From positions 33,566,501 through 33,630,500 of the forward strand of contig CM027377.1 of assembly GCA_015680905.1 (NCBI GenBank): a stretch of DNA of 64,000 bases, in the 5' to 3' direction. The position numbers and the translations under genes are program-made. This document shows, piece after piece, positions 1 through 64,000 of this stretch; positions within the stretch are counted from its first letter, which is position 1; every line of letters starts with the position of its first letter. The DNA is from Coptis chinensis (taxonomy: Eukaryota > Streptophyta > Magnoliopsida > Ranunculales > Ranunculaceae). The notes under the pieces are model-generated. The model was given only the letters and a program-made list of their open reading frames with translations, was not told the DNA's origin and ran no database searches.

Positions 1-32
1 TATATATATTTTCTTCACTTTGATTCAAAATC

Positions 33-1812
33 ATGGTTACTACAAGAGCTAATGCGAATCAAGGTAATAAAGGGAATAACGTGATCAATAACCCACATGT
101 TACTTTTCAAAGACAATCTGAACGTAGAGGAGATCGTCGTTTCGGACAGGGGTGTGAAGATGATGAGCCTAACAACGATACTCCCCAATCTGCCATAATC
201 AACCAAGCCATCATGGATGCTGTGATGGCCGAACGTGGTCGACAGGAGGCTCGTTTGCATTTTTTACAAGACTACTACCGCACGCAGGAAGGTTGTTCAC
301 GTCCAAGAGTGTTGCCTACTGATGGAAACGCGAGGGGGCAATTCCAGCCACCAAGTCTCGTCCCTGGTGCGGCTTACGTCCCTACGCCTTATATCCCTTA
401 CTTCGCTGGGTATCATAGCGACCAAGCAAATTCGGATTATAATCTGGAATTGGATCCAACCCAACACTTGAGTTCACACGGAACTGACTTCTCTTGGTAT
501 TCAAGTTCTTGAGGTACGAGGGATGGATGTCCAAATGTGTTTTCCCAGAATCCACAACTATTGAGGTCACCCTCGGCATGAAGAAGACTTTCAGTTCCAA
601 GGGAACCTTCATTGCCTCGGAATCCCTCAGTTCCCCGATCCAGTTTTGCAAACTCATCCACTCGATCCCGGGAATCGGAACCACGTTATCATCAAGATAA
701 GAACTATGAGAGTTCAAGTCTAAGGTACAACAACAAGAGAACTCCAATTCATGAACCGACTACTCTTGCACAACTCAAGGTGCAAATATTGGAGGAACTA
801 CGAGGTTCGAAACCAACCAAGATGGATGAGTCAGTTGTTCGGTCAGCAATCGAGGGTGACATTGGAACTCCTTTTTCACGGCATGTTATGAGTGGATACA
901 TCCCCCATGATTATAAACCACCAAAGTTCTCTAAATTTAATGGCAAAGGAGATCCGGTCTCTCATGTGCTCGGTTATCGTCAAGCAATGGTGGGTCTTTC
1001 TAAGAAAGATAATTATTTGTGCCGGTATTTTGCTTCAAGTTTGACAGACTCGGCACTCATCTGATACATGAAGCTACCCAGGGGCAGCATTCACGCGTTT
1101 AAGGTGCTATCCATCAATTTCATTATGAAATTCAGTTGTAACCGACCCTACATTAAAACCGCTGATGCATTGTTTGACATGAAAATCCGAAAGGACGAGC
1201 GTATCAGGGATTTCACCAAAAGATTTAACGAGGTTCAATTGCATGTTGACAATGTTGATGAGACCCTCGCCATTGTGGCCTTTAGAAAGGGATTAGATCC
1301 CACTTCTAGTCTATACACATCTTTGAAGAAAAAAAAGCCTACGAACATGACAGAGTTGCAGGCTCGGATTGATAAGTATGCGGAACTGGAAGAAGACCAA
1401 TTGGACAGGGACTCTTCTTATAAAAGAGTGATAAATAGTGTCACCTCTGCTCCTATTGGTAGGAGCTCTACTAGTCATTATGATGATAGGAAGTCCGAGG
1501 AACCATAGTCGGAGCACAAGTCAGTCGACAGGAATTCCTATCAAGATAAGTCCAAGAGGCAGAAGATTAGTGACACGTCAGGAAGTGAGCAACTACCCCC
1601 ACTGGATAGGGACTTTACCACTTTAACTCATCCTTATGAGGACATCTTCGATGCCATCAAGAACAAGAACATGTTAAAGAACCCTCCAAAGATGAAGCCC
1701 GGTGCTATTGGAGCTGGGAATACTAACGTGTACTGTAAGTTCCATAAACAGGCCAGTCATGGAACTAAGAATTGTAGGTCTCTTAAACATGAAATTCAGG
1801 ATCGCGTAGACT
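33..1812 (+). pseudogene. gag of the Tat-like element (interrupted)
   Basis: Gag would form the virus-like particle and package the element RNA. The probable start is the ATG at 33 (MVTTRAN...). The reading frame then changes near 510-615, and the retrotransposon-gag domain is recognisable from about 830 to 1420, with the segments GYIPHDYKPPKF and RKDERIRDFTKRFNEVQ typical of this family. A stop at about 1062 stands where the family has Trp-Tyr before a Met-Lys segment, probably a single G-to-A change. Another stop is at about 1508. The C-terminal zinc-knuckle-like motif YCKFHKQASHGTKNC is visible near 1730-1780, followed by a stop at about 1812. It is clearly related to Tat gag, but inactive as written. 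Confidence 0.8.
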
Positions 1813-1895
1813 GAGGTTTACTAGATGAATATAAGGGTACTGCCGCAATTCCTGACACTAATGTACACAATGCAGAGACAAGAACGGATAAGGTA

Positions 1896-2525
1896 GTGAT
1901 TCACACGATCCCTGGGGGAAATTCTAAATGCCTATTTGAAGAGTTGAGTAGAGGGCAAAGGTACCAGGAAAGACAGGCGAAGCATTTGCGAATCTTTAAC
2001 AATGTCACTTCCAAACTGACCAAGGAATCTAACTCCGCAGTTGTTTTCACTGATGACAACGCTAAAGGGGTTTTCTTTCCACACTCGGATGCATTGATTC
2101 TGTCCTTAGAAGTTGCTGGATATGATATGCACAAGATCCTTATCAACCATGGGAGTTCTGCAGATATACTTTACTATCATCATTTCAAACAAATGCCGAT
2201 TCTAGAAACGGAACTTCGTCCCGTGAAATCTTCTTTGTATGGATTTAATGGTGACATGGCCGATGCAGTAAGAGAGATTGAATTGACAGTCAAAGCTGCT
2301 GACGTCGCTCTGAATGTCAACTTCACGACTATCAGGGGAGTTACCCAATATAATGCTATTCTTGGTAGGAGTTGGCTTCATCGCTTGGAAGCGGTTCCAA
2401 GTACTTATCACCAAACCTTGAAGTTCCCTCACAAAGGCAATATCATGGTGATCAAAAGAGATCAACAAGTTTCCAAGCGATGCTACACAACTCTTCTAAA
2501 AATGGTTCCAGAACTGCTCCAATAA
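1896..2525 (+). pseudogene. Aspartic protease region of the Tat-like element
   Basis: This stretch encodes the retropepsin-like protease that would cut the polyprotein. The reading frame is open for about 209 codons. The family active-site motif is recognisable as INHGSSADIL (near 2140-2170), followed about 65 residues later by ITRGVTQYNAILGR-type sequence (TTIRGVTQYNAILGRSWL). In related elements the position before the Gly-Ser-Ser is normally Asp-x-Gly, so the catalytic Asp appears to be replaced by Asn here. With the stop codons in gag and the frame break before RT, this supports an inactive copy. Confidence 0.72.
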
Positions 2526-2590
2526 CACTAGGGGCAGGTTCGGTACCCGCCAAATAGCAATTACAGAACGAGTCTCCCTCTCAAGACATA

Positions 2591-3755
2591 GTGTTGGCAC
2601 CTTTGGATATAATTCCATTAGATTCTATAGGGCCGGATGAGAGGAGGACTCCACCAACATTGGAATCAGTTGACGAAGTCGACATAGGAGATGATTCCGA
2701 ACCTCGACTTGTCTCAATTGGCACCATGTTGGACCCGAAGACTAGAGAAGAGTTGATAAATTTCCTACAAGAATTCCGAGATGTATTTGCTTGGAGTTAT
2801 GAGGATATGCCTGGAATTGATCCCTCCATAGCCTGCCATAAGCTCAATTTGGATCCGAACATCATGCTAGTTAAGCAGAAACTCAGAAAGATGGGTCCCG
2901 AATGTACTGAGGCTATCGACAAAGAGGTGGATAAATTGCTTAAGGCCAAGTACATACGAAAGATCACATACCCCACTTGGATCTCTAACATTGTCATTGT
3001 CAAGAAAAAGAATGGGAACTGGCGAACGTGTGTCGATTATATGGATGTGAACAAGCACTGTAAGAAGGATTGTTTCCCTCTTCCTCGTATTGACAAATTG
3101 GTCGATACCACTGCATGACATGACATTTTCTCTTTATGTGACGGCTTTTCGGTTACAACTAGATACTCATGTACCCTTCTGATCAAGAGCATACTACTTT
3201 CATCACGGCACAGGGAACATATTGTTATCGGGTTATGCCTTTTGGTTTAAAAAATGCAGGGGCAACGTACCAACGCTTGGTCACAACGATGTTCAAAGAT
3301 CATATCGGTGATTTTGTCAAAGTCTATGTCGATGACCTCTTAATCAAAAGTAAACAGAAGTCTGATCATCTTGCACACCTTCGTGCGTCTTTCCAGATCC
3401 TGAGGAAGTATCGGATGAAACTTAACCCAGCTAAATGTACCTTCGGTGTTACCTCCAGGAAATTCTTAGGACATCTGGTTACTAAACGTGGAATTAAAGC
3501 TAACCCGAACCAGATTAAAGCTATTCTTAATATGCCTTCTCCAAGGTCTCCGAAAGAGGTACAGCGGTTGGCTGGGCGTCTTGCCGCACTTAACAGGTTC
3601 ATTAGTAGAAGTTCGGTTAAGTGTCAGGTTTTGTACAAGTTACTAAGGAAGAATATACGCTTTGATTGGACTGACGAATGTGAGACGACTTTTAATGACC
3701 TAAAAAATTATTTGTCCTCCCCTCCTATGCTCTACACCGAAGCAAGGAGACGTTT
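2591..3755 (+). pseudogene. Reverse transcriptase of the Tat-like element
   Basis: This is the Ty3/gypsy reverse transcriptase, which makes cDNA from the element RNA in the particle. The N-terminal half (2591-3118) holds the finger/palm entry with WRTCVDYMDVNKHCKKDCFPLP. The frame breaks around 3110-3170, where the expected first catalytic Asp block is shifted, and resumes at 3169 with GTYCYRVMPFGLKNAGATYQ. The catalytic YVDD motif is at 3325-3336. The thumb segment AKCTFGVTSRKFLGHLVTKRG follows, and the connection domain ends near 3755. Apart from the one break the protein sequence is well conserved, so loss of function is probably recent. Confidence 0.88.
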
Positions 3756-4135
3756 TAGGGTTATACTTGGCCTCTTCCGAGCATGGGATCAGCGCCGTAT
3801 TAGTATGAATTGATGAGAGGAATATCGAAAAGCCTATCTACTTTGTTAGTAGAGCCCTCCTGGATGCCGAAACACGATATCCGAAGATTGAGAAAATAAC
3901 TCTAGCTCTAATCTTTGCTGTTGAGAAGCTACGACCATACTTCCAAGCTTACACCATTAGAGTCATCACTGAGTATCCTTTGAAGTCGGTATTGGCAAGA
4001 CCAGATAGGTCCGGACGTCTCTTGAAATGGTCCATTCAATTAGGGGAATTTGACATTATTTATGTGCCGAGAATTTCTGAGAAGGGGCAAGCTTTGGCTG
4101 AGTTCTTGATCGATTTTCCTCTAGATACCTCATCC
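3756..4135 (+). pseudogene. RT-linked RNase H of the Tat-like element
   Basis: This is the RNase H that normally follows RT in Ty3/gypsy elements and degrades the RNA of the RNA-DNA hybrid. Two stops near 3810-3815 and a frame change interrupt it. Segments PIYFVSRALLDAETRYP, KITLALIFAVEKLRPYFQ and LLKWSIQLGEFDIIYVPR are readable from 3825 to 4075. The first catalytic Asp block, expected near 3760-3800, is damaged by the frame break. Confidence 0.78.
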
Positions 4136-4199
4136 TCGGCAATGGTAGTAGATTCGGAAAAGTCACCTCCTGCTTTTATGGAGTTAGACGAACCTAACT

Positions 4200-4620
4200 C
4201 ACTTCCTCAGGTTTGGCCTTGGAGTCATATTTTAGGTTGGAAGTTGTTCGTAGATGGATCTTCCAATGACCAAGGAGCAGGTATTGGTGCGGTACTCTTG
4301 ACTCTAGATAACACTAAGTTAGAAAAATCAGTGCATTTGCGGTTCAAGGCATCTAACAACGAAACTGAGTACGAAGCTATGCTAGCGGGGTTGTCTATGG
4401 CATTAAACTTAGGAGTACGACATCTCACAGTATTCAGCGACTCTCAATTAGTTGTACAATAGATTGAGGGTGGTTACAAAGCTCGAGACCCTCGTATGAC
4501 TCAATATTTGGAGTTGGTTAGATCTCTTACTTCTCATTTTGAAGATCTAAATTTCATAAATTTGCCTAGGCTGGACAACAGGCATGCCGATTCACTTGCC
4601 TACTTAACTTCTTTGCTTGG
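4200..4620 (+). pseudogene. Second (archaeal-type) RNase H of the Tat-like element
   Basis: This extra RNase H domain sits between the RT-linked RNase H and integrase and is the hallmark of the Tat lineage. All four acidic catalytic positions can be seen: the Asp of WKLFVDGSSNDQGAG (about 4240-4280), the Glu of NNETEYEAMLAGL (about 4360), the Asp of VFSDSQLVVQ (about 4435) and the Asp of NRHADSLAYL (about 4585). A single in-frame TAG at 4460-4462, right after LVVQ, interrupts an otherwise intact domain; Gln or Trp would be expected there. It is a pseudogene only because of that stop. Confidence 0.85.
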
Positions 4621-5948
4621 GGATATCAAAGATCGTTCCATTCCCGTCGAATATCAGTTAGCGCCTAGTATTGAAAAAGAATTAGTTTGTCTTGTGGCTC
4701 TAATTTTGCAAGCTCTAGTGGGGACCTGGATGGATCTGTATCGTTCTTATCTTTTAGATGGCACTCTTCCGGTAGAGAAGACAGAAGCACAGAAGTTGTT
4801 AGCGAAAGTGGGACATTATTTACTTGTTGGTGACAACTTGTACAAGAAGTCTTACTTAGGACCTCACCTACGTTGTGTTACTCATGCCGAGGCTCATACT
4901 CTACTTGAAGAGATACACTCAGGCGAATGTGGAAATCATGATGGGGGCAGATCTTTGGTACTCAAGATACTCCAACAGGGGTACTTTTGGCCTTATATGC
5001 TTAAAGATGCGGACGCTTATGTCCGGAAGTGTGATGCTTGCCAAAGACATGCTAACTACATCCATGTTCCAGCCGAAGAGCTCCATCCTCTGGCATCTCC
5101 GTGGCCATTCGCTCAATGGGGAATGGACATTGTTGGTCCTATACCTATAGCTCCTGGCAACATGAAGTTCCTTTTAGTTGCAATAGATTATTTTACTAAG
5201 TGGATAGAGGTAGTTCCTTTAGCGAATATCAGGGAAGTTGATGTCACGAAGTTCATCTTGAACAATATCATTTGCAGGTTCGGATTACCTAAAGTCATTC
5301 TTTCTGATAATGGGACACAATTTCGGGGCAGCAAAACACACGCTTTTGGCCGAGATTGGGGCATTGTGCAACTTTTCTCTTCTCCTGGATATCCTCAAGG
5401 TAACGGTCAGGCGGAAGCCTCTAACCGCGTTATTCTGGATAATTTGAAACGGAAACTCGTTGAGAGAAGCAGATTGTGGGTTAAGGAGTTGCCTAAAGTA
5501 CTTTGGGCCTACCGAACAACTCCTCGACATTCGACTGGAGAATCACCTTTCACTCTCACTTATGGTACCGAAGCTGTCCTTCCTACTGAGATGAGGGTCA
5601 CTACCCAGAAGTCAGATTTAGTACTCACCCTCGACAATGAGGAAATTCTTTGTCGGGAATTGGACTTGTTGGATGAAAAAAGAGAATCTACAGCCTTACG
5701 ACTAGCATCTTAATTATCAGCACTAGTTGAAAAGGTCTTTTGATAAAAGGGTACGACCTCGATCTTTCAAGGAAGGGGATTTGGTCCTCCGTATGGACCC
5801 CGTGCCTAAGAAGTTAGGAGCTAATTAGGAAGGTCCGTATATTGTCGATAGGATAGTTGGCAATGGTAGTTACTATCTTAAATCCATGGATGGTGAAGTT
5901 TTTGTTAAACCTTGGAATACTGCAAACTTGCGCAAGTATTTTCAATAG
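4621..5948 (+). pseudogene. Integrase of the Tat-like element
   Basis: Integrase joins the cDNA ends to the chromosome. The frame is open from 4496 to 5713 (405 codons). The zinc-binding HHCC domain is IHSGECGNHDGG followed by RKCDACQRH. The DDE core is complete: Asp in WGMDIVGP (about 5126), Asp in LSDNGTQFRG (about 5306) and Glu in NGQAEASN (about 5414), with 35 residues between the last two. The segment GESPFTLTYGTEAVLP is typical of the family. A stop at 5711-5713 cuts off the C-terminal DNA-binding tail, which continues recognisably (FKEGDLVLRMDP, YYLKSMDG) to about 5948 with a second stop. The catalytic core is the best preserved part of the element. Confidence 0.9.
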
Positions 5949-6636
5949 TAGTTATCTTTCTCTTTGTTAGAGTGTTACCCATGGAACACCTGCTTGAATT
6001 TCATAAGTATTTTAAATAAAAGTTATCTTTATCTTTTCAGAGTGTTGTTTCTTTTAATTTATTATTTTTATGCTGGGATACTTTTTGGATGTTGGGTGCA
6101 AGATCCCATATGTTGGCCAAACTTGTATCAGAACCTTAAGAAAGCTTTCTTTGGATAATGAGTGAAAGATCTCATATGTTGTTCCATGTGTGTGCTTAAG
6201 AAAGTTTACACTTAGCTTGGATTTTATCTAGCTAAGCGCAATTCTAATGCCTTTTGTCTTTAAGTGTCGATTTATGCATTAGCTTTGTCGACATTACGGT
6301 CTTTACAGGAATTGATACAGGGGCATACCCTACTTTCCTATATGACCTTTCTTTATTGTCCCAGATAACCTCGGGGACATTAGAGGAGTTAAGAAATCTC
6401 ATAGCACGCATACTTGCTTATTTTGAAACAAATTTAGCAAAGTTTAACTCAAAATAAACACTCAAGTATAGCTAATCAAAAGTCAATTGCTAATAGATAA
6501 GTAAATTGCAACTTAATAACATTTTAAGGATTTACTTACCGGGTCAGAATCAGGTTTCTTCAGGAGCTACAGCGAAGTTATCGATCCAATTCCTCCTGCC
6601 TCATGCACATCTGCATCATGGTGGTCTTCTTCGAAC
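5949..6636. other. Non-coding spacer between integrase and the antisense gene
   Basis: This AT-rich stretch shows no convincing coding region. Two ORFs of 64-67 codons match nothing I recognise. It lies between the convergent 3' ends of the sense polyprotein and the antisense gene, so it probably contains the polyadenylation signals of the antisense transcript. I see no clear individual site. Confidence 0.5.
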
Positions 6637-9308
6637 CTACTTCCAAACCTTCCCCTCGGAACCTTGTTGATACTTTTGTGAGGCCAAATCATCCTCTAAA
6701 TTCTCTTGAAGTTTGTCAACATCAATCTCAAGATCGGGATACAGGACGTCATCATCGTGAGGGAGGGTTCCAGATGCCCAAGCTTTATCGAGTTTCTCAC
6801 CATATCGCTTGTCGTACTCTGGTTCAAGAATGTCAAGCACGTGACAAGCGGTGGAGATACCATTCTTGTATGCTTCAGAACTGACCACATCAACTAGCTC
6901 GGTGTAGAATTCGTTCACCTCCTTTACGCTACTTTCAGGAGCTTCGAGAATTGGAACTTGGGCAAGCAAGGAATTGGAAGGAGATGCAAGTTGATCTCTC
7001 AATAGCTCAAGCTCTGCATTAGATTTGCTTAGTTATTCTCCCAACTCCCTATTTATCAACTGAGAGTCTATAAACTCTAGTTCTGTCAACGCGGCATTTT
7101 TGTTAACTTCGGATAGCTCGGATTTTAAAGGGTCCAGTTCTTTTTGTAAAGCCGTGGCCTTATCCTCATAATATATCTTCTGATTATTCAAAGTTGCAAA
7201 CTCGCCATTCAAATGGTTTCGATCAGCTTGCCATGCCTCACAATAGCCGTCAAAGTGGGAAGCTCGTTCGGCTAAGTTGTTTTTTACTTTAAGAACTTCT
7301 TGGTGCTCAAGTTTGGTGAATTCAAGGTCTCTTTCAAGATTCATGTTCTTCTCTCTGGTCTTTCTAAGATCTCTCTGAATGGCTCTAACCTGCTCAATCT
7401 CATCAGCTAGGCTTTCATTCTTACTCTTGCTTATATCATAATCACCTTCTAATATTTTAATCTTTTGGTTGGATATGAGGAGTTGCTTCGTCAAGTCACC
7501 TTTCTCTCTTGTGAATTTATCCACTTCATCCTGATTCTTACGCAACAGAGCATAAGTCGTGGACGCATCCATGCTAGCCTGCAGTGCCAGAAGAATTACA
7601 ATTTACGTATTAGGAGCTAGTGTATATAAACAAAAAGACAATCGGAAACGATGTAAGGAATTGAAGTACGAAATGGTTACCTTCAACATATGTCGACACA
7701 TTCGTTCCAGGCTTGCCATTGCGCGAAGTACTCTTTTATGTTTTGCTTTCTCTTTGGGAAGACTCATAGATTCAACCAATCCCAAAGCAACTCCAGGGTC
7801 CTTAGGCGTATCTTGGTCAGTAATCAAGGGGTTCTCTGGTAATCCAAGCACTCTAGGAACTAGAACAAATGGGTTTGGAGTAAGTTTAGAGTTCAAAGAT
7901 GTCAATTTACTCTTTTTCCTTAAGTGAATGTCCTCATCTTGGGAAATTGGAGAAGGAGATTTCCTTTTATTTGACTCAATGGATGGAACACGGTTATTGT
8001 CAAATACAATACTAGCAGAGCAAGTTTGTTCCACATTTTCGAGGTTCGTTATCAATTTCGGATCGGATTGCATGAAGTCCACATTCTCAATATCAGTCAA
8101 AGGGAACTCGACATTACTATCTACCCCCATAGTGTCACCACCCACTTTAACATTTGACTTATTTGTATCATAAACAGAAAGTTGAAGGTTCGGTGTTTCC
8201 ACTGTACTCTTGATTCCTGAGGATTGAACGCACTCTAGACTTTCAGTTCTAATGGGATTTTCATCTTCATCGAGAATGATAGCGTTGGAAGCTTGCCCAA
8301 TTCCTCATTCGGTATGTTTTTTATTTATAGCCTTACTCACATTCGGCTTACTCACCTTTGCAAACCTAACAACCTCGGGAGGAGGTTTATTTGATTTTTT
8401 CGGAGCTCCCTTTTTTATGTTAGAATTTGACTTGGAAATATGACCAAGGATCTTCTTTGCCATAAAGGCCTCCCTTGGGTACAAAGTTGTAGCAGTTTCG
8501 GGGTTCCCACCCATATACCCAACTCCGGGCTCCAAAGCTTGCAACTCCATTGGTAACATAGTCAGATACTCTGAGATTAATAATAGGTCTGGAACTATGG
8601 ACGCAGGGCGTTTCTCGGTGTTTGGGAGTGCAATAAGGGCTGTCACAGCATCTAGTTCCACAGTAGTTAGAGATGGGAGTCCCACGTCCACTCTCTCCTT
8701 TGACAAAGAAAAGCCGGACCGGATCCTCTTTCGATTATTATCAAAGGTGACATCACCCCACTCACCACTAGTTACACGGATAGCATATTTACGCTAGTAG
8801 TCATCGTTGTTTTTACCTTCGTATAATATGACGCGTTCAACTCCTGGTTTAGCAGAGAAAGTGCAGTCTCCATTATTTAGTATGATCAGTTTATAGAAGT
8901 ATGATATCACTCCGCAAGTCACTAATATATTGTGCTTTCGGCCCAATATGTGCATGTATGTGACATTGTGAACAAACCAAGGCATTACTCTGTTGATCGA
9001 GACTTGGAAGTACTCAAGGGCATCTACCATAAACGAAGGCAAGGGGAGTCGGAGTCCAGCTTTTAGCAGTCCAAGGAATATCAAGGGACGTTCATCGGTT
9101 CCAAGGTCGGCAGTCCATGGATATTCAATTTTGATTTCTTTTGGAATTGCAAATGTGTTACGGATCTTTTCCAAATCCGAAATATCACCAAATGGGATAA
9201 TATTCCAGTCAAAAGTGGGGATTTTAGTTTTCGGCGCGGTCGAAAGAGAAAAGAAACATCGGTAATTGCTTTATAACCCGGAACTGCTATATCAATTGAA
9301 CCTGGCAT
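6637..9308 (-). pseudogene. Antisense extra gene of the Tat-like element (two visible exons)
   Basis: This gene reads opposite to gag-pol, starting at the ATG at 9308. Exon 1 runs to about 7681 and has a family-type N-terminal domain (WTADLGTDERPLIFLGLLKA, PSFMVDALEYFQVSINRVMPW), then a Lys/Pro/Ser-rich stretch with basic clusters (KGAPKKSNKPPP, HLRKKSKL) that could act in nuclear import. A 102-bp intron from 7680 to 7579 has GT and AG borders. Exon 2 is a long coiled coil rich in Glu, Lys and Leu (about 7572-7033), followed by an acidic tail. In-frame stops near 8795, 8307 and 7033 interrupt it. Extra antisense ORFs of this position are known in Tat-lineage elements; their function is not established. 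Confidence 0.75.
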
Positions 9309-9335
9309 TGCCCAGTACTGAATCCGAAACTGCCT

Positions 9336-9348
9336 TGCTATTTAAAGG
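9336..9348 (-). promoter_or_regulatory. Possible TATA box of the antisense gene
   Basis: On the - strand the sequence TTTAAATAG lies about 30 nucleotides before the ATG at 9308. This is short for a plant leader, so transcription may start elsewhere. It is listed because the antisense gene would need its own promoter. Confidence 0.3.
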
Positions 9349-10382
9349 ACCCGAAGCTGATGGGTGAGACATTGAAAATTGATTAAGAGTGCACGGTTAA
9401 AAGGATATATTCGGAACTGGAAGTGGTGGTAGCAAAGGTTGTGCAACTTTAGAAAGAAAAACGTGGCTGTTGACACCTTGACACCCAAAACTTCAAGTTC
9501 TTCTACACAAACCTTAGCACACTTTGGACTCAAACTCTCAATCAATCAAAGAAAGAACAGGTTCAACACCTTGTGTCTGGTGATCTTCTAAGCATCCAAA
9601 CTCAAATTTATTGAGTTTGCTTCTAAAGAAATTGTCAATGGGGGAAATTGTGGATCTAAGGTAGTAATGGCAGCCAGTGGCGGAGCCAGGGGGGCCCAGG
9701 GTACGCCCTGGCTCACCCTCAATTTTTGACCAAAAAAAAAATAGTTTTACTGTTTATAGAAACTGAAAAACACAGCTAACTAAATGACAAAAGTACAACA
9801 GTCCTTAACGACTCAGCAGTGTCTTTTAGAATTTAGACTATGGCACTTTAGACTATTACCGACTTACTGTGACTCAATAGTATTCAAACTTGAATTAGAA
9901 TTTAGACATGACTCAACAATATTGAACTTGAACTAAAAACCGACAAAAATCAAAATAAAAGCACAACACACACACTGAAACCAAACAAAAAAAAAACCCA
10001 ATACCTTACTCAAGTTTGACTCTTTGACTAATCAAAAAGTTAAACAAAATTACAAAACCCACGCCCCCACTTACCCACTTCTCCATAATTCCACCTTTCT
10101 CTCTGTTATTTTAATTAGCTATCCATAATTTGATTAATTTCTAAAGTTTGCTAGGTAAGCCTAATATTATTAAATTTCTTGTCTTATTTTTTATCTTTTC
10201 ATGTTAAGTTGATTCCTAAACCATGTTTTTTAGTTTTTTTGTATTCTTTTTGTGAATTCATTAAACCACATATTTTTATTTAATTTTATTTTGTGAATAT
10301 CATAATAATATTGGTGGTTTATTTTAGTTAGTGCAATTTCAATTAAGTTGATTAATGGTTTATTTTAATTATTTAAACAGAT

Positions 10383-12855
10383 ATGTTAAAGTATTTGATC
10401 AAAGGAAAGACGTTGCCCGCTCAACCTACCCAATCACCTAATAACACAAATAATGTTGAAGTAGGATCCTCCTCAAAGCGAAGTCACCAAGAAACTGAGG
10501 ATGGTGGTGTTGAACAACCCACATCAAAGCGGGTTCAACGTGAAAATCGTGAAGAACTTGACTTGTCTAGTCTTCAGGGAGACCTTGCACTGAGGAAAAA
10601 GATTTTAGATTATCATCCTAATGATCAAGACTCGGTGACAAGAACATATTTGCTTAGGGGTCCTTGCCAGCCTAATTATGTTTTTCCTCCAAGAACAAGA
10701 GGTAAGAGAATCCGACGCTTTCAGAAAGAGTGGTATGAGGAGTTTAGTTGGTTGGAATATAGTATTCATGAGGATGCCGCGTTTTGTCTATATTGTTATC
10801 TCTTTAAACCTAATAAGGGGCACGAGGAGGTGGATATCTTTTTTTCTCACGGGGGTTTACTAATTAGGAAAGAAAAACCAAATTAAAAAGAGCATGTTGG
10901 AGGACAAAATAGTGCTCATAATATTGCTTTACAGGGCAAACAAAGCTTTATTAAATCAAGAGCAACATATTGAGACATTTCTTCACAAATAATCGACCAA
11001 GTTTGAAGGGATTATCGAATACACCTAACCGCAATAACCGATTGCATTAGGTTTCTTTTGAGACAAGGTTTAGCTTTCCATGGTCATGATGAATCAGATG
11101 AGTCGATCAATAAAGGTAATTTTCTTGAACTTATACGATTTCTGAAAGATCATAACGAAGTCATTAAGAAAGTTATTGATAATGCTTCTAAAAATCAAAA
11201 ATTGACCTCGCTTGATATCCAAAGAGATATTGTGAATTCGGCTGCTATGGAAACTATAAATGATATTCTAAAAGATTATGGGAATTCATTGTTTGCTATT
11301 TTAGTTGATGAAGCACGTGATATATCAATTAAGGAGCAAATGGCAGTTGTTTTGTGTTATGTCAACAAGAAAGGTTGCGTTATTGAGAGATTGTTTGGAG
11401 TTGTGCATGTTAAGGAAACTAGTGCAGTAACACTTAAAAAGGCAATCGATGAGTTGTTCTCCAAGCATGGGTTGAGCATATCTAGACCTGCGTGGACAAG
11501 GGGTATGATGAGGCCAAAGAATATGCAAGGTGATTTGAATGGCCTAAAAGCACTTGTAATGAAGGAGAATGAGTCTGCATTTTATATTCATTGTTTTGCC
11601 CATCGCCTTCATTAGCCTTTGTAGCGATTGCAAAGAACCATGAGTCAATCGCTAACCTTTTTAGTATTCTCTCTAATGTGATAAATACCGTTGGAGCATC
11701 ATGTAAGCGGGGGATATGTTGCGAGATGCAATGAAGGCTAAAGTTGTTGCAAATTACAAAGCGGAGAAATTTCAAGTGGCAAAGGGTTGAATCAAGAGAC
11801 TAGTCTTAAACGATCCGGTGACACTCAATGGGGCTCACACTATTATACACTTCTTGGCATGATAACCACTTATGGTTCAAGAGTTGATGTGCTTTGATAA
11901 TGTAGCGTAAAAATAGTTCAAGCTCGGAACAAAGAGGTGAGGCTTACGGATTATTGGATTCACTGCAGTCTTTTGAATTTATCTTCAATTTGCATTTGAT
12001 GAAAACGATACTAGTAATTAGCAATAATTTGTCAAAGGCTTTGCAGCGTGAGGACCAAGACATTGTCAATGCCATGACTCTTGTTAAAATAACAAAGGTA
12101 CGCTTACAAGCGATGAGAGATGATGGGTGGGATAGTCTCCTGACTGAAGTTTCTTCACTATGTGCCAAACATGATGTGGTTGTTCCAAATATGGAAGAGA
12201 GGTATATGGCTCGAGGGAGGTCTCAACGAAGAGCAGAAGGAAACACCAATTTACATTACTATTGTGTTGGATTATTCTATCACTGTATTGATTTGCAAAT
12301 TCAAGAGTTAAACGACCGGTTTAATGAAGCAAACACAGAATTACTTCTTTGTATGACATGTCTTGATCCTAGTGAATCGTTTGTTGCTTTCGATAAGCAA
12401 AACTTGATCCGTTTTGCTCAACTTTATCCCGATGATTTTTCAGAGATAGATCAGATGGAATTAGCAGATCAGCTTAAGAATTATATCATTGATGTACGTT
12501 CCGATACTAAGTTTGGTGAAATAAATGGAATTAGCGGCCTAGCCAAAAAAATGATTGAGACGAAGAAAGACATTGTGTACCCACTTGTTTATTTGTTGAT
12601 TAAGTTGGCGTTGATTTTACTTTGCTATTACTTAATCGTGGAGAGAGCATTTTTGCTATGAATATCATAAAGAATCGTCTGCTAATCGGATGGCGGATGA
12701 ATGGTTGAATGATTGTTTAATAACATACATTGAAAAAGAAGTTTTTGATAGCATTGATACCGAAGTTGATCTTACAACGCCTTCGAGAAGATGAAAAAGA
12801 ATGACGAAAAAAGAAGGCGCGAGGATAACTATGAACAAGTACTTATTTAGATTTG
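10383..12855 (+). pseudogene. hAT transposase with TTF-type zinc finger (frameshifted)
   Basis: The first block (10383-10886) begins MLKYLIKG and contains the TTF-type zinc-finger region, PRTRGKRIRRFQKEWYEEF then WLEYSIHEDAAFCLYCYLF. The second block (11058-11615) holds the DUF4371-like part (GNFLELIRFLKDHN, ILVDEARDISIKEQMAVVL). In active relatives this is Asp-Glu-(Ser/Ala)-Arg-Asp. A third block (11954-12661) continues to the C-terminal hAT dimerisation domain, visible as KKDIVYPLVYLLIKLALIL then VERAF (about 12560-12655) and IIKNRL...DEWLNDCLITYIEK farther on, in another frame. At least four frame breaks or stops make it inactive. A 5' intron is possible, since the ATG is preceded by AAACAG. 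Confidence 0.82.
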
Positions 12856-12873
12856 ATTTTTTTTTTCTAATAC

Positions 12874-12879
<6 letters not shown>

Positions 12880-12917
<38 letters not shown>

Positions 12918-12946
12918 ATTATTATTATTATTATTATTTTGTATGC
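12880..12946. repeat. Microsatellite (TA)n followed by (TTA)n
   Basis: About 30 bases of alternating TA run into about 30 bases of ATT repeats near the right end of the hAT element. It is a simple repeat with no further meaning that I can see. Confidence 0.95.
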
Positions 12947-13026
12947 TTAGTTTTTGTCCCGGGCTGCTCACCCTCATTTACTTTCCTCGCTCCGCCCATG
13001 GCAAAATTTAGGAAGGGACCTATATA

Positions 13027-13122
13027 GTGTTTACAAAGGAGATATCCAAATAGATACAGGGAAAAGAATTCAAAGTGTTTACAAAGGAGCTATCCAAATA
13101 GATACAGGAAAAGAACTCAAGG
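13027..13122 (+). repeat. 48-bp tandem duplication in the 3' region of the Tat-like element
   Basis: Two copies start at 13027 and 13075 with GTGTTTACAAAGGAG and share the core ATCCAAATAGATACAGG, differing by a few bases. Tandem repeats in the 3' untranslated region are a known feature of Retand-type elements. From 13122 to 13983 I see no gene. The stretch contains GGTTCGG- and TCCGGA-rich sequence and ends in a polypurine tract. Confidence 0.85.
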
Positions 13123-14135
13123 AAGGACGTTCTTCTCTCTTCGGATAAAGAATTTCCTTTATTCTCTCTTCCAGATGACTCAACTCCGGATGAATGAGTG
13201 TGGTTTTGAGTTATTGCAAGTTGTTGCTTCATGTGCCGATGCACTGCCTAGCTTGTTCAGAACTAACTTTGAGTTTGTTAACTATGATTCATCTTCCATT
13301 GAGAATGGCTTTGAGAGCCTCGTACTGCTCTTGTTGGAAGAGTTTCTTCAGTTGTTATGTTCAAATTATTTGAGTGGGGGCAGCAAGAGAATTGGCGAGA
13401 ATTCGCGTTGGGCAAAACTCAAAGGATGAAGGAAGAAGTTAGAAGAAAGGGTTTACACAAAGTTAGCGAAGGGTATCTTTTTGTTATGTTCAACAGCTCA
13501 ATTTCGCAAGGCCCAGCTCAAGTTTCGCAAGGCCCAGTTCCGGGTTTCACTTCCAGTTCCGGGTTGCACTTCCGAGTCAAGGTGATTTGATGAAATCTAC
13601 CTATGTCCGGACCATCTGACCATGTTCGGTCCCTTACATGAGCTAGTATTCTAGGTCTGGGTAATCACAAAGCATGGCAGGTTCGGGTTCCACAAGTTCC
13701 TAATGTCCAAGTCCGGATCATTATAATATTTGGGATGTCCGGACTTGACAAATTTCAATTTCTTAAGCTAGCTCCTCATATACTAGGTTCGGCCTAATAT
13801 ACAAGGTTCGGGGGGCATGGTCATGGCAGGTCTGAATTTACAATTCCTTGCACTGAAGTAATGCGAAATTTTGCCGATACATTCCACAGAGAAAGTCAAG
13901 GCGTAAGACATCGCGTACATTTTTACCTGACCTTTTTTCTTAAGGGTTTGATTCACAACCCATGAATAAAAAAGGGGGGCATCTGTGTGTGCATATTTTA
14001 GCAAATATATATATAACACGTGACATCATCTTCTTAAGCCTTGGATATGGTCTTGGTGTGGGTAGAAAGTACCATAACACACTTCAAGTCCAAATCCTCT
14101 TACTTCCTAGGTTCGGAAGTGAGGCAAGAAGAGGA

Positions 14136-14331
14136 GGTTCGTGGGCTTTGGAACTAGTTGGAGTAGTAGGTTCGTATAACCAACTCCTAACTATGAACTC
14201 CAAATCCGGAACTCCACTACTAGGTTTGGAGCAGGTTCGTAGGTTTTGGAACTAGTTGGAGTAGTAGGTTCATATAACCAACTCCTAACTATGAACTCCA
14301 AATTCGGAACTCAACTGCTAGGCTCGGAGCT
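14136..14331 (+). repeat. 98-bp tandem duplication inside the Tat LTR
   Basis: The copies begin at 14136 and 14234 with GGTTCGT and share the core GGAACTAGTTGGAGTAGTAG. Each copy contains an inverted motif, GTTGGAGTAGT against ACTACTC-type sequence. The duplication lies in the upstream (U3) half of the LTR, where enhancer repeats often occur in LTRs; an enhancer role is inference only. Confidence 0.85.
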
Positions 14332-14426
14332 CTAAGTACTACTCCGAACCTAAATATGTTTTTTCTATTGTTTAAGTCAATAAAGGAGACCTATTTGACT
14401 TGGGAAACATGAGGCTTCTAGAAGAG

Positions 14427-14567
14427 TCAAGATGAGACTTAACAAGAGACGGTCTCCTAGTTAAACACTAATTGGGAAACCTCATCTATTCATCAAGATG
14501 AGACTTGACAAGAGATGGTCTCCTAGTTAAACACTAATTGGGAAACCTCATCTATTCTTATAAATAG
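14427..14567 (+). promoter_or_regulatory. 66-bp tandem repeat leading into the LTR TATA box
   Basis: Two near-identical 66-bp units start at 14427 and 14493 with TCAAGATGAGACTT, and both contain GGTCTCCTAGTTAAACAC. The second ends directly at TTCTTATAAATAG, a good TATA element. Repeats immediately upstream of a TATA box are the classic arrangement of LTR enhancers; activity is inferred from position only. Confidence 0.55.
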
Positions 14568-14747
14568 AATAGTTGAACTACGCTTTGAGTTTGATTCCTA
14601 TTCACAGGATACGTAGGCAGCCATTAAAGAACGTGGTTCAACTCATCATCTTCTACATCTCTTCTTCTTCTTGATCCAATACTTCTCATTGTTCTTTGAT
14701 CATCAACAAAATATTTGTGTTTCTAGATTAAGAAAAATCATCACACA

Positions 14748-15155
14748 CTCACCATTCATACACTCACAAGAAAGTCTCTCTCTCGGATAAGTTTTCAATT
14801 TTACCTCTGTATGAAGGAAAACGAGTAAAATAATAGAACATCCCACATACTTAGCCAGAAAAGATGGACATATGAAATTTCAAAAACAAATTAGTCTCAT
14901 GGAAAGAACGTCAATCACATGTGAAGTGTCGGGTCCTTCACTTTAGCACCCTCTCACCCATTCTACACTTCATATCATACTTTTGTGATAAGTCTGGGTA
15001 TTAATTAAGACAGGGCTTAGGATATGTTAACAAGAAAAAGGTAAAAGGATTCAAAAATTTCTGAGAATATATTAAAGACTTTTCTTACACTTGACTTTCT
15101 TGGAAAATTTTCTTCACTTGTATAAACCATTGTAATTTTCTCACTCCTTTTGCTC

Positions 15156-15207
<52 letters not shown>

Positions 15208-17152
15208 CTCTCTCTTCTCTCTCTCTCTTTGATATATATAAAATATAATGTTTTTCTATCATTTATATATATATATATTCTTTTTATTGAATCACTTTTG
15301 AGCAAAAGAATGTTTTTCTTCATTTGATTTGGGTCACATTGTTGTGGGACCACATTTTGTGTTGGGCAGACCTTGGCTCAATTTGGAGTCTGCAATTGTG
15401 TTGGGCACTACCAAGAGTCCAATACAGCCCCCATGCCCTAAACCGATTTCTTAACAAAACTGGAAAAACAAGTTAAACTGGAAAAACCCCATCTTCTTCT
15501 CCTTCAACCACTTAAAACTCTCCGACCGAAAATAACTCTTCATCTCTGTCGGTAATGACCTGAAAATATGTTTTTTAGGTCAATGAAAAATTTGTAATAA
15601 ATTTTTTTTTGGGGTCTGCCCAACACAAAATGGAAAAAAAAAAAAAATTGGGGTCCGCCCAACACAAAATGGAAAAAAAAAAAATTGGGGTCCCATGGAA
15701 GGTACCCATAGCGAAAGTACCTTTGATTTTTGTTAAATTTTCCTTCGAATCTTTTTTCTTCTAGCTTTCTCCTTAGTCCTTTAGAAATCCTCAGAAATAT
15801 GGGTAAAACTAATAATATGGGTTTACACTCCTTATCTAGAGTTGGGTAAATGATAATTGGTTTAAGAAGAAAATGCTTAATATATAAGGCTCAAAAGGGG
15901 TTAACATGATGATCCTGCTAGGTGGTATAGATAAAGGCTAATTGGTTCAAGTCTCACAGGTTAAGTATCTATATTCCTCTTTTAGTTCACTAGGAGGTTA
16001 AGTTCTTCAACTTGACATGTATCAATTAGCTAATAGTGCAAATTCCACTTTGGCTTAGACTTTCATCAACAAAATCTATTTCTAGAAGTAGAAAATAGTC
16101 TAAGCAACAATAACTTCAAAAGTGACTCTTAACTTCTTAGATTCCTTTAAAATTAGTGGCTTTTGAAAGTAAATTTTTTGAATTTTTCATCCTTGAAAAT
16201 CACCATTAATCATACAATGCCAAGAATATTTATTTTTCGCTAAACAAAGCATTTTGTTCCCTCATTTGATAAAAGTAAAAACAATAGTTTTACCTACCCT
16301 TAACTAATTATGCTAGGAATAAAAAAGCTAGTTATTCTACTCTTTTGATCAAAGTTCTACTCTCGATATCTTGCGATATGGTGGAGTAAAAAATTCGTTC
16401 CACTCCTAGTTTCTTAGACGTAACAGTTTCTCTAACTTAACAATTCTATACTATCAATGAGAGTATTTGATTAAATTATACTAATATGGTGAAAATAGCT
16501 AATTACGATATGCTAATTTATACTATGGCAATTTGATTATAAGATGTGAATGAGAAACGAGGTATTAGGGAAATTTGATTCTACTTTGATTAAACCTTAA
16601 TAAGCTAGCATGGATTTGTTGTAATCCTAATTTTTATGTTTTCACATGAAGGTTGGGTCTTTTTTTAATCCCTAATTTTATATGACAATCTCTACCAATT
16701 AATAATTAGCATGTGAGGCAATTTAAATCCATTCTCATGGTGAATTAACTACCTTCTAGAGTGGAATAGATTAGTACAACTTATTCTACACTAATACATC
16801 AAAGCTTCATTAAAGCTTCATCAAACCTCTCTAATGGAGGTTTAGCTAAGATTCATTAGACTATCATGAATAGAAGAATGAGAATAAGAATAATACATAA
16901 TTGAAATAATATAAATAACTTGGCTTTATTAGTGGTGATTATGCTAATAAAACAATAACTAGGATTTTGACTTAAAAAGAAAACTAATTATTATCTAATT
17001 TATTAACTAAGAAGGGATACCATGAGTTTAGCCTTAGTCCTATTTATATAGGAGAGGGCTAGGTTTACAATTTCGTGCATGGGCTTTGGAGCTATGTTTT
17101 GGGCAATTAATATAAAATTGGGTGTGAATAATGTAATAATTATGTGGTTATC
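14748..17152 (-). repeat. Tandem duplicated Athila-type LTR/3' block, copy 1
   Basis: The sequence from 14748 (CTCACCATTCATACACTC) to about 17130 is repeated at 17608-20133 at high identity apart from insertions. On the - strand it carries CTATATAAATAGG, a TATA-like box (about 17037-17050), and ends with TGATAACCACATAATTATT at 17152, the start of an LTR. Just outside lies the purine tract AAGTTTTGGGGT. I therefore read it as an LTR plus adjoining sequence of a - strand Athila-type element. It has a private 391-bp insertion at 15331-15721. The left edge coincides with the end of the Tat LTR, so the Tat element probably inserted into this copy. Confidence 0.7.
15331..15721. mobile_element. 391-bp MITE-like insertion in copy 1
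   Basis: The insertion is absent from the paralogous copy (compare 18121-18150). It is flanked by an 8-bp direct duplication, TTTGATTT, at 15323-15330 and 15722-15729. It has internal inverted repeats, with TTTTGTGTTGGGCAGACC near the left and GGTCTGCCCAACACAAAA near the right, the right one duplicated with an A-tract between. An 8-bp target duplication suggests a non-autonomous hAT-type MITE, although the outermost bases are only loosely inverted. It has no coding capacity. Confidence 0.7.
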
Positions 17153-17607
17153 AAATACCCCAAAACTTATATTATGCTAGTCCTCGTGCAAAACTAAAAC
17201 TAAACTAATAAGAAAAACAAAAAGCTTAACTCACTTTCGTAGGAATCACAGTTACACTTAGTATGTGCATCAAGCCTTTAAATCTCTAGGTTACCCCTAG
17301 TGGACGAGTTTAGTCTCTTGAGGGTTTTCAGAAACGGTACCCACAAACATTAACATAACATAATCAATGGTGATATAATTTTCTCATAGATAAAAACTTT
17401 TCCAATTGATAAGCAAGTTCAAAAAATATTAATTATCACAATTTCCATCATTATCACCAAGACGCATCACTACTTTCAAAGATAGAAAACACTGATTACT
17501 ATTCCAAACTAGAGCGTGTGCGTGTGTGTTTAGCCAAACTAATACATTCCCATATCCAAGTAACGGAATTCCTAACTTGCTATCCAAAGAACATATCAAC
17601 TTCAATC
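17153..17607 (-). other. Athila-type 3' untranslated segment between the duplicate copies
   Basis: Read on the - strand, this segment ends in AAGTTTTGGGGTATT, the purine tract before an LTR, and holds GAGGACTAGC. That is a variant of the GAGGACAAGC motif that commonly lies just upstream of the polypurine tract in Athila-type elements. Related sequence (CCCTAGTGGACGAGTT) recurs at 20775-20790. There is no coding region. Confidence 0.6.
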
Positions 17608-18345
17608 CTCACCATTCATACACTCACAAGAAAGTCTTTCTCTCAGATAAGTTTTCAATTTTACCTCTGTATGCAGGGAAACGAATAAAATAATAGAACA
17701 TCCCACATACTTAGCCAGAAAGATGGACATATGAAATTTCAAAAACAAATTAGTCTCATAGACAGAACGTCAATCACATGTGAAGTGTCGAGTCCTACAC
17801 TTTAGCACCCTCTCACCCATTCTACACTTCATATCATACTTTTGTGATAAGTATGGGTATTAATTAAGACAGGGCTTAGGATAGGTTAACAAGAAAAAAG
17901 TAAAAGGATTCAAATATTTCTGAGAATATACTAATGACTTTTCTTGCACTTGACTTTCTTGGAAAATTTTCTTCACTTGTATAAACCATTGTAATTTTCT
18001 CACCCCTTTTACTCAATTATTTCTCTTTCTTTTTCTTATATATATATATTATTTTATTTTTATTTTTTTTATTATTATTTTTTTTTCTTTTGAATAACTT
18101 TGTGCAAAAGGAATGATTTTCTTCATTTGATTTTTGGTAAATTTTCCTTCAGAATCTTCTTTTTTCTAGCTTTCTCCTTAAAATCCTCAGAAATATGGGT
18201 AAAGCTAATAATATGGGTTTACACTCCTTATCTAGAGTTGGGTAAATGATTATTAGTTTAAGAAGAAAATGTTTAATATATAAGGCTCAAAAGGGGTTAA
18301 CATGATGATCCTGCTAGGTGGTATAGATAAAGGCTAATTGGTTCA

Positions 18346-18543
18346 CTGTTTGACTTATCAATAAGATATTCGGCTTTGAATAAACTACAAGACCTAATGG
18401 CTATCTCCCCAATTGATGCCGCTTTGTGATTGACCAAAACAAGAAAAAATGAGACTATACAACGAATTTAAGCACAAAAGAATGATTGAGTCAACTCGGA
18501 CACAGAATTTACATAAAGACACTTCAAGAAATTAGAATTGACA
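18346..18543. mobile_element. 198-bp insertion of unknown type in copy 2
   Basis: The insertion is defined by comparison with copy 1, where GGCTAATTGGTTCAAGTC is uninterrupted. In copy 2 the hexamer GGTTCA is present on both sides (18340-18345 and 18544-18549), like a 6-bp target duplication. The ends are CTGTTTGACT and AATTGACA. There are no clear inverted repeats, A-tail or ORF, so I cannot assign a class. Confidence 0.55.
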
Positions 18544-19594
18544 GGTTCAAGTCTCACAGGTTAAGTATCTATCTATATTCCTCTTTTAGTTCACTAGGTG
18601 GTTAAGTTACTCTTCAACTTGACATGTATCAATTGGCTAATATTGCAAATTCCACTTTGGCTTAGACTTTCATCAACAAAATCTATTTCTAGAAGTAGAA
18701 AATAGTCTAAGCAACAATAACTTCAAAAGTGACTCTTAACTTCTTAGATTCCTTTAAAATTAGTGGCTTTTGAAAGTAAACTTTTTGAATTTTTCATCAT
18801 AGAAAATCACCATTAATGATACAATGCCAAAAATATTTATATTTCGCTAAACAAATCATTTTGTTCCCCCATTTGATAAATATAAAAACAATAGTTTTAC
18901 CTGCTCTTAACTAATTATGCTAGGAATAAAAAAGCTAGTTATTCTACTCTTTTGATTAAAGTTCTACTCTCGTTATCTTACGATATGGTAGAGTAAAAAA
19001 TTCGTTCCACTCCTAGTTTCTTAGACGTAACAGTTTATTTAACTTAACAATTCTATAATATCAATGAGAGTATTTGATTAAATTATACTAATATGGTGAA
19101 AATAGCTAATTACAATATGCTAATTTATACTATGGCAATTTTATTATAAGATGTGAATGAAAAGAGAGGTATTAAGGGAATTTGATTCCATCTTGATTAA
19201 ACCTTAATATGCTAGCATAGATTTGTTGTAATCCTAATCTTTATGTTTTCACATGAAGGTTGGGTCTTTTTTTAATCCCTAATTATTCATGGCAATCTAT
19301 ACCAATAAATAATTAGCATGTGAGACAATTTAAATCCATTCTCATGGTGAATTAACTACCTTCTAGAGTGGAATAGATTACTACAACTTATTATACACCA
19401 ATACATCAAGTCTTCATCAAACCCCTCTAATGGAGGTTTAGCTAAAATTTATTAGGCTATCATCAATAGAAGAATGAGAATAAAAATAAGACATAATTGA
19501 AACAATATAAATAACTTGGCTTTATTAATGGTGATTAGGCTAATAAAACAATAACTAGGGTTTTGACTTAAGAAGAAAACTAATTATTATCTAA

Positions 19595-20020
19595 TCTAGT
19601 ATCTATATACTAAAGCAGAGACCTCTAATGAATGATTTTCTCTCTCCTATGTGGTACTATAATATGAGAGTTAGTTTTTTTTTCTCCTATATGGCACTCT
19701 AATATGAAAGATAGTTTTTTCTAATAGCCTACAATCCCACATACATGAACAATCTCTTTCCTAGGTGTCGCATTCTTGAGACATAGGTATACCACGTGGA
19801 CACTCTTAATTAATCATAAGAAGTTTCCTAATACAACATAACTCTAATAAGTCAATCAACATCTGACAATGAAATTTTATACGACTCCATTAAAAAAAAC
19901 ATTGCTAAATCAACTCCAAAAACTTATGCTAATAATTATCAGTCATTGATTTCCTCACAAAAATTTAGGGGATGTGACTTTTAGAAATGATTACGGGCAT
20001 ATGGCCGGTTCTAAAACTTG
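19595..20020. mobile_element. 426-bp Helitron-like insertion in copy 2
   Basis: Copy 1 reads continuously across this point (ATCTAATTTATTAACTAAG), which defines the insertion. It begins TCTAGTATCTATATACT after an A and ends before a T, without target duplication, as Helitrons do. The 5' TC start and CTATATACTAAAG are typical of plant Helitron ends. At the 3' side GGCATATGGCC is a small inverted repeat followed by CTAA at 20011, a match to the CTRR end signal, but the comparison puts the junction six bases later. It is non-autonomous, with no coding region. Confidence 0.5.
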
Positions 20021-20133
20021 TTTATTAATTAAAAAAGGATCCCATGAGTTTAGCCTTAGTCCTCTTTATATAGGAGAGGGCTAGGTTTACAATTTCGTGC
20101 ATGAGCTTTGGAGCTATGTTTTGGGCCATTAAA

Positions 20134-22145
20134 TCAACCCCAAAACTTAATTAATTAAGTCCAAAAAGGGTTTCTCTATTGAAAATTACTACAATAGCCT
20201 TTTTATCCACTTTTATTCCTCTGATTGGATCAAGGCCTAGACCGTTAGAAAACTCTTTCTGAGTTGGTCGTTTTGACATATAATAGGCTCAATTCCAAAG
20301 TCTGAGTCCAAAGATATGGCCTGCGAAGTTAAATGGAAGCTTTTATGCTCTTTCTTCTGCGTTGACTTTGACTTTTCAAATTTGATTGGGCTTTAAAAAG
20401 GATTTTTCTTCTTGAATCTTGACCTTTAATCATAGAACTTCTTAGCAACCAACCTTTGCTCCTTTCTATTGCAAAAGTGACATATTTCTTCACATATTTG
20501 ACTCCAATACCTGAAATACACAAAAGCACGTAAACAATACTAACTCTTATTTATTATACACATAATTGGTCTAAATGTAATATTATTAAGGGGTTAAAAC
20601 TATAGTTTTGGGCTCTTATTAAACCACTCCCAAACAGCATTTTGCTTGTCCTCAAGTAAATATGAGAAATTAAAATAAGTGACCAAAAATAGAGTTCTAA
20701 CTAATCTCGTTTCGCTGAGTGCGATTGCATTGACCATATGCAACATAAAGCTTTAAAGCACTAGGAATTCCCTAGTGGACGAGTTATAGCCTCGTGAGAA
20801 TTTTACAGATAAAGTACTCACAAACTTTATCTATACTACAATGACTAAGAAATAAAAATTACTGTTTCCTTAATTAGTCTCAAATATCTATACATGTCAC
20901 TAGCAAATGAATACAGAATAATCAATTCGAAACCTAAAGCTAATACGCGCATAATAATCAATCATCTACGGATAAACATATATATAATGAACTATACTAT
21001 GAAATGTAATAACAGGTATGTTTATGAAACTTTGGAATAACATCCTTAAGTAGGTCCTCACATATATTTCAAGACAAAAATATTCTTTTTTTTTTCACTA
21101 AAGTTTAAATTCACTCTAGTGTGCAAGTGGGCACACTTTTTACTTACAATCTTAATGGCATACAAAGAAGTCAAAGTCGATCAAACACATCTGCCACTTA
21201 CTATCACACTAACATATTCCTAATTGAGCTAGAGGTCTTTATTAGGTGTTGCAGGAATTAGGTGATGGTTTAAGAATGAAAGAAATGGATATTCAAAAGG
21301 ATAATTATGAGATAATAGAGTCTTCAAAATATGTAACTAGGGAAAACCTTGTTCTTATTTTGCTTCAACACTTTGTTTCCATCCTTAGCCATTTTTTTTA
21401 TTTTTCTTTTGGCTTTTGACTCATTTGATTCTGTTTTGGAGTTCTAACTTTTTATTTTGTTTATTTTTTTTTCTTTGGATGGAAACTTTCTTTTCTTTTC
21501 TTATTTGAAGCAACTAACAAATTCTTGATTTTTCACAGGTATTTCTCTTTTCTTTACTTCATTTCATCTCTATTCTCAGACTCATTCAAAAATGGGTAGT
21601 CTGATTTTATTTTTATTTTGTTTTTATAAAAGGGTAAAGGATTTGTGGTTTATGAAAAGGCTAAAGAAATGCTCAGAGAGGTGACTAGCGGAAAATAATT
21701 TTATATAGGTTTGAATTTCTGGCTATATCAATCCAAAAAAGCCAAAATTCTCACTTAGGATATGGTATGGTGATCAAGTAAGTGGACGTGTGATTTCTTT
21801 ATTCGGAATTTACTTTTCCCTTGTGTCATTACTAAAATATTTCACTCAAATAAGACTTTAAGTCTATATTCTTACAGGATTTGTAGAATAAGTACTCTAG
21901 CCTAGATTTTAGAAACTTACTGTCAATACAAGCATAGATGCTCATGCAATATATTTATGGAAAGATGCAATGACTATTATCTACATATTAACCTAAATTT
22001 ATAAAAACTATTCCTAATTTAAGAGCTAACGTTGAAACTTCTAGATTAATATCATCATAGAGAAAGGAACAATACCAATATTCCTAAGTGCATAGTATAA
22101 ATACTTTTTATTAATATATTTCTTTTTATTTTTACTAGAAAACAA

Positions 22146-22148
<3 letters not shown>
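20134..22148 (-). other. Athila-type LTR/3' untranslated sequence, no coding region
   Basis: This AT-rich region contains, on the - strand, GAGGACAAGCAAAATGC at about 20640-20656 followed by the purine tract GTTTGGGAGTGG, again the signature of an Athila 3' end. That marks another LTR start near 20620. Blocks diverged from 17153-17607 recur at 20640-20850. One short ORF (20329-20529) is not convincing. I interpret it as the downstream part of the element whose env-position ORF lies at 22512-23429. Confidence 0.55.

Positions 22149-22215
<67 letters not shown>
22149..22215. repeat. (TA)n microsatellite, about 66 bp
   Basis: This is an uninterrupted alternating TA run, just left of the large inverted repeat. 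Confidence 0.97.
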
Positions 22216-22267
22216 TAATAGGTGCCTTAAATTACGCGTGTTTCTATGCCGCCCTCAAAAGAAAACA

Positions 22268-23463
22268 TGTTTTGTCCTCAAAGTATAGAAATAAAAAGAA
22301 TAGAAAATACCAAGGAAACGCATGAAAATTTAAGAACACCTGCAAAACAAATTCAGAACATACTAATATAGATAAATAAAAATAGATGCAACTCTATATG
22401 AGTTTTATCCGTTATGGGAATAATAAAAATTAAATTGCTTGGGACATAAGCAGACACTAACAAAAAGTAAAACTTACCTCATATCCCTCATTTAAGCGTT
22501 GTCCTCCTCTTCTATAAAGAAGTGAGGTTCTTTTCATCCTGCCACGCCATGACAATTTGCCAGGCCTTATGCCATTTATCATCTATCTTTGCTAACCTGT
22601 TAAGTGCCACTTGGTCGGATGGGGTGTAAGGGGTAACCCAATTAGGTTGTAGCCTCCACCCTGGCCAAGTTATTGCACGAAATGAGCGTATAATGCAATT
22701 GGTGAGTCTCACAATGTCAACCCCAACCCAATTCCGTGAAACGGGTACAGAACTCAGAAAAGAAAAACATAGCATCATGCGGCAAACCAAGACAGGTATA
22801 AGAATGTAATTATGCTTCATACTATGGGCTCGTGCTAAATTGGACACTAAGGTCTGGGGAAGGTCGTCATAGAGCATACGCCCCTCAGCTAGAGCAAGGA
22901 AAACATCATAAGTGGCGTTATTCGCAGAAAAAAAAACGTCATTCCTTTAAGATATTCAGCATGATAAAGAACATAATAGTGCCCACGTTAAGGGACAAGC
23001 TACCAAGGGCTACGTTATATTGCCCTTGGTTCTCTACACGAAAAATCCCTGCCCCATAGGTCTCATGCAAAAACTTATAGTTGTAGATATACATATTATC
23101 AACCAAATAGCCCCATGAGTTTTGGATTCAGCAGGCATAGTAAGTCCAATAGCAAAGGCCAACAAGAACTTGGTTAAGTCCATTGTTTCATCATCAATGG
23201 CGACAGAGAATACTTGTTCCCCATTCGGTCGATAAAAGAACTTACAATGATCATAGAAATAAGCTGTAAGTGCAGAAAAATATAGTTCATCAGAGCTTAC
23301 CATTAGAGGTTGCCATCCTGCCTGTATAATCAAGTCGCGGAACCAATACCCATAGGTGTCACTCTCGAACAAATCTTCGAAGGACTGCTCCAGTATGATT
23401 TGAGGAGATTTCATAGCAACAAAACACACTCTTGAACTCCCGGAAGTAACATGCTTGAGGAGA
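22268..23463 (-). repeat. Left arm of a 1.2-kb inverted repeat carrying an env-position ORF
   Basis: This arm matches the reverse complement of 23838-25027 over its whole length with scattered differences. The spacer is about 375 bp. The outer end contains the GAGGACAAAACATG motif (- strand) that follows the env-position ORF in Athila-type elements. The inner end contains the CTCCCGGAAG and TGAGGAGATTTCATAG segments, found inverted on the other arm. Such a palindrome would give a long hairpin RNA if transcribed through. Confidence 0.88.
22512..23429 (-). pseudogene. Env-position ORF of an Athila-type element, - strand copy
   Basis: Two blocks read on the - strand. The first (23429 down to 23034) contains QSFEDLFESDTYGYWFRDL and DDETMDLTKFLLAFAIGL. 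The second (22877 down to 22512) contains LPQTLVSNLARAHSMKHNY and TPYTPSDQVALNRLAKIDD. The layout resembles the 'putative plant transposon protein' ORF found after integrase in Athila-type elements, which occupies the env position but whose function is not established. A frame change separates the blocks. It is almost identical to the + strand copy at 23896-24780. Confidence 0.6.
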
Positions 23464-23837
23464 TTTCATAGACGTCTGGCCCATCCTCATCTCGTGGCTA
23501 GTTGTTGATTAGATTATTGTTGTTAGGAAATTTCCCTGTTCTTAGTAGAATTTGATTCCGAGTTGTTAGTTAAGTAGTTTATATTGAATTATGTATTTGG
23601 TTGTTATCTAAATTTCGAGTTAGTTTAAATTTTATCTGAGACTGCTTTATATTTTTCATGAATTCCACCTTCCCGACTTATTTGGGGTGGTATTATTTGT
23701 TTAGCATTGTATTTTTTCCTATCCACTTATTTTTGGAAGTTAATATTACAAGGTTGTGAGAATATGGGTTATGTGAGCATGTTGCTAATGTGGTGTAGCT
23801 ATAATGAGCTACTCTTGGGTTGTGCAATCTCAAGGAT

Positions 23838-25027
23838 TAGAAATCTCCTCAAATCTCCTCCGGGAGTTCAAGAGTGTTTGTTTTCTATGAAATCTCCTCA
23901 AATCATACCGGAGCAGTCCTTCGAAGATTTGTTCGAGAGTGACACCTATGGGTCTTGGTTCCGCGACTTGATTATACAGGCAGGATGACAGCCTCTAATG
24001 ATAAGCTCTGATGAACTATATTCTCCTGCACTTACAGCTTATTTCTATGATCATTGTAAGTTCTTTTATCGACTGAATGGGGAACAAGTGTTCTCTGTCA
24101 CCATTGATGATGAAACAATGGACTTAACCAAGTTCTTGTTGGATTTTGCTATTGGACTTACTATGCCTCTTCGAGATACAAAACTCATGGGGCTATTTGG
24201 TTGATAGTATATCTACAACTATGAGTTTTTGCATGAGACCTATAGGGCAGGGATTTTTCGTGTAGAGAACCAAGGGCAATATAACGTAGCCTTTGGTATC
24301 TTGTCCCTTAACGTGGGCACTATTATGTTCTTTATCATACTGAATATCTTAGGGGAATGACGTTTTTCTTCTGAGAATAACGCCACTTGTGGCGCCTTCC
24401 TTGCTATAGGCGAGGGCTTATGCTCTATGACCTTCCCCAGACCTTAGTGTCGAGTTTAGCACGAGCCCATAGTATGAAGCATAAGTACCTTCTTATGCCT
24501 GTCTTAGTTTGCCGCATAATGCTATGTTTTTTTCTTGAGTTCTGTACCCGTTTCACGGATTGGGTTGGGGTTGACATTGTGAGACCCACCAATTACATTA
24601 TACGCTCATTCCGTGCAATGACTTAGCCGGGGTGGAGGCTACAACCTAATTGGGTTATCCCTTACACCCCATCCGACCAAGTGGCGCTTAACAGGTTAGC
24701 AAAGGTAGATGATAAATGGCGTAAGGCCTGGCAAATTGTCATGGCGTGGCATGATGCAAAGGAACCTCACTTCTTTATAGAAGAGGAGGACAACGCTTAA
24801 ATGAGGGATATGAGGTAAGTTTTACTTTTTGTTAGTGTCTGCTTATGTTTCAAGCAATTTAATTTTTGTTATTCCTATAATGGGTAAAACTCATATAGAG
24901 TTGCATCTATTTTTATTTATCTATATTAGTATGTTATGAATTTGGTTTGCAGGTGTTCTTAAATTTTCACGCTTTTCCATGGTATTTCCTATCCTTTTTA
25001 TTTCTATACTTTGAGGACAAAGCATGT
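23838..25027 (+). repeat. Right arm of the 1.2-kb inverted repeat
   Basis: Inverted partner of 22268-23463. It starts near AAATCTCCTCAAATC and ends near GAGGACAAAGCATG. Beyond 25027 the sequence changes abruptly into a - strand gag, so the arm is not in its natural place relative to that gag. Either an inverted duplication or insertion of a second, oppositely oriented element fragment explains it. Confidence 0.88.
23896..24780 (+). pseudogene. Env-position ORF of an Athila-type element, + strand copy
   Basis: This is the second copy of the ORF described at 22512-23429, now on the + strand, in pieces 23887-23988, 23998-24204 and 24387-24780. A TGA stands at 23986-23988 where the other copy has Trp (in QAGWQPLM), and another frame change occurs near 24200. 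The residues of the block NGEQVFSVTIDDETMDL are conserved between copies. It contains no membrane segment convincing enough to support an envelope function. Confidence 0.6.
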
Positions 25028-25059
25028 AATTGACTTTACTTGCTCATGGTAGTGCCCTT

Positions 25060-26330
25060 GGCTCAAGTTAGAGCCTATCTCATATTGACCATTTGGATTA
25101 GCTCTTGGGTGAATAGGAAGATGACATTTTTCCCTCTCACTCAAAAAACATTTGCAAGTTGACCCATTTGAATTTCCAACTTGGCAATATATTGCGAGTT
25201 TGAATACAAACTTTGTTAGGTATCTTTTTGAAATTGTTAGGTTGTTTCCTGAAACTTTATAGTGTTTTGTGCTAATTGAGCAAGGGATTCCTTTAAAGCT
25301 AACAGTAGGTGGTTGGGGTGCATAATGTTGCACTGGATTTGAGTTACTAACTGGACCTCCCTGGTGTATACCCTTAGACAAAGACAAATTAGGGTTATTA
25401 CGCCACCCTTGGTTATAACTATTATTAGAAAAGGAGTTGTTGCTTGGGTTCTGGTACATGTTAAAGGCATTGACTTGTGCAGTCACGCCAAGGCAATTAT
25501 CAATAACATGATCAAGACTATCGCACAAAAGACAACCAGAGGTCTCAACATTATTAACTTGAGCTTGAGATTTTGTCTCCTTTTCTAGCTCAAGAGCCTC
25601 AACTCTTCTAATTAAGGCAGCTATTTTGGCATTCACGTCAAAATCCTTATCAATGTGAAACATAACATTCTTTGTAGTACTACTAGCCACCTTCTTCTAA
25701 AAAGGTCCACGCTTCATCTACAGTCTTATCACATAAATCTCCAGTACTCATGGTCTCAATCATAACCTTAGAGCTAAAATCAAGACCCTTATAGAGAATC
25801 TTTATCAGCCTACCCTTCTAGGGCCATGGTTAGGACACCGCAAGAAAGCAGTCCTTGAATCTCTCCATACACTTCCATAATGACTCTCCATCAACTTGGC
25901 AACAAGATGATAATTTTTTTCTAAAAACAGTTGTCTTATGATTAGGGAAAAAATTCTTTAAAAACACATTGCATAATTTTTCCCATGTAGTTATGGAATT
26001 AGATGGAAGAGTGTGAAACCAACTCTTCGCTTTCTCCTTAAGGGAAAAAGGGAATAACTTCAGTTTTATAGCCTCATCGCTAAACTGTTGAAGTTTAATA
26101 GTCCTACAAATATCCTCGAATTCCCTTACATGAAGATATGGATCTTCCTCATCCGTTCCCCTATATTTAGGAAGTAGCCCAAGCAGATTGGGCTTTATCT
26201 CAAAGTGTACAACATTGGTCGGTGGGGGAACGATGCAAGATGGTCGAATTGTCCTAGTAGGATAGATAAACTCCTTAATAGATCTAGGTACTTGGGCAAC
26301 AACTTCATTATTATTGCCTCCTTCAGCCAT
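25060..26330 (-). pseudogene. Gag of an Athila-type element, - strand
   Basis: The start is the ATG at 26330 (MAEGGNNNEVV). The retrotransposon-gag domain follows, with GLLPKYRGTDEEDPYLHVRE, LKEKAKSWFHTLP and CNVFLKNFFPNHK. A TAA/TAG pair near 25825-25800 interrupts the segment that should read on to ILYKGLDFSSKVMIETM. The C-terminal part (25690-25004) has a coiled coil (ALIRRVEALELEK) and a CCHC zinc knuckle, CLLCDSLDHVIDNC, then an Asn/Gln-rich tail (MYQNPSNNSF). The rest of the polyprotein is missing: the frame runs into the inverted repeat at about 25027. The packaging and particle role is inferred from the family. Confidence 0.82.
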
Positions 26331-26973
26331 TTTTATTTATTTATTTATATTTCTTTCTTAAGACTCTATAGAACGACACCCTAACAAAAAGGAAGTTAAC
26401 TTAACACCTAATACTGATAAAACATGCAAACGATGCACACACGCAAATAATATCAACCAATCAACCAATTATATCAAATGCAGTTGAATTTTAAATAATG
26501 ATGAATATATTTGCTCCTAAACTCGAATCACAAGTGCCAGTTCCTATGCTAAAAGCACAATCACTTGACGAATGTGTTAGACGAGCTTTCCTAGTGAGCA
26601 GGAGAAAACTTGTCCTAATGCAAAATGCCTAAGGTTGGCCAATGTGACTTAACCTTCCTAAATACTAAAAAGCAGTAAAACAAGCAAAACACCCAAACAA
26701 ACAAAGTTCAACTCCACAAAGGAAAGAGACGCATCACCTCACGGCGAGCCTTCGAGGGCTACTTGCGATGTCGGGTGACAACAAACAAGCAACTTTCCAA
26801 AAGTCCACAAGAAAATCACGACTATCAGCTTTGTAAGAAAAATTCTCTGCTTCCTGCCTACGAAAATCAAAATTGGACCGCGAAAACTAAGAAATAATAA
26901 AACTACTTACTAAACTTAAACTACTTAATCACGATAAATAAAATTTTAAAACTCAATTGCACCACTGCAATTT

Positions 26974-26988
26974 CCGGCAGTGGCGCCA
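26974..26988 (-). promoter_or_regulatory. Primer-binding site of the - strand Athila-type element
   Basis: On the - strand TGGCGCCACTGCCGG starts six bases inside the LTR end. It closely resembles the tRNA-complementary site TGGCGCCGTTGCCGG known for Athila-type elements. Its position between LTR and gag fixes the orientation as leftward. Confidence 0.82.
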
Positions 26989-26994
26989 AAAACT

Positions 26995-28551
26995 TGATAG
27001 GTATTTAGTCGGCCTAAATAAATAGACTAATTAAACCCTATAATTTAACCGCAAGTGCATAGCTATCGTTGAAAATAGTTGCAGTGAACGAGTCGATCCC
27101 ACAGGGAATGCACGTTGGGTACAATTGAGTACTAACTTATTATTTATCCTAATTCGAATAATATTTATTTATGTAAGTTTTGAATTAACTATTAACTACT
27201 AAAATTCGTTAACTAATTACTACGAAAGAATATAAATTCAATTGAGAGAATTCTAGGACTGTTGAATCCACCGTAGAACTCTGTTTATATTTTTAGAATT
27301 AATTTCAATATTCCACATTTTATACGAGTAGCATTATCGATGAGAATCAACTGCTTTCTCGATTTTGTGATCGTGATAAATCTTAACTAAATATGCATCT
27401 CCTATAGTTCAGCACTAATTATCAAACTTAAAAAGATTACTCATCTTTTTAAAATACGAATAATATATAAACTTGACACCAACAATTAAAGCGAGCTTAA
27501 TTAATAACAACAATTATCGAACTATATAGCATGCGTGACATACAATATAAAAGAATAATTTTTGTTATTTAAAACGAACTTAGAAGAAATATTGAATATT
27601 AAAGCTCACTGGAAATAATTGTTATCAATCCCAAAACACAAACATTCATCTACGGCTTCATCTTAGCCCTAGGCTTGAATTTAGTTACACATGATAATAA
27701 TAGAACTAAAATTAAAGTTAGGTAAAGAAAAACTCATGTCGACATCAAGTTCGGCTTGGCCTTTCTTATTCTCGCTCTTCGTTTCTGTCTTGTGTTCTCG
27801 AGGGGCTCTCCCAATCTTGGTTTTTCTCTTCTATATATACTGGATTAACACCGAGAGTTTGATCTGAATTAGAAATATCTAATTCGGTCGAGTTGCGTGA
27901 GATTCGGGATTGGATCGAAAGAATCGGGTCTCCCTGCTTAGAAGAAAGAGAACAAAAGATGGAAAACATGAGGGGTGATTAGGTGGTAGTGGGAGTAGGT
28001 AGGCTTAAGGTATGGTAGTGTGGGGGCTTTAATGCCAATTGGGTGCACATGGGCTTCTATTTGAGTGGGTCCAAAATACTAACATCTATTTTAGTTTAGT
28101 CACGTGAGTTTAGACGTTGGCCCATGCATTGCTGACAAGTTGGTACTGCTCACGTGCTACTCAATAGCTTTCTTCATCTTTTATTTCGTCTTCACGTGCA
28201 TTTACCAAATATTCATATCCATAGTCTATAGCCCTTGTTTCTCTACTAATTATCAGGTGCTAATGTACCAAGTCCAACCCAATAACGCCTCAATTCTCAT
28301 TAGCAGACACGCAAACAATATATTCCCCATATCACAGGGCACCTCTATTGAACTGAACAACTAGCGCCAGATCAACTTAACCACAAGTTCGCGCACTAAC
28401 ATCTCAAATCTCGATAGTTTCAGCACTTTAATCAATAACTCCAATTCCTGCAAAATCACTGAAAATATACTAACTAAATCAAACAAACAAAATAAACAAA
28501 CTAACTAATATAAAATTGGGCGTGAATAATGTAATAATTATGTGGTTATCA
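26995..28551 (-). repeat. 5' LTR (1,557 bp) of the - strand Athila-type element
   Basis: The borders are TGATAGG at 26995 and GTTATCA at 28551, giving TG...CA ends with a TGATA/TATCA inverted repeat. The primer-binding site adjoins the left end. A TATATATAG box on the - strand lies at about 27831-27840. The last 45 bp at the right (from AATATAAAATTGGGCGTG to GTTATCA) recur almost exactly at 17106-17152, marking the matching 3' LTR start there. Beyond those 45 bp the two LTRs no longer match. Confidence 0.82.
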
Positions 28552-28599
28552 ATGGGCATAAGTCCCATCCCCCTCGATGTATAACCACTTGCCTCCAAA

Positions 28600-30150
28600 T
28601 AAGTTGTGCGGTTAGACATGTGGCCAAACTAAGTCCAACCTAACATAATCTCCAACAGCTGCTTGATTAAGTTATATCTCAAACTTACATTTATTCTTTT
28701 CCCATTGCATATATTTTTTATGTCTTAGCTATTACAATGAGACAGTTGCAAAACATATACACATCAGGAGGCTATTTAGAGCCAATGAAAAGATTTGTCA
28801 AGAGGTTCCTAACCTTTTTAGCATCATCACATGCCTTTTCTAACGCGATTAGCTTAGATAAAATCCAAGAAACTCAATTTCCACCAAGGATAAACACATA
28901 AACACTACTGGATCTAGTTTATAACATATTACCCTTCCAACAATGATGGAAATCGACTAAACATAAGTCCATATTCAATAGCTCCGCTATAGTACTTGGA
29001 TAATTTGACAATATGTACATCAAATGTTCTTTATAAAGACAATGGGTTATCAACTCAATATGCCATTAATGTAGGCAATGTCATGTCTCACATATATAAT
29101 CCATCAAGTACAATAGGCTACCAATGATATTGACATATTTAGTATGAGAAAATATAAGTAGATTATTTTTCATAAGATGGATATCTACCACAAGAAGTGT
29201 TGACACAGTTTTACTAATGTAATACCCATATTTTTCAATGAAAATATTTCAACTAAGTGCTAAAACAACATAATGAGACTAACATGAGTTATAATTCCTA
29301 TATTCACCAGCCATTCAATTCTGTAGTTCCCGAAATTCCCCTATACCATTCGATTGGTCTGGTTTAAGGTACGCTGTGGGATTCAATCATATTCAAACGT
29401 CAACATCTTGATAACTAAATATAGCAGTTACAGAAATGAGTTTAACAACATAATGATCTATCATTTCCAATGACGGTCTATTATGTATTTCAAATTGGAA
29501 TTTATCTGTCTCATACACATTCTCAATGCTAGCACTTATGATATTAAATTGTCTAAACAAAGAGAGATTAATACATATATATTGCTTTACTCAAAAGAAA
29601 GTACACATCTTTATCAACAACGGTACTTTGACATCCATACGACACCAATATGTTGTTGAATTGCTCATGCCATTTATAGGTGCTTGAATCAACTCATACA
29701 AATATTTAACTAAATTGTATACCTTAAGCTCATCACCTGGTACTACTTGGTATTGTAGTTTCTCACAACTACTCAACTAAAGTCTTTAGAATAATTCTGA
29801 AGAAGAAATTATAATTACATGAGCAAGGTTCCAAAATAGTATAAATCTTGTCTCTGATTGAAACCCCTTGGCTATTATTATTAGCATTGTATGTTGCAAT
29901 ACAACTATCACGTTTTAGTTTTCTTTTGAAGATCCAATTCAACCTATAAATCCCCCAATAGGTAGATTAACTACCTCCCCTTAATGATTTGTTTAAATCA
30001 AGAGTCCAGTTTAGAGGAGTTGTATCATTCAAAAAGGACACTTCTCATAGGCAGACAACTTCTTTATAGGTTAATAAATTTTCCTCAAGAAACATATAAA
30101 CGTCATCACCGTGAATAGTGGATATACTCACTAATAATCTTCCAAATTTC
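28600..30150 (-). pseudogene. Ty1/copia RT-RNase H fragment
   Basis: On the - strand the copia RT block is seen at 29776-29690 as KVYNLVKYLYELIQAP (family: Lys-Leu-x-Lys-Ser-Leu-Tyr-Gly-Leu-Lys-Gln-Ala-Pro). It continues in another frame with WHEQFNNILVSYG and VDKDVYF down to about 29590. Farther left, IIGSLLYLMDY (about 29110-29090) matches the copia Gly-Ser-Leu-x-Tyr block, and a YSGAIEYGLMFS-type segment near 28990 the following region. Frames are broken throughout. No LTR of this element was recognised; it may be the host sequence into which the flanking Athila elements jumped. Confidence 0.7.
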
Positions 30151-30417
30151 TTGTTCAGAAATTATGGGATTCTCTGATGTAGTTCATTATGAACATTCAA
30201 CCACTCTATGCTAATTTCACAAAAAAACACAATCTCAAATAAAATTAGCATATAAAACATTCAATAATAGTGTGGTATCTACAAGATTGTTATCACTCAT
30301 GACAACTGAAATAAAACATCACTATTATGAGTTTCACCAATGAACATCTACTAGATAGTTCTAGGTCTCAAAAAATATATTTTTTAGATTCATTCACAAT
30401 AGCCTTGGTAAGACACC

Positions 30418-31838
30418 TGATAAGCACCCAAAACTGTATTATAAAAGTCTGTAGAGACATAACATTTCGGTCAATTTTGTGCTTAATAATCATGAAATAA
30501 TCGCATCTTCGTGTTTTTTGCAGGTTGGAGCAACTAATGTAAAAATTATGATAAAGCCAGCATTTAAGCACGGAATAGGGAGTATACACATGCCTTCCGA
30601 TCAAGCCCATGTGAAGCCCAACAAATTCGGACTAAAGCCCAAAGACTCAAATAGTATAGAATCCAAATTAAACGGGATTATGTGCACGTAAGCATCAAAC
30701 TTCGAGCTCATATCTCTTGAACCAGACTCGAATGCGACGAGCGAGCTGTCCGACAATCAAGTCGGTCGATGAACTCTACAAATAGGCGGGAAGTTGTAAA
30801 ATGCCAAAAGACCGGACTGCCATGGACCTTTATCGTGGACCCACTAGGCGGGCCCATAAGATTTGATGAGTCATCATGCAAGTCAAGACAAAGGTGCAAA
30901 TAATTGGTGCAAATTTGACACCTTGCATGAAGTTAATGAGTTAGTTGGATTTAGGTGATGATTATCTAAAAAATGAAAGGTGTCAAATGGGGGTTAGTTG
31001 TGGATAAGTGAAAAATAAATGAGAGGAGAGTGTTTCACGGGAGAAGAGAAAAAGGCTCTCTTATGTAAAGGGGGGGGGCTGATTTTGGGAGTTGGAAGCT
31101 TTTACTTCCTTGACTTTTACTTTTCATTTACATCCATGTCTTTAATTTTGTTTTTTTTAGTTCTTAGTTTTTAGAGAAAAGCTTGTAACTTGTTAATGGG
31201 GAACTCCTCTAGTTTTTTAATAAACTCTTCTTCATTTAGGTAAACAGGTTGTAGTTTTCTTGTTTCATTCTCTTTCTTTTTCATTTCACATATCTTCTTA
31301 TAGTTTAATTCAATCCTAGGATCATGAGCTAAAACTCTCCCAAGAGGAGGGTTAATGATGCTCATGTGAGGATCATGCTACAAATTTAGGATTCCAAAAT
31401 CACTACTTAAAATACTTAGGTTCTATTTTTCATCCTGTCCCAAAATGACAGAGATTGACAATTATCTGATCAATTGTTGTAAAGTAGAACTAGGAGTTGG
31501 AATGATATTTCAGAGATGAAATATCATTTCAATTCTACATGCTAGCATGATATGTTTAGAGATAGGTATATTATGTTAGGAATTTGAGATGGTAGTGACC
31601 TGTTTCTAAAAGACTTGTAGCTAGGCCTTGAATGAGTAGGATTAATCCTTCCCTATCTCTCTCTCTCTCTTTCATTTAACTATAAACAAACTTACAAATT
31701 TTAGATAACTTGTGTAAAAAAAAAATCTATCTATAAAATCCTTCTCACTTAGTTCTCCAAAGTGTAGATTCCAGTTGTGATCATTTAAATTCTTGTCTTA
31801 GAAGTTGGAACGAAATCCCTACTCGAACTAGATTGACA
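30418..31838 (+). repeat. Probable 5' LTR of the second Athila-like element
   Basis: It begins TGATAAGCACCCAAAACTG and contains GTTTTTTGCAGGTTGGAGCA, as Athila LTRs often do. It ends in the Athila-type stretch CTTAGAAGTTGGAACGAA with the last CA placed at 31838 (GATTGACA). The right border is a guess, because no second LTR copy is present and no standard primer-binding site is preserved. Confidence 0.55.
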
Positions 31839-32199
31839 TTCTCAAAGAAAAAAAAAACAGTGAGTAAGGAATTATTGAGTTTTAGCACGTAGTAAGTCAA
31901 CTTCTAAAACACTGAAAAGTGCTAAGATCAAATGCCTGCCACGCCATTCTAAAACCCAAGGACCTCATTTTGCAACCGAAATGGAATTGCTCCAAGGGGA
32001 AACCCCCACGCTCATCCTTTCATATATTTCTTTTTTCTTATGTTTTCTTCGCTTTTTAAATTTCCCCATTTTTGCTCTTGATAAACATTCCGGTTTTGGT
32101 TGAACCGACAGTTCCAAATGCTAGGACACGGAAACTAGGCTACAACAATCACTAAGCTTACCGCGGAAACATTTGGTCCGCATTGTGCACGTTTCTTTT

Positions 32200-33110
32200 A
32201 TTTGGTGGACTTGGGGAAGCTTGCGGTGTTCCAAATTTTAAATATTTTTGCATGCTTCACATGTATGTAGACACATGGAATAAACTTGTTCAAGCTTTCA
32301 TGCTTCAATTTTACACTCGAAGAAAACAACTTAAATGCTTGAGAAAATTCAATTCTTTTCAATAAAATCCTCATGAATCCTTTTGGCGGAAGCATGGAGT
32401 CGCTTCTTGATCTTCTTTTAGAATGTCCTCATCACCAACTAGACAAAGCTGTCCTTGTTCGCTCATTCTTTAATGGACTTTCTCGATCATCAAAAGAAAC
32501 TCTAGATATAATGAACGGCGGTTGCTTCATGGACAAAGGAGCTATCAAGCATATACTTTTCTTGACAAACAAGCGAAAAAAGGTACACATTGGGGTAACA
32601 CCGATTCTTCTAGGTCATCTAAGGATAATGTTACAAAAAGCTACGCCTATTTTGAGGTAAAACCCGATCCCGAAGTTGAAAAACCGATAGAAACCCCTCA
32701 CTAAAAAGTAGATGCTCTTGTAGTTCAAGTAAACGATCAACTTCCACAACAGGCCATGAACGCGTTAACACTTCCCCATGTGTTCTATGTCTTAGTCCGC
32801 ACCATCTTGATGCTTATTGTCCCTTGTTACATGCTACCCCTACCCAAACACGGAGGAGGCATGTGCATTCAATATTCCTAATGCACCATGGAGACAACAT
32901 CCTAATTTCGCCATACCGAATAACCAACAAATGGCTCCTCCGTGTTTCGCAAATCCAATTGCTCAATTAATCAACAATTTTATTCCATACCGCCAAGGAA
33001 ATAATCAGCAATACCAACAAAGTCAAAATCAATTTCAAAGTAATTCAAATGCTAACTATCAAACAACCGCAGCCTTGTTCCAAATAATCCAAATTCGGCT
33101 ATAATCAACA
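32200..33110 (+). pseudogene. Gag of the second Athila-like element
   Basis: Gag-domain fragments are found in three frames: WNKLVQAFMLQFY (about 32280), LLDLLLECPHHQLDKAVLV and RSFFNGLSRSSKETLDIMNGG (32405-32520), and AYTFLDKQAKKG. A Gln/Asn-rich region (NNQQYQQSQNQFQ, about 33000-33040) follows. The cysteine-rich segment near 32790-32830 corresponds to the zinc knuckle but is frameshifted. The start codon and N-terminus cannot be defined. Confidence 0.72.
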
Positions 33111-33318
33111 ACTTCTCAAATAATCGTGAACTAGTAATCAAGGCACAACCTATGCCTCCTCGCTCTTTGATAGGACAAGTGAGATGTTTTTTCGCTTACA
33201 TGAACCAACAATCACAAATCCTAACGTCTATCCAACAATCAATTCAACAATTAGCACAAGACAAGAGCGTAAAGGCGTTTTCCAAGCGCTTCAACCCTAA
33301 GCCGGCCAAAACACGCCT

Positions 33319-34160
33319 TTGAACTCACCAATATACCCGGGTACAAGTACTCCAACCCAAGGTGAGGTGAATGCAATCACTACTCTTCGATCCGGGAAAA
33401 TCGTTGATAATCAAATCCGTATGCCGGATGATAAAACAAAGCGATACCGGAGGTTCCAAGGAACCGCTTTCGATAATGACCCTCAAATGGACACACCAAG
33501 TTCAACAACGCCACAATCTAAACAATTGGGAAACGAACAGGTGGACCCCTATGCCAAATTCCATATTAAGGCACCATTTCCCGCCCGTTTGGCAAAGAAT
33601 AAACCGGATGAAAACTTTGATGAAATTAGGGAAACCTTTAAAAATTTGACAATAAACTTACCTTTTCTCGATGCCCTAAAGCAATTACCAAAACATGCAA
33701 AATTTTTGAAAGACATGTGCACCACAAAAGAAGAACAAATGTGCCTCAACAGGCTTCCCATTGAACAATTTCCTTCCATCAATCGAATACAATGGTATAG
33801 TAAAATACAAGGACCCCGTAGACCAACAGTTCCATGCACATTAGGTGATAAGTATACGGGCCACGCATTACTAGACCTAGGAGCTAGTGTGAACTTACTT
33901 CCTTATTACTTATTCAAACAACTAGGTCTACATGAGCTTAAACCTACCACGATGACTTTACAATTAGCCGATTGATCCATTAAGCATCCGAAAGACATTG
34001 TGGAAAATGTCCTTGTAAAAGTCCAAGATTTTTTTTATCCCATAGATTTTGTCATTTTGGATACGGTTGCCTCCAGGACTCCATTCCTATCATATTAGGG
34101 CGCCCATTCCTCGCAGAATCGCTAATGCTCATAAACTGTAGGGATGGGTCCATGACCATG
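33319..34160 (+). pseudogene. Protease region of the second Athila-like element
   Basis: This is the longest open stretch of the element (218 codons to 33975). ITTLRSGKIVDNQ, a conserved pre-protease motif of Athila, is at about 33380. DALKQLPKHAKFLKDMCT is at about 33670-33720. The retropepsin core LLDLGASVNLLPYYLF, with its catalytic Asp kept, is at about 33870-33915. A stop at 33973 interrupts the flap region, which continues in shifted frames as VQDFFYPIDFVILD, with a second shift before IIRAPIPR-like sequence near 34090. Confidence 0.82.
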
Positions 34161-34619
34161 TCCTTCGGAAATCTTTCTCATCGAGGTTAATGTGTTCAAG
34201 TTGATGAAACAAATTCCGAGAATGATATTGATGGTGAGATTAACATGATTGACACCCTCGCATAAGAATATTTCACAAACTCTTTTCCCGAAGATGAAGT
34301 ACACCAATTCCATTCTTTTGGCGGTTCTGAATTTGATGTTGATGATTATTCAAAGGAGGTACATGAGTTTTTAGAATCAATACCACCAATTGACTCTACT
34401 ACCATCCTATCAAGCTTAACTTGGACGAACATAAATCTGTTTTCTCCGGAAGACGACTTTCCTCAAGAATCTTTAATACCCACTCCTCCCACCCCACTTA
34501 AAGCCTATTCCTTTGGACTTAAAATACGAACAATTAGATCCGGATGGTAGTCACCCAATTATCATATCATCACAATTGACTCCACCGATCGAATCACGCT
34601 TAATTAAGGTCATTCAAGA

Positions 34620-36000
34620 ACACCGCTTACGCTATTGATGGTCTCGATGACATTAAAGGCATTGACCCTACTGTGGTGCACTCATCGCGATACATCTTGA
34701 AGATAATGCCAAGACATCACGTGAACCGCAACGTCGCTAAAATCCAACCATGAAGGATGTGGTACGGGAAGAAATTTTAAGGTTACTTGATGCGTATTAT
34801 TTACCCCATCTCGATAGTGTTTGGGTAAGTCCACCATGTTGTTCCCAAGAAGTCCTGAATTACAGTTTGTGCTAAACGATAAAGATGAATGTATATCCGG
34901 CCAAGATTCCAAAGAAGTGGCGAATATGCATTGACTATCGAAAACTTAATGCAAATCAATCGTAAGGATCATTTTCCACTTCCATTCATTGATCGATGCT
35001 TTGAACGGTTAGCGGGTCATGCATTTTATCGTTTTCTTGATGGCTTTTCGTGATATTTTCAAATCGCCATAGATCCTGTGACCAAGAAAAACAACGCTCA
35101 CCCACTTTTGGTACTTTTGCATATAAAATGAATGCCATTTGGCCTTTGCAATGCACCCAAAGACATTCCAACGCTTGTATGCTTCATATCTTCGATATGG
35201 TTGAACGCTTTTATGGAAGTCTTCATGGACGATTTCTCATTATATGGTAATTCTTTTGATAACCGTTTATCAAATCTTGAAAAGGTTTTAGTACATTGTG
35301 AAGAGAAAAATCTCGCTCTTAATCGGGAAAAATGCTATTTTATGGTTACAAAAGGAATAGTACTAGGTCACATTGTTTCAAGGACGAATCGAAGTCGATA
35401 AAGCAAAGATTGAAAAAATTGCTTCCTTGCCTATACCAACTTCAGGTTAGAAATACGTGCATTTTTTAGACACGCAGGTTCTTTAGGAGATTTATTCAAG
35501 ATTTCTCAAAGGTTGCCCGACCTTTAACAAATCTCTTACTTAAAGATGCCGATTTGACTTCACTTTCGATTGCAAAACAAGCTTTTGAGACCTTAAAGTA
35601 CGCCTTACGACTACAGACTCGATAATTCAACCACCGATTGGTCTAAACCTTTTGAATTAATGTGTGACGCGAGTGACTACGCTTATTGAGTCGCCTTAGG
35701 GCAACGCCGAGAACAAGCCAATTGTCATTTACTATGCTAGTAAAACTCTTTAATGACGCCAACGTAACTATACCACCACCGAAAAAGAATTTCTAGCAGT
35801 TGTATATGCCCCGGATAAGTTTCGGCCCTTACCTAGTTGGTTCTTCTACAATAGTCTACACCGACCATGCGGCATTTCTATCTATTATCAAAGAAAGATG
35901 CCAAATGCAGGTTGATCCGATGGATCCTCCTTTGGCAAGAGTTTACTCTAGAAATTAGAGATAAAAAGGTTGGCGAACGAACGGTAGCACCATTTATCAC
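34620..36000 (+). pseudogene. RT and RNase H of the second Athila-like element
   Basis: Domain order can be followed only by changing frames. Visible blocks are RREPQR-type linker and PTMKDVVREEILRLLDA (about 34740-34790), PKKWRICIDYRKLNA (34910), FAYKMNAIW/MPFGLCNAPKDIPT (35120-35165), VFMDDFSLYGNSF (35220-35260, the catalytic YxDD-type box as FMDD), EEKNLALNREKCYFMVT (35300), RRFIQDFSKVARPLTNLLL (35490), FELMCDASDYA (35655, RNase H Asp) and STIVYTDHAAF (about 35850, RNase H Asp). Amino-acid blocks between indels remain close to the family. Confidence 0.82.
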
Positions 36001-36239
36001 TTACTCGTTAATGATGTCAATAATGAGTCCGAACCAATCATGCGATTCATTTCCGGATGAACATTTGTATTCCATTTTTTCATCTCCTTGGTATGCCGAT
36101 ATAGTAAACTACCTAGTTACCGAGGAGGTCCCTTCATCTTGGACTCGAACGGACCGAAAGAAGTTCTTATCCACTGTGGAAATTTTATTTTGGGATGATC
36201 CCTACCTTTTTAAGTATTGTTCGACTAACCGATATCGCC

Positions 36240-37110
36240 GTTGCATTCCGACCGGGAACATAATGACGGTTATCCTTTTGCCATGAACAATCTTGTGGTG
36301 GTCATTTCAGTGGGTAAGAAAACTGCAGCCAAGGTCCTACAATGTGGATTTTATTGGCCAACGCTGTTTAAAGATGCACACGAAGCATTGCAAAGCATGC
36401 AACCGTTGTCGAGCTAGGACGATTACTCAACGCAATATGATGCCCTTAAATCCAATTTTAATTGTAGAAATTTTTGATGTATGGGGATCGACTTTATGGG
36501 TTCTTTTCCAAATAGTCATGGCTTCCTATACATACTAGTAGCTGTTGACTATGTGTCAAAATGGATTGAAGCGTTGGCATGTTGTGTGAATGATCATAAA
36601 ATGGTCGTATTTTTCAGAAGGAACATATTTTCTCTCGATTTGGCGTTCCCAAAGCTATAATTAGTGATGGGGAAAACATTTCTGTAATAAAATTTTTGAA
36701 TCATTAGTAAAGAAATATGGAGTTACTCACAAAGTGGCAACTCCTCAGATCATCCCTCCACTCGAACCAGTGGCCAGAAGTCTCTAATAGAGAGATTAAA
36801 TCAATTTTAGAAAAGACAGCTTAATCCATCTAGAAAAGATCGGTCTCTTCGATTATCCGATGCCTTGTGGGCATATAGAACGCCTTTAAGACACTTATAG
36901 GCATGTCCCCTTACCGCCTCGCTTTTGGTAAACCTTGTCATCTTCCGCTGAACTCGAGCATCGTGGTTCTATGGGCTATCAAAAGCCTAAATTATAATAC
37001 CGATCTGCGGCGAAAGCCAAAATTGCGCTTAAATGAGATTGAAGAGATTCGAGTGATGCCTATGATCTCTCCGAAATCCTATAAAGCCAACATGAAAAAG
37101 AGTGCATGAT
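36240..37110 (+). pseudogene. Integrase of the second Athila-like element
   Basis: The zinc-binding region is seen as KVLQCGFYWPTLFKDAH (about 36330-36380), with the following Cys pair as CKACNRC (36390). The core is present in pieces: [15 protein letters not shown] (36480, first Asp), [11 protein letters not shown] (36550), [13 protein letters not shown] (36630-36665, second Asp), then KYGVTHKVATPQ and a damaged Glu block near 36770. MSPYRLAFGKPCHLP (36903-36945) and KPKLRLNEIEEIR (37015-37050) follow. Many 1-2 nt indels make it inactive as written. Confidence 0.82.
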
Positions 37111-38460
37111 AAGCACATATTAAGAAAAAGAATTCAAAATTGGTCAAAAGTTTTGTTGTACAACTCGAGATTACACATTTTTCCGGAAAACTAAAACTCG
37201 ATGGTCCGGTCCTTTTCACCGCCTCTCTTGCCAAATCTTATGGGCTATCTCTTTGAAAATGAAAACGATGACAGCGATTTCAAGTAAATGGCCAACGCCT
37301 TAAACATTATCATGAGTTATGCGTTCTCCGGATGTCGAAAAGACTCTTCTCAAAGATCCAAATAAAGACTAAAAGATTCATTTGTGTATTTTTTTTCGTG
37401 TTTAAAACAAGGAAAGTACACCATTAGGGTAGCCGGCCCTCTTCTATTTTTTTCTCTAAAACTCCTAGAGTGTGTGGTTGCAAGCGGAACCTTAGTCCAC
37501 AAAAACTCTATTTCGTGAACCGAGTATAAATGTCTTCGCTCATCGAGCAAACGCGTGCCTTTCCGGGTAAACAATGGGTACCAAAAATTTCCCAGCCTTC
37601 CTTCTCTTCCCTTTTCTATTCTCTTCCTCGCTAACTCCAGCTCATCATTTGGTGTAAATCTCACCCATCTCGAATAGGTAATGGTCGCAGTACTTTTTGC
37701 TCGAAAGTTTATGCGTCGCTGAAGGATGGGGTGGTGTATGAATTGTCAAACACCTTTCTCGTCCAAGTCTTGATTTACTATCCGATATGAGCCGGTATAA
37801 GGTATATTATTGTCCGACACCAGCTCAGATAAACTTCGCTTGTCGTCCCGCTGTTCCCCAGGTGGGATTCGCCTTTGAGGATCGGACGTTAAAAGACTCA
37901 CATTCGCCTTTGAGGATCTGACGTTAAAAGACTCCACATGTATATACTGCGTGTATTTTATTTTCACCCTTGCATTGTGCACAAAGAGAGTTGTGATGAA
38001 CAACATCGATAGTCCCACGCTCGCGCAAAAGCAATGGATTTCACCGTGCCAACCCCAAATAGTTTTCTATTTGATGACAGTTCAGGAAGGCGGTTTGAGG
38101 CTATACCATATGTACTAAGGGTAATATTATTATTAGACCATTGCACATTGGTCGGGATGGTACCGCCCTGAACCCTAGGCCCCCAAAACATAAAGGTTAA
38201 GCCCGCAAATTGGCCGGATTGGTTCTTGCCTTTGAGCCGACATGATGGCCCGATTTTATCAGAATGATTTTCTTCTTGTAGTCCGGTGTTGTTGTCACGC
38301 TCTTTGTATAATGACACATACATCTTCCCTTGTACATTGCCACGCTCATCTCCACTTGTACATTTGTATATAAAAAAAAAAAAATTAAAAATTAAAATTA
38401 AAATAAAAAAAAAAAAAAAAAAAAAAAAGGGTTGAAGGTGCCTTCTTCATATTCCAAAGG
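37111..38460. other. Region after integrase, no recognised gene
   Basis: Several - strand ORFs of 90-119 codons show no family I know. A 35-bp tandem duplication starts at 37867 and 37902 (ATTCGCCTTTGAGG). A long A-rich tract (38368-38430) of A runs broken by TT lies at the right, reminiscent of a poly(A) end. I take this as non-coding Athila sequence, possibly with a small unidentified insertion. Confidence 0.45.
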
Positions 38461-38715
38461 GATGACATTTTTAATGCCGATCATTTTAGCATCTCGATTC
38501 GTTTAATTTGGAATTGAAATGAATCGAAATTCGTGTTTGAAATTTTGGGACATAAGCAAAATTTCCGGAATTCATTTGGGCTTGGACCAAAAATTAGAAC
38601 CGACCCAAATCACGTGTCTGGTCACAAAACCCAAATGTTATCTCCATCGTAATTATTAAAAAAAAAAAACGGTAAGATATCCACAAACGGTCAGATATCC
38701 ACAAACGGTCAGATT

Positions 38716-38820
38716 TTTGCCTATAAATTCCGACACTCCTCATCACCCTTCACTCACCTCATTCTCTCACTATCCAAAGCTTAATCTTCACATATTATCT
38801 TTTCATTTCAAACAATGGAT
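38716..38820 (+). promoter_or_regulatory. Promoter-like leader in front of the env-position region
   Basis: CCTATAAATTCCGACAC resembles a TATA box with a C/T-rich leader about 90 bases long before an ATG (38816, MDPIEMIG). A second, similar arrangement, GCTATAAATCTCTTC then ATGGATCAACC, lies at 39496-39555 in front of the longer reading frame. In some Athila-type elements the env-position ORF is thought to be expressed separately, which would fit, but there is no direct evidence here. Confidence 0.3.
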
Positions 38821-39552
38821 CCGATCGAAATGATTGGAAAAGGAAATAACGGAATGGGTCACATCCAAATATTCGTGATAACAAGATTTTGTCATTATTC
38901 TCATCACGATCATGCATAACTTCATCCGAATATCTAGATCTATGTAACCTCCATATCTCTTTTCCCTTTGTCGCTTTGTATATTACTATGGTGTGTTAAA
39001 TAATTCTCAACCATTTGTGCGGGTTACGCATCAAATGGAGGAGCATCCTTTTAATAAATTGGGTATATTAGTTGTATTTTTACCTTATCATAAACATAAA
39101 ATAGTTATCAAAACCATAACAAATAAGAAAAAATCAATAACGCAATAAAATAAATCAAACTCAAATTATTGTTTTTTCGAGAAGATTGCACGACGCTACA
39201 CGCGCCTAACACTTGTCACGACGCAAGCCAATTATTCTATCTATCTTCTATTATTGAGGTATGATCATAAATTTTGAAATTACGTGTAGGTCTAACTGCC
39301 CTGTGAAACTTTCCTCCGTATTCTCTATCATTTTAAGACCTCATTAATTGTTTTTGGACACCTGACATGAAAAGACATACTATGGATACCCATAGTTGCT
39401 GTACATAATTAGGGATACCAACATCACATGTTTCACTTGTAAGTTGAGATCTAGATGCACTTGACATCCTGATTCGTACCAGATCCTATATTTGCTATAA
39501 ATCTCTTCATTTCAGCCATTCTCATTTCACAGTTTCTACACTATCCTTCCAA

Positions 39553-41810
39553 ATGGATCAACCAAGAAAGATAGTACCCGAGAAGAACTACTTGAAATTT
39601 TTTGATGATGGCCGATTTTCTCCTTTTTATGACACAGAAATTGTACGTCGAGGATGGATGCCTCTTCTATATCATCATGCATGCCTATTCCGGAGATTTG
39701 GTCTTGATGTTTTACCAATTTAGCGGACCTGAAAATGGAAAATTTGTTTCCATGCCTATGGACAACGCTTTGAATTAACTAAGGAAGTTATCTCCGACAT
39801 ACTTCAAATTCCAATGAATGACTCGGGTTCGATCTTTGAGTCCCCATTTAATTCATTAAAAAATTACTACGGGCCACCGTATCTCATGGCTTAAGTCGGA
39901 AATAAAAATCACGTTGAATTCTTGGCGCTTTTGAAACAAAATCAACGAAGCCGCGGCTCAACCGGTTGGGACACAATGTGGTGGGTACGCCACACCAATC
40001 AAGTCACCAAGCCTCAATTACACCTACTTTGGATTATGCGGAATCAAAGAGATGATTTTTGTATAATCCAACACCTCTTGAACGCAATCACCGAGAAGAA
40101 CAAAAAGGTTAGCACCTCACTTACTTTAGTCACGAAAATTATGATGCGTTAGTTATCCAGCCAGTTTCTCCATAAATACCTCTTCAAAGAGCATTTGTTA
40201 CAATACTTCACAAAGATCGCCGCGTGGGTTCTTGGGCCCGGATACTCCCGCGGATGAAATGGATGGCCAAAACTCAAACTCGCACATTTCTTTGATGAAA
40301 GTGCCATGCAGAACATTTTAATCCCATGGAAGGTATTCAAATTCTTCGTCAAGGAATGAGGGAACTCCACGACGTCAGAAATCATCATCAAAAGTCTTAT
40401 GGATTTCCAAGAACGTCAAGCGATGCATGATGTCGATCAAGAGGCACTATTGAAACTCACTCTCGGTCATTAGAAAATCACACTCTTCTAAATAGATAAT
40501 CAAACCACGATCTCTCGCAACCAGGGAACCCTTCAAATCCAAATTTTAGCCAACAAATTAATGAACCCTGAACAATTTGTCCACAATCTGCATTCCCATC
40601 ACCATCCTTATCATCATTTCAACCATAAAAATAATAATAATAATGGTAAAAAAAAAAAAGGTTGCTCGCTTTTACAAAACTTCAACTTTCCCCAAAATAA
40701 AATTATTATTATTAAGTATTTCATCGTGTGCGCCTTTAATTAAAATTTTTGTTATCTTTGTATCTTCTTTTGTAAGAAATGCCTACTAGGATTGTCATAT
40801 TTCAAGTTGTGATAATAACAATTTTAACGTGTTCTTTTTAAGCTTGATTACGGAGGTTTTATCTTCTTGCATACTCATTCCTCCATCCAAATAAAATTTT
40901 TTTTGGACATATTTCTTCTCATATCTTTCCCCATCACTCCACCCATCAAACATGGCATCTTCATCGAACGTAAAGATCTTCATCAAATAGGACACCTCCA
41001 AACTCATCCCCCTGAGCAATCATTTCAGCCATGATGGATTCCAATACTTATGGACTTCATTTCCGTGATTGCATTACTAACATCGGTGGTCTTCCTTGTT
41101 ATTCGGGCCTACCAAACTTATTCTCCAAGTTTGGCGCCTACTTTATGCTAATATGGAAGATACACCAAATTCAACGCCAGCCATGGTTTTTCTTAGACGG
41201 ATTCACAATCAAAGTTGGTGGCACAAACCATGTCTTTTTGAGGGCAACACTTGCCCCGACTTTTAGATCTTCCATATCACGAGTTTGCAACAACATGGCC
41301 ATACATTTATCACAACTCTACTTCCTTTTCATGGCCTTACTTTTCGCCAAAAGATACGGTGGCGGTCTTGAAATTAAAGATGAAGGAACTAAACTTGGCG
41401 GATGGCGGACATCACCATTCCCTTAGCCAAAGATGACCATGAACATGGGAAATGCGATGTTATTTGTCCTTCTTAACATCATGGAAATTGGCATTTTTCT
41501 ACCGCCAATGATGTCATGTGTAGTCTTCAATGTGCTTGCTTTCGAGGTCATACATTCTTTGATATCTTAAACTGTGTTATCTCCAATTTGAAACGAGCTC
41601 GTATTTTTTCGGATCAAGATATACTTTTACCCAGAATCGCCAATGCGAATTATGAAGACACATTTCCTAAGGCGGCTACTTTTCATGACCGGGTCAAAGT
41701 AGATTCTATGTACCCAACAAACAAGATAATTCGCTCATTAAGGTTTAGGCAATGGAAATGTCCCGCGCGATACTTTGAGACATGTTCGTTATCCAAGCCG
41801 ATGATAAGAT
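39553..41810 (+). pseudogene. Env-position ORF region of the second Athila-like element
   Basis: Starting at ATG 39553, MDQPRKIVPEKNYLKFFDDG and EIVRRGWMPLLYHHACLFR resemble the 'putative plant transposon protein' N-terminus (an Arg-Gly-Trp followed by a helix). It continues after two stops with LTKEVISDILQIPMN and YYGPPYLMA (39775-39890), then WDTMWWVRHTNQVTKPQLHL (39967-40030). A later part (41031-41812) holds YGLHFRDCITNIGG and DILNCVISNLKRARI but cannot be joined confidently. The function of this ORF class is unknown. Stops and frameshifts make it inactive. Confidence 0.5.
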
Positions 41811-43186
41811 GATGAAACATTTGAACTAATATGCGGGAACAAGAAATGGCCACCATTTGGGAATCACGTTATCTTTTGGCGTGATACTAAGAAATGCATT
41901 TCAATCAAGAAGAGGCGGACCTTCACCACATCCCGATGGTAAACTTGAGTAGGGAATTGTACATATATCTAACTGTATATAATTGTATATAGTGTGCTAT
42001 TGTTTTTCTTTTTTTTTTTTTTTTTTTCGATAATATATTATGTTACCAATAACTTTCTCATTTTCCGAACCAATCCGCTACCTTTGTTTACGGTTATCGG
42101 GTAATTCCTTTCTTTATCTATTTCTATTTTGAAGACTAATCATCACTCTATTTGGGAGTGATATATATATATATAAAAAAAAAAAAAAAAAAAAAAAAGC
42201 AACTTGTAGTCAGATATAGTTTATATTTTTCTTGTTAGTAAAATGTAATTAGTGACAATGTCTTGTTTCTTTTCAATGATGAAAATTATCTAGAAGTCTC
42301 ACATTAGCATTCCTAATTATGATTCGCTTTTAAGAAACTTAAGCCAATATCGACGCTGATAGCTTTTATATCTTTTATGAGTATTCATGCACCGAAGTAT
42401 CATTGATTGTACATGACAATAAGTTTCGAAACCACGGTTAGTCTACTTAAACTATCAATCCTGTGAGAATCTAACCAAAAGCCTCGATATGAGTGATTTG
42501 TGAGTAATGACAATAGGAGTAGTTTTTCCGAATAGAGAAAATCAATGATCGACTTTACTTGATCACCATCCATCAACCTAGGGCTAGAATTTAGGCATTC
42601 TTTGGATCGACATAGCTATAAATTATTACCTGTTACAAATTTTACCGCTAGTCACCTCCAATTAACCTTTTCATCAAACCTTTCACTTTCACCAAAAATT
42701 CCTACCCATATATTAACCCCAAATAAAAGAACCTACCCAAGTTGATGAGTATGAAAATAGGGCTTAAATGTAGAAAAATAAAAAGAAGACTTGTTCCAAA
42801 TAAAAGTTAGTTACCTGCTTCAAAAATAAAAATAAAAATAAATAAATAAGCAGGATCATGTTTCTTAAGCCTATAAAAAAAAAAATGAAATAAGGCTTAA
42901 GAGCAAGGTAGAAAAACTTCGGTAGGGCAGAAAAGAAAAACAAGGATTTCTCAAGTGTAAATATCTTGAAGACCTTATTCTCTTTTATACTTATCATTTT
43001 TGATCTCCACTTCGTCCACATTTGGTTATGGTGCTTGCCTATTAATAATGCTTTAATTGACACTTGGATTGTCATTATACCATAAAACCTTGAATTTTTG
43101 ATTTAATTTAGGTTGCTATGATTATAGTTATGATTAATACCCTCGTTTAAAGATTTGCGACAATTTCGTGGACTCGTCAGATTACC
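41811..43186 (+). other. Athila-type 3' untranslated region up to the MULE
   Basis: The region contains long T and A tracts (42004-42028, 42170-42198). It also has CTAGAAGTCTCACATTAGCA (about 42290) and TCGATATGAGTGATTTGTGAG (42483), which resemble the long 3' untranslated region of Athila elements. There is no coding region: the - strand ORF at 42764-43075 is a low-complexity Phe/Leu-rich translation of A-rich DNA. Confidence 0.5.
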
Positions 43187-44825
43187 GTTGAGTTAGGTGA
43201 ACTCTGTCGTTATTCTTCATGCCAGATTGTCCGGAGTTTTGAACTCTGTCAGAGTTCGGTGAACTCTATCAGAGTTTTGAACTCTTTCAGAGTTTTGAAC
43301 TCTGTCAGAGTTCGTTGAAGTAGCATATTCGGTAAACTCTGTCAGAGTTCGGTGAACTCTGTCAAAGTTTTGAACTCGTCATGCATTGATACATCCGGAG
43401 TTGGTTAACTCGTCGTATTCTTCATGCGCATTCCCTCGTCCGGTTTGAACTCTGTCGAGTTCGGTGAACTCGTCAATATGCTGATACGAGTTGGGTGAAC
43501 TCCGGCCGTATTCTTCATCGATTCTACATCGAGTTTTGAACTTCTGTCGAGTTAATGAACTCGTCATGATACGTCCGGAGTTGATTGAACTCGTCATTAT
43601 TCTTCATGCGTGATTCAGCCGGAGTTCGTGAACTCTGTCGTATTCTTCTTCATGCCGATTACGTCAGAGTTTTGAACTCTGCCGGAGTTCGATGAACTCT
43701 ATCGAGTTTTGAACTCTTTCGAGTTTTGAACTCTGTCGAGTTCGTTGAAGTAGCATATTCGTGAACTGCTGTCGAGTTTTGAACTCGGTCGTGATACATC
43801 GAGTTCAAACTCTTTCGAGTTCGGTGAACTTCGGCATTATTCTTCATCATCCGTATTACGCGGAGTTTTGAACTCTGCAGCCGGAGTTGATGAACTCTAT
43901 CAGAGTTTTGAACTCTTTCAGAGTTTTGAACTCTGTCAGAGTTCGTTGAAGTAGCATATTCGGTGAACTCTGTCAGAGTTTTGAACTCGTCGTGATACGT
44001 CGGTTCAAAACTCTTTCGAGTTCGATTGAACTCTGTCGTATTCTTCATCATGCGTGATACGTCGAGTTTTGAACTCAGCCGAAGTTCGATGAACTCTATC
44101 GAGTTTTGAACTCTTTTCGAGTTTTGAACTCTGTCGAGTTCGTTGAAGTAGCATATTCGGTAAACTGTCGACGAGTTTGAACTCTCATCAAAGTTTTGAA
44201 CTTCGTCAGATTCTCTTCGAGTTCGGTTAACTCGTCAGATTCTTCATGCCGATGATACGTCGTTTTTGAACTCTGTCAGAGTTCGGTGAACTCTATCAGA
44301 GTTTTGAACTCTTCCAGAGTTTTGAACTCTGTCAGAGTTCGTTGAAGTAGCATATTCGGTAAACTCTGTCAGAGTTCGGTGAACTCTGTCAAAGTTTTGA
44401 ACTCTGTCGTGATAAATCCGAGTTGGTTAACTCGTCGTCGTATTCTTCATGCCGTATTCAGTGAGTTTTGAACTCGCCGAGTTAGGTGAAGTATCATATT
44501 CGGTGAACTTTGGCGTATTTCGAGTTTTGAACTCTGTCATATTCTTCATGCGATGATACCGAGTTCGGTGAACTAACATATTCGGTGAACTTTGTCGAGT
44601 TTTGAACTCTATCGAGTTCGGGTGAACTAGCATATTCGGTGAACTTCGCCGAGTTTTGAACTCGGACGGGTTCGGTGAAGTAGCATATTTGGTTAACTCT
44701 GTCGAGTTTCGATGTTTAAGTTATTTACCTTTGTTTATGTACATTTGGATTTTTGACATTTAAGTTATTTATATTTTTAATTTTTTCGATTTATAGAAAT
44801 GGAGACGAAAGAGACATCAATCAAT
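43187..44825 (+). repeat. Left TIR of the MULE: palindromic minisatellite plus unique inner part
   Basis: The array (43187-44711) is built of 18- and 20-bp units, GAGTTTTGAACTCTGTCA and GAGTTCGGTGAACTCTGTCA. The joint between units reads GAACTCTGTCAGAGTTC, a perfect 17-nt palindrome around a central T. Longer-period variants contain GTTGAAGTAGCATATTCGGT and TATTCTTCATG. Many units lack single bases. The inner 44712-44825 (AAGTTATTTA...) is unique and pairs with the right TIR. The array ends about 90 bp before the transposase ATG, so it probably includes the promoter. Confidence 0.85.
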
Positions 44826-47595
44826 ATCGAAGAAGGCGTGGTTGGGTCTTCGCCTACTAAAGCCCCCGCTCAAGGCACGCAAACATTAGTCGCCTCCTTA
44901 TATAGGAATGACTTTTACAAGTATTGACGAGGGCAAAGACTTATTACAAAGAGTATGGTCAACAAGAGGGATTTGAGACTTCGTGTTCGGACGACTTCTA
45001 AGCAACAAAATCCGGTGGATTTGGTTAGTGGTTGTTTACTTGGTTTGCTCCGTGAAGGGTTAAGACTCCTAAGAGATGAAGTCCGATCAAAGAAATACAT
45101 CAACTATCCGTGTGGTTGCCAAGCTAGAATTAAATATTAAGAAAAGAATGCATGAAGAGATATATGAGGTCGGTGTTGCTCATAATGACCATAGTCACGG
45201 TCCGGTGACCCCATCGAAGAGAATTTGCATGAAAACTAACAAACATATGCCCGGCGGCGAAGTGCTTGACCGAGATATTTAGTGATAACAGTTTATCCGC
45301 TGGAAAGTGGCATCTGTTTTCCATGGAGAGGAAGTTGGGTTTACCGCGGAAAGATTGTTGGAACCATTATTATGGTTTGACCGGAAAAGATGCCTAAAGA
45401 AGGTGATGCAAAATAACCCGTCTTTTACAATATTTTATCTTGAGGAAGAGTCCGAGGGATCCCCGGTTCTATTACGCCATTGATTTAGATGAAAATGGAA
45501 TTGCGGTGAACTTTTTTCGGGTTCATGGGAGGTCTCGATGCCATATGAATATTTCGAGATGTTGTGTCTTTTGATACCACATATCGTACCAATGCATATT
45601 CCATGCCTTTTTGCCCTTTTACCGAGTCAACCATTATTATCGATCGATTCAGTTTGGTTGCGCATTGTTGCTTGATGAGACACGAAGATACATTCATATG
45701 GCTATTTAAGGCTGGCTTGCGACCATGGGTGGTCGTCATATTCCGCAATCATCAACCACGGGATAGAAGATGGCAGCGACCATTGCCAAAGTGTTTCCTA
45801 ATACTGCGTCATCGTTCTTGTCTTTGGCATATTATGCAGAAATTCAAGAGAAGATGTCATTTACCAAATTTGAGACATTGGTAAATCGAGTTGAAGAACA
45901 CTATTTCTTTTAAGTATAGGATTGTTGATTTTGAGAGAAGATGGTGTACAATCATTGAGAAGTATGAGTTGTCGAAAATCCTTGGTTGACGAGAGATATA
46001 TTCAATCTCGGGGAGAAATGGGTTCCTTGTTATCTCGGTGGCACCTTTTTCTTTGGTATGCACCCGGTAGGTCGAAGTGAATCGATGAATGCTCATTATG
46101 ACCCGGTTTGTCAATTCGGCGACTACGCTTATGCAGTTTGTACATGGTAATGAGAAGTCTTTGACTTTGCTTGCTAGGAAAGAAAGAGATTCCGATTACC
46201 GCATACCGAAAGCATAGTTCACGGATTGTTACTTAACGATGCTTTCATCCTTATGCATGCCGAAAGGTCTATCGATCTCAATATTCAATAAATTTAAAGA
46301 GCAACTAGAAAAGGCAAAGATGGAGTACAAAATTGATGGGGAACAAATTGACGGTATGGAACCGGAAGCTACATGGTGAAATGGAGACCATTTGAAGAAT
46401 TCAGTTTGGAGAGTGAGTTTAGATAGAGGAACCTTAGAGGAGAGCTACTTGAATGCAAGTACTTTCAGTTTATGGGTTTGCTTTGTGGTCATATCTTAAA
46501 GGTTTTATGCGATCTGAGATTGAAGAGATTCAAACCATTTTAGATTGACGCGGTGGATGCAAAAAGTCTAACACTTATAGGCGGAGTTTGATCTTTGGAT
46601 TTGTGGTGGGAATGTCTCAAATGAACCTTTGAGAGTGGCTCATTCTATCAAGGTTGCTTCTCAAGTGGCTTTACGATCGTCGCGCGATACTTTTGAGGGT
46701 TATTCATATTTTATTGAAAAGATTGGTGAAATGGCTATTGAAATTTCAAAGTTTAATGAGACTTCCTACAAAGGAGACCTTGAAGTTCGCGAGCCTCGAT
46801 TCTGAGCCCTCCAAATTGCAAAAACCTCCAATTCGCGAGCCTCGGTTCGCGAGCCTTGATACCTTCCGGTTAATACATCACAGGTTTTTATTTGAATGTT
46901 TAATTTGATATAAATTTAGTGTTTAATTGATTGTTTAATTTGATATAAATATTTATTTTAATTAGGTCTTTATTTCAGCTATTGATTTTGAATCCCAACA
47001 TTTCTCAAACAAAAGGGAGGGGAAGAAGAAAGGATAGATGGAAATCCCCAAAGAGATAGCCCTAAACAATTCAGGAAGAAAGTGTCACGGATGTGACAGA
47101 TTGCTAACCATGACTTCGAGAAATTGTCCGGAGAAAAATATCGTAATCACATCGATTGTAAGTATAGATTTATTCAAAACTCTTTGATTCTAAATGTTCA
47201 CTAGTTCTAATGATATTTTTATCTGCGCGTCATGGACTTCATTGATGTCTGGACTTGTTAATAGTGGTTTAGATATGGCAGCCTTGTTAGAGTTTTATCA
47301 AGTGTTGTTAAGTTGAACTGCTATAATCGGGTTGTGTTCCATTGCATCATTCCATTGGATAGTATCTAATGTTGTCCGCTAGCTAGGCTCTAGATATGAA
47401 ACATCATAATGATAGACCGGTGCTTTTTTTGATAACTTCTTTCTCCTTTTTTATTTTCAAATTTTAATATTGCTGGTTTAGGTTACATTTGGGGAGTTTA
47501 ATTAGACTGAGTTCTAATCTCATTGATATTGTAGAAAAGAGAAGTATGGCTCAAGGAGAAATGGAGAATCACGGAGGCAAAGCTTTGCTTTAGGT
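44801..47595 (+). pseudogene. FAR1/FHY3-type MULE transposase (frameshifted as written)
   Basis: The probable start is the ATG at 44801 (METKETSINIEEG). The N-terminal FAR1 DNA-binding domain is seen as TYYKEYG, SVRTTSKQQ, NYPCGCQARIK and HNDHSHGPVTPSK (44940-45230). The MULE transposase domain follows: VVSFDTTYRTNAYSMPF (about 45560-45612, first catalytic Asp), DTFIWLFKAWL, AATIAKVFPNT and HRSCLWHIMQKF (45690-45850). The SWIM zinc finger is ECKYFQFMGLLCGHILKV (about 46455-46505). After an intron ending near TTTCAG (46978), an exon gives KGRGRRKDRWKSPK and the zinc knuckle CHGCDRLLTMTSRNC. A last short exon ends at about 47592. It would cut and paste the element. Frames break every 20-100 bases, mostly by 1-2 nt deletions. 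Confidence 0.85.
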
Positions 47596-48239
47596 AAAAA
47601 TCTGCCTACTCATCATTTCGTTTCCAGCCCCTCGACTTTGCATCAATCGATCTTGATCTTTTCATCATTCTCTGCCGGTTATGTTTCTTATCTTGCTCTG
47701 AGTTCCACAAGATGCCACGGTATCACTGCCACCTTGACTATGCACCATTGAAGAAAGTCGCCAAATTGAGTTATTAGCTATAACGGAGAGAATTGTCGTG
47801 AAAAGAGCGAGAGAAAAGCGAAGTGTTGAAAGAAGGTGGAGAAGTTGAAGAGAGCTGAAACTTGGGTGAAAGGCTTGAACAAGCCAAACTAGGTCTTGGG
47901 CGGGCTATACTTGTTGCTAATTCATTACGATGTGCTTAAATGTTGTAATACTGAACAATAATATTTGGGATTGCATAAAGCATTTTGATGTGCTTATTAT
48001 AAATGTTCTTGTTGTTACCTGGCGTGCCCACTTGCAATTTTGTTCCGTAAGTTGATATGATGTATTGATCACGGATACTATACCACCATTATAATGCCAA
48101 CGTTTGTCAACAACAAATTTACCTCAACTCATATGATCATCAATGAACATCAACACAAACAAACCAAACTGATAAATTGCCAAAACATCAACATCAACGA
48201 TATGGACTTAGTACGGCGATATCGTTTGGATTTGAATTT
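47596..48239. other. 3' flank of the transposase gene
   Basis: AT-rich sequence without a convincing gene. AATAATATTTGGG and similar AATAA signals near 47960 could serve polyadenylation of the transposase transcript. The segment runs directly into the palindromic array. Confidence 0.4.
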
Positions 48240-49440
48240 GGATAAAAAAAATGGCGTGTCTGTTTGGACTTTGTCCCAAACGGCATGGCCACACCGTTTG
48301 GCCTTAGTACCAAACGGTGTGGCCATGCCGTTTGGGACAAGTCCAAAATCTGCACTCTATTTTTTAAGTTCAAAGTCAAAACGATTTTTTGCAAGAAAGT
48401 TTGGACTTTGTCCCAAGCGGCATGGCCACCGTTTGTCCTTAGTACCAAGCGGTTGTTTTGCCATGCCGTTTGGGGACAAAGTCCAAACGGACTTTGTCCC
48501 CAATGTCCACACCGGGGCAGGACAAAAAGTCCAAACGGACACACCATTTTTGCAAGTTCAAAGTCAAGCGGCATGGCCACACCGTTTGTCCTTAGTACCA
48601 AGCGGTGTGGCCATGCGTTTGAGACTAAACTTGCAAAAAAGTGGCCATGCGTTTAGGACAAACTTGCAAAAAAACCATTGTTTGGGACTTTGTCCCCAAA
48701 GCGGCATTTTTAATTTTGGAGTCCGTTTGGACTTTTGTCCCAAACGGCATGGCCAAACCGTTTGGTACTAAGGACAAAACGGTGTGGCCATGCCGTTTGG
48801 GACAAAGTCCAAACGGTTTGGACTTTTTTGCAACATTCAAAGCCATGCCGTTTGGGACAAAGTCCAAACAGACAAACCATTTTTTTTTTTGCAAGTTCAA
48901 AGTCAAAGTCAGCGGCATGGCCACACCGTTTGGACTTTGTCCCAAACGGCATGGCCACACCGTTTGTCCTTAGTACCAAACGGTGTGGCCATGCCGTTTG
49001 GGACAAAGTCCAAACGGTGTGGCCATGCCGTTTGGACAAAGTCCAAACAGACACGCCTTTTTTTTTTGCAAGTTCAAAGTCAAGCGGCGCCCGCGGCCCG
49101 TTTGTCCTTAGTCTCAAGCGGCATGGCCACACCGTTTGGTACTAAGGACAAGCGGTGTGGCCATGCCGCTGGACTTTGAACTTGCAAAAAATGGTATCTG
49201 TTTGGACTTTGTCCCCAACGGCATGGCCAACCGTTTGGACTTTGTCCAAAACGGCTGGCCACACCGTTTGGAACTAAAGGCCAAGCGGTGTTTTGCCATG
49301 CCGTTTTGGACAAAGTCCAAGCGGTGCAGCCATGCCGTTTGGGACAAAGTCCAAACGAACCGCCATTTTTTCTTATGCAAAGTTCGAAGTCCAAAGCGGA
49401 AACCGCCATACCGCCATGCCGTTTTCTAATGCAAGTTCGG
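48240..49440. repeat. 34-bp palindromic tandem array in both orientations
   Basis: The unit is about 34 bp and combines two palindromes, GGACAAAGTCC and CCAAACGG-(10 bases)-CCGTTTGG with the core TGGCCA. Units occur in both orientations, switching several times, and are separated in places by TTTTTTTTGCAAGTTCAAAG. Since the unit has almost no stop codon in any frame, ORFs of 60-225 codons exist on both strands (such as 48094-48771); they are by-products of the repeat. Its G+C content is far above that of the surroundings. It lies between the 3' ends of two convergent genes of the MULE. Confidence 0.9.
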
Positions 49441-50033
49441 TCCAAATGCGGACCACGACGCCATGGCCTTAAAGTTCAATTGCTAGATTACTACATTCTT
49501 TGTAAGCATTTCAACCGATCAAGCAATGTATACTAAATAAGCCTGGAGTGAATATACTAAATAAGCACGGGTGAGAATGCCAAGCTTTCCGGATCATAAT
49601 TTCAAGATGGTGACTGTTATTATGCTATCAAGGTCTTACTCTTTATTCCTTGCCAATCTTATTAATGAATTCATCACATGAACAAGGTTGATAATGCCCC
49701 GAAATCCACTATACATCAGCTGTCACTCTGTCGGTTTAATCACCCGTTGTGGGCAGAAAGCATATATGGAAACATACATCCACGTAGAAATAATTCAGTT
49801 ATAAGACCATCGGGCCCATGCGGGATTACAAAAGCGAAAGGAAGAATTGTACTTCCATTATTTCAAAGTAAAACATATGAGTCCACAAAACTGAAGTAAA
49901 AGGCGGATTATCATATTTTTACATATTGATCAAGAACATAAAACCATATGGAGGTATCGAAGTTACAAATGTCTTAACCACTTTTCTTTGGTAATTTACA
50001 CGAAAGATAATCTTTGACAAAACCGAAAATAAC
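49441..50033. other. Spacer between the palindromic array and the PMD gene 3' end
   Basis: No gene recognised. A short + strand ORF (49678-49899) has no family match. The segment probably holds the 3' untranslated region of the - strand gene. Confidence 0.4.
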
Positions 50034-53000
50034 AGACTTACCCGCGACCTCTATCACCTGACCTTTTCCCTACCGACTACGGCTTTCATCATCATATTAT
50101 TATCACCGTCGAGAGCACCCCGATGCAGTGCGGCGATCGCCATCAATTTCATCACCGTCCTCCATTTAGAGCTACAAAACAAAGATAACATAAAATTCAA
50201 ATTTCAAATGCAAAATCATGATTTCTAAGATTTTCATATATATGCCATTGTCAAAAATATCAAACTCATAGTTTGGGAAATTACTCTAGCTCATGAGAAT
50301 TGGCGGTTTCACATTGAGTAGACTAACTACATACTCTAGACCCCTAGCTAAATACATTAAGTAATTGTATTTGCATCATGAGAAACACCAAGCATTACAT
50401 GACCTAATCAAGACTTAACACTATCATATTTAAGTGTATTGTGTATGACAATCTATGCAATCCTATGCTCAACATTTTCAAGAGCAAAAATGAAGCAATT
50501 GGCGGATACTAGGGAAGTGACTATATGGACACCTACATATAGGACAATGAGACTCTCCCATTCCACTCATTGCCCAGATGGACACACCAAAACAAGATAT
50601 ATGGCCACAAGCTGCAATCCTATGCTCAACACACCAAAAACAAGATATATGGCCACTAAACCCTAAACCCTAAACTAACCAAACTCAACATACCTAAATC
50701 CTATGCTCCTTCCGCGATATCGTGTTGATGAACTTGCACCGGTCAAATTGTATGCCTCCATGAACTCGTTAAATTGCATCCTCACGGAATCGCCAGTCCC
50801 ACCCAATTCTGCGGGCCTTGATTGAGCAAGCGAGAAATTTCATCGACGACGGGTCTTTGTCAAAATTAAAACACAAAACTACATTAGTATATACATTTAC
50901 ATTTATAAAATACCAAAACAAAACAAAACAAAACAAAATTAACGTTGTAAGATATTAACTCACCAGATTATGATATGGAAGACTCGTAGGGAGTAGTGAC
51001 TAAGATGATCGGGGTTTATCATTCTCATATGACTATTATTTTAATTACCAACTCATGTATCTACTAACACACTCCCATGGATAAGGCGGAATGGGTCCGC
51101 GTTGTTCAAGTTGAATCAAGTGATTACGCGATTACTCCGATGGGAAGACCTTGATATTAAATTTTACATCATACCCGCGTCCGAAGTAGTTCAGCGTCGA
51201 GCTCTTTGGTTTTGGGGGATCTCGAGGGTACAAACCATATGACCCAATGACCCTAAACCACCAACCAACATTGCTTTCGACATTATCAAGAAAGCATAAA
51301 ATCCCTCGAAAAATGCTATTTCATCCACCGGCCGTGTAGCTCGGACTTCAACATAGGGATACCATTCAACTGTCAAATAGCATATGATCGAGGAAATTAA
51401 TCATTAATCACATACTAATAATATTAATTAATAAATAAAACTATTTACATACAAAAATACTTACATCGGTACAAGTCATATTATCAATGGTGGCTCGGGT
51501 ATACTTCAATCATTTTGTTGTGCTAGCATAAAAGATCCGAAAGGCGAGTACCTATTAGCCGCGGGACATGCTCAAATGATAGTCCTCATTTGGGTATGGC
51601 CCTAACACTGGAAGTACTCATAAATCCATGCCTACATTAATATAGACACCGAAGTTAATATTGTAATAGATAGATAAAATTGACATTGAAAAGAAAAACA
51701 AAAACTAATACGTAGGAGAGTGAAATAGCACGAAACACCCTTCACCTTGGCACTTGTGGCAGTCCCAAGACCCACAATACAAGTAAGCCCGCCAAGTCGC
51801 ACCCCACGCGTAGTCTCGATCTCGGCAAATTTCAAAAGCGATCTCGGATAACAAACGGAATCTGCCGGTTCGGGCGATGTCGATAAAAGGCGGTACATCC
51901 AAAGAAAAAATAACGGATAAGCTCTCACAAAGAAATGCACCTCTTTTTGGGTTGGCGCCTTCTTCACAACAACCCCATTTTCATCACGTAAATCTTCATC
52001 TCTTACCTTCCCGAAAGAACTGCTTCATCAAGAAATCCATCCTAACTTTGGAAGTGAACTTATTGGATTTCATCTCCGCGATCTATCTTATCCATGGGTA
52101 TGCCAAGATTTTTGTGGAGAAGTCTTTTTGTCTGTTCAAGGTCAAATCGGTGTCCCCGATCACCTGCTTTGCCTCGATTTAACTCCTAAGAGTTGGGAAA
52201 CATCATCCAACGTGATTGTCATCTCGCCCACGGCATATGAAGCGTGTTGGTCTCACGGATGCCACCTCTCCACAAACGCGAGACCAACCACGGGATCGAT
52301 GCTGTATACACCTAAGACCCGAGCACATAAGCGGTCCTTTGAAGCTCCACGTGAAAAGTAGAGCGGTCGAACACTCTCCTCGATATCCCATTGTACCAAC
52401 TTGTTGAGGTGCCCATGGCGCTTCACACCCTCGCTCCGCCTAAAACAACAAAAAACTTAGTATTAATGTATGCACAAGTTTAAGTAATACAAAATTTAAA
52501 TACTAATAGACACTATATGATAATATTACCTGCCCTCCCAAACATCGCGAGCTACGTTACCTTTGCATAGTCATACAATAGATGTGACACCGCGAGGGCC
52601 ACCTCCATAAACACCTCTCGGAACTCCAAGTCATTGTTGGACTTTCTCACAATATTCACTGGAGGTGCAGTCACGAGGGAACTTCGGGGACTTCCTCGTC
52701 ATCATCCTCCTCCTCCTCCTCATCCTCCTCGTCCTCCTCCTCCTCCTCCGTCATCAACACCCCCTTCGCGTCATCTTCTTCATCATCACCTACAGCTACA
52801 CTCTTCCCACGATCCATATTTACATCATCTACATCTACATCTTCATCTTCATCTAAATCTAAATCTAAATCTACATCTACATCTACATCTAAATCTACAT
52901 CACTCATAATTGTTTGTTTTCTTCTCTTTTGATTTCCTAACTCTACACCACTTACTACATTCTTGGGATCATCCGCTTTCCGATCCCTCTCTGATTTGAT

Positions 53001-53138
53001 GCGAGGTAGTTGTTGCCCTCTTTCTCTTTTTTCTCGGGCTCCTCATGACCGAACTACTACTCCCCCCACCTAACAACTTCTTAGCACCGTGAAAACACTT
53101 TTGCTGCATTCTTCACATTCATTCTTTGTTCGAGGCAT
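50034..53138 (-). pseudogene. Plant-mobile-domain (PMD) gene of the MULE
   Basis: The start is the ATG at 53138 (MPRTKNECEEC). Exon 1 runs to about 52600 with two in-frame stops and an extremely acidic stretch (52907-52671: Asp-Val/Asp-Leu repeats, then Glu/Asp runs). The PMD core follows after an intron: DIEESVRPLYFSRGASKDRL, SIDPVVGLAFVERW and GEMTITLDDVSQLLGV (52390-52160), the last being the PMD signature. LLSEIAFEICRDRDYAWGA (51850) and VEWYPYVEVRATRPVDE (51370-51320) continue it. A donor TAG|GTATG at 50694/50693 and an acceptor TTGTAG at 50172 suggest a last exon to about 50034. PMD proteins occur in plant transposons and in the host proteins MAIN/MAIL1. The role in MULEs is unknown. 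Confidence 0.72.
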
Positions 53139-53429
53139 TGCTACAAAATAAATAGGAGTTAAAAATAAGACATTCAACTAATTCAAGCATGCGAAATCGA
53201 CTAGGAAAACTTTGCGAGAACGACTCATGTAAAACTTTAAAGCCGCCATGGAGATAATGAACATCGAAAAAAGAAGCACATTTGTAAAACGAAAATAGTC
53301 GACGCGGCATAAGAGAAAGACAATATAAGACATGTGTGATTCGGAAAACTAGCAAGTCAGGTAACCTCTTTTAGTTTGTACGCGTGTGAGTTGAAATTTT
53401 ACAACATCTAAACTTAAAAGAATTTCTTA

Positions 53430-55740
53430 GGCCATAAGCTTTTATTAAGGGGTGGGACTTTTTCAAAGCCTTTAAAGCTTTGTGGAATACTGCTGCTAGC
53501 AATCAAGGTATGTCATCAAGCATCAATAAACCAACTTTGAAAGCCTGCGGCGAGTTCAGTTATTTATTTGAAAGCCTGCCTAATCACTTGAGATGCTGGG
53601 GGTGCCCTTAGAATAGAATTCTAAACCAGCGTGGCGCTTTTGATCAATAGGAAGAGGATCACTCCGCCATGGTGAACGTAACTCTTGGCAACTTCCATCT
53701 GCCGTAGCAAAACGCCTGGCTTAAGCCCGACCTTTAGGAAGGCCTATATGAATGAGGCTAAATGCAGGAGCTTACTCTCTCTCTTTCTTTATGGTTTAGA
53801 GAGTCTTGCGCATACTATATCTTTTATACTTATTTTCGCATTTCCTATTGTGAGTAGTGATTCATTTCCTGCAATATAGTTAAGCTCCTTCCCTTGTTAG
53901 AGTTGGAGGCTGCGAGCTCGGCCTAAGTCTGTAAGCTCTCGAAACTAAGTCGCGTTCTCTCTACCCCTAAGGGCGTTTAAGCTCTATCGACCTAAAGAAG
54001 TTAGTGCTTTAGAGAGTTATGAGAAAACTTCTCATCTCAAGACCTATAAGTATAAGCATAGTTCTCCATTCTCCATTAGTTAGTAGCTTAGTTTTATCTT
54101 AAGCTCTCAAGAGCTTTCTACGTCTGCTTAGCCCCTTCCCTTTTACCACCTGCTCAACTAGGGAAGCGTCCCGGCATGGGTTACATACAGATCGGTCGAT
54201 TATATAAGATATAAGATCCCCTGCATCAGTTCACAGTCACGCTTCACGACGAAAAGAGTGATTGTGGGGTCATCCTTTAAGCTGAAAAGTTTACCCAGCC
54301 CTTCTCCGGGCTTTTAAGATTTTGAAGTCATCGTGGATGGCACGAGTTGAGGAGTAGAATAGGGTAGGCGTTGAAGGCTCTCTTTAGTAAAATCCCTTTT
54401 TTGTGAAATAATAGGTTCTCCCCTATTTACTTTTATCGGGCAAGCTACTACTTTCTCGTTTCACTCCTCTTTATACACGAAAGCAAGAGAAATTGAGTCT
54501 ATAAAGAATCGAGAGCTTGATGACCTAAAACCGGGGAGCTTCTTTCCCTAACCAAAAGAAGATCGAGGTATCTGACTTAGCATCAACGGGAAGAACGACA
54601 CAAGATAACCTAACAGGTTTAACGTTTAACAGTCTGCCTTGCTTGAATAGGACTCATAATAACAACAAAAAGCTTACTCCAACTAAACACAAGAATGACA
54701 AAGCCAAAGCCTGTTCGCTCACTTTACTCGGTCTGACGGCTAAACCTTGCTTTAAGACAACTCACAGAAGCACAACTAAAAAAGAATGTGCCTGAAGGCA
54801 CTCTTTCGGATATTGCACTTTTGAACACATATATCCTTATATGTATATATAACGGTAAAAGTGCCTCTAAGGATAAAGTCTATCGGAATCCCTAAACCGA
54901 TAGAGCTTAGACAAATTATGCTTGTTTAGATCACGGTAGCTTCTGAGCAAAAGCGTAGCCTTGAGTCATTAGGTAACTAGCCCACGTCAACAACATGACC
55001 AACCTGGAAACCGACTTCTCCTTTTTTCAATAAATAAATAAGAAAAACAACAACGAGGTTGGAGAGACCTATCGAAAGAGCACTTTCTCACTTATTTAGT
55101 TAGAGAAGTCTTGGAATAAGCCTCAACCGAGTAAATAACGGCAGCGGTGGAAGGCAAGGAGCGAGATGTAATCTCTTTCCCTTGCTTTCGAAGGGGAGTG
55201 AAGTGAGAGGAGACAAACAAACCATTTTTATTCCAGCCGAAAGACTAGTAAAAGGAAGGATCCAGAATGTCATATATCTCGGGGAGCTAGATCGGTTCCC
55301 GATAAACAAGTAAGAATTGCCTCAACCAAAATTGATGGAATTGGACCTAAAAAGCCATTCAGGTTAGTTATCGATTAGGTATCGATTAGGAACATCAAGA
55401 TAAAAGAGTTAACTAAGTATCAGATCGATCAAATGGAACAAATGATAGGTCAAGATCATGTTGTTCATTGGGAATTGAAGAGGGGAGAACGAGCAGACAT
55501 CGAACGATTCATTTCTATTTCTCGTTATCGTGGAATTCGTCATCAAGATGGATCGCCCTTACGTGGTCAACGAACTCATACTAATGCACCTCAGGTTTCA
55601 CTATCGAGCTATCAAAAGAAAAAGTAGATCATACTCTTAGACATTACGCTCCTCCCTCTAGATAGAGGAGGGACCTCGCTTCACTCCCCTTAGAGAACTG
55701 CAAGCTAGATAGAGAAGTGAAGTTTGTGCTTGTATTTATT
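53430..55740. other. Mitochondrial-type DNA (NUMT) inside the MULE
   Basis: The base composition and style change abruptly: little TA-richness, CTTCACTCCCCTT- and GAGGGACCTCGC-type motifs usual in plant mitochondrial spacers, and normal CAG/CTG frequency. The firm anchor is the rps13 remnant at 55267-55627. Upstream sequence (from about 53430) encodes nothing I recognise and would be mitochondrial intergenic DNA. Borders are estimated from the change of style, so their position may be off by 100-200 bases. Confidence 0.6.
55267..55627 (+). pseudogene. rps13: Mitochondrial ribosomal protein S13 remnant
   Basis: S13 binds the head of the small ribosomal subunit. From ATG 55267 the N-terminus agrees with plant mitochondrial S13 only if one extra G in the run at about 55281-55286 is ignored; then VRIASTKIDGIGPKK is readable. 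A second frame problem lies near 55365-55395, where TATCGATTAGG is duplicated. From 55394 the frame is open through IKIKELTKYQIDQMEQMIGQ, VHWELKRGERADIERFISIS and GIRHQDGSPLRGQRTHTNA. After this the usual Arg-rich C-terminus is replaced by PQVSLSSYQKKK and a stop at 55625-55627. It is a pseudogene here; the altered tail could already have existed in the mitochondrial source. Confidence 0.88.
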
Positions 55741-56306
55741 TCCTATTACACCATTCTAAATGGTGTCACAAAGAGCTTGTCTAACTTCACTTCTCTGATT
55801 ATCAACTGATTTATCCTTCCTGAGTTTGGTGAATGCAAAACTTCGATATCATTTGATGTGGATCTTCTACGGAACGTATCTATATATATCTGCTATACTT
55901 GCGAAAATATAAATTTTGTTATACTCGAAATCTTGTGAAACTTGTGTTAGATGGATGACCACTAGCTAGGTTCAGCTTTATTTTGGTTTTCATGCATTCT
56001 TAACTTCATTTTAAGAATGGGTGATATCAACGAAATGGGTGATATCAACGAGGAAAGTACAAAATGGGTGTCTAGAATTCAAAAGAATTGAATCAAACAT
56101 AACATTATATATATATAAAAAAAGATAGAAAGATAGAGCAGGTTACGAAACGAGCTATATATTTATTTTGAATCAAGCAAAAGCGATTACTCGGTCGATA
56201 TGGCCTCAAATAAAAATCTAGTGATATCAACGGAGAGACAATAAGTTCATAACTTCATTGTTTGATTTAATGATTTATTTATTTTGAACTTGGATAAACA
56301 TAACAT
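55741..56306. other. Segment between the mitochondrial DNA and the right TIR
   Basis: AT-rich, with the phrase GGGTGATATCAACGA repeated at about 56020 and 56037. There is no coding region. It may be the original MULE interior adjoining the TIR. Confidence 0.4.
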
Positions 56307-57106
56307 TGATGTCTATGTCTCCATTTCTATAAATCGAAAAAAATTAAAAATATAAATAACTTAAAACGAGAAAAATAACAATGTACATAAACGATTGTAA
56401 ATAACTTAAACATCGAAACTCGACAGAGTTCAAAACTCACGACGAGTTAACCAAATATGCTACTTCACGAACTCGTCGAGTTCAAAACTCTGACAAATTC
56501 AAAACTCGACAGAATTTAGAACTCGACCGAACTCGACAGAGTTCAAAACTCTGACGAAATTCAAAACTCGGCGGCGAATTTAGAACTCGACGAAATTGAA
56601 ACTCGACCAATTTAGAACTTCGGCGGAATTCACGAACTCGGCGACTTCACCGAACTTCGACGAGAATTTAGAACTCGACGAAATTCACGAACTTCGGCCG
56701 AGTTCAAAACTCGACGAAATTCGAACTCGACGAATTTAGAACTCGATAGACTTCAAAACTCGGCAAATTCACCGAACTTTCGACGGAGTTCAAAACTCGG
56801 CAATTCAAAACTCGACAAATTCACCGAACTCGATGGAATTTAGAACTCGGCGAGTTCAAAAACTCGACGAATTCAAAACTCGACAGAGTTCACGAACTTC
56901 GACCACCGAATTCACGACAAAATTTAGAACTCGACGAATTCAAAACTTCGACAGAGTTCACGAACTCGGCGAAATTTAGAACTCGACAGAATTCAAAACT
57001 CGGCGAAATTCACCGAACTCGACGAGAATTTAGAACTCGACAATTCACGAACTCGGCGAGTTCAAAACTCGACAATTCACCGAACTCGGCGAGTTCATCA
57101 AATATG
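56307..57106 (-). repeat. Right TIR of the MULE
   Basis: Inverted, shorter partner of the left TIR. The unique inner part is 56307-56414, and the array 56415-57106 has units GAGTTCAAAACTCTGACA and GAATTTAGAACTCGACA. As in the left arm, full-length joints (ACTCTGACAGAGTTC type) are mixed with shortened ones (AACTCGAC). It ends near CATCAAATATGCTAACACC, equivalent to the GTAGCATATTCGGT segment of the left arm. Confidence 0.85.
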
Positions 57107-58055
57107 CTAACACCTAATTAAACACATTTAGCTCCTTGAACTACTAAGCATAAGAGTAGCTGCACAGTTGCAGCAGTTAAAACGACTCTAAAGCTAATAC
57201 AAATATGGGTGGTGTGGTGTCGAGTATTCAAGGATATTGGATAGGTTAGTTGTTGCTTCTAGTCATATTGCATTTGGATCTTCCAAATAATACGATGTAA
57301 ACAAAATGCTTTCGAATCCAATATTTCTATCAGTTATTAGTTGTTGCTTCTAGTCATGTGACATAGATGCAAGTTAAATCACATCCACTTCATAAGTAAA
57401 TTTACATTCTTAAAACAAAAAAGAATATTACTGGTTTAATTTTATTACGAATAAGGTTCAGTTTAATATAAGTTAAAGATATATGAAATGCTATCGAGGA
57501 AAAGGAAGTATCGATTACCAACCTTTTGATTTCAACGCGGAGCGCTTGAGCCACCAAATATACCAAAATAACAAAAATAACCTTTTAGAACCTAACAACA
57601 TAAACGGAAAACAGATCTAAATTAGATGTGGTGAATTAGACCAGTAAGTTCACATACCGCAGCAAAAGAAGAGATGGAAATCAAATCTGACAAAGCAATA
57701 TATGGTTGTTTTGTAGATCGCTCTCAGATTAGTCGATCCCTCTCTTTTTTTGGTTAGATCGGTCTCTTTTTTTGGTTAGATCGGTCTCTTGGTCTTAATT
57801 TTTGGTTAGATCGGTTTTGAATTTCGGTTTTTTTTTTTGTTAGATCGGTTTGAACTCTTTGGTGAAGATCGGTTTTTTTTTTTTTTTTTTAAGATCGGTT
57901 TTTTTTTTTTTTTAGAAGATGATGAAATATCGAAATATCGGTAAATATCGAGAAATTGGGTGAATTAGATCAAGAAGATCTAGAGGGCTCGATCGGACGG
58001 CTCAAATGAAGAGTGAGATAAGGGTGGCACTCTAAGAGTGGCACCCTAGACAAAA

Positions 58056-58133
<78 letters not shown>

Positions 58134-58369
58134 CGAGGGGTCAAGTGAATAGTAAATGTGTGTGTGGACGTGGGGGCATTTTGGTCATTTTATATTTTTT
58201 TTTATTTTTTTTAACTTTTGAAAAGTAAAATAGTAATTTAATGTTTATAAGCTTTTAAAAAAGTCTATGGATTCCACATGGGTACCACGTTACACAGTAG
58301 CTATATATATATAAAAAGCATTGCCATATATCAAAACTTATAGAGAAATAGGAACGAGTCTCTGTCCAA
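57107..58369. other. Unassigned stretch right of the MULE
   Basis: No coding region recognised. It holds repeated GGTTAGATCGGT(C/T) units separated by T runs (57750-57910), the near-palindrome AGGGTGGCACTCTAAGAGTGG (58021 onward, closing with CACCCT) and a TA microsatellite. The hairpin may be the end of a small, non-autonomous element, but no partner end was found. Confidence 0.4.
58060..58128. repeat. (TA)n microsatellite, about 69 bp
   Basis: An uninterrupted alternating TA run ending in an A tract. Confidence 0.97.
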
Positions 58370-58374
58370 AGATA

Positions 58375-58927
58375 CACTTTGGAAGATGTCGATATCCAAA
58401 TGGTGATTAGTCCACCCAACTAGTTGATGTCCATCCCCATTCCATTTGAAAGTCTACTTATCCAATGAAACCCATGAATTCAAAAAACTTAAGGTGGTTC
58501 ATTACATACTTATATAAAGCTGCTAATGACCAAGAGCTTCCTGCATCACTAAAGGCATTGACTACACTTGCACAGTCCCCTTCAAACAAATACTTTGTCC
58601 TCCTTAATCTACTAGCCAGCAACACTGCCACCTATCTGCTACCACCATCTTAGCTTCCTCAGGTCCTTGTGCCTTAAACCTTCGAACTGTTGATACCACA
58701 AGCCGTCCTTCTTTATCCCATGCCAGACATCCAACTCCTGCCCACCCTGTGTCCTTATGATAAGAGGCATCAAATCTTATTAGTACACAATTGGGTGGTA
58801 TGATAGGGAACAAATGATCTAAAGAATTAGAGCGAGAAGGGTTAGGAGGAGTAGGTTGCTGTGAAGACTCTCTGAATACTTGAATGCATTTGTCTGTGTC
58901 CATGCTGCATTTCCTGAGCAAGCTTCC
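58375..58927 (-). pseudogene. RNase H-like domain of the LINE
   Basis: PNCVLIRFDASYHKDTGWAG gives the first Asp of an RNase H fold (about 58770). GCLAWDKEGRLVV, then PEEAKMVVADRW (the Glu/Ala helix) follow, and after a frame change near 58615 come FEGDCASVVNAFSD (Asp position) and SLAALYKYVMNHLKFFE. The type is the RVT_3-like RNase H found in plant LINE-related proteins. The frame change and the LTR insertion inactivate it. Confidence 0.72.
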
Positions 58928-61702
58928 TGTCACACCCCGAATTTCGATAATACAGATAATATAAATAATATATGATTCCTCGATATCCGAGATGTGACAA
59001 CAACCTCAAAACCCAATCTATTTCATAACCCTTAAGAAATAATAACACATGCGGAAAAAATCTAAATAATAAAATACTGTTAACAATAACTCATCATTAT
59101 GAAAACTTGCGATCAAAATTAAGCTACAAACTTCTTCAATTAAGAATTCATAAAATAAATTAAAACATATGTCCCCAACAAATTCCACTACATCTCTGAG
59201 GAAAATGAACCGACATCTTATTAAAAATAAAGGCTAACATTAATCACGAGCAGCACGCCACCTTCTTGAACATCAGCTAACACTGTCCAGGCTGATCGAC
59301 TATGTTCATATAAGAACACACCCGATTAGCAAACATGTAAATCGGGTAAGCATTATAAATGATGCTGGTATGAATAGCCTTAGAAAAACCATTTAGATAT
59401 ACATAATATTTCATTCTTTATATGGCAGGTAGTTCCTCCACCGAGGCACCTTAGCTCCTAACTAAGAGTAAATAAAACGTATGGTATCCTAGTATTTACC
59501 TTTATGCATGCTCTATCGCAGAGTGGGTTCTTTATGCAAGAATAATTAGTTTAACCCACTCTCCTGCAAAGCAATTTGTAATAATCATAGCATAAAACGA
59601 AACCTAACTTGAAAGTCTTAAATCAATAACCACACCGGAGGAAAGTATCATATCAGTAACATTTATCAAGTGTCCCTAATAACACGTCGTCTCTATGGTT
59701 TACCTAGTTTCTCTGGCTACCACAATTGCTACCCAACGCCGAACATGTACATCCACATGCCTCCCCTCACATACTGAACCACTCCGTGCATAATTACCCT
59801 AAGCAGGATATCACATACTAGGTAACCCTCACACGAAAGCCATTATGTGAGTAATGCCACTATCCGGCATAAAAATAACGCGCGTCTCGTTCTAAAGTTT
59901 ACGAACGAGATAATCAAGCTACTATTCGGCTACACCAAAAGGGCCATTCAGATTCACTGAAACACCAGAAGGGCCAATCAAATTACACACGCCCTACATA
60001 GGGCTAATCACATGAGTTGTGGTAGCTAGGTTCTAGGATTTTCGTTACGTAATTTATTCAAATGTATGCATCTATGCATTTTAAAATTTCCCTCTCTTCA
60101 CGTGTCAATATTCACACAAGATCAACGTCAAATCTATATTAGATAATGACAAACAAGTTTATACAAGTGTCACCAACATCCTATCATTGGATTGGTCCAT
60201 AAAATTCAATCTATAACATTTTGGAAAAAGTCAACAATGGGTCGGTCAATCAAATAAACCCAATAATAACGGTCCTAACCGGTGGTCATCCCAACCGGTC
60301 CTCACCCAAACCCATATTTAAAAATAGTTCAAACCCTGGTCCTAATCGACTTGGCTAAACTAACCCGGTTCAATAACTTAAGCCTTAAACCGGCCCATAA
60401 ACTGATTTGGCCCAACTTGAAATTATTTAACTAAACAGATCTCATTCGATCCACTTAAAATTCTAGGGACCAGTCCACATAAACATTTTAAACTGGCCCA
60501 AAACAAAAGATAAATTTGGCCCAAACCTAACTAATTACCAACAGATCTAATATCCTTTAACCACCGACCGGGAGCACTGGATCTCTCTCACGGTCATCTC
60601 CTTCCCAGTACCAGCAGCTTCATTTCTAGCCACCCCAAACCTTCACACACCACCCAAAAAGAACCAACCGAAATTTGTTAGGGTGAAAAACCCCACAACT
60701 TTACTTCACCAAGAAACCCCAAATTCTCAGTTTCGAAATCACTTCCCCAATCATGGATCCGACTGCCATTAACGTCTCCTTGAAGCTTTCAACCACACTC
60801 AAACTCCCTACTACCACCATTCATCGATCAACCAACCCACAATACAAAATAACAACTTCAAAATAACGTATCGACACCACCACAGTATCACAGTTCAAAC
60901 GCATACCGGACAGAGGAGGATGTTTGGGGCTCGCGCCTCCATTAACACTATCTCCCCACTTCAATCGACTACACAATACTCGCAATAACAGTTTATATGG
61001 ATAAATAATTAAAAGTAATTAGTAGTCACCTCCATTTTTATCAATATAACTTGGTTTCATCAGCTGGCAGAATATTTCGGCACCAAACAGAATGAACAGG
61101 AAGAATGAACACAAAACTTATATAGTTTGACAATAAATTCGTAAATTCTACACAGATGAAAATCATAGTTTTAGTAGTCAGCGAAAGATAAAATCTACTC
61201 ACCTCTCTGTTATCGCGGAAAAGAAAATATAGAGGAAAACTACGAGAGAACCAATCCCAAACTATCTCGCACAATCCGCCGTTCTTCTTTGATTTAGCTT
61301 GTGTGTGTTGTTTGTGTTTTTCAGAAAAACCTTCTTCTCCAGAGACACCATATATTTTGCTTAACTTTCGATTTTACTAAATATCCTTATTCATAACTAT
61401 TGAAATCTTATTTTCTGTTAAAAATAGTATATCTATTATGTTTCTTATGTTAATATATTGTTTTCTTTTTTTATTTAAAACTTTTTTGAATATTAAGAAT
61501 AATCTATACCCAACATTCAAAATTCAAATACTAGTTTCCTATAGTAACATTATTGAAAATTACTATTTGGTCTTCCCTCCTTTCTCTTTCTATCAAAAGT
61601 CAAACCCACATACTAGCACGTTGACCAAAAAAAAATAAAATCAAATACAAAATACTAAATATTGTTCTGAAAATAATGTAAAAATAAAATAGGGTCTTAC
61701 AC
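58928..61702. mobile_element. Solo LTR, 2,775 bp, with perfect 5-bp target duplication
   Basis: The element begins TGTCACACCCCGAATTTCGA and ends GGGTCTTACA, giving TGT...ACA ends. CTTCC is present immediately outside on both sides (58923-58927 and 61703-61707). There is no gag or pol inside, no primer-binding site, and the LINE sequence resumes on the other side, so it is a single LTR left by recombination between two LTRs. The long LTR and the TGTCACACCCC start fit Tekay/Del-type chromoviruses. The ORF at 61041-61274 is not convincing. Confidence 0.9.
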
Positions 61703-62160
61703 TTCCCCTGCGGAGTATTTTTGTGCTCAAATTTTGTTGCATTTCTTTCGCCTCCCATATGCTATGGAGGAGGAGGCACCTCAGATGTCCCAAAATCTAC
61801 TTATTGATTCCTCAATACTTGTGCACAACTTCATAAACTATTGCACCCAATCCCTTAGGCTATCCCTCGCCCCCAAGACTTTGGATTCTCAAGCTTAGCT
61901 TCGAGAATCATACCAAGCAGCTCTGGTCTAATTGCATTCAAAGAACAGATGCTGGTTTGATTCTATGTTCCTTTCACAGAAAGGGCAAGAGAAATCTCCC
62001 ACCATCTTCCTCGACTCGGAAAGAGCTCTCCGAAGTAGTACTTTCATGTAAAATTTCCAAAGAAACAGTTTTGTACTAGCTGGGAGTTGGGCTTTCCAGA
62101 TATGAGACACAGTGTTCTGATTTGTAGCTGGATGACTGTCTAGTCTAGTTTTCTTTGTTT
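61703..62160 (-). pseudogene. zf-RVT domain of the LINE
   Basis: The segment VSHIWKAQLPASTKLFLWKF, then LLRRALSESRKM, and the metal ligands CPFCERNIESNQHLFFEC (about 61930-61985) match the zinc-binding domain that follows RT in plant LINE-like proteins (Cys-x2-Cys ... Glu ... His-Leu-Phe-x2-Cys). It continues as AWYDSRS after a frame change, up to the solo LTR junction at 61702/61703. Confidence 0.8.
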
Positions 62161-62248
62161 AGATGGATGTATACCGACTTGACAGTCAGATCCCCTTTCT
62201 TTGTACTACACCACTTCATTTTATCTTTCTGAGCACCTTGTGGCCTAA

Positions 62249-64000
62249 CACTACTACAAAATTACACATTTACCACGGTAAGAAAGAAGTTGTATACCAC
62301 TGTTCTATCAACAACAGTGGCAAAAATGCTTATACCACGGCAAAAATTCCACTGTTTCATGTAAACCGTGGGGTCTAGTTTGCCATATGCCACAGTTCCA
62401 ATTTTGTATGTTTTTTAGACTAGAGTACCCCCACTGTTTCGCTCAAACAGTGGTTTATAACTTTTTTATTTTGGCGAAATAATCAGCTGCCGTGGCCTTT
62501 GAATTACACCGAAAACCCCTAACTCTCCCACGAACTCTCTCAAAACCGTCTCTGCCCTATTCACTCTCCAACTTCTACCGTTCTTGTTGCATATCCCAAC
62601 TGAATATATGAGCCTGGGATAATCTTCCAATCATCAATTGAAGTGGTTCTGGGAGAGACGAAATTAGCTAGAGGCTCAAATCCCACCTATTTAATTTCCC
62701 TCTTAATTGGAGCTTCAAAGCGGATCAGAGAGGAATTGAATCGGTTAAGCCCTTTTGCTCTTTTGAGGAAACCTCATGAGGCTTCTTGGCTGCGCGTTTT
62801 GGTGAGAAGAAAAATTCAGTTTTTGCCGATCTTATGGCAAAAAATTGGGTACCTTTCTTTCGTCTCTTCCTATTTTCATTCTTGTTGATCAATATTTTGA
62901 TCTAAAGAAGTGCATCTTTTGAATGTTTTTATCGAAAATAGTTGGATTTTTTTTTTCGAAAATATTGTTTTACAGAAAAGGTTTTGTTGTATTGAATATG
63001 TAAATGTTTAAGTCTAAGATTTTGATTCTGTGTTGTAGTAGGTCGAAAGTATATGCAAATGTGGGGGTTCTGTTCGGTGCATATTAGATGTTTGATAAAA
63101 AAAAATGCTAGTTGGGGTTTCCAGTTAGCAATACATGTTGTTGTTTTATTGTTTATTAGGTTGTTTAGTAAACTTTTTCTTGGTATTGATTACGTAATCG
63201 GTAGAAAATATATGTTCGCTTATGTCAATTGACTGTGGAAGGACGGATGCAATGAAGATTCATTTGGTTGATATAATCGTGTGATTTGGTTTGGTTTTGT
63301 TTTAGATCATCTTCATTGATCAAATTTATCGCTACTTAGGCAAGATGATTTATCTTGAATGTATCATTTTAATTGGGTTTATTAAAATACTCCATGAAAT
63401 TTAAAGGAGTTGGCTAGAAGCGAACGTTTTGTGATGAACAAACCTGCTTCATTTTGTCAACTAGTAAGTTTTTTTTTTTTTTATTTGGTATAATTAGCCT
63501 TAGCTTAGCTGCCTTATGTCTTATGCCTTAAAGAATTATGTTAGCAATTTTTTCAAAGTATTTGGTGCCACAATTGGTTTTTGTTGTGAGGAATAACCTG
63601 GTTTGTTGAATGCTTCTTCTTAGCACTTTTTTTCCTTATGGATTTTCTTTTGCATCCCTCTTTGAGTGTAAGGAAAGTTAAAGGAGTATAAGACTAATGT
63701 TGAGAGTGATTGTATTATTTAGGAACTAGTTACCTTTACTTTCTTGTTTGTATTAATAATATTTATAGATTGACGAAATTGATCTATGTAAGTAGTCTTT
63801 GGTCTTTCCAATTGTGTGCAGAAGTGTGGCGAGGAGTTTTTTTATGTAGACTATCACAATGCCCATCGTTTCTACTCTTTTAATTTAGATGGTTAGCGTC
63901 AATGCCTTTATCTTATGCTTGCAATCCTTTTGTTTTATCTTATGTTGCATTCATCATAGACACATTGTTTCTGGTCATGCTATGACTAAGGAATTAAGTG
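62249..64000 (+). mobile_element. CACTA transposon, left end (continues past window)
   Basis: CACTACTACAAAA at 62249 is a standard terminus of plant CACTA elements. The next 220 bases carry subterminal motifs in both orientations: CCACGGT, CCACTGTT, AACAGTGG, AAACAGTGG, as expected for transposase-binding sites. The element is inserted in the LINE fragment; its 3-bp duplication cannot be tested because the other end is outside. The interior shown has one 81-codon ORF (62643-62888) without recognisable domain and then AT-rich sequence, so the coding part, if any, lies farther right. Confidence 0.85.

Follow-up and report, generated by a model that had tools for sequence, protein, structure and literature searches.

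Within the window analysed here, a stretch of 64,000 nucleotides from Coptis chinensis, the trinucleotides CAG and CTG are scarce between about 32 and 57 kb and CG is kept. Does this block record an unusual process in plant transposons, or are its letters wrong? Our analysis points to an error of the assembly as the most likely answer, rather than to new biology. We put a probability of roughly 0.92 on the shortage being a consensus error that arose through nanopore misreading of methylated CAG and CTG and was partly repaired by polishing.

Composition was scored as zero-order observed/expected ratios (o/e) for CAG plus CTG (together CWG), with the mirror-image context GWC as the comparison. 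CWG reached only 0.34 in 32101–43100 (z −10.3) and 0.35 in 44760–53300 (z −9.5). In the same two stretches CG was without depletion (0.94 and 0.90) and CCG/CGG was in excess (1.24 and 1.32). Flanking CWG values were 0.85 in 1–10000, 0.59 in 10001–32000 and 0.85 in 57107–64000, with CG at 0.68, 0.54 and 0.68, respectively. As a description of the letters, the shortage with retained CG reported in the initial annotation is confirmed, down to its seven hand counts, which were exact (CAG+CTG of 1, 0, 1 and 2 inside, and 5, 8 and 8 outside; CG of 12, 15, 8 and 13 in the four depleted samples). The full-window count, run as a refutation test, left the claim standing, as both ends were clearly higher; the 10–32 kb interval was partly similar, CWG falling there to 0.07 in one 1-kb bin, with CG low as well. 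The block itself is non-uniform: CWG was normal across the left array (1.17 in 43101–44759, CG 1.57) and low across the right one (0.43 in 56300–57106, CG 2.48). Nor is the signature unique to this block. In 16 samples from elsewhere in the genome, 9 of 160 one-kb bins combined CWG below 0.5 with CG above 0.9, five of them from a single sample (L013), and the correlation between CWG and CG over the sampled bins was weakly negative (Spearman −0.23).

Table 1. Features of the window used in the analysis
Feature	Coordinates	Strand	Remarks
Control Gypsy element	2000..4500	+	CWG o/e 0.86
Depleted stretch 1	32101..43100	.	Gypsy-like remnant at 32.3–37.4 kb plus further sequence
Left terminal array of the MULE	43181..44720	+	36 AACTCTG/CAGAGTT intact, 36 AACTCG/CGAGTT
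Depleted stretch 2 (MULE body)	44759..53300	.	composition counted over 44760–53300
Open piece of MULE transposase domain	45549..45884	+	PF10551, E 5.6e-10
Captured organelle (mitochondrial-like) segment	53713..55720	+	part of ribosomal protein S13
Right terminal array	56411..57110	-	inverted relative to the left array

The right-hand part of the block is a Mutator-like element (MULE), a class whose target-site duplications measure 9–11 bp. The match to its transposase domain lies above the cut-off of that family, and related arrays at 43.2–44.8 and 56.3–57.1 kb form long inverted terminal repeats, with arms 77–78% complementary. An aspartyl-protease match in depleted stretch 1 was weak and under its cut-off, and an Rfam search of 31–58 kb returned no RNA families. 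In the left array, intact and middle-deleted units occur in alternating patches; in the right array, 35 units read AACTCG/CGAGTT (middle-deleted) and 6 AACTCTG/CAGAGTT (intact). Loss of the middle base, which the initial annotation took to be what is missing, is indeed the commonest altered form in these arrays, although the original form cannot be read from the arrays by themselves. It is only one outcome, however: in the MULE and Gypsy-like bodies the altered middle base more often reads C or G (CAG to CGG, CTG to CCG), or several bases are garbled. Array context counts taken from BLAST pieces were set aside, as overlapping pieces inflate them. The mitochondrial-like segment inside the MULE had been considered normal. 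It is intermediate in the window (CWG 0.62–0.67, CG 0.80), and each of the two sister copies retrieved carries this captured piece in depleted form (CWG 0.42; CG 0.92 and 0.97). The segment is thus no exception, though its depletion is milder in the window than in these two copies.

The direction of the change was apparent from comparison with related sequences. Over 32574–37360, the CWG-rich Gypsy relative L021 has a CWG o/e of 0.87. At its 92 CWG sites, the window kept 16, carried a C or G middle base at 20, had lost the middle base at 13 and showed C>T or G>A at 11, and 69 of 106 L021 GWC sites were retained. In the reverse comparison, 35 window CWG sites corresponded in L021 to two with a C/G middle and none with a deletion. 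A second L021 piece (37545–38618, 77%) pointed the same way (of 18 CWG, 3 retained and 8 with C or G in the middle; of 26 GWC, 16 retained), as did L012 over 50656–51981, where 2 of 28 CWG and 22 of 32 GWC were kept. A match to L026 was too diverged for use (69% identity; CWG 26/27 and GWC 30/36 variable).

Could the usual decay of methylated transposons, by C-to-T change at CHG sites that carry methylation, account for these losses? The resemblance is that a methylated context has been lost in transposons, and the decay pattern does occur in the 10–32 kb interval and in the control Gypsy, as well as in the 11 L021 sites just mentioned. The initial annotation was right in noting that CG is what methylated transposons usually lose, through deamination. 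Such decay would lose CG and create TAG/CTA, and the block shows neither: its CG exceeds that of the flanks, and TAG/CTA is not raised (zero-order o/e 0.66–0.68 against 0.79–1.02 in the flanks; first-order 1.10–1.13 against 0.97–1.10). Middle-base changes relative to L021 also exceed C>T/G>A, 33 to 11. Given the kept CG and unraised TAG/CTA, deamination is not the main cause, and the chance that decay explains the block is virtually negligible.

To see how related copies differ, we consider an alignment of the MULE body comprising the window and five further copies, in which CWG and GWC sites were counted over window part 44759–48200. The 790 variable columns fell into 157 clusters, against a mean of 302 when permuted; the clusters are tight, indel-rich and often multi-allelic, and lie between long identical runs (52 invariant runs of at least 20 columns, the longest 86). 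Four to six alleles were present in 64 of the clusters, which hold 586 of the variable columns, and in 46 of these 64 some copy carries a CWG. Gaps affected 456 of the 790 columns; in the control Gypsy set, whose differences are scattered and transition-rich (185 clusters versus 202 permuted), they affected 45 of 408. Related MULE copies therefore differ by garbled clusters and not by single mutations. The differences also concentrate on one methylatable context: 93 of 101 CWG sites varied, compared with 50 of 96 GWC sites, and 71 clusters touched CWG where random placement predicts 28.7 (sd 5.2), the corresponding figures for GWC being 38 and 27.0 (sd 4.8). CCG/CGG was touched by 64 of the 157.

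A low-quality repeat consensus, in which collapsed or thinly covered copies and homopolymer slips produce errors independently of methylation, would fit part of this picture, since no class of single-column differences is larger than homopolymer indels (71/228) and 86 of the 157 clusters lie clear of CWG in all six copies. Homopolymer indels are also a typical nanopore error. The excess of hits on CWG over GWC, together with a base composition shifted in just the CWG context, makes a methylation-independent origin highly unlikely.

Across 1295 comparisons at CWG sites of the MULE body, 572 were the same, 240 had an insertion, 212 were complex, 121 had the middle base changed to C or G, 89 were C>T or G>A and 18 were exact middle-base deletions. 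In the multiple alignment, one-base exact deletions at CWG were few, 0–5 per pair and direction. Initially this scarcity counted against an artefact, but the alignment shows garbled sites spread out by the aligner; the low number is partly a consequence of their uncertain alignment.

The letters would also fit a real mutational process aimed at methylated CWG in silenced transposons, for example faulty repair after two-strand excision of 5-methylcytosine, which alters the middle base to C or G or removes it. Such a process would have to be very fast, making CG and altering young elements before they had transposed more than a few times. The identical runs and multi-allelic CWG clusters imply that almost all CWG would have to be struck separately in each copy, with little else changing; moreover, clean and garbled patches alternate inside one copy, and the pattern is missing from a Gypsy family in the same window. 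Of the two causes the initial annotation had proposed, good evidence backs the base-calling artefact at methylated CHG sites; the other, a novel mutational process, is unsupported and in our estimate extremely unlikely.

Misreading of methylated CWG would bring these features together. In silenced transposons, the plant would carry 5-methylcytosine in CAG and CTG on both strands, and a nanopore base-caller knowing this base mainly before G would misread the triplets on both strands, turning the middle A or T into C or G, dropping it or garbling its neighbourhood. Every such misreading removes CWG and most leave CG, so that CG and CCG/CGG would rise as CWG falls. Short-read polishing may afterwards have mended only a part of the sequence, in patches one or two hundred bases long. 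Neighbouring CWG sites are intact together to a degree that none of 2000 permutations reached. Open frames track the CWG count as well: L030, with 64 CWG, has a frame of 370 aa, and the other five copies, with 32–45, have at most 138. The location, direction, allele pattern and patchiness of the differences, and their association with broken frames, are thus direct observations; the roles of methylation, a nanopore platform and polishing are inferred from them.

Several observations sit less easily with an artefact. The control Gypsy at 2.0–4.5 kb should be methylated too, yet it is clean, putatively because of polishing. CWG sites are often variable in that control set (84/97; GWC 64/92) and in the repeat pair at 22.3–25.0 kb (8% of columns differ; CWG 10/27, GWC 5/26); in-window pairs are weak controls, as is the one at 14.7–20.1 kb (20% of columns differ; CWG 19/25, GWC 24/41). 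The clusters outside CWG, those touching CCG/CGG, the few exact middle-base deletions in the MULE body and the weak patch correlation of intact sites (0.14, down to 0.08 within 200 bp) belong here as well.

The pattern in the block matches nanopore errors described for bacteria at modified motifs that contain CAG/CTG. In Klebsiella, the Dcm-methylated motif CCAGG/CCTGG held about 70% of consensus errors with then-current ONT base-callers (PMC6591954); there, too, 5-methylcytosine lies beside A/T and G, and the base-caller was untrained on it. That case is bacterial with one fixed motif, whereas the block involves any CAG/CTG in plant transposons, is patchy and often has a C/G middle. For Listeria, a second report describes modification-mediated errors centred on motifs containing CAG/CTG (GCAGC and GCTGG), cured by pre-sequencing amplification, which strips the marks; the errors counted there are bacterial and mostly mismatches, unlike the indels and garbled clusters of the block (PMC10687267). 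Plant chromomethylases perform CHG methylation, with CCG 20–50% lower at least in heterochromatin, which would explain 5-methylcytosine at heterochromatic CAG/CTG (PMC5221884). Such methylation would presumably underlie the errors and is distinct from the errors themselves. A literature search on CHG errors in plant assemblies returned nothing to the point.

If the shortage is indeed a consensus error, plant assemblies may carry kilobases of transposon with most CAG/CTG wrong. Transposase and retroelement frames would then be broken, divergence and apparent element age inflated, and false CG sites added, possibly misleading methylation maps and probe design. A CWG o/e below about 0.5 combined with a CG o/e above about 0.9 would serve as a cheap flag for the artefact. 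If reads upheld the letters instead, the block would represent a new mutational process.

CAG and CTG triplets (CWG) were counted per 1-kb bin and per region of the window, which lies at C1:33566501-33630500 of an assembly of 936 Mb in 116 contigs. Its transposon families and a captured organelle segment point to a plant. In the regional count, the zero-order observed/expected ratio of CWG was 0.34 at 32101-43100 and 0.35 at 44760-53300, and outside the depleted stretches it was 0.85 (1-10000), 0.59 (10001-32000) and 0.85 (57107-64000). Meanwhile, CG stood at 0.94 and 0.90 in the two depleted regions versus 0.54-0.68 in the flanks, and CCG/CGG reached 1.24 and 1.32, respectively. These values bear out the initial annotation, which had described a shortage of CAG/CTG with plentiful CG, and all seven of its hand counts were reproduced exactly by our recount. 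An increase of TAG/CTA in the depleted stretches was looked for by regional counts in the window and was not found. We consider it very probable (roughly 0.9) that the depletion is a consensus error of the assembly at methylated CAG/CTG.

The left end of the Mutator-like element (MULE) in the depleted block (44000-45500) gave at least 153 matches as a query when 40 of 1012 candidates were scored, and in many cases several of these matches are fragments of a shared copy. More pieces related to this MULE lie in the 20 kb directly upstream of the window (stretches L009 and L012): L012:6092-7417 matches window 51981-50656 at 89%, and the pieces in L009 are shorter. Such elements are thus repeatedly nested in the region.

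Features of the window and the evidence for them
Feature	Position	Basis or description
Open frames	10377-12661	presumably a hAT-type transposase, by appearance
Two similar stretches	14748-20132	14.7-17.1 and 17.6-20.1 kb, segments 91-98% alike; pieces recur in L009, directly upstream
Large inverted repeat	22265-25027	arms ~1.2 kb, 92-95% complementary; 440-base centre
Gypsy-type retroelement likeness	32.3-37.4 kb	aspartyl-protease match below its cut-off; presumably gag-like
Mutator-like element	~43.2-57.1 kb	related inverted arrays at both ends; PF10551 piece at 45549-45884
Dense array inside the MULE	48215-49400	~34-bp units, forward and inverted (ATGGCCACACCGTTTGGAC... and complement); in all five fetched MULE copies, arrangement varies
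Captured organelle segment, part of ribosomal protein S13	53713-55720	PF00416, E 1.6e-17; S13 chains in PDB

The direction of change was read from random sample L021 (C2:10.0 Mb), which happens to contain a relative of the Gypsy remnant. This relative shares 86% identity over window 32574-37360 and has a CWG ratio of 0.87 versus 0.31 for the window. Only 16 of its 92 CWG were kept in the window; in 20 the middle base had become C or G, in 13 it was deleted, and the others were complex (26), C>T or G>A (11) or other (6). In reverse, 16 of the 35 window CWG were kept in L021, with two C/G middles and no deletion. The mirror-image triplets (GWC) of L021 were kept at 69 of 106 sites, with 12 middle changes or deletions. 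The same trend was seen between L012 and window 50656-51981 (CWG kept 2/28, GWC 22/32). Middle-deleted units numbered 35 versus 6 full units in the right terminal array, and 36 versus 36 in the left.

To compare copies, we aligned the MULE body (44759-48200) with five other copies, the best plus-strand ones among the matches listed for the left-end query. Long identical runs were common to all six copies, and the differences were packed in tight clusters: TACTGGAGTC of one copy reads ACCGAGTC, CTTTGAGTC or CTTGGAGTC elsewhere, and TATCAGTCGA reads TATCGGTCGA or TATCGATCGA. The 790 variable columns fell into 157 clusters (permuted mean 302), of which 64, covering 586 columns, had 4-6 alleles; some copy carried a CWG in 46 of these 64. 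Clusters touching CWG numbered 71, versus 28.7 (sd 5.2) expected under random placement, and 86 had no CWG contact. When a site was counted as soon as any copy had it, a definition that includes triplets created by garbling, 93 of 101 CWG and 50 of 96 GWC were variable. Gaps occurred in 456 variable columns, and transitions stood to transversions as 185 to 149. The copy with the most CWG (64; L030) has an open frame of 370 aa, and the other five (32-45 CWG) have frames of at most 138 aa. Within a copy, an intact CWG site tends to have intact neighbours, the observed covariance being reached by none of 2000 permutations, with a neighbour-site correlation that is weak (0.14) and absent beyond 200 bp.

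Judged from these alignments, a real mutational process, which we regard as very improbable, is hard to square with stretches of as many as 86 columns that are unchanged in all six copies when most CAG/CTG read differently; misreading can yield both. As a control, a Gypsy element at 2.0-4.5 kb of the window was aligned with five among 45 matches listed. Its differences look ordinary: the 408 variable columns form 185 clusters, versus 202 when permuted, 45 of the columns contain gaps, transitions stand to transversions as 269 to 94, and CWG ratios are 0.86-0.94 in all six copies. However, 84 of its 97 CWG and 64 of its 92 GWC sites were variable, which counts against a simple reading. As C-to-T change is expected at methylated sites, CWG are frequently variable here too, and thus the MULE and the control are told apart by the form of their differences rather than by CWG variability alone.

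Precedents for misreading come from bacteria. About 70% of consensus errors in a Klebsiella genome with then-current ONT base-callers lay in methylated CCAGG/CCTGG (PMC6591954), and errors at GCAGC and GCTGG in Listeria were mostly gone after amplification (PMC10687267). In plant heterochromatin CHG methylation is described as highest at CAG/CTG and 20-50% lower at CCG (PMC5221884). If a base-caller knows 5-methylcytosine chiefly in front of G, it would presumably output CG, and clean patches may have been left by short-read polishing. A description of the same error in plant assemblies was not found in the literature searched (titles and abstract openings, with few subscription journals covered).

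The S13 segment together with both sides was matched at at least nine other genomic places (90-93% identity), and one or both sides without it gave many more matches (40 of 788 candidates scored). This indicates that the MULE captured the segment, which was then copied along, and the S13-bearing copies are one MULE subfamily. The initial annotation had regarded this segment as normal; its CWG ratio is 0.62 in the window, compared with 0.42 in each of the two sister copies retrieved, out of the nine places listed. There, TATCAGATC of the window reads TATCGGATC in both sisters and ATTCAGGTT reads ATTCGGGTT in one. Among 74 differing CWG comparisons between the three copies, CAG to CGG accounted for 14, middle deletions for 6 and C>T or G>A for 7.

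Finally, genome sampling (16 samples of 10 kb, 160 one-kb bins) revealed the signature of CWG below 0.5 with CG above 0.9 in nine bins. Five of them make up the whole of L013:5001-10000 (C1:5,005,000-5,009,999), where the frames are broken and presumably retroelement-like; the others lie in samples L014, L018 and L020. The CAG/CTG problem is patchy and also occurs outside the window.
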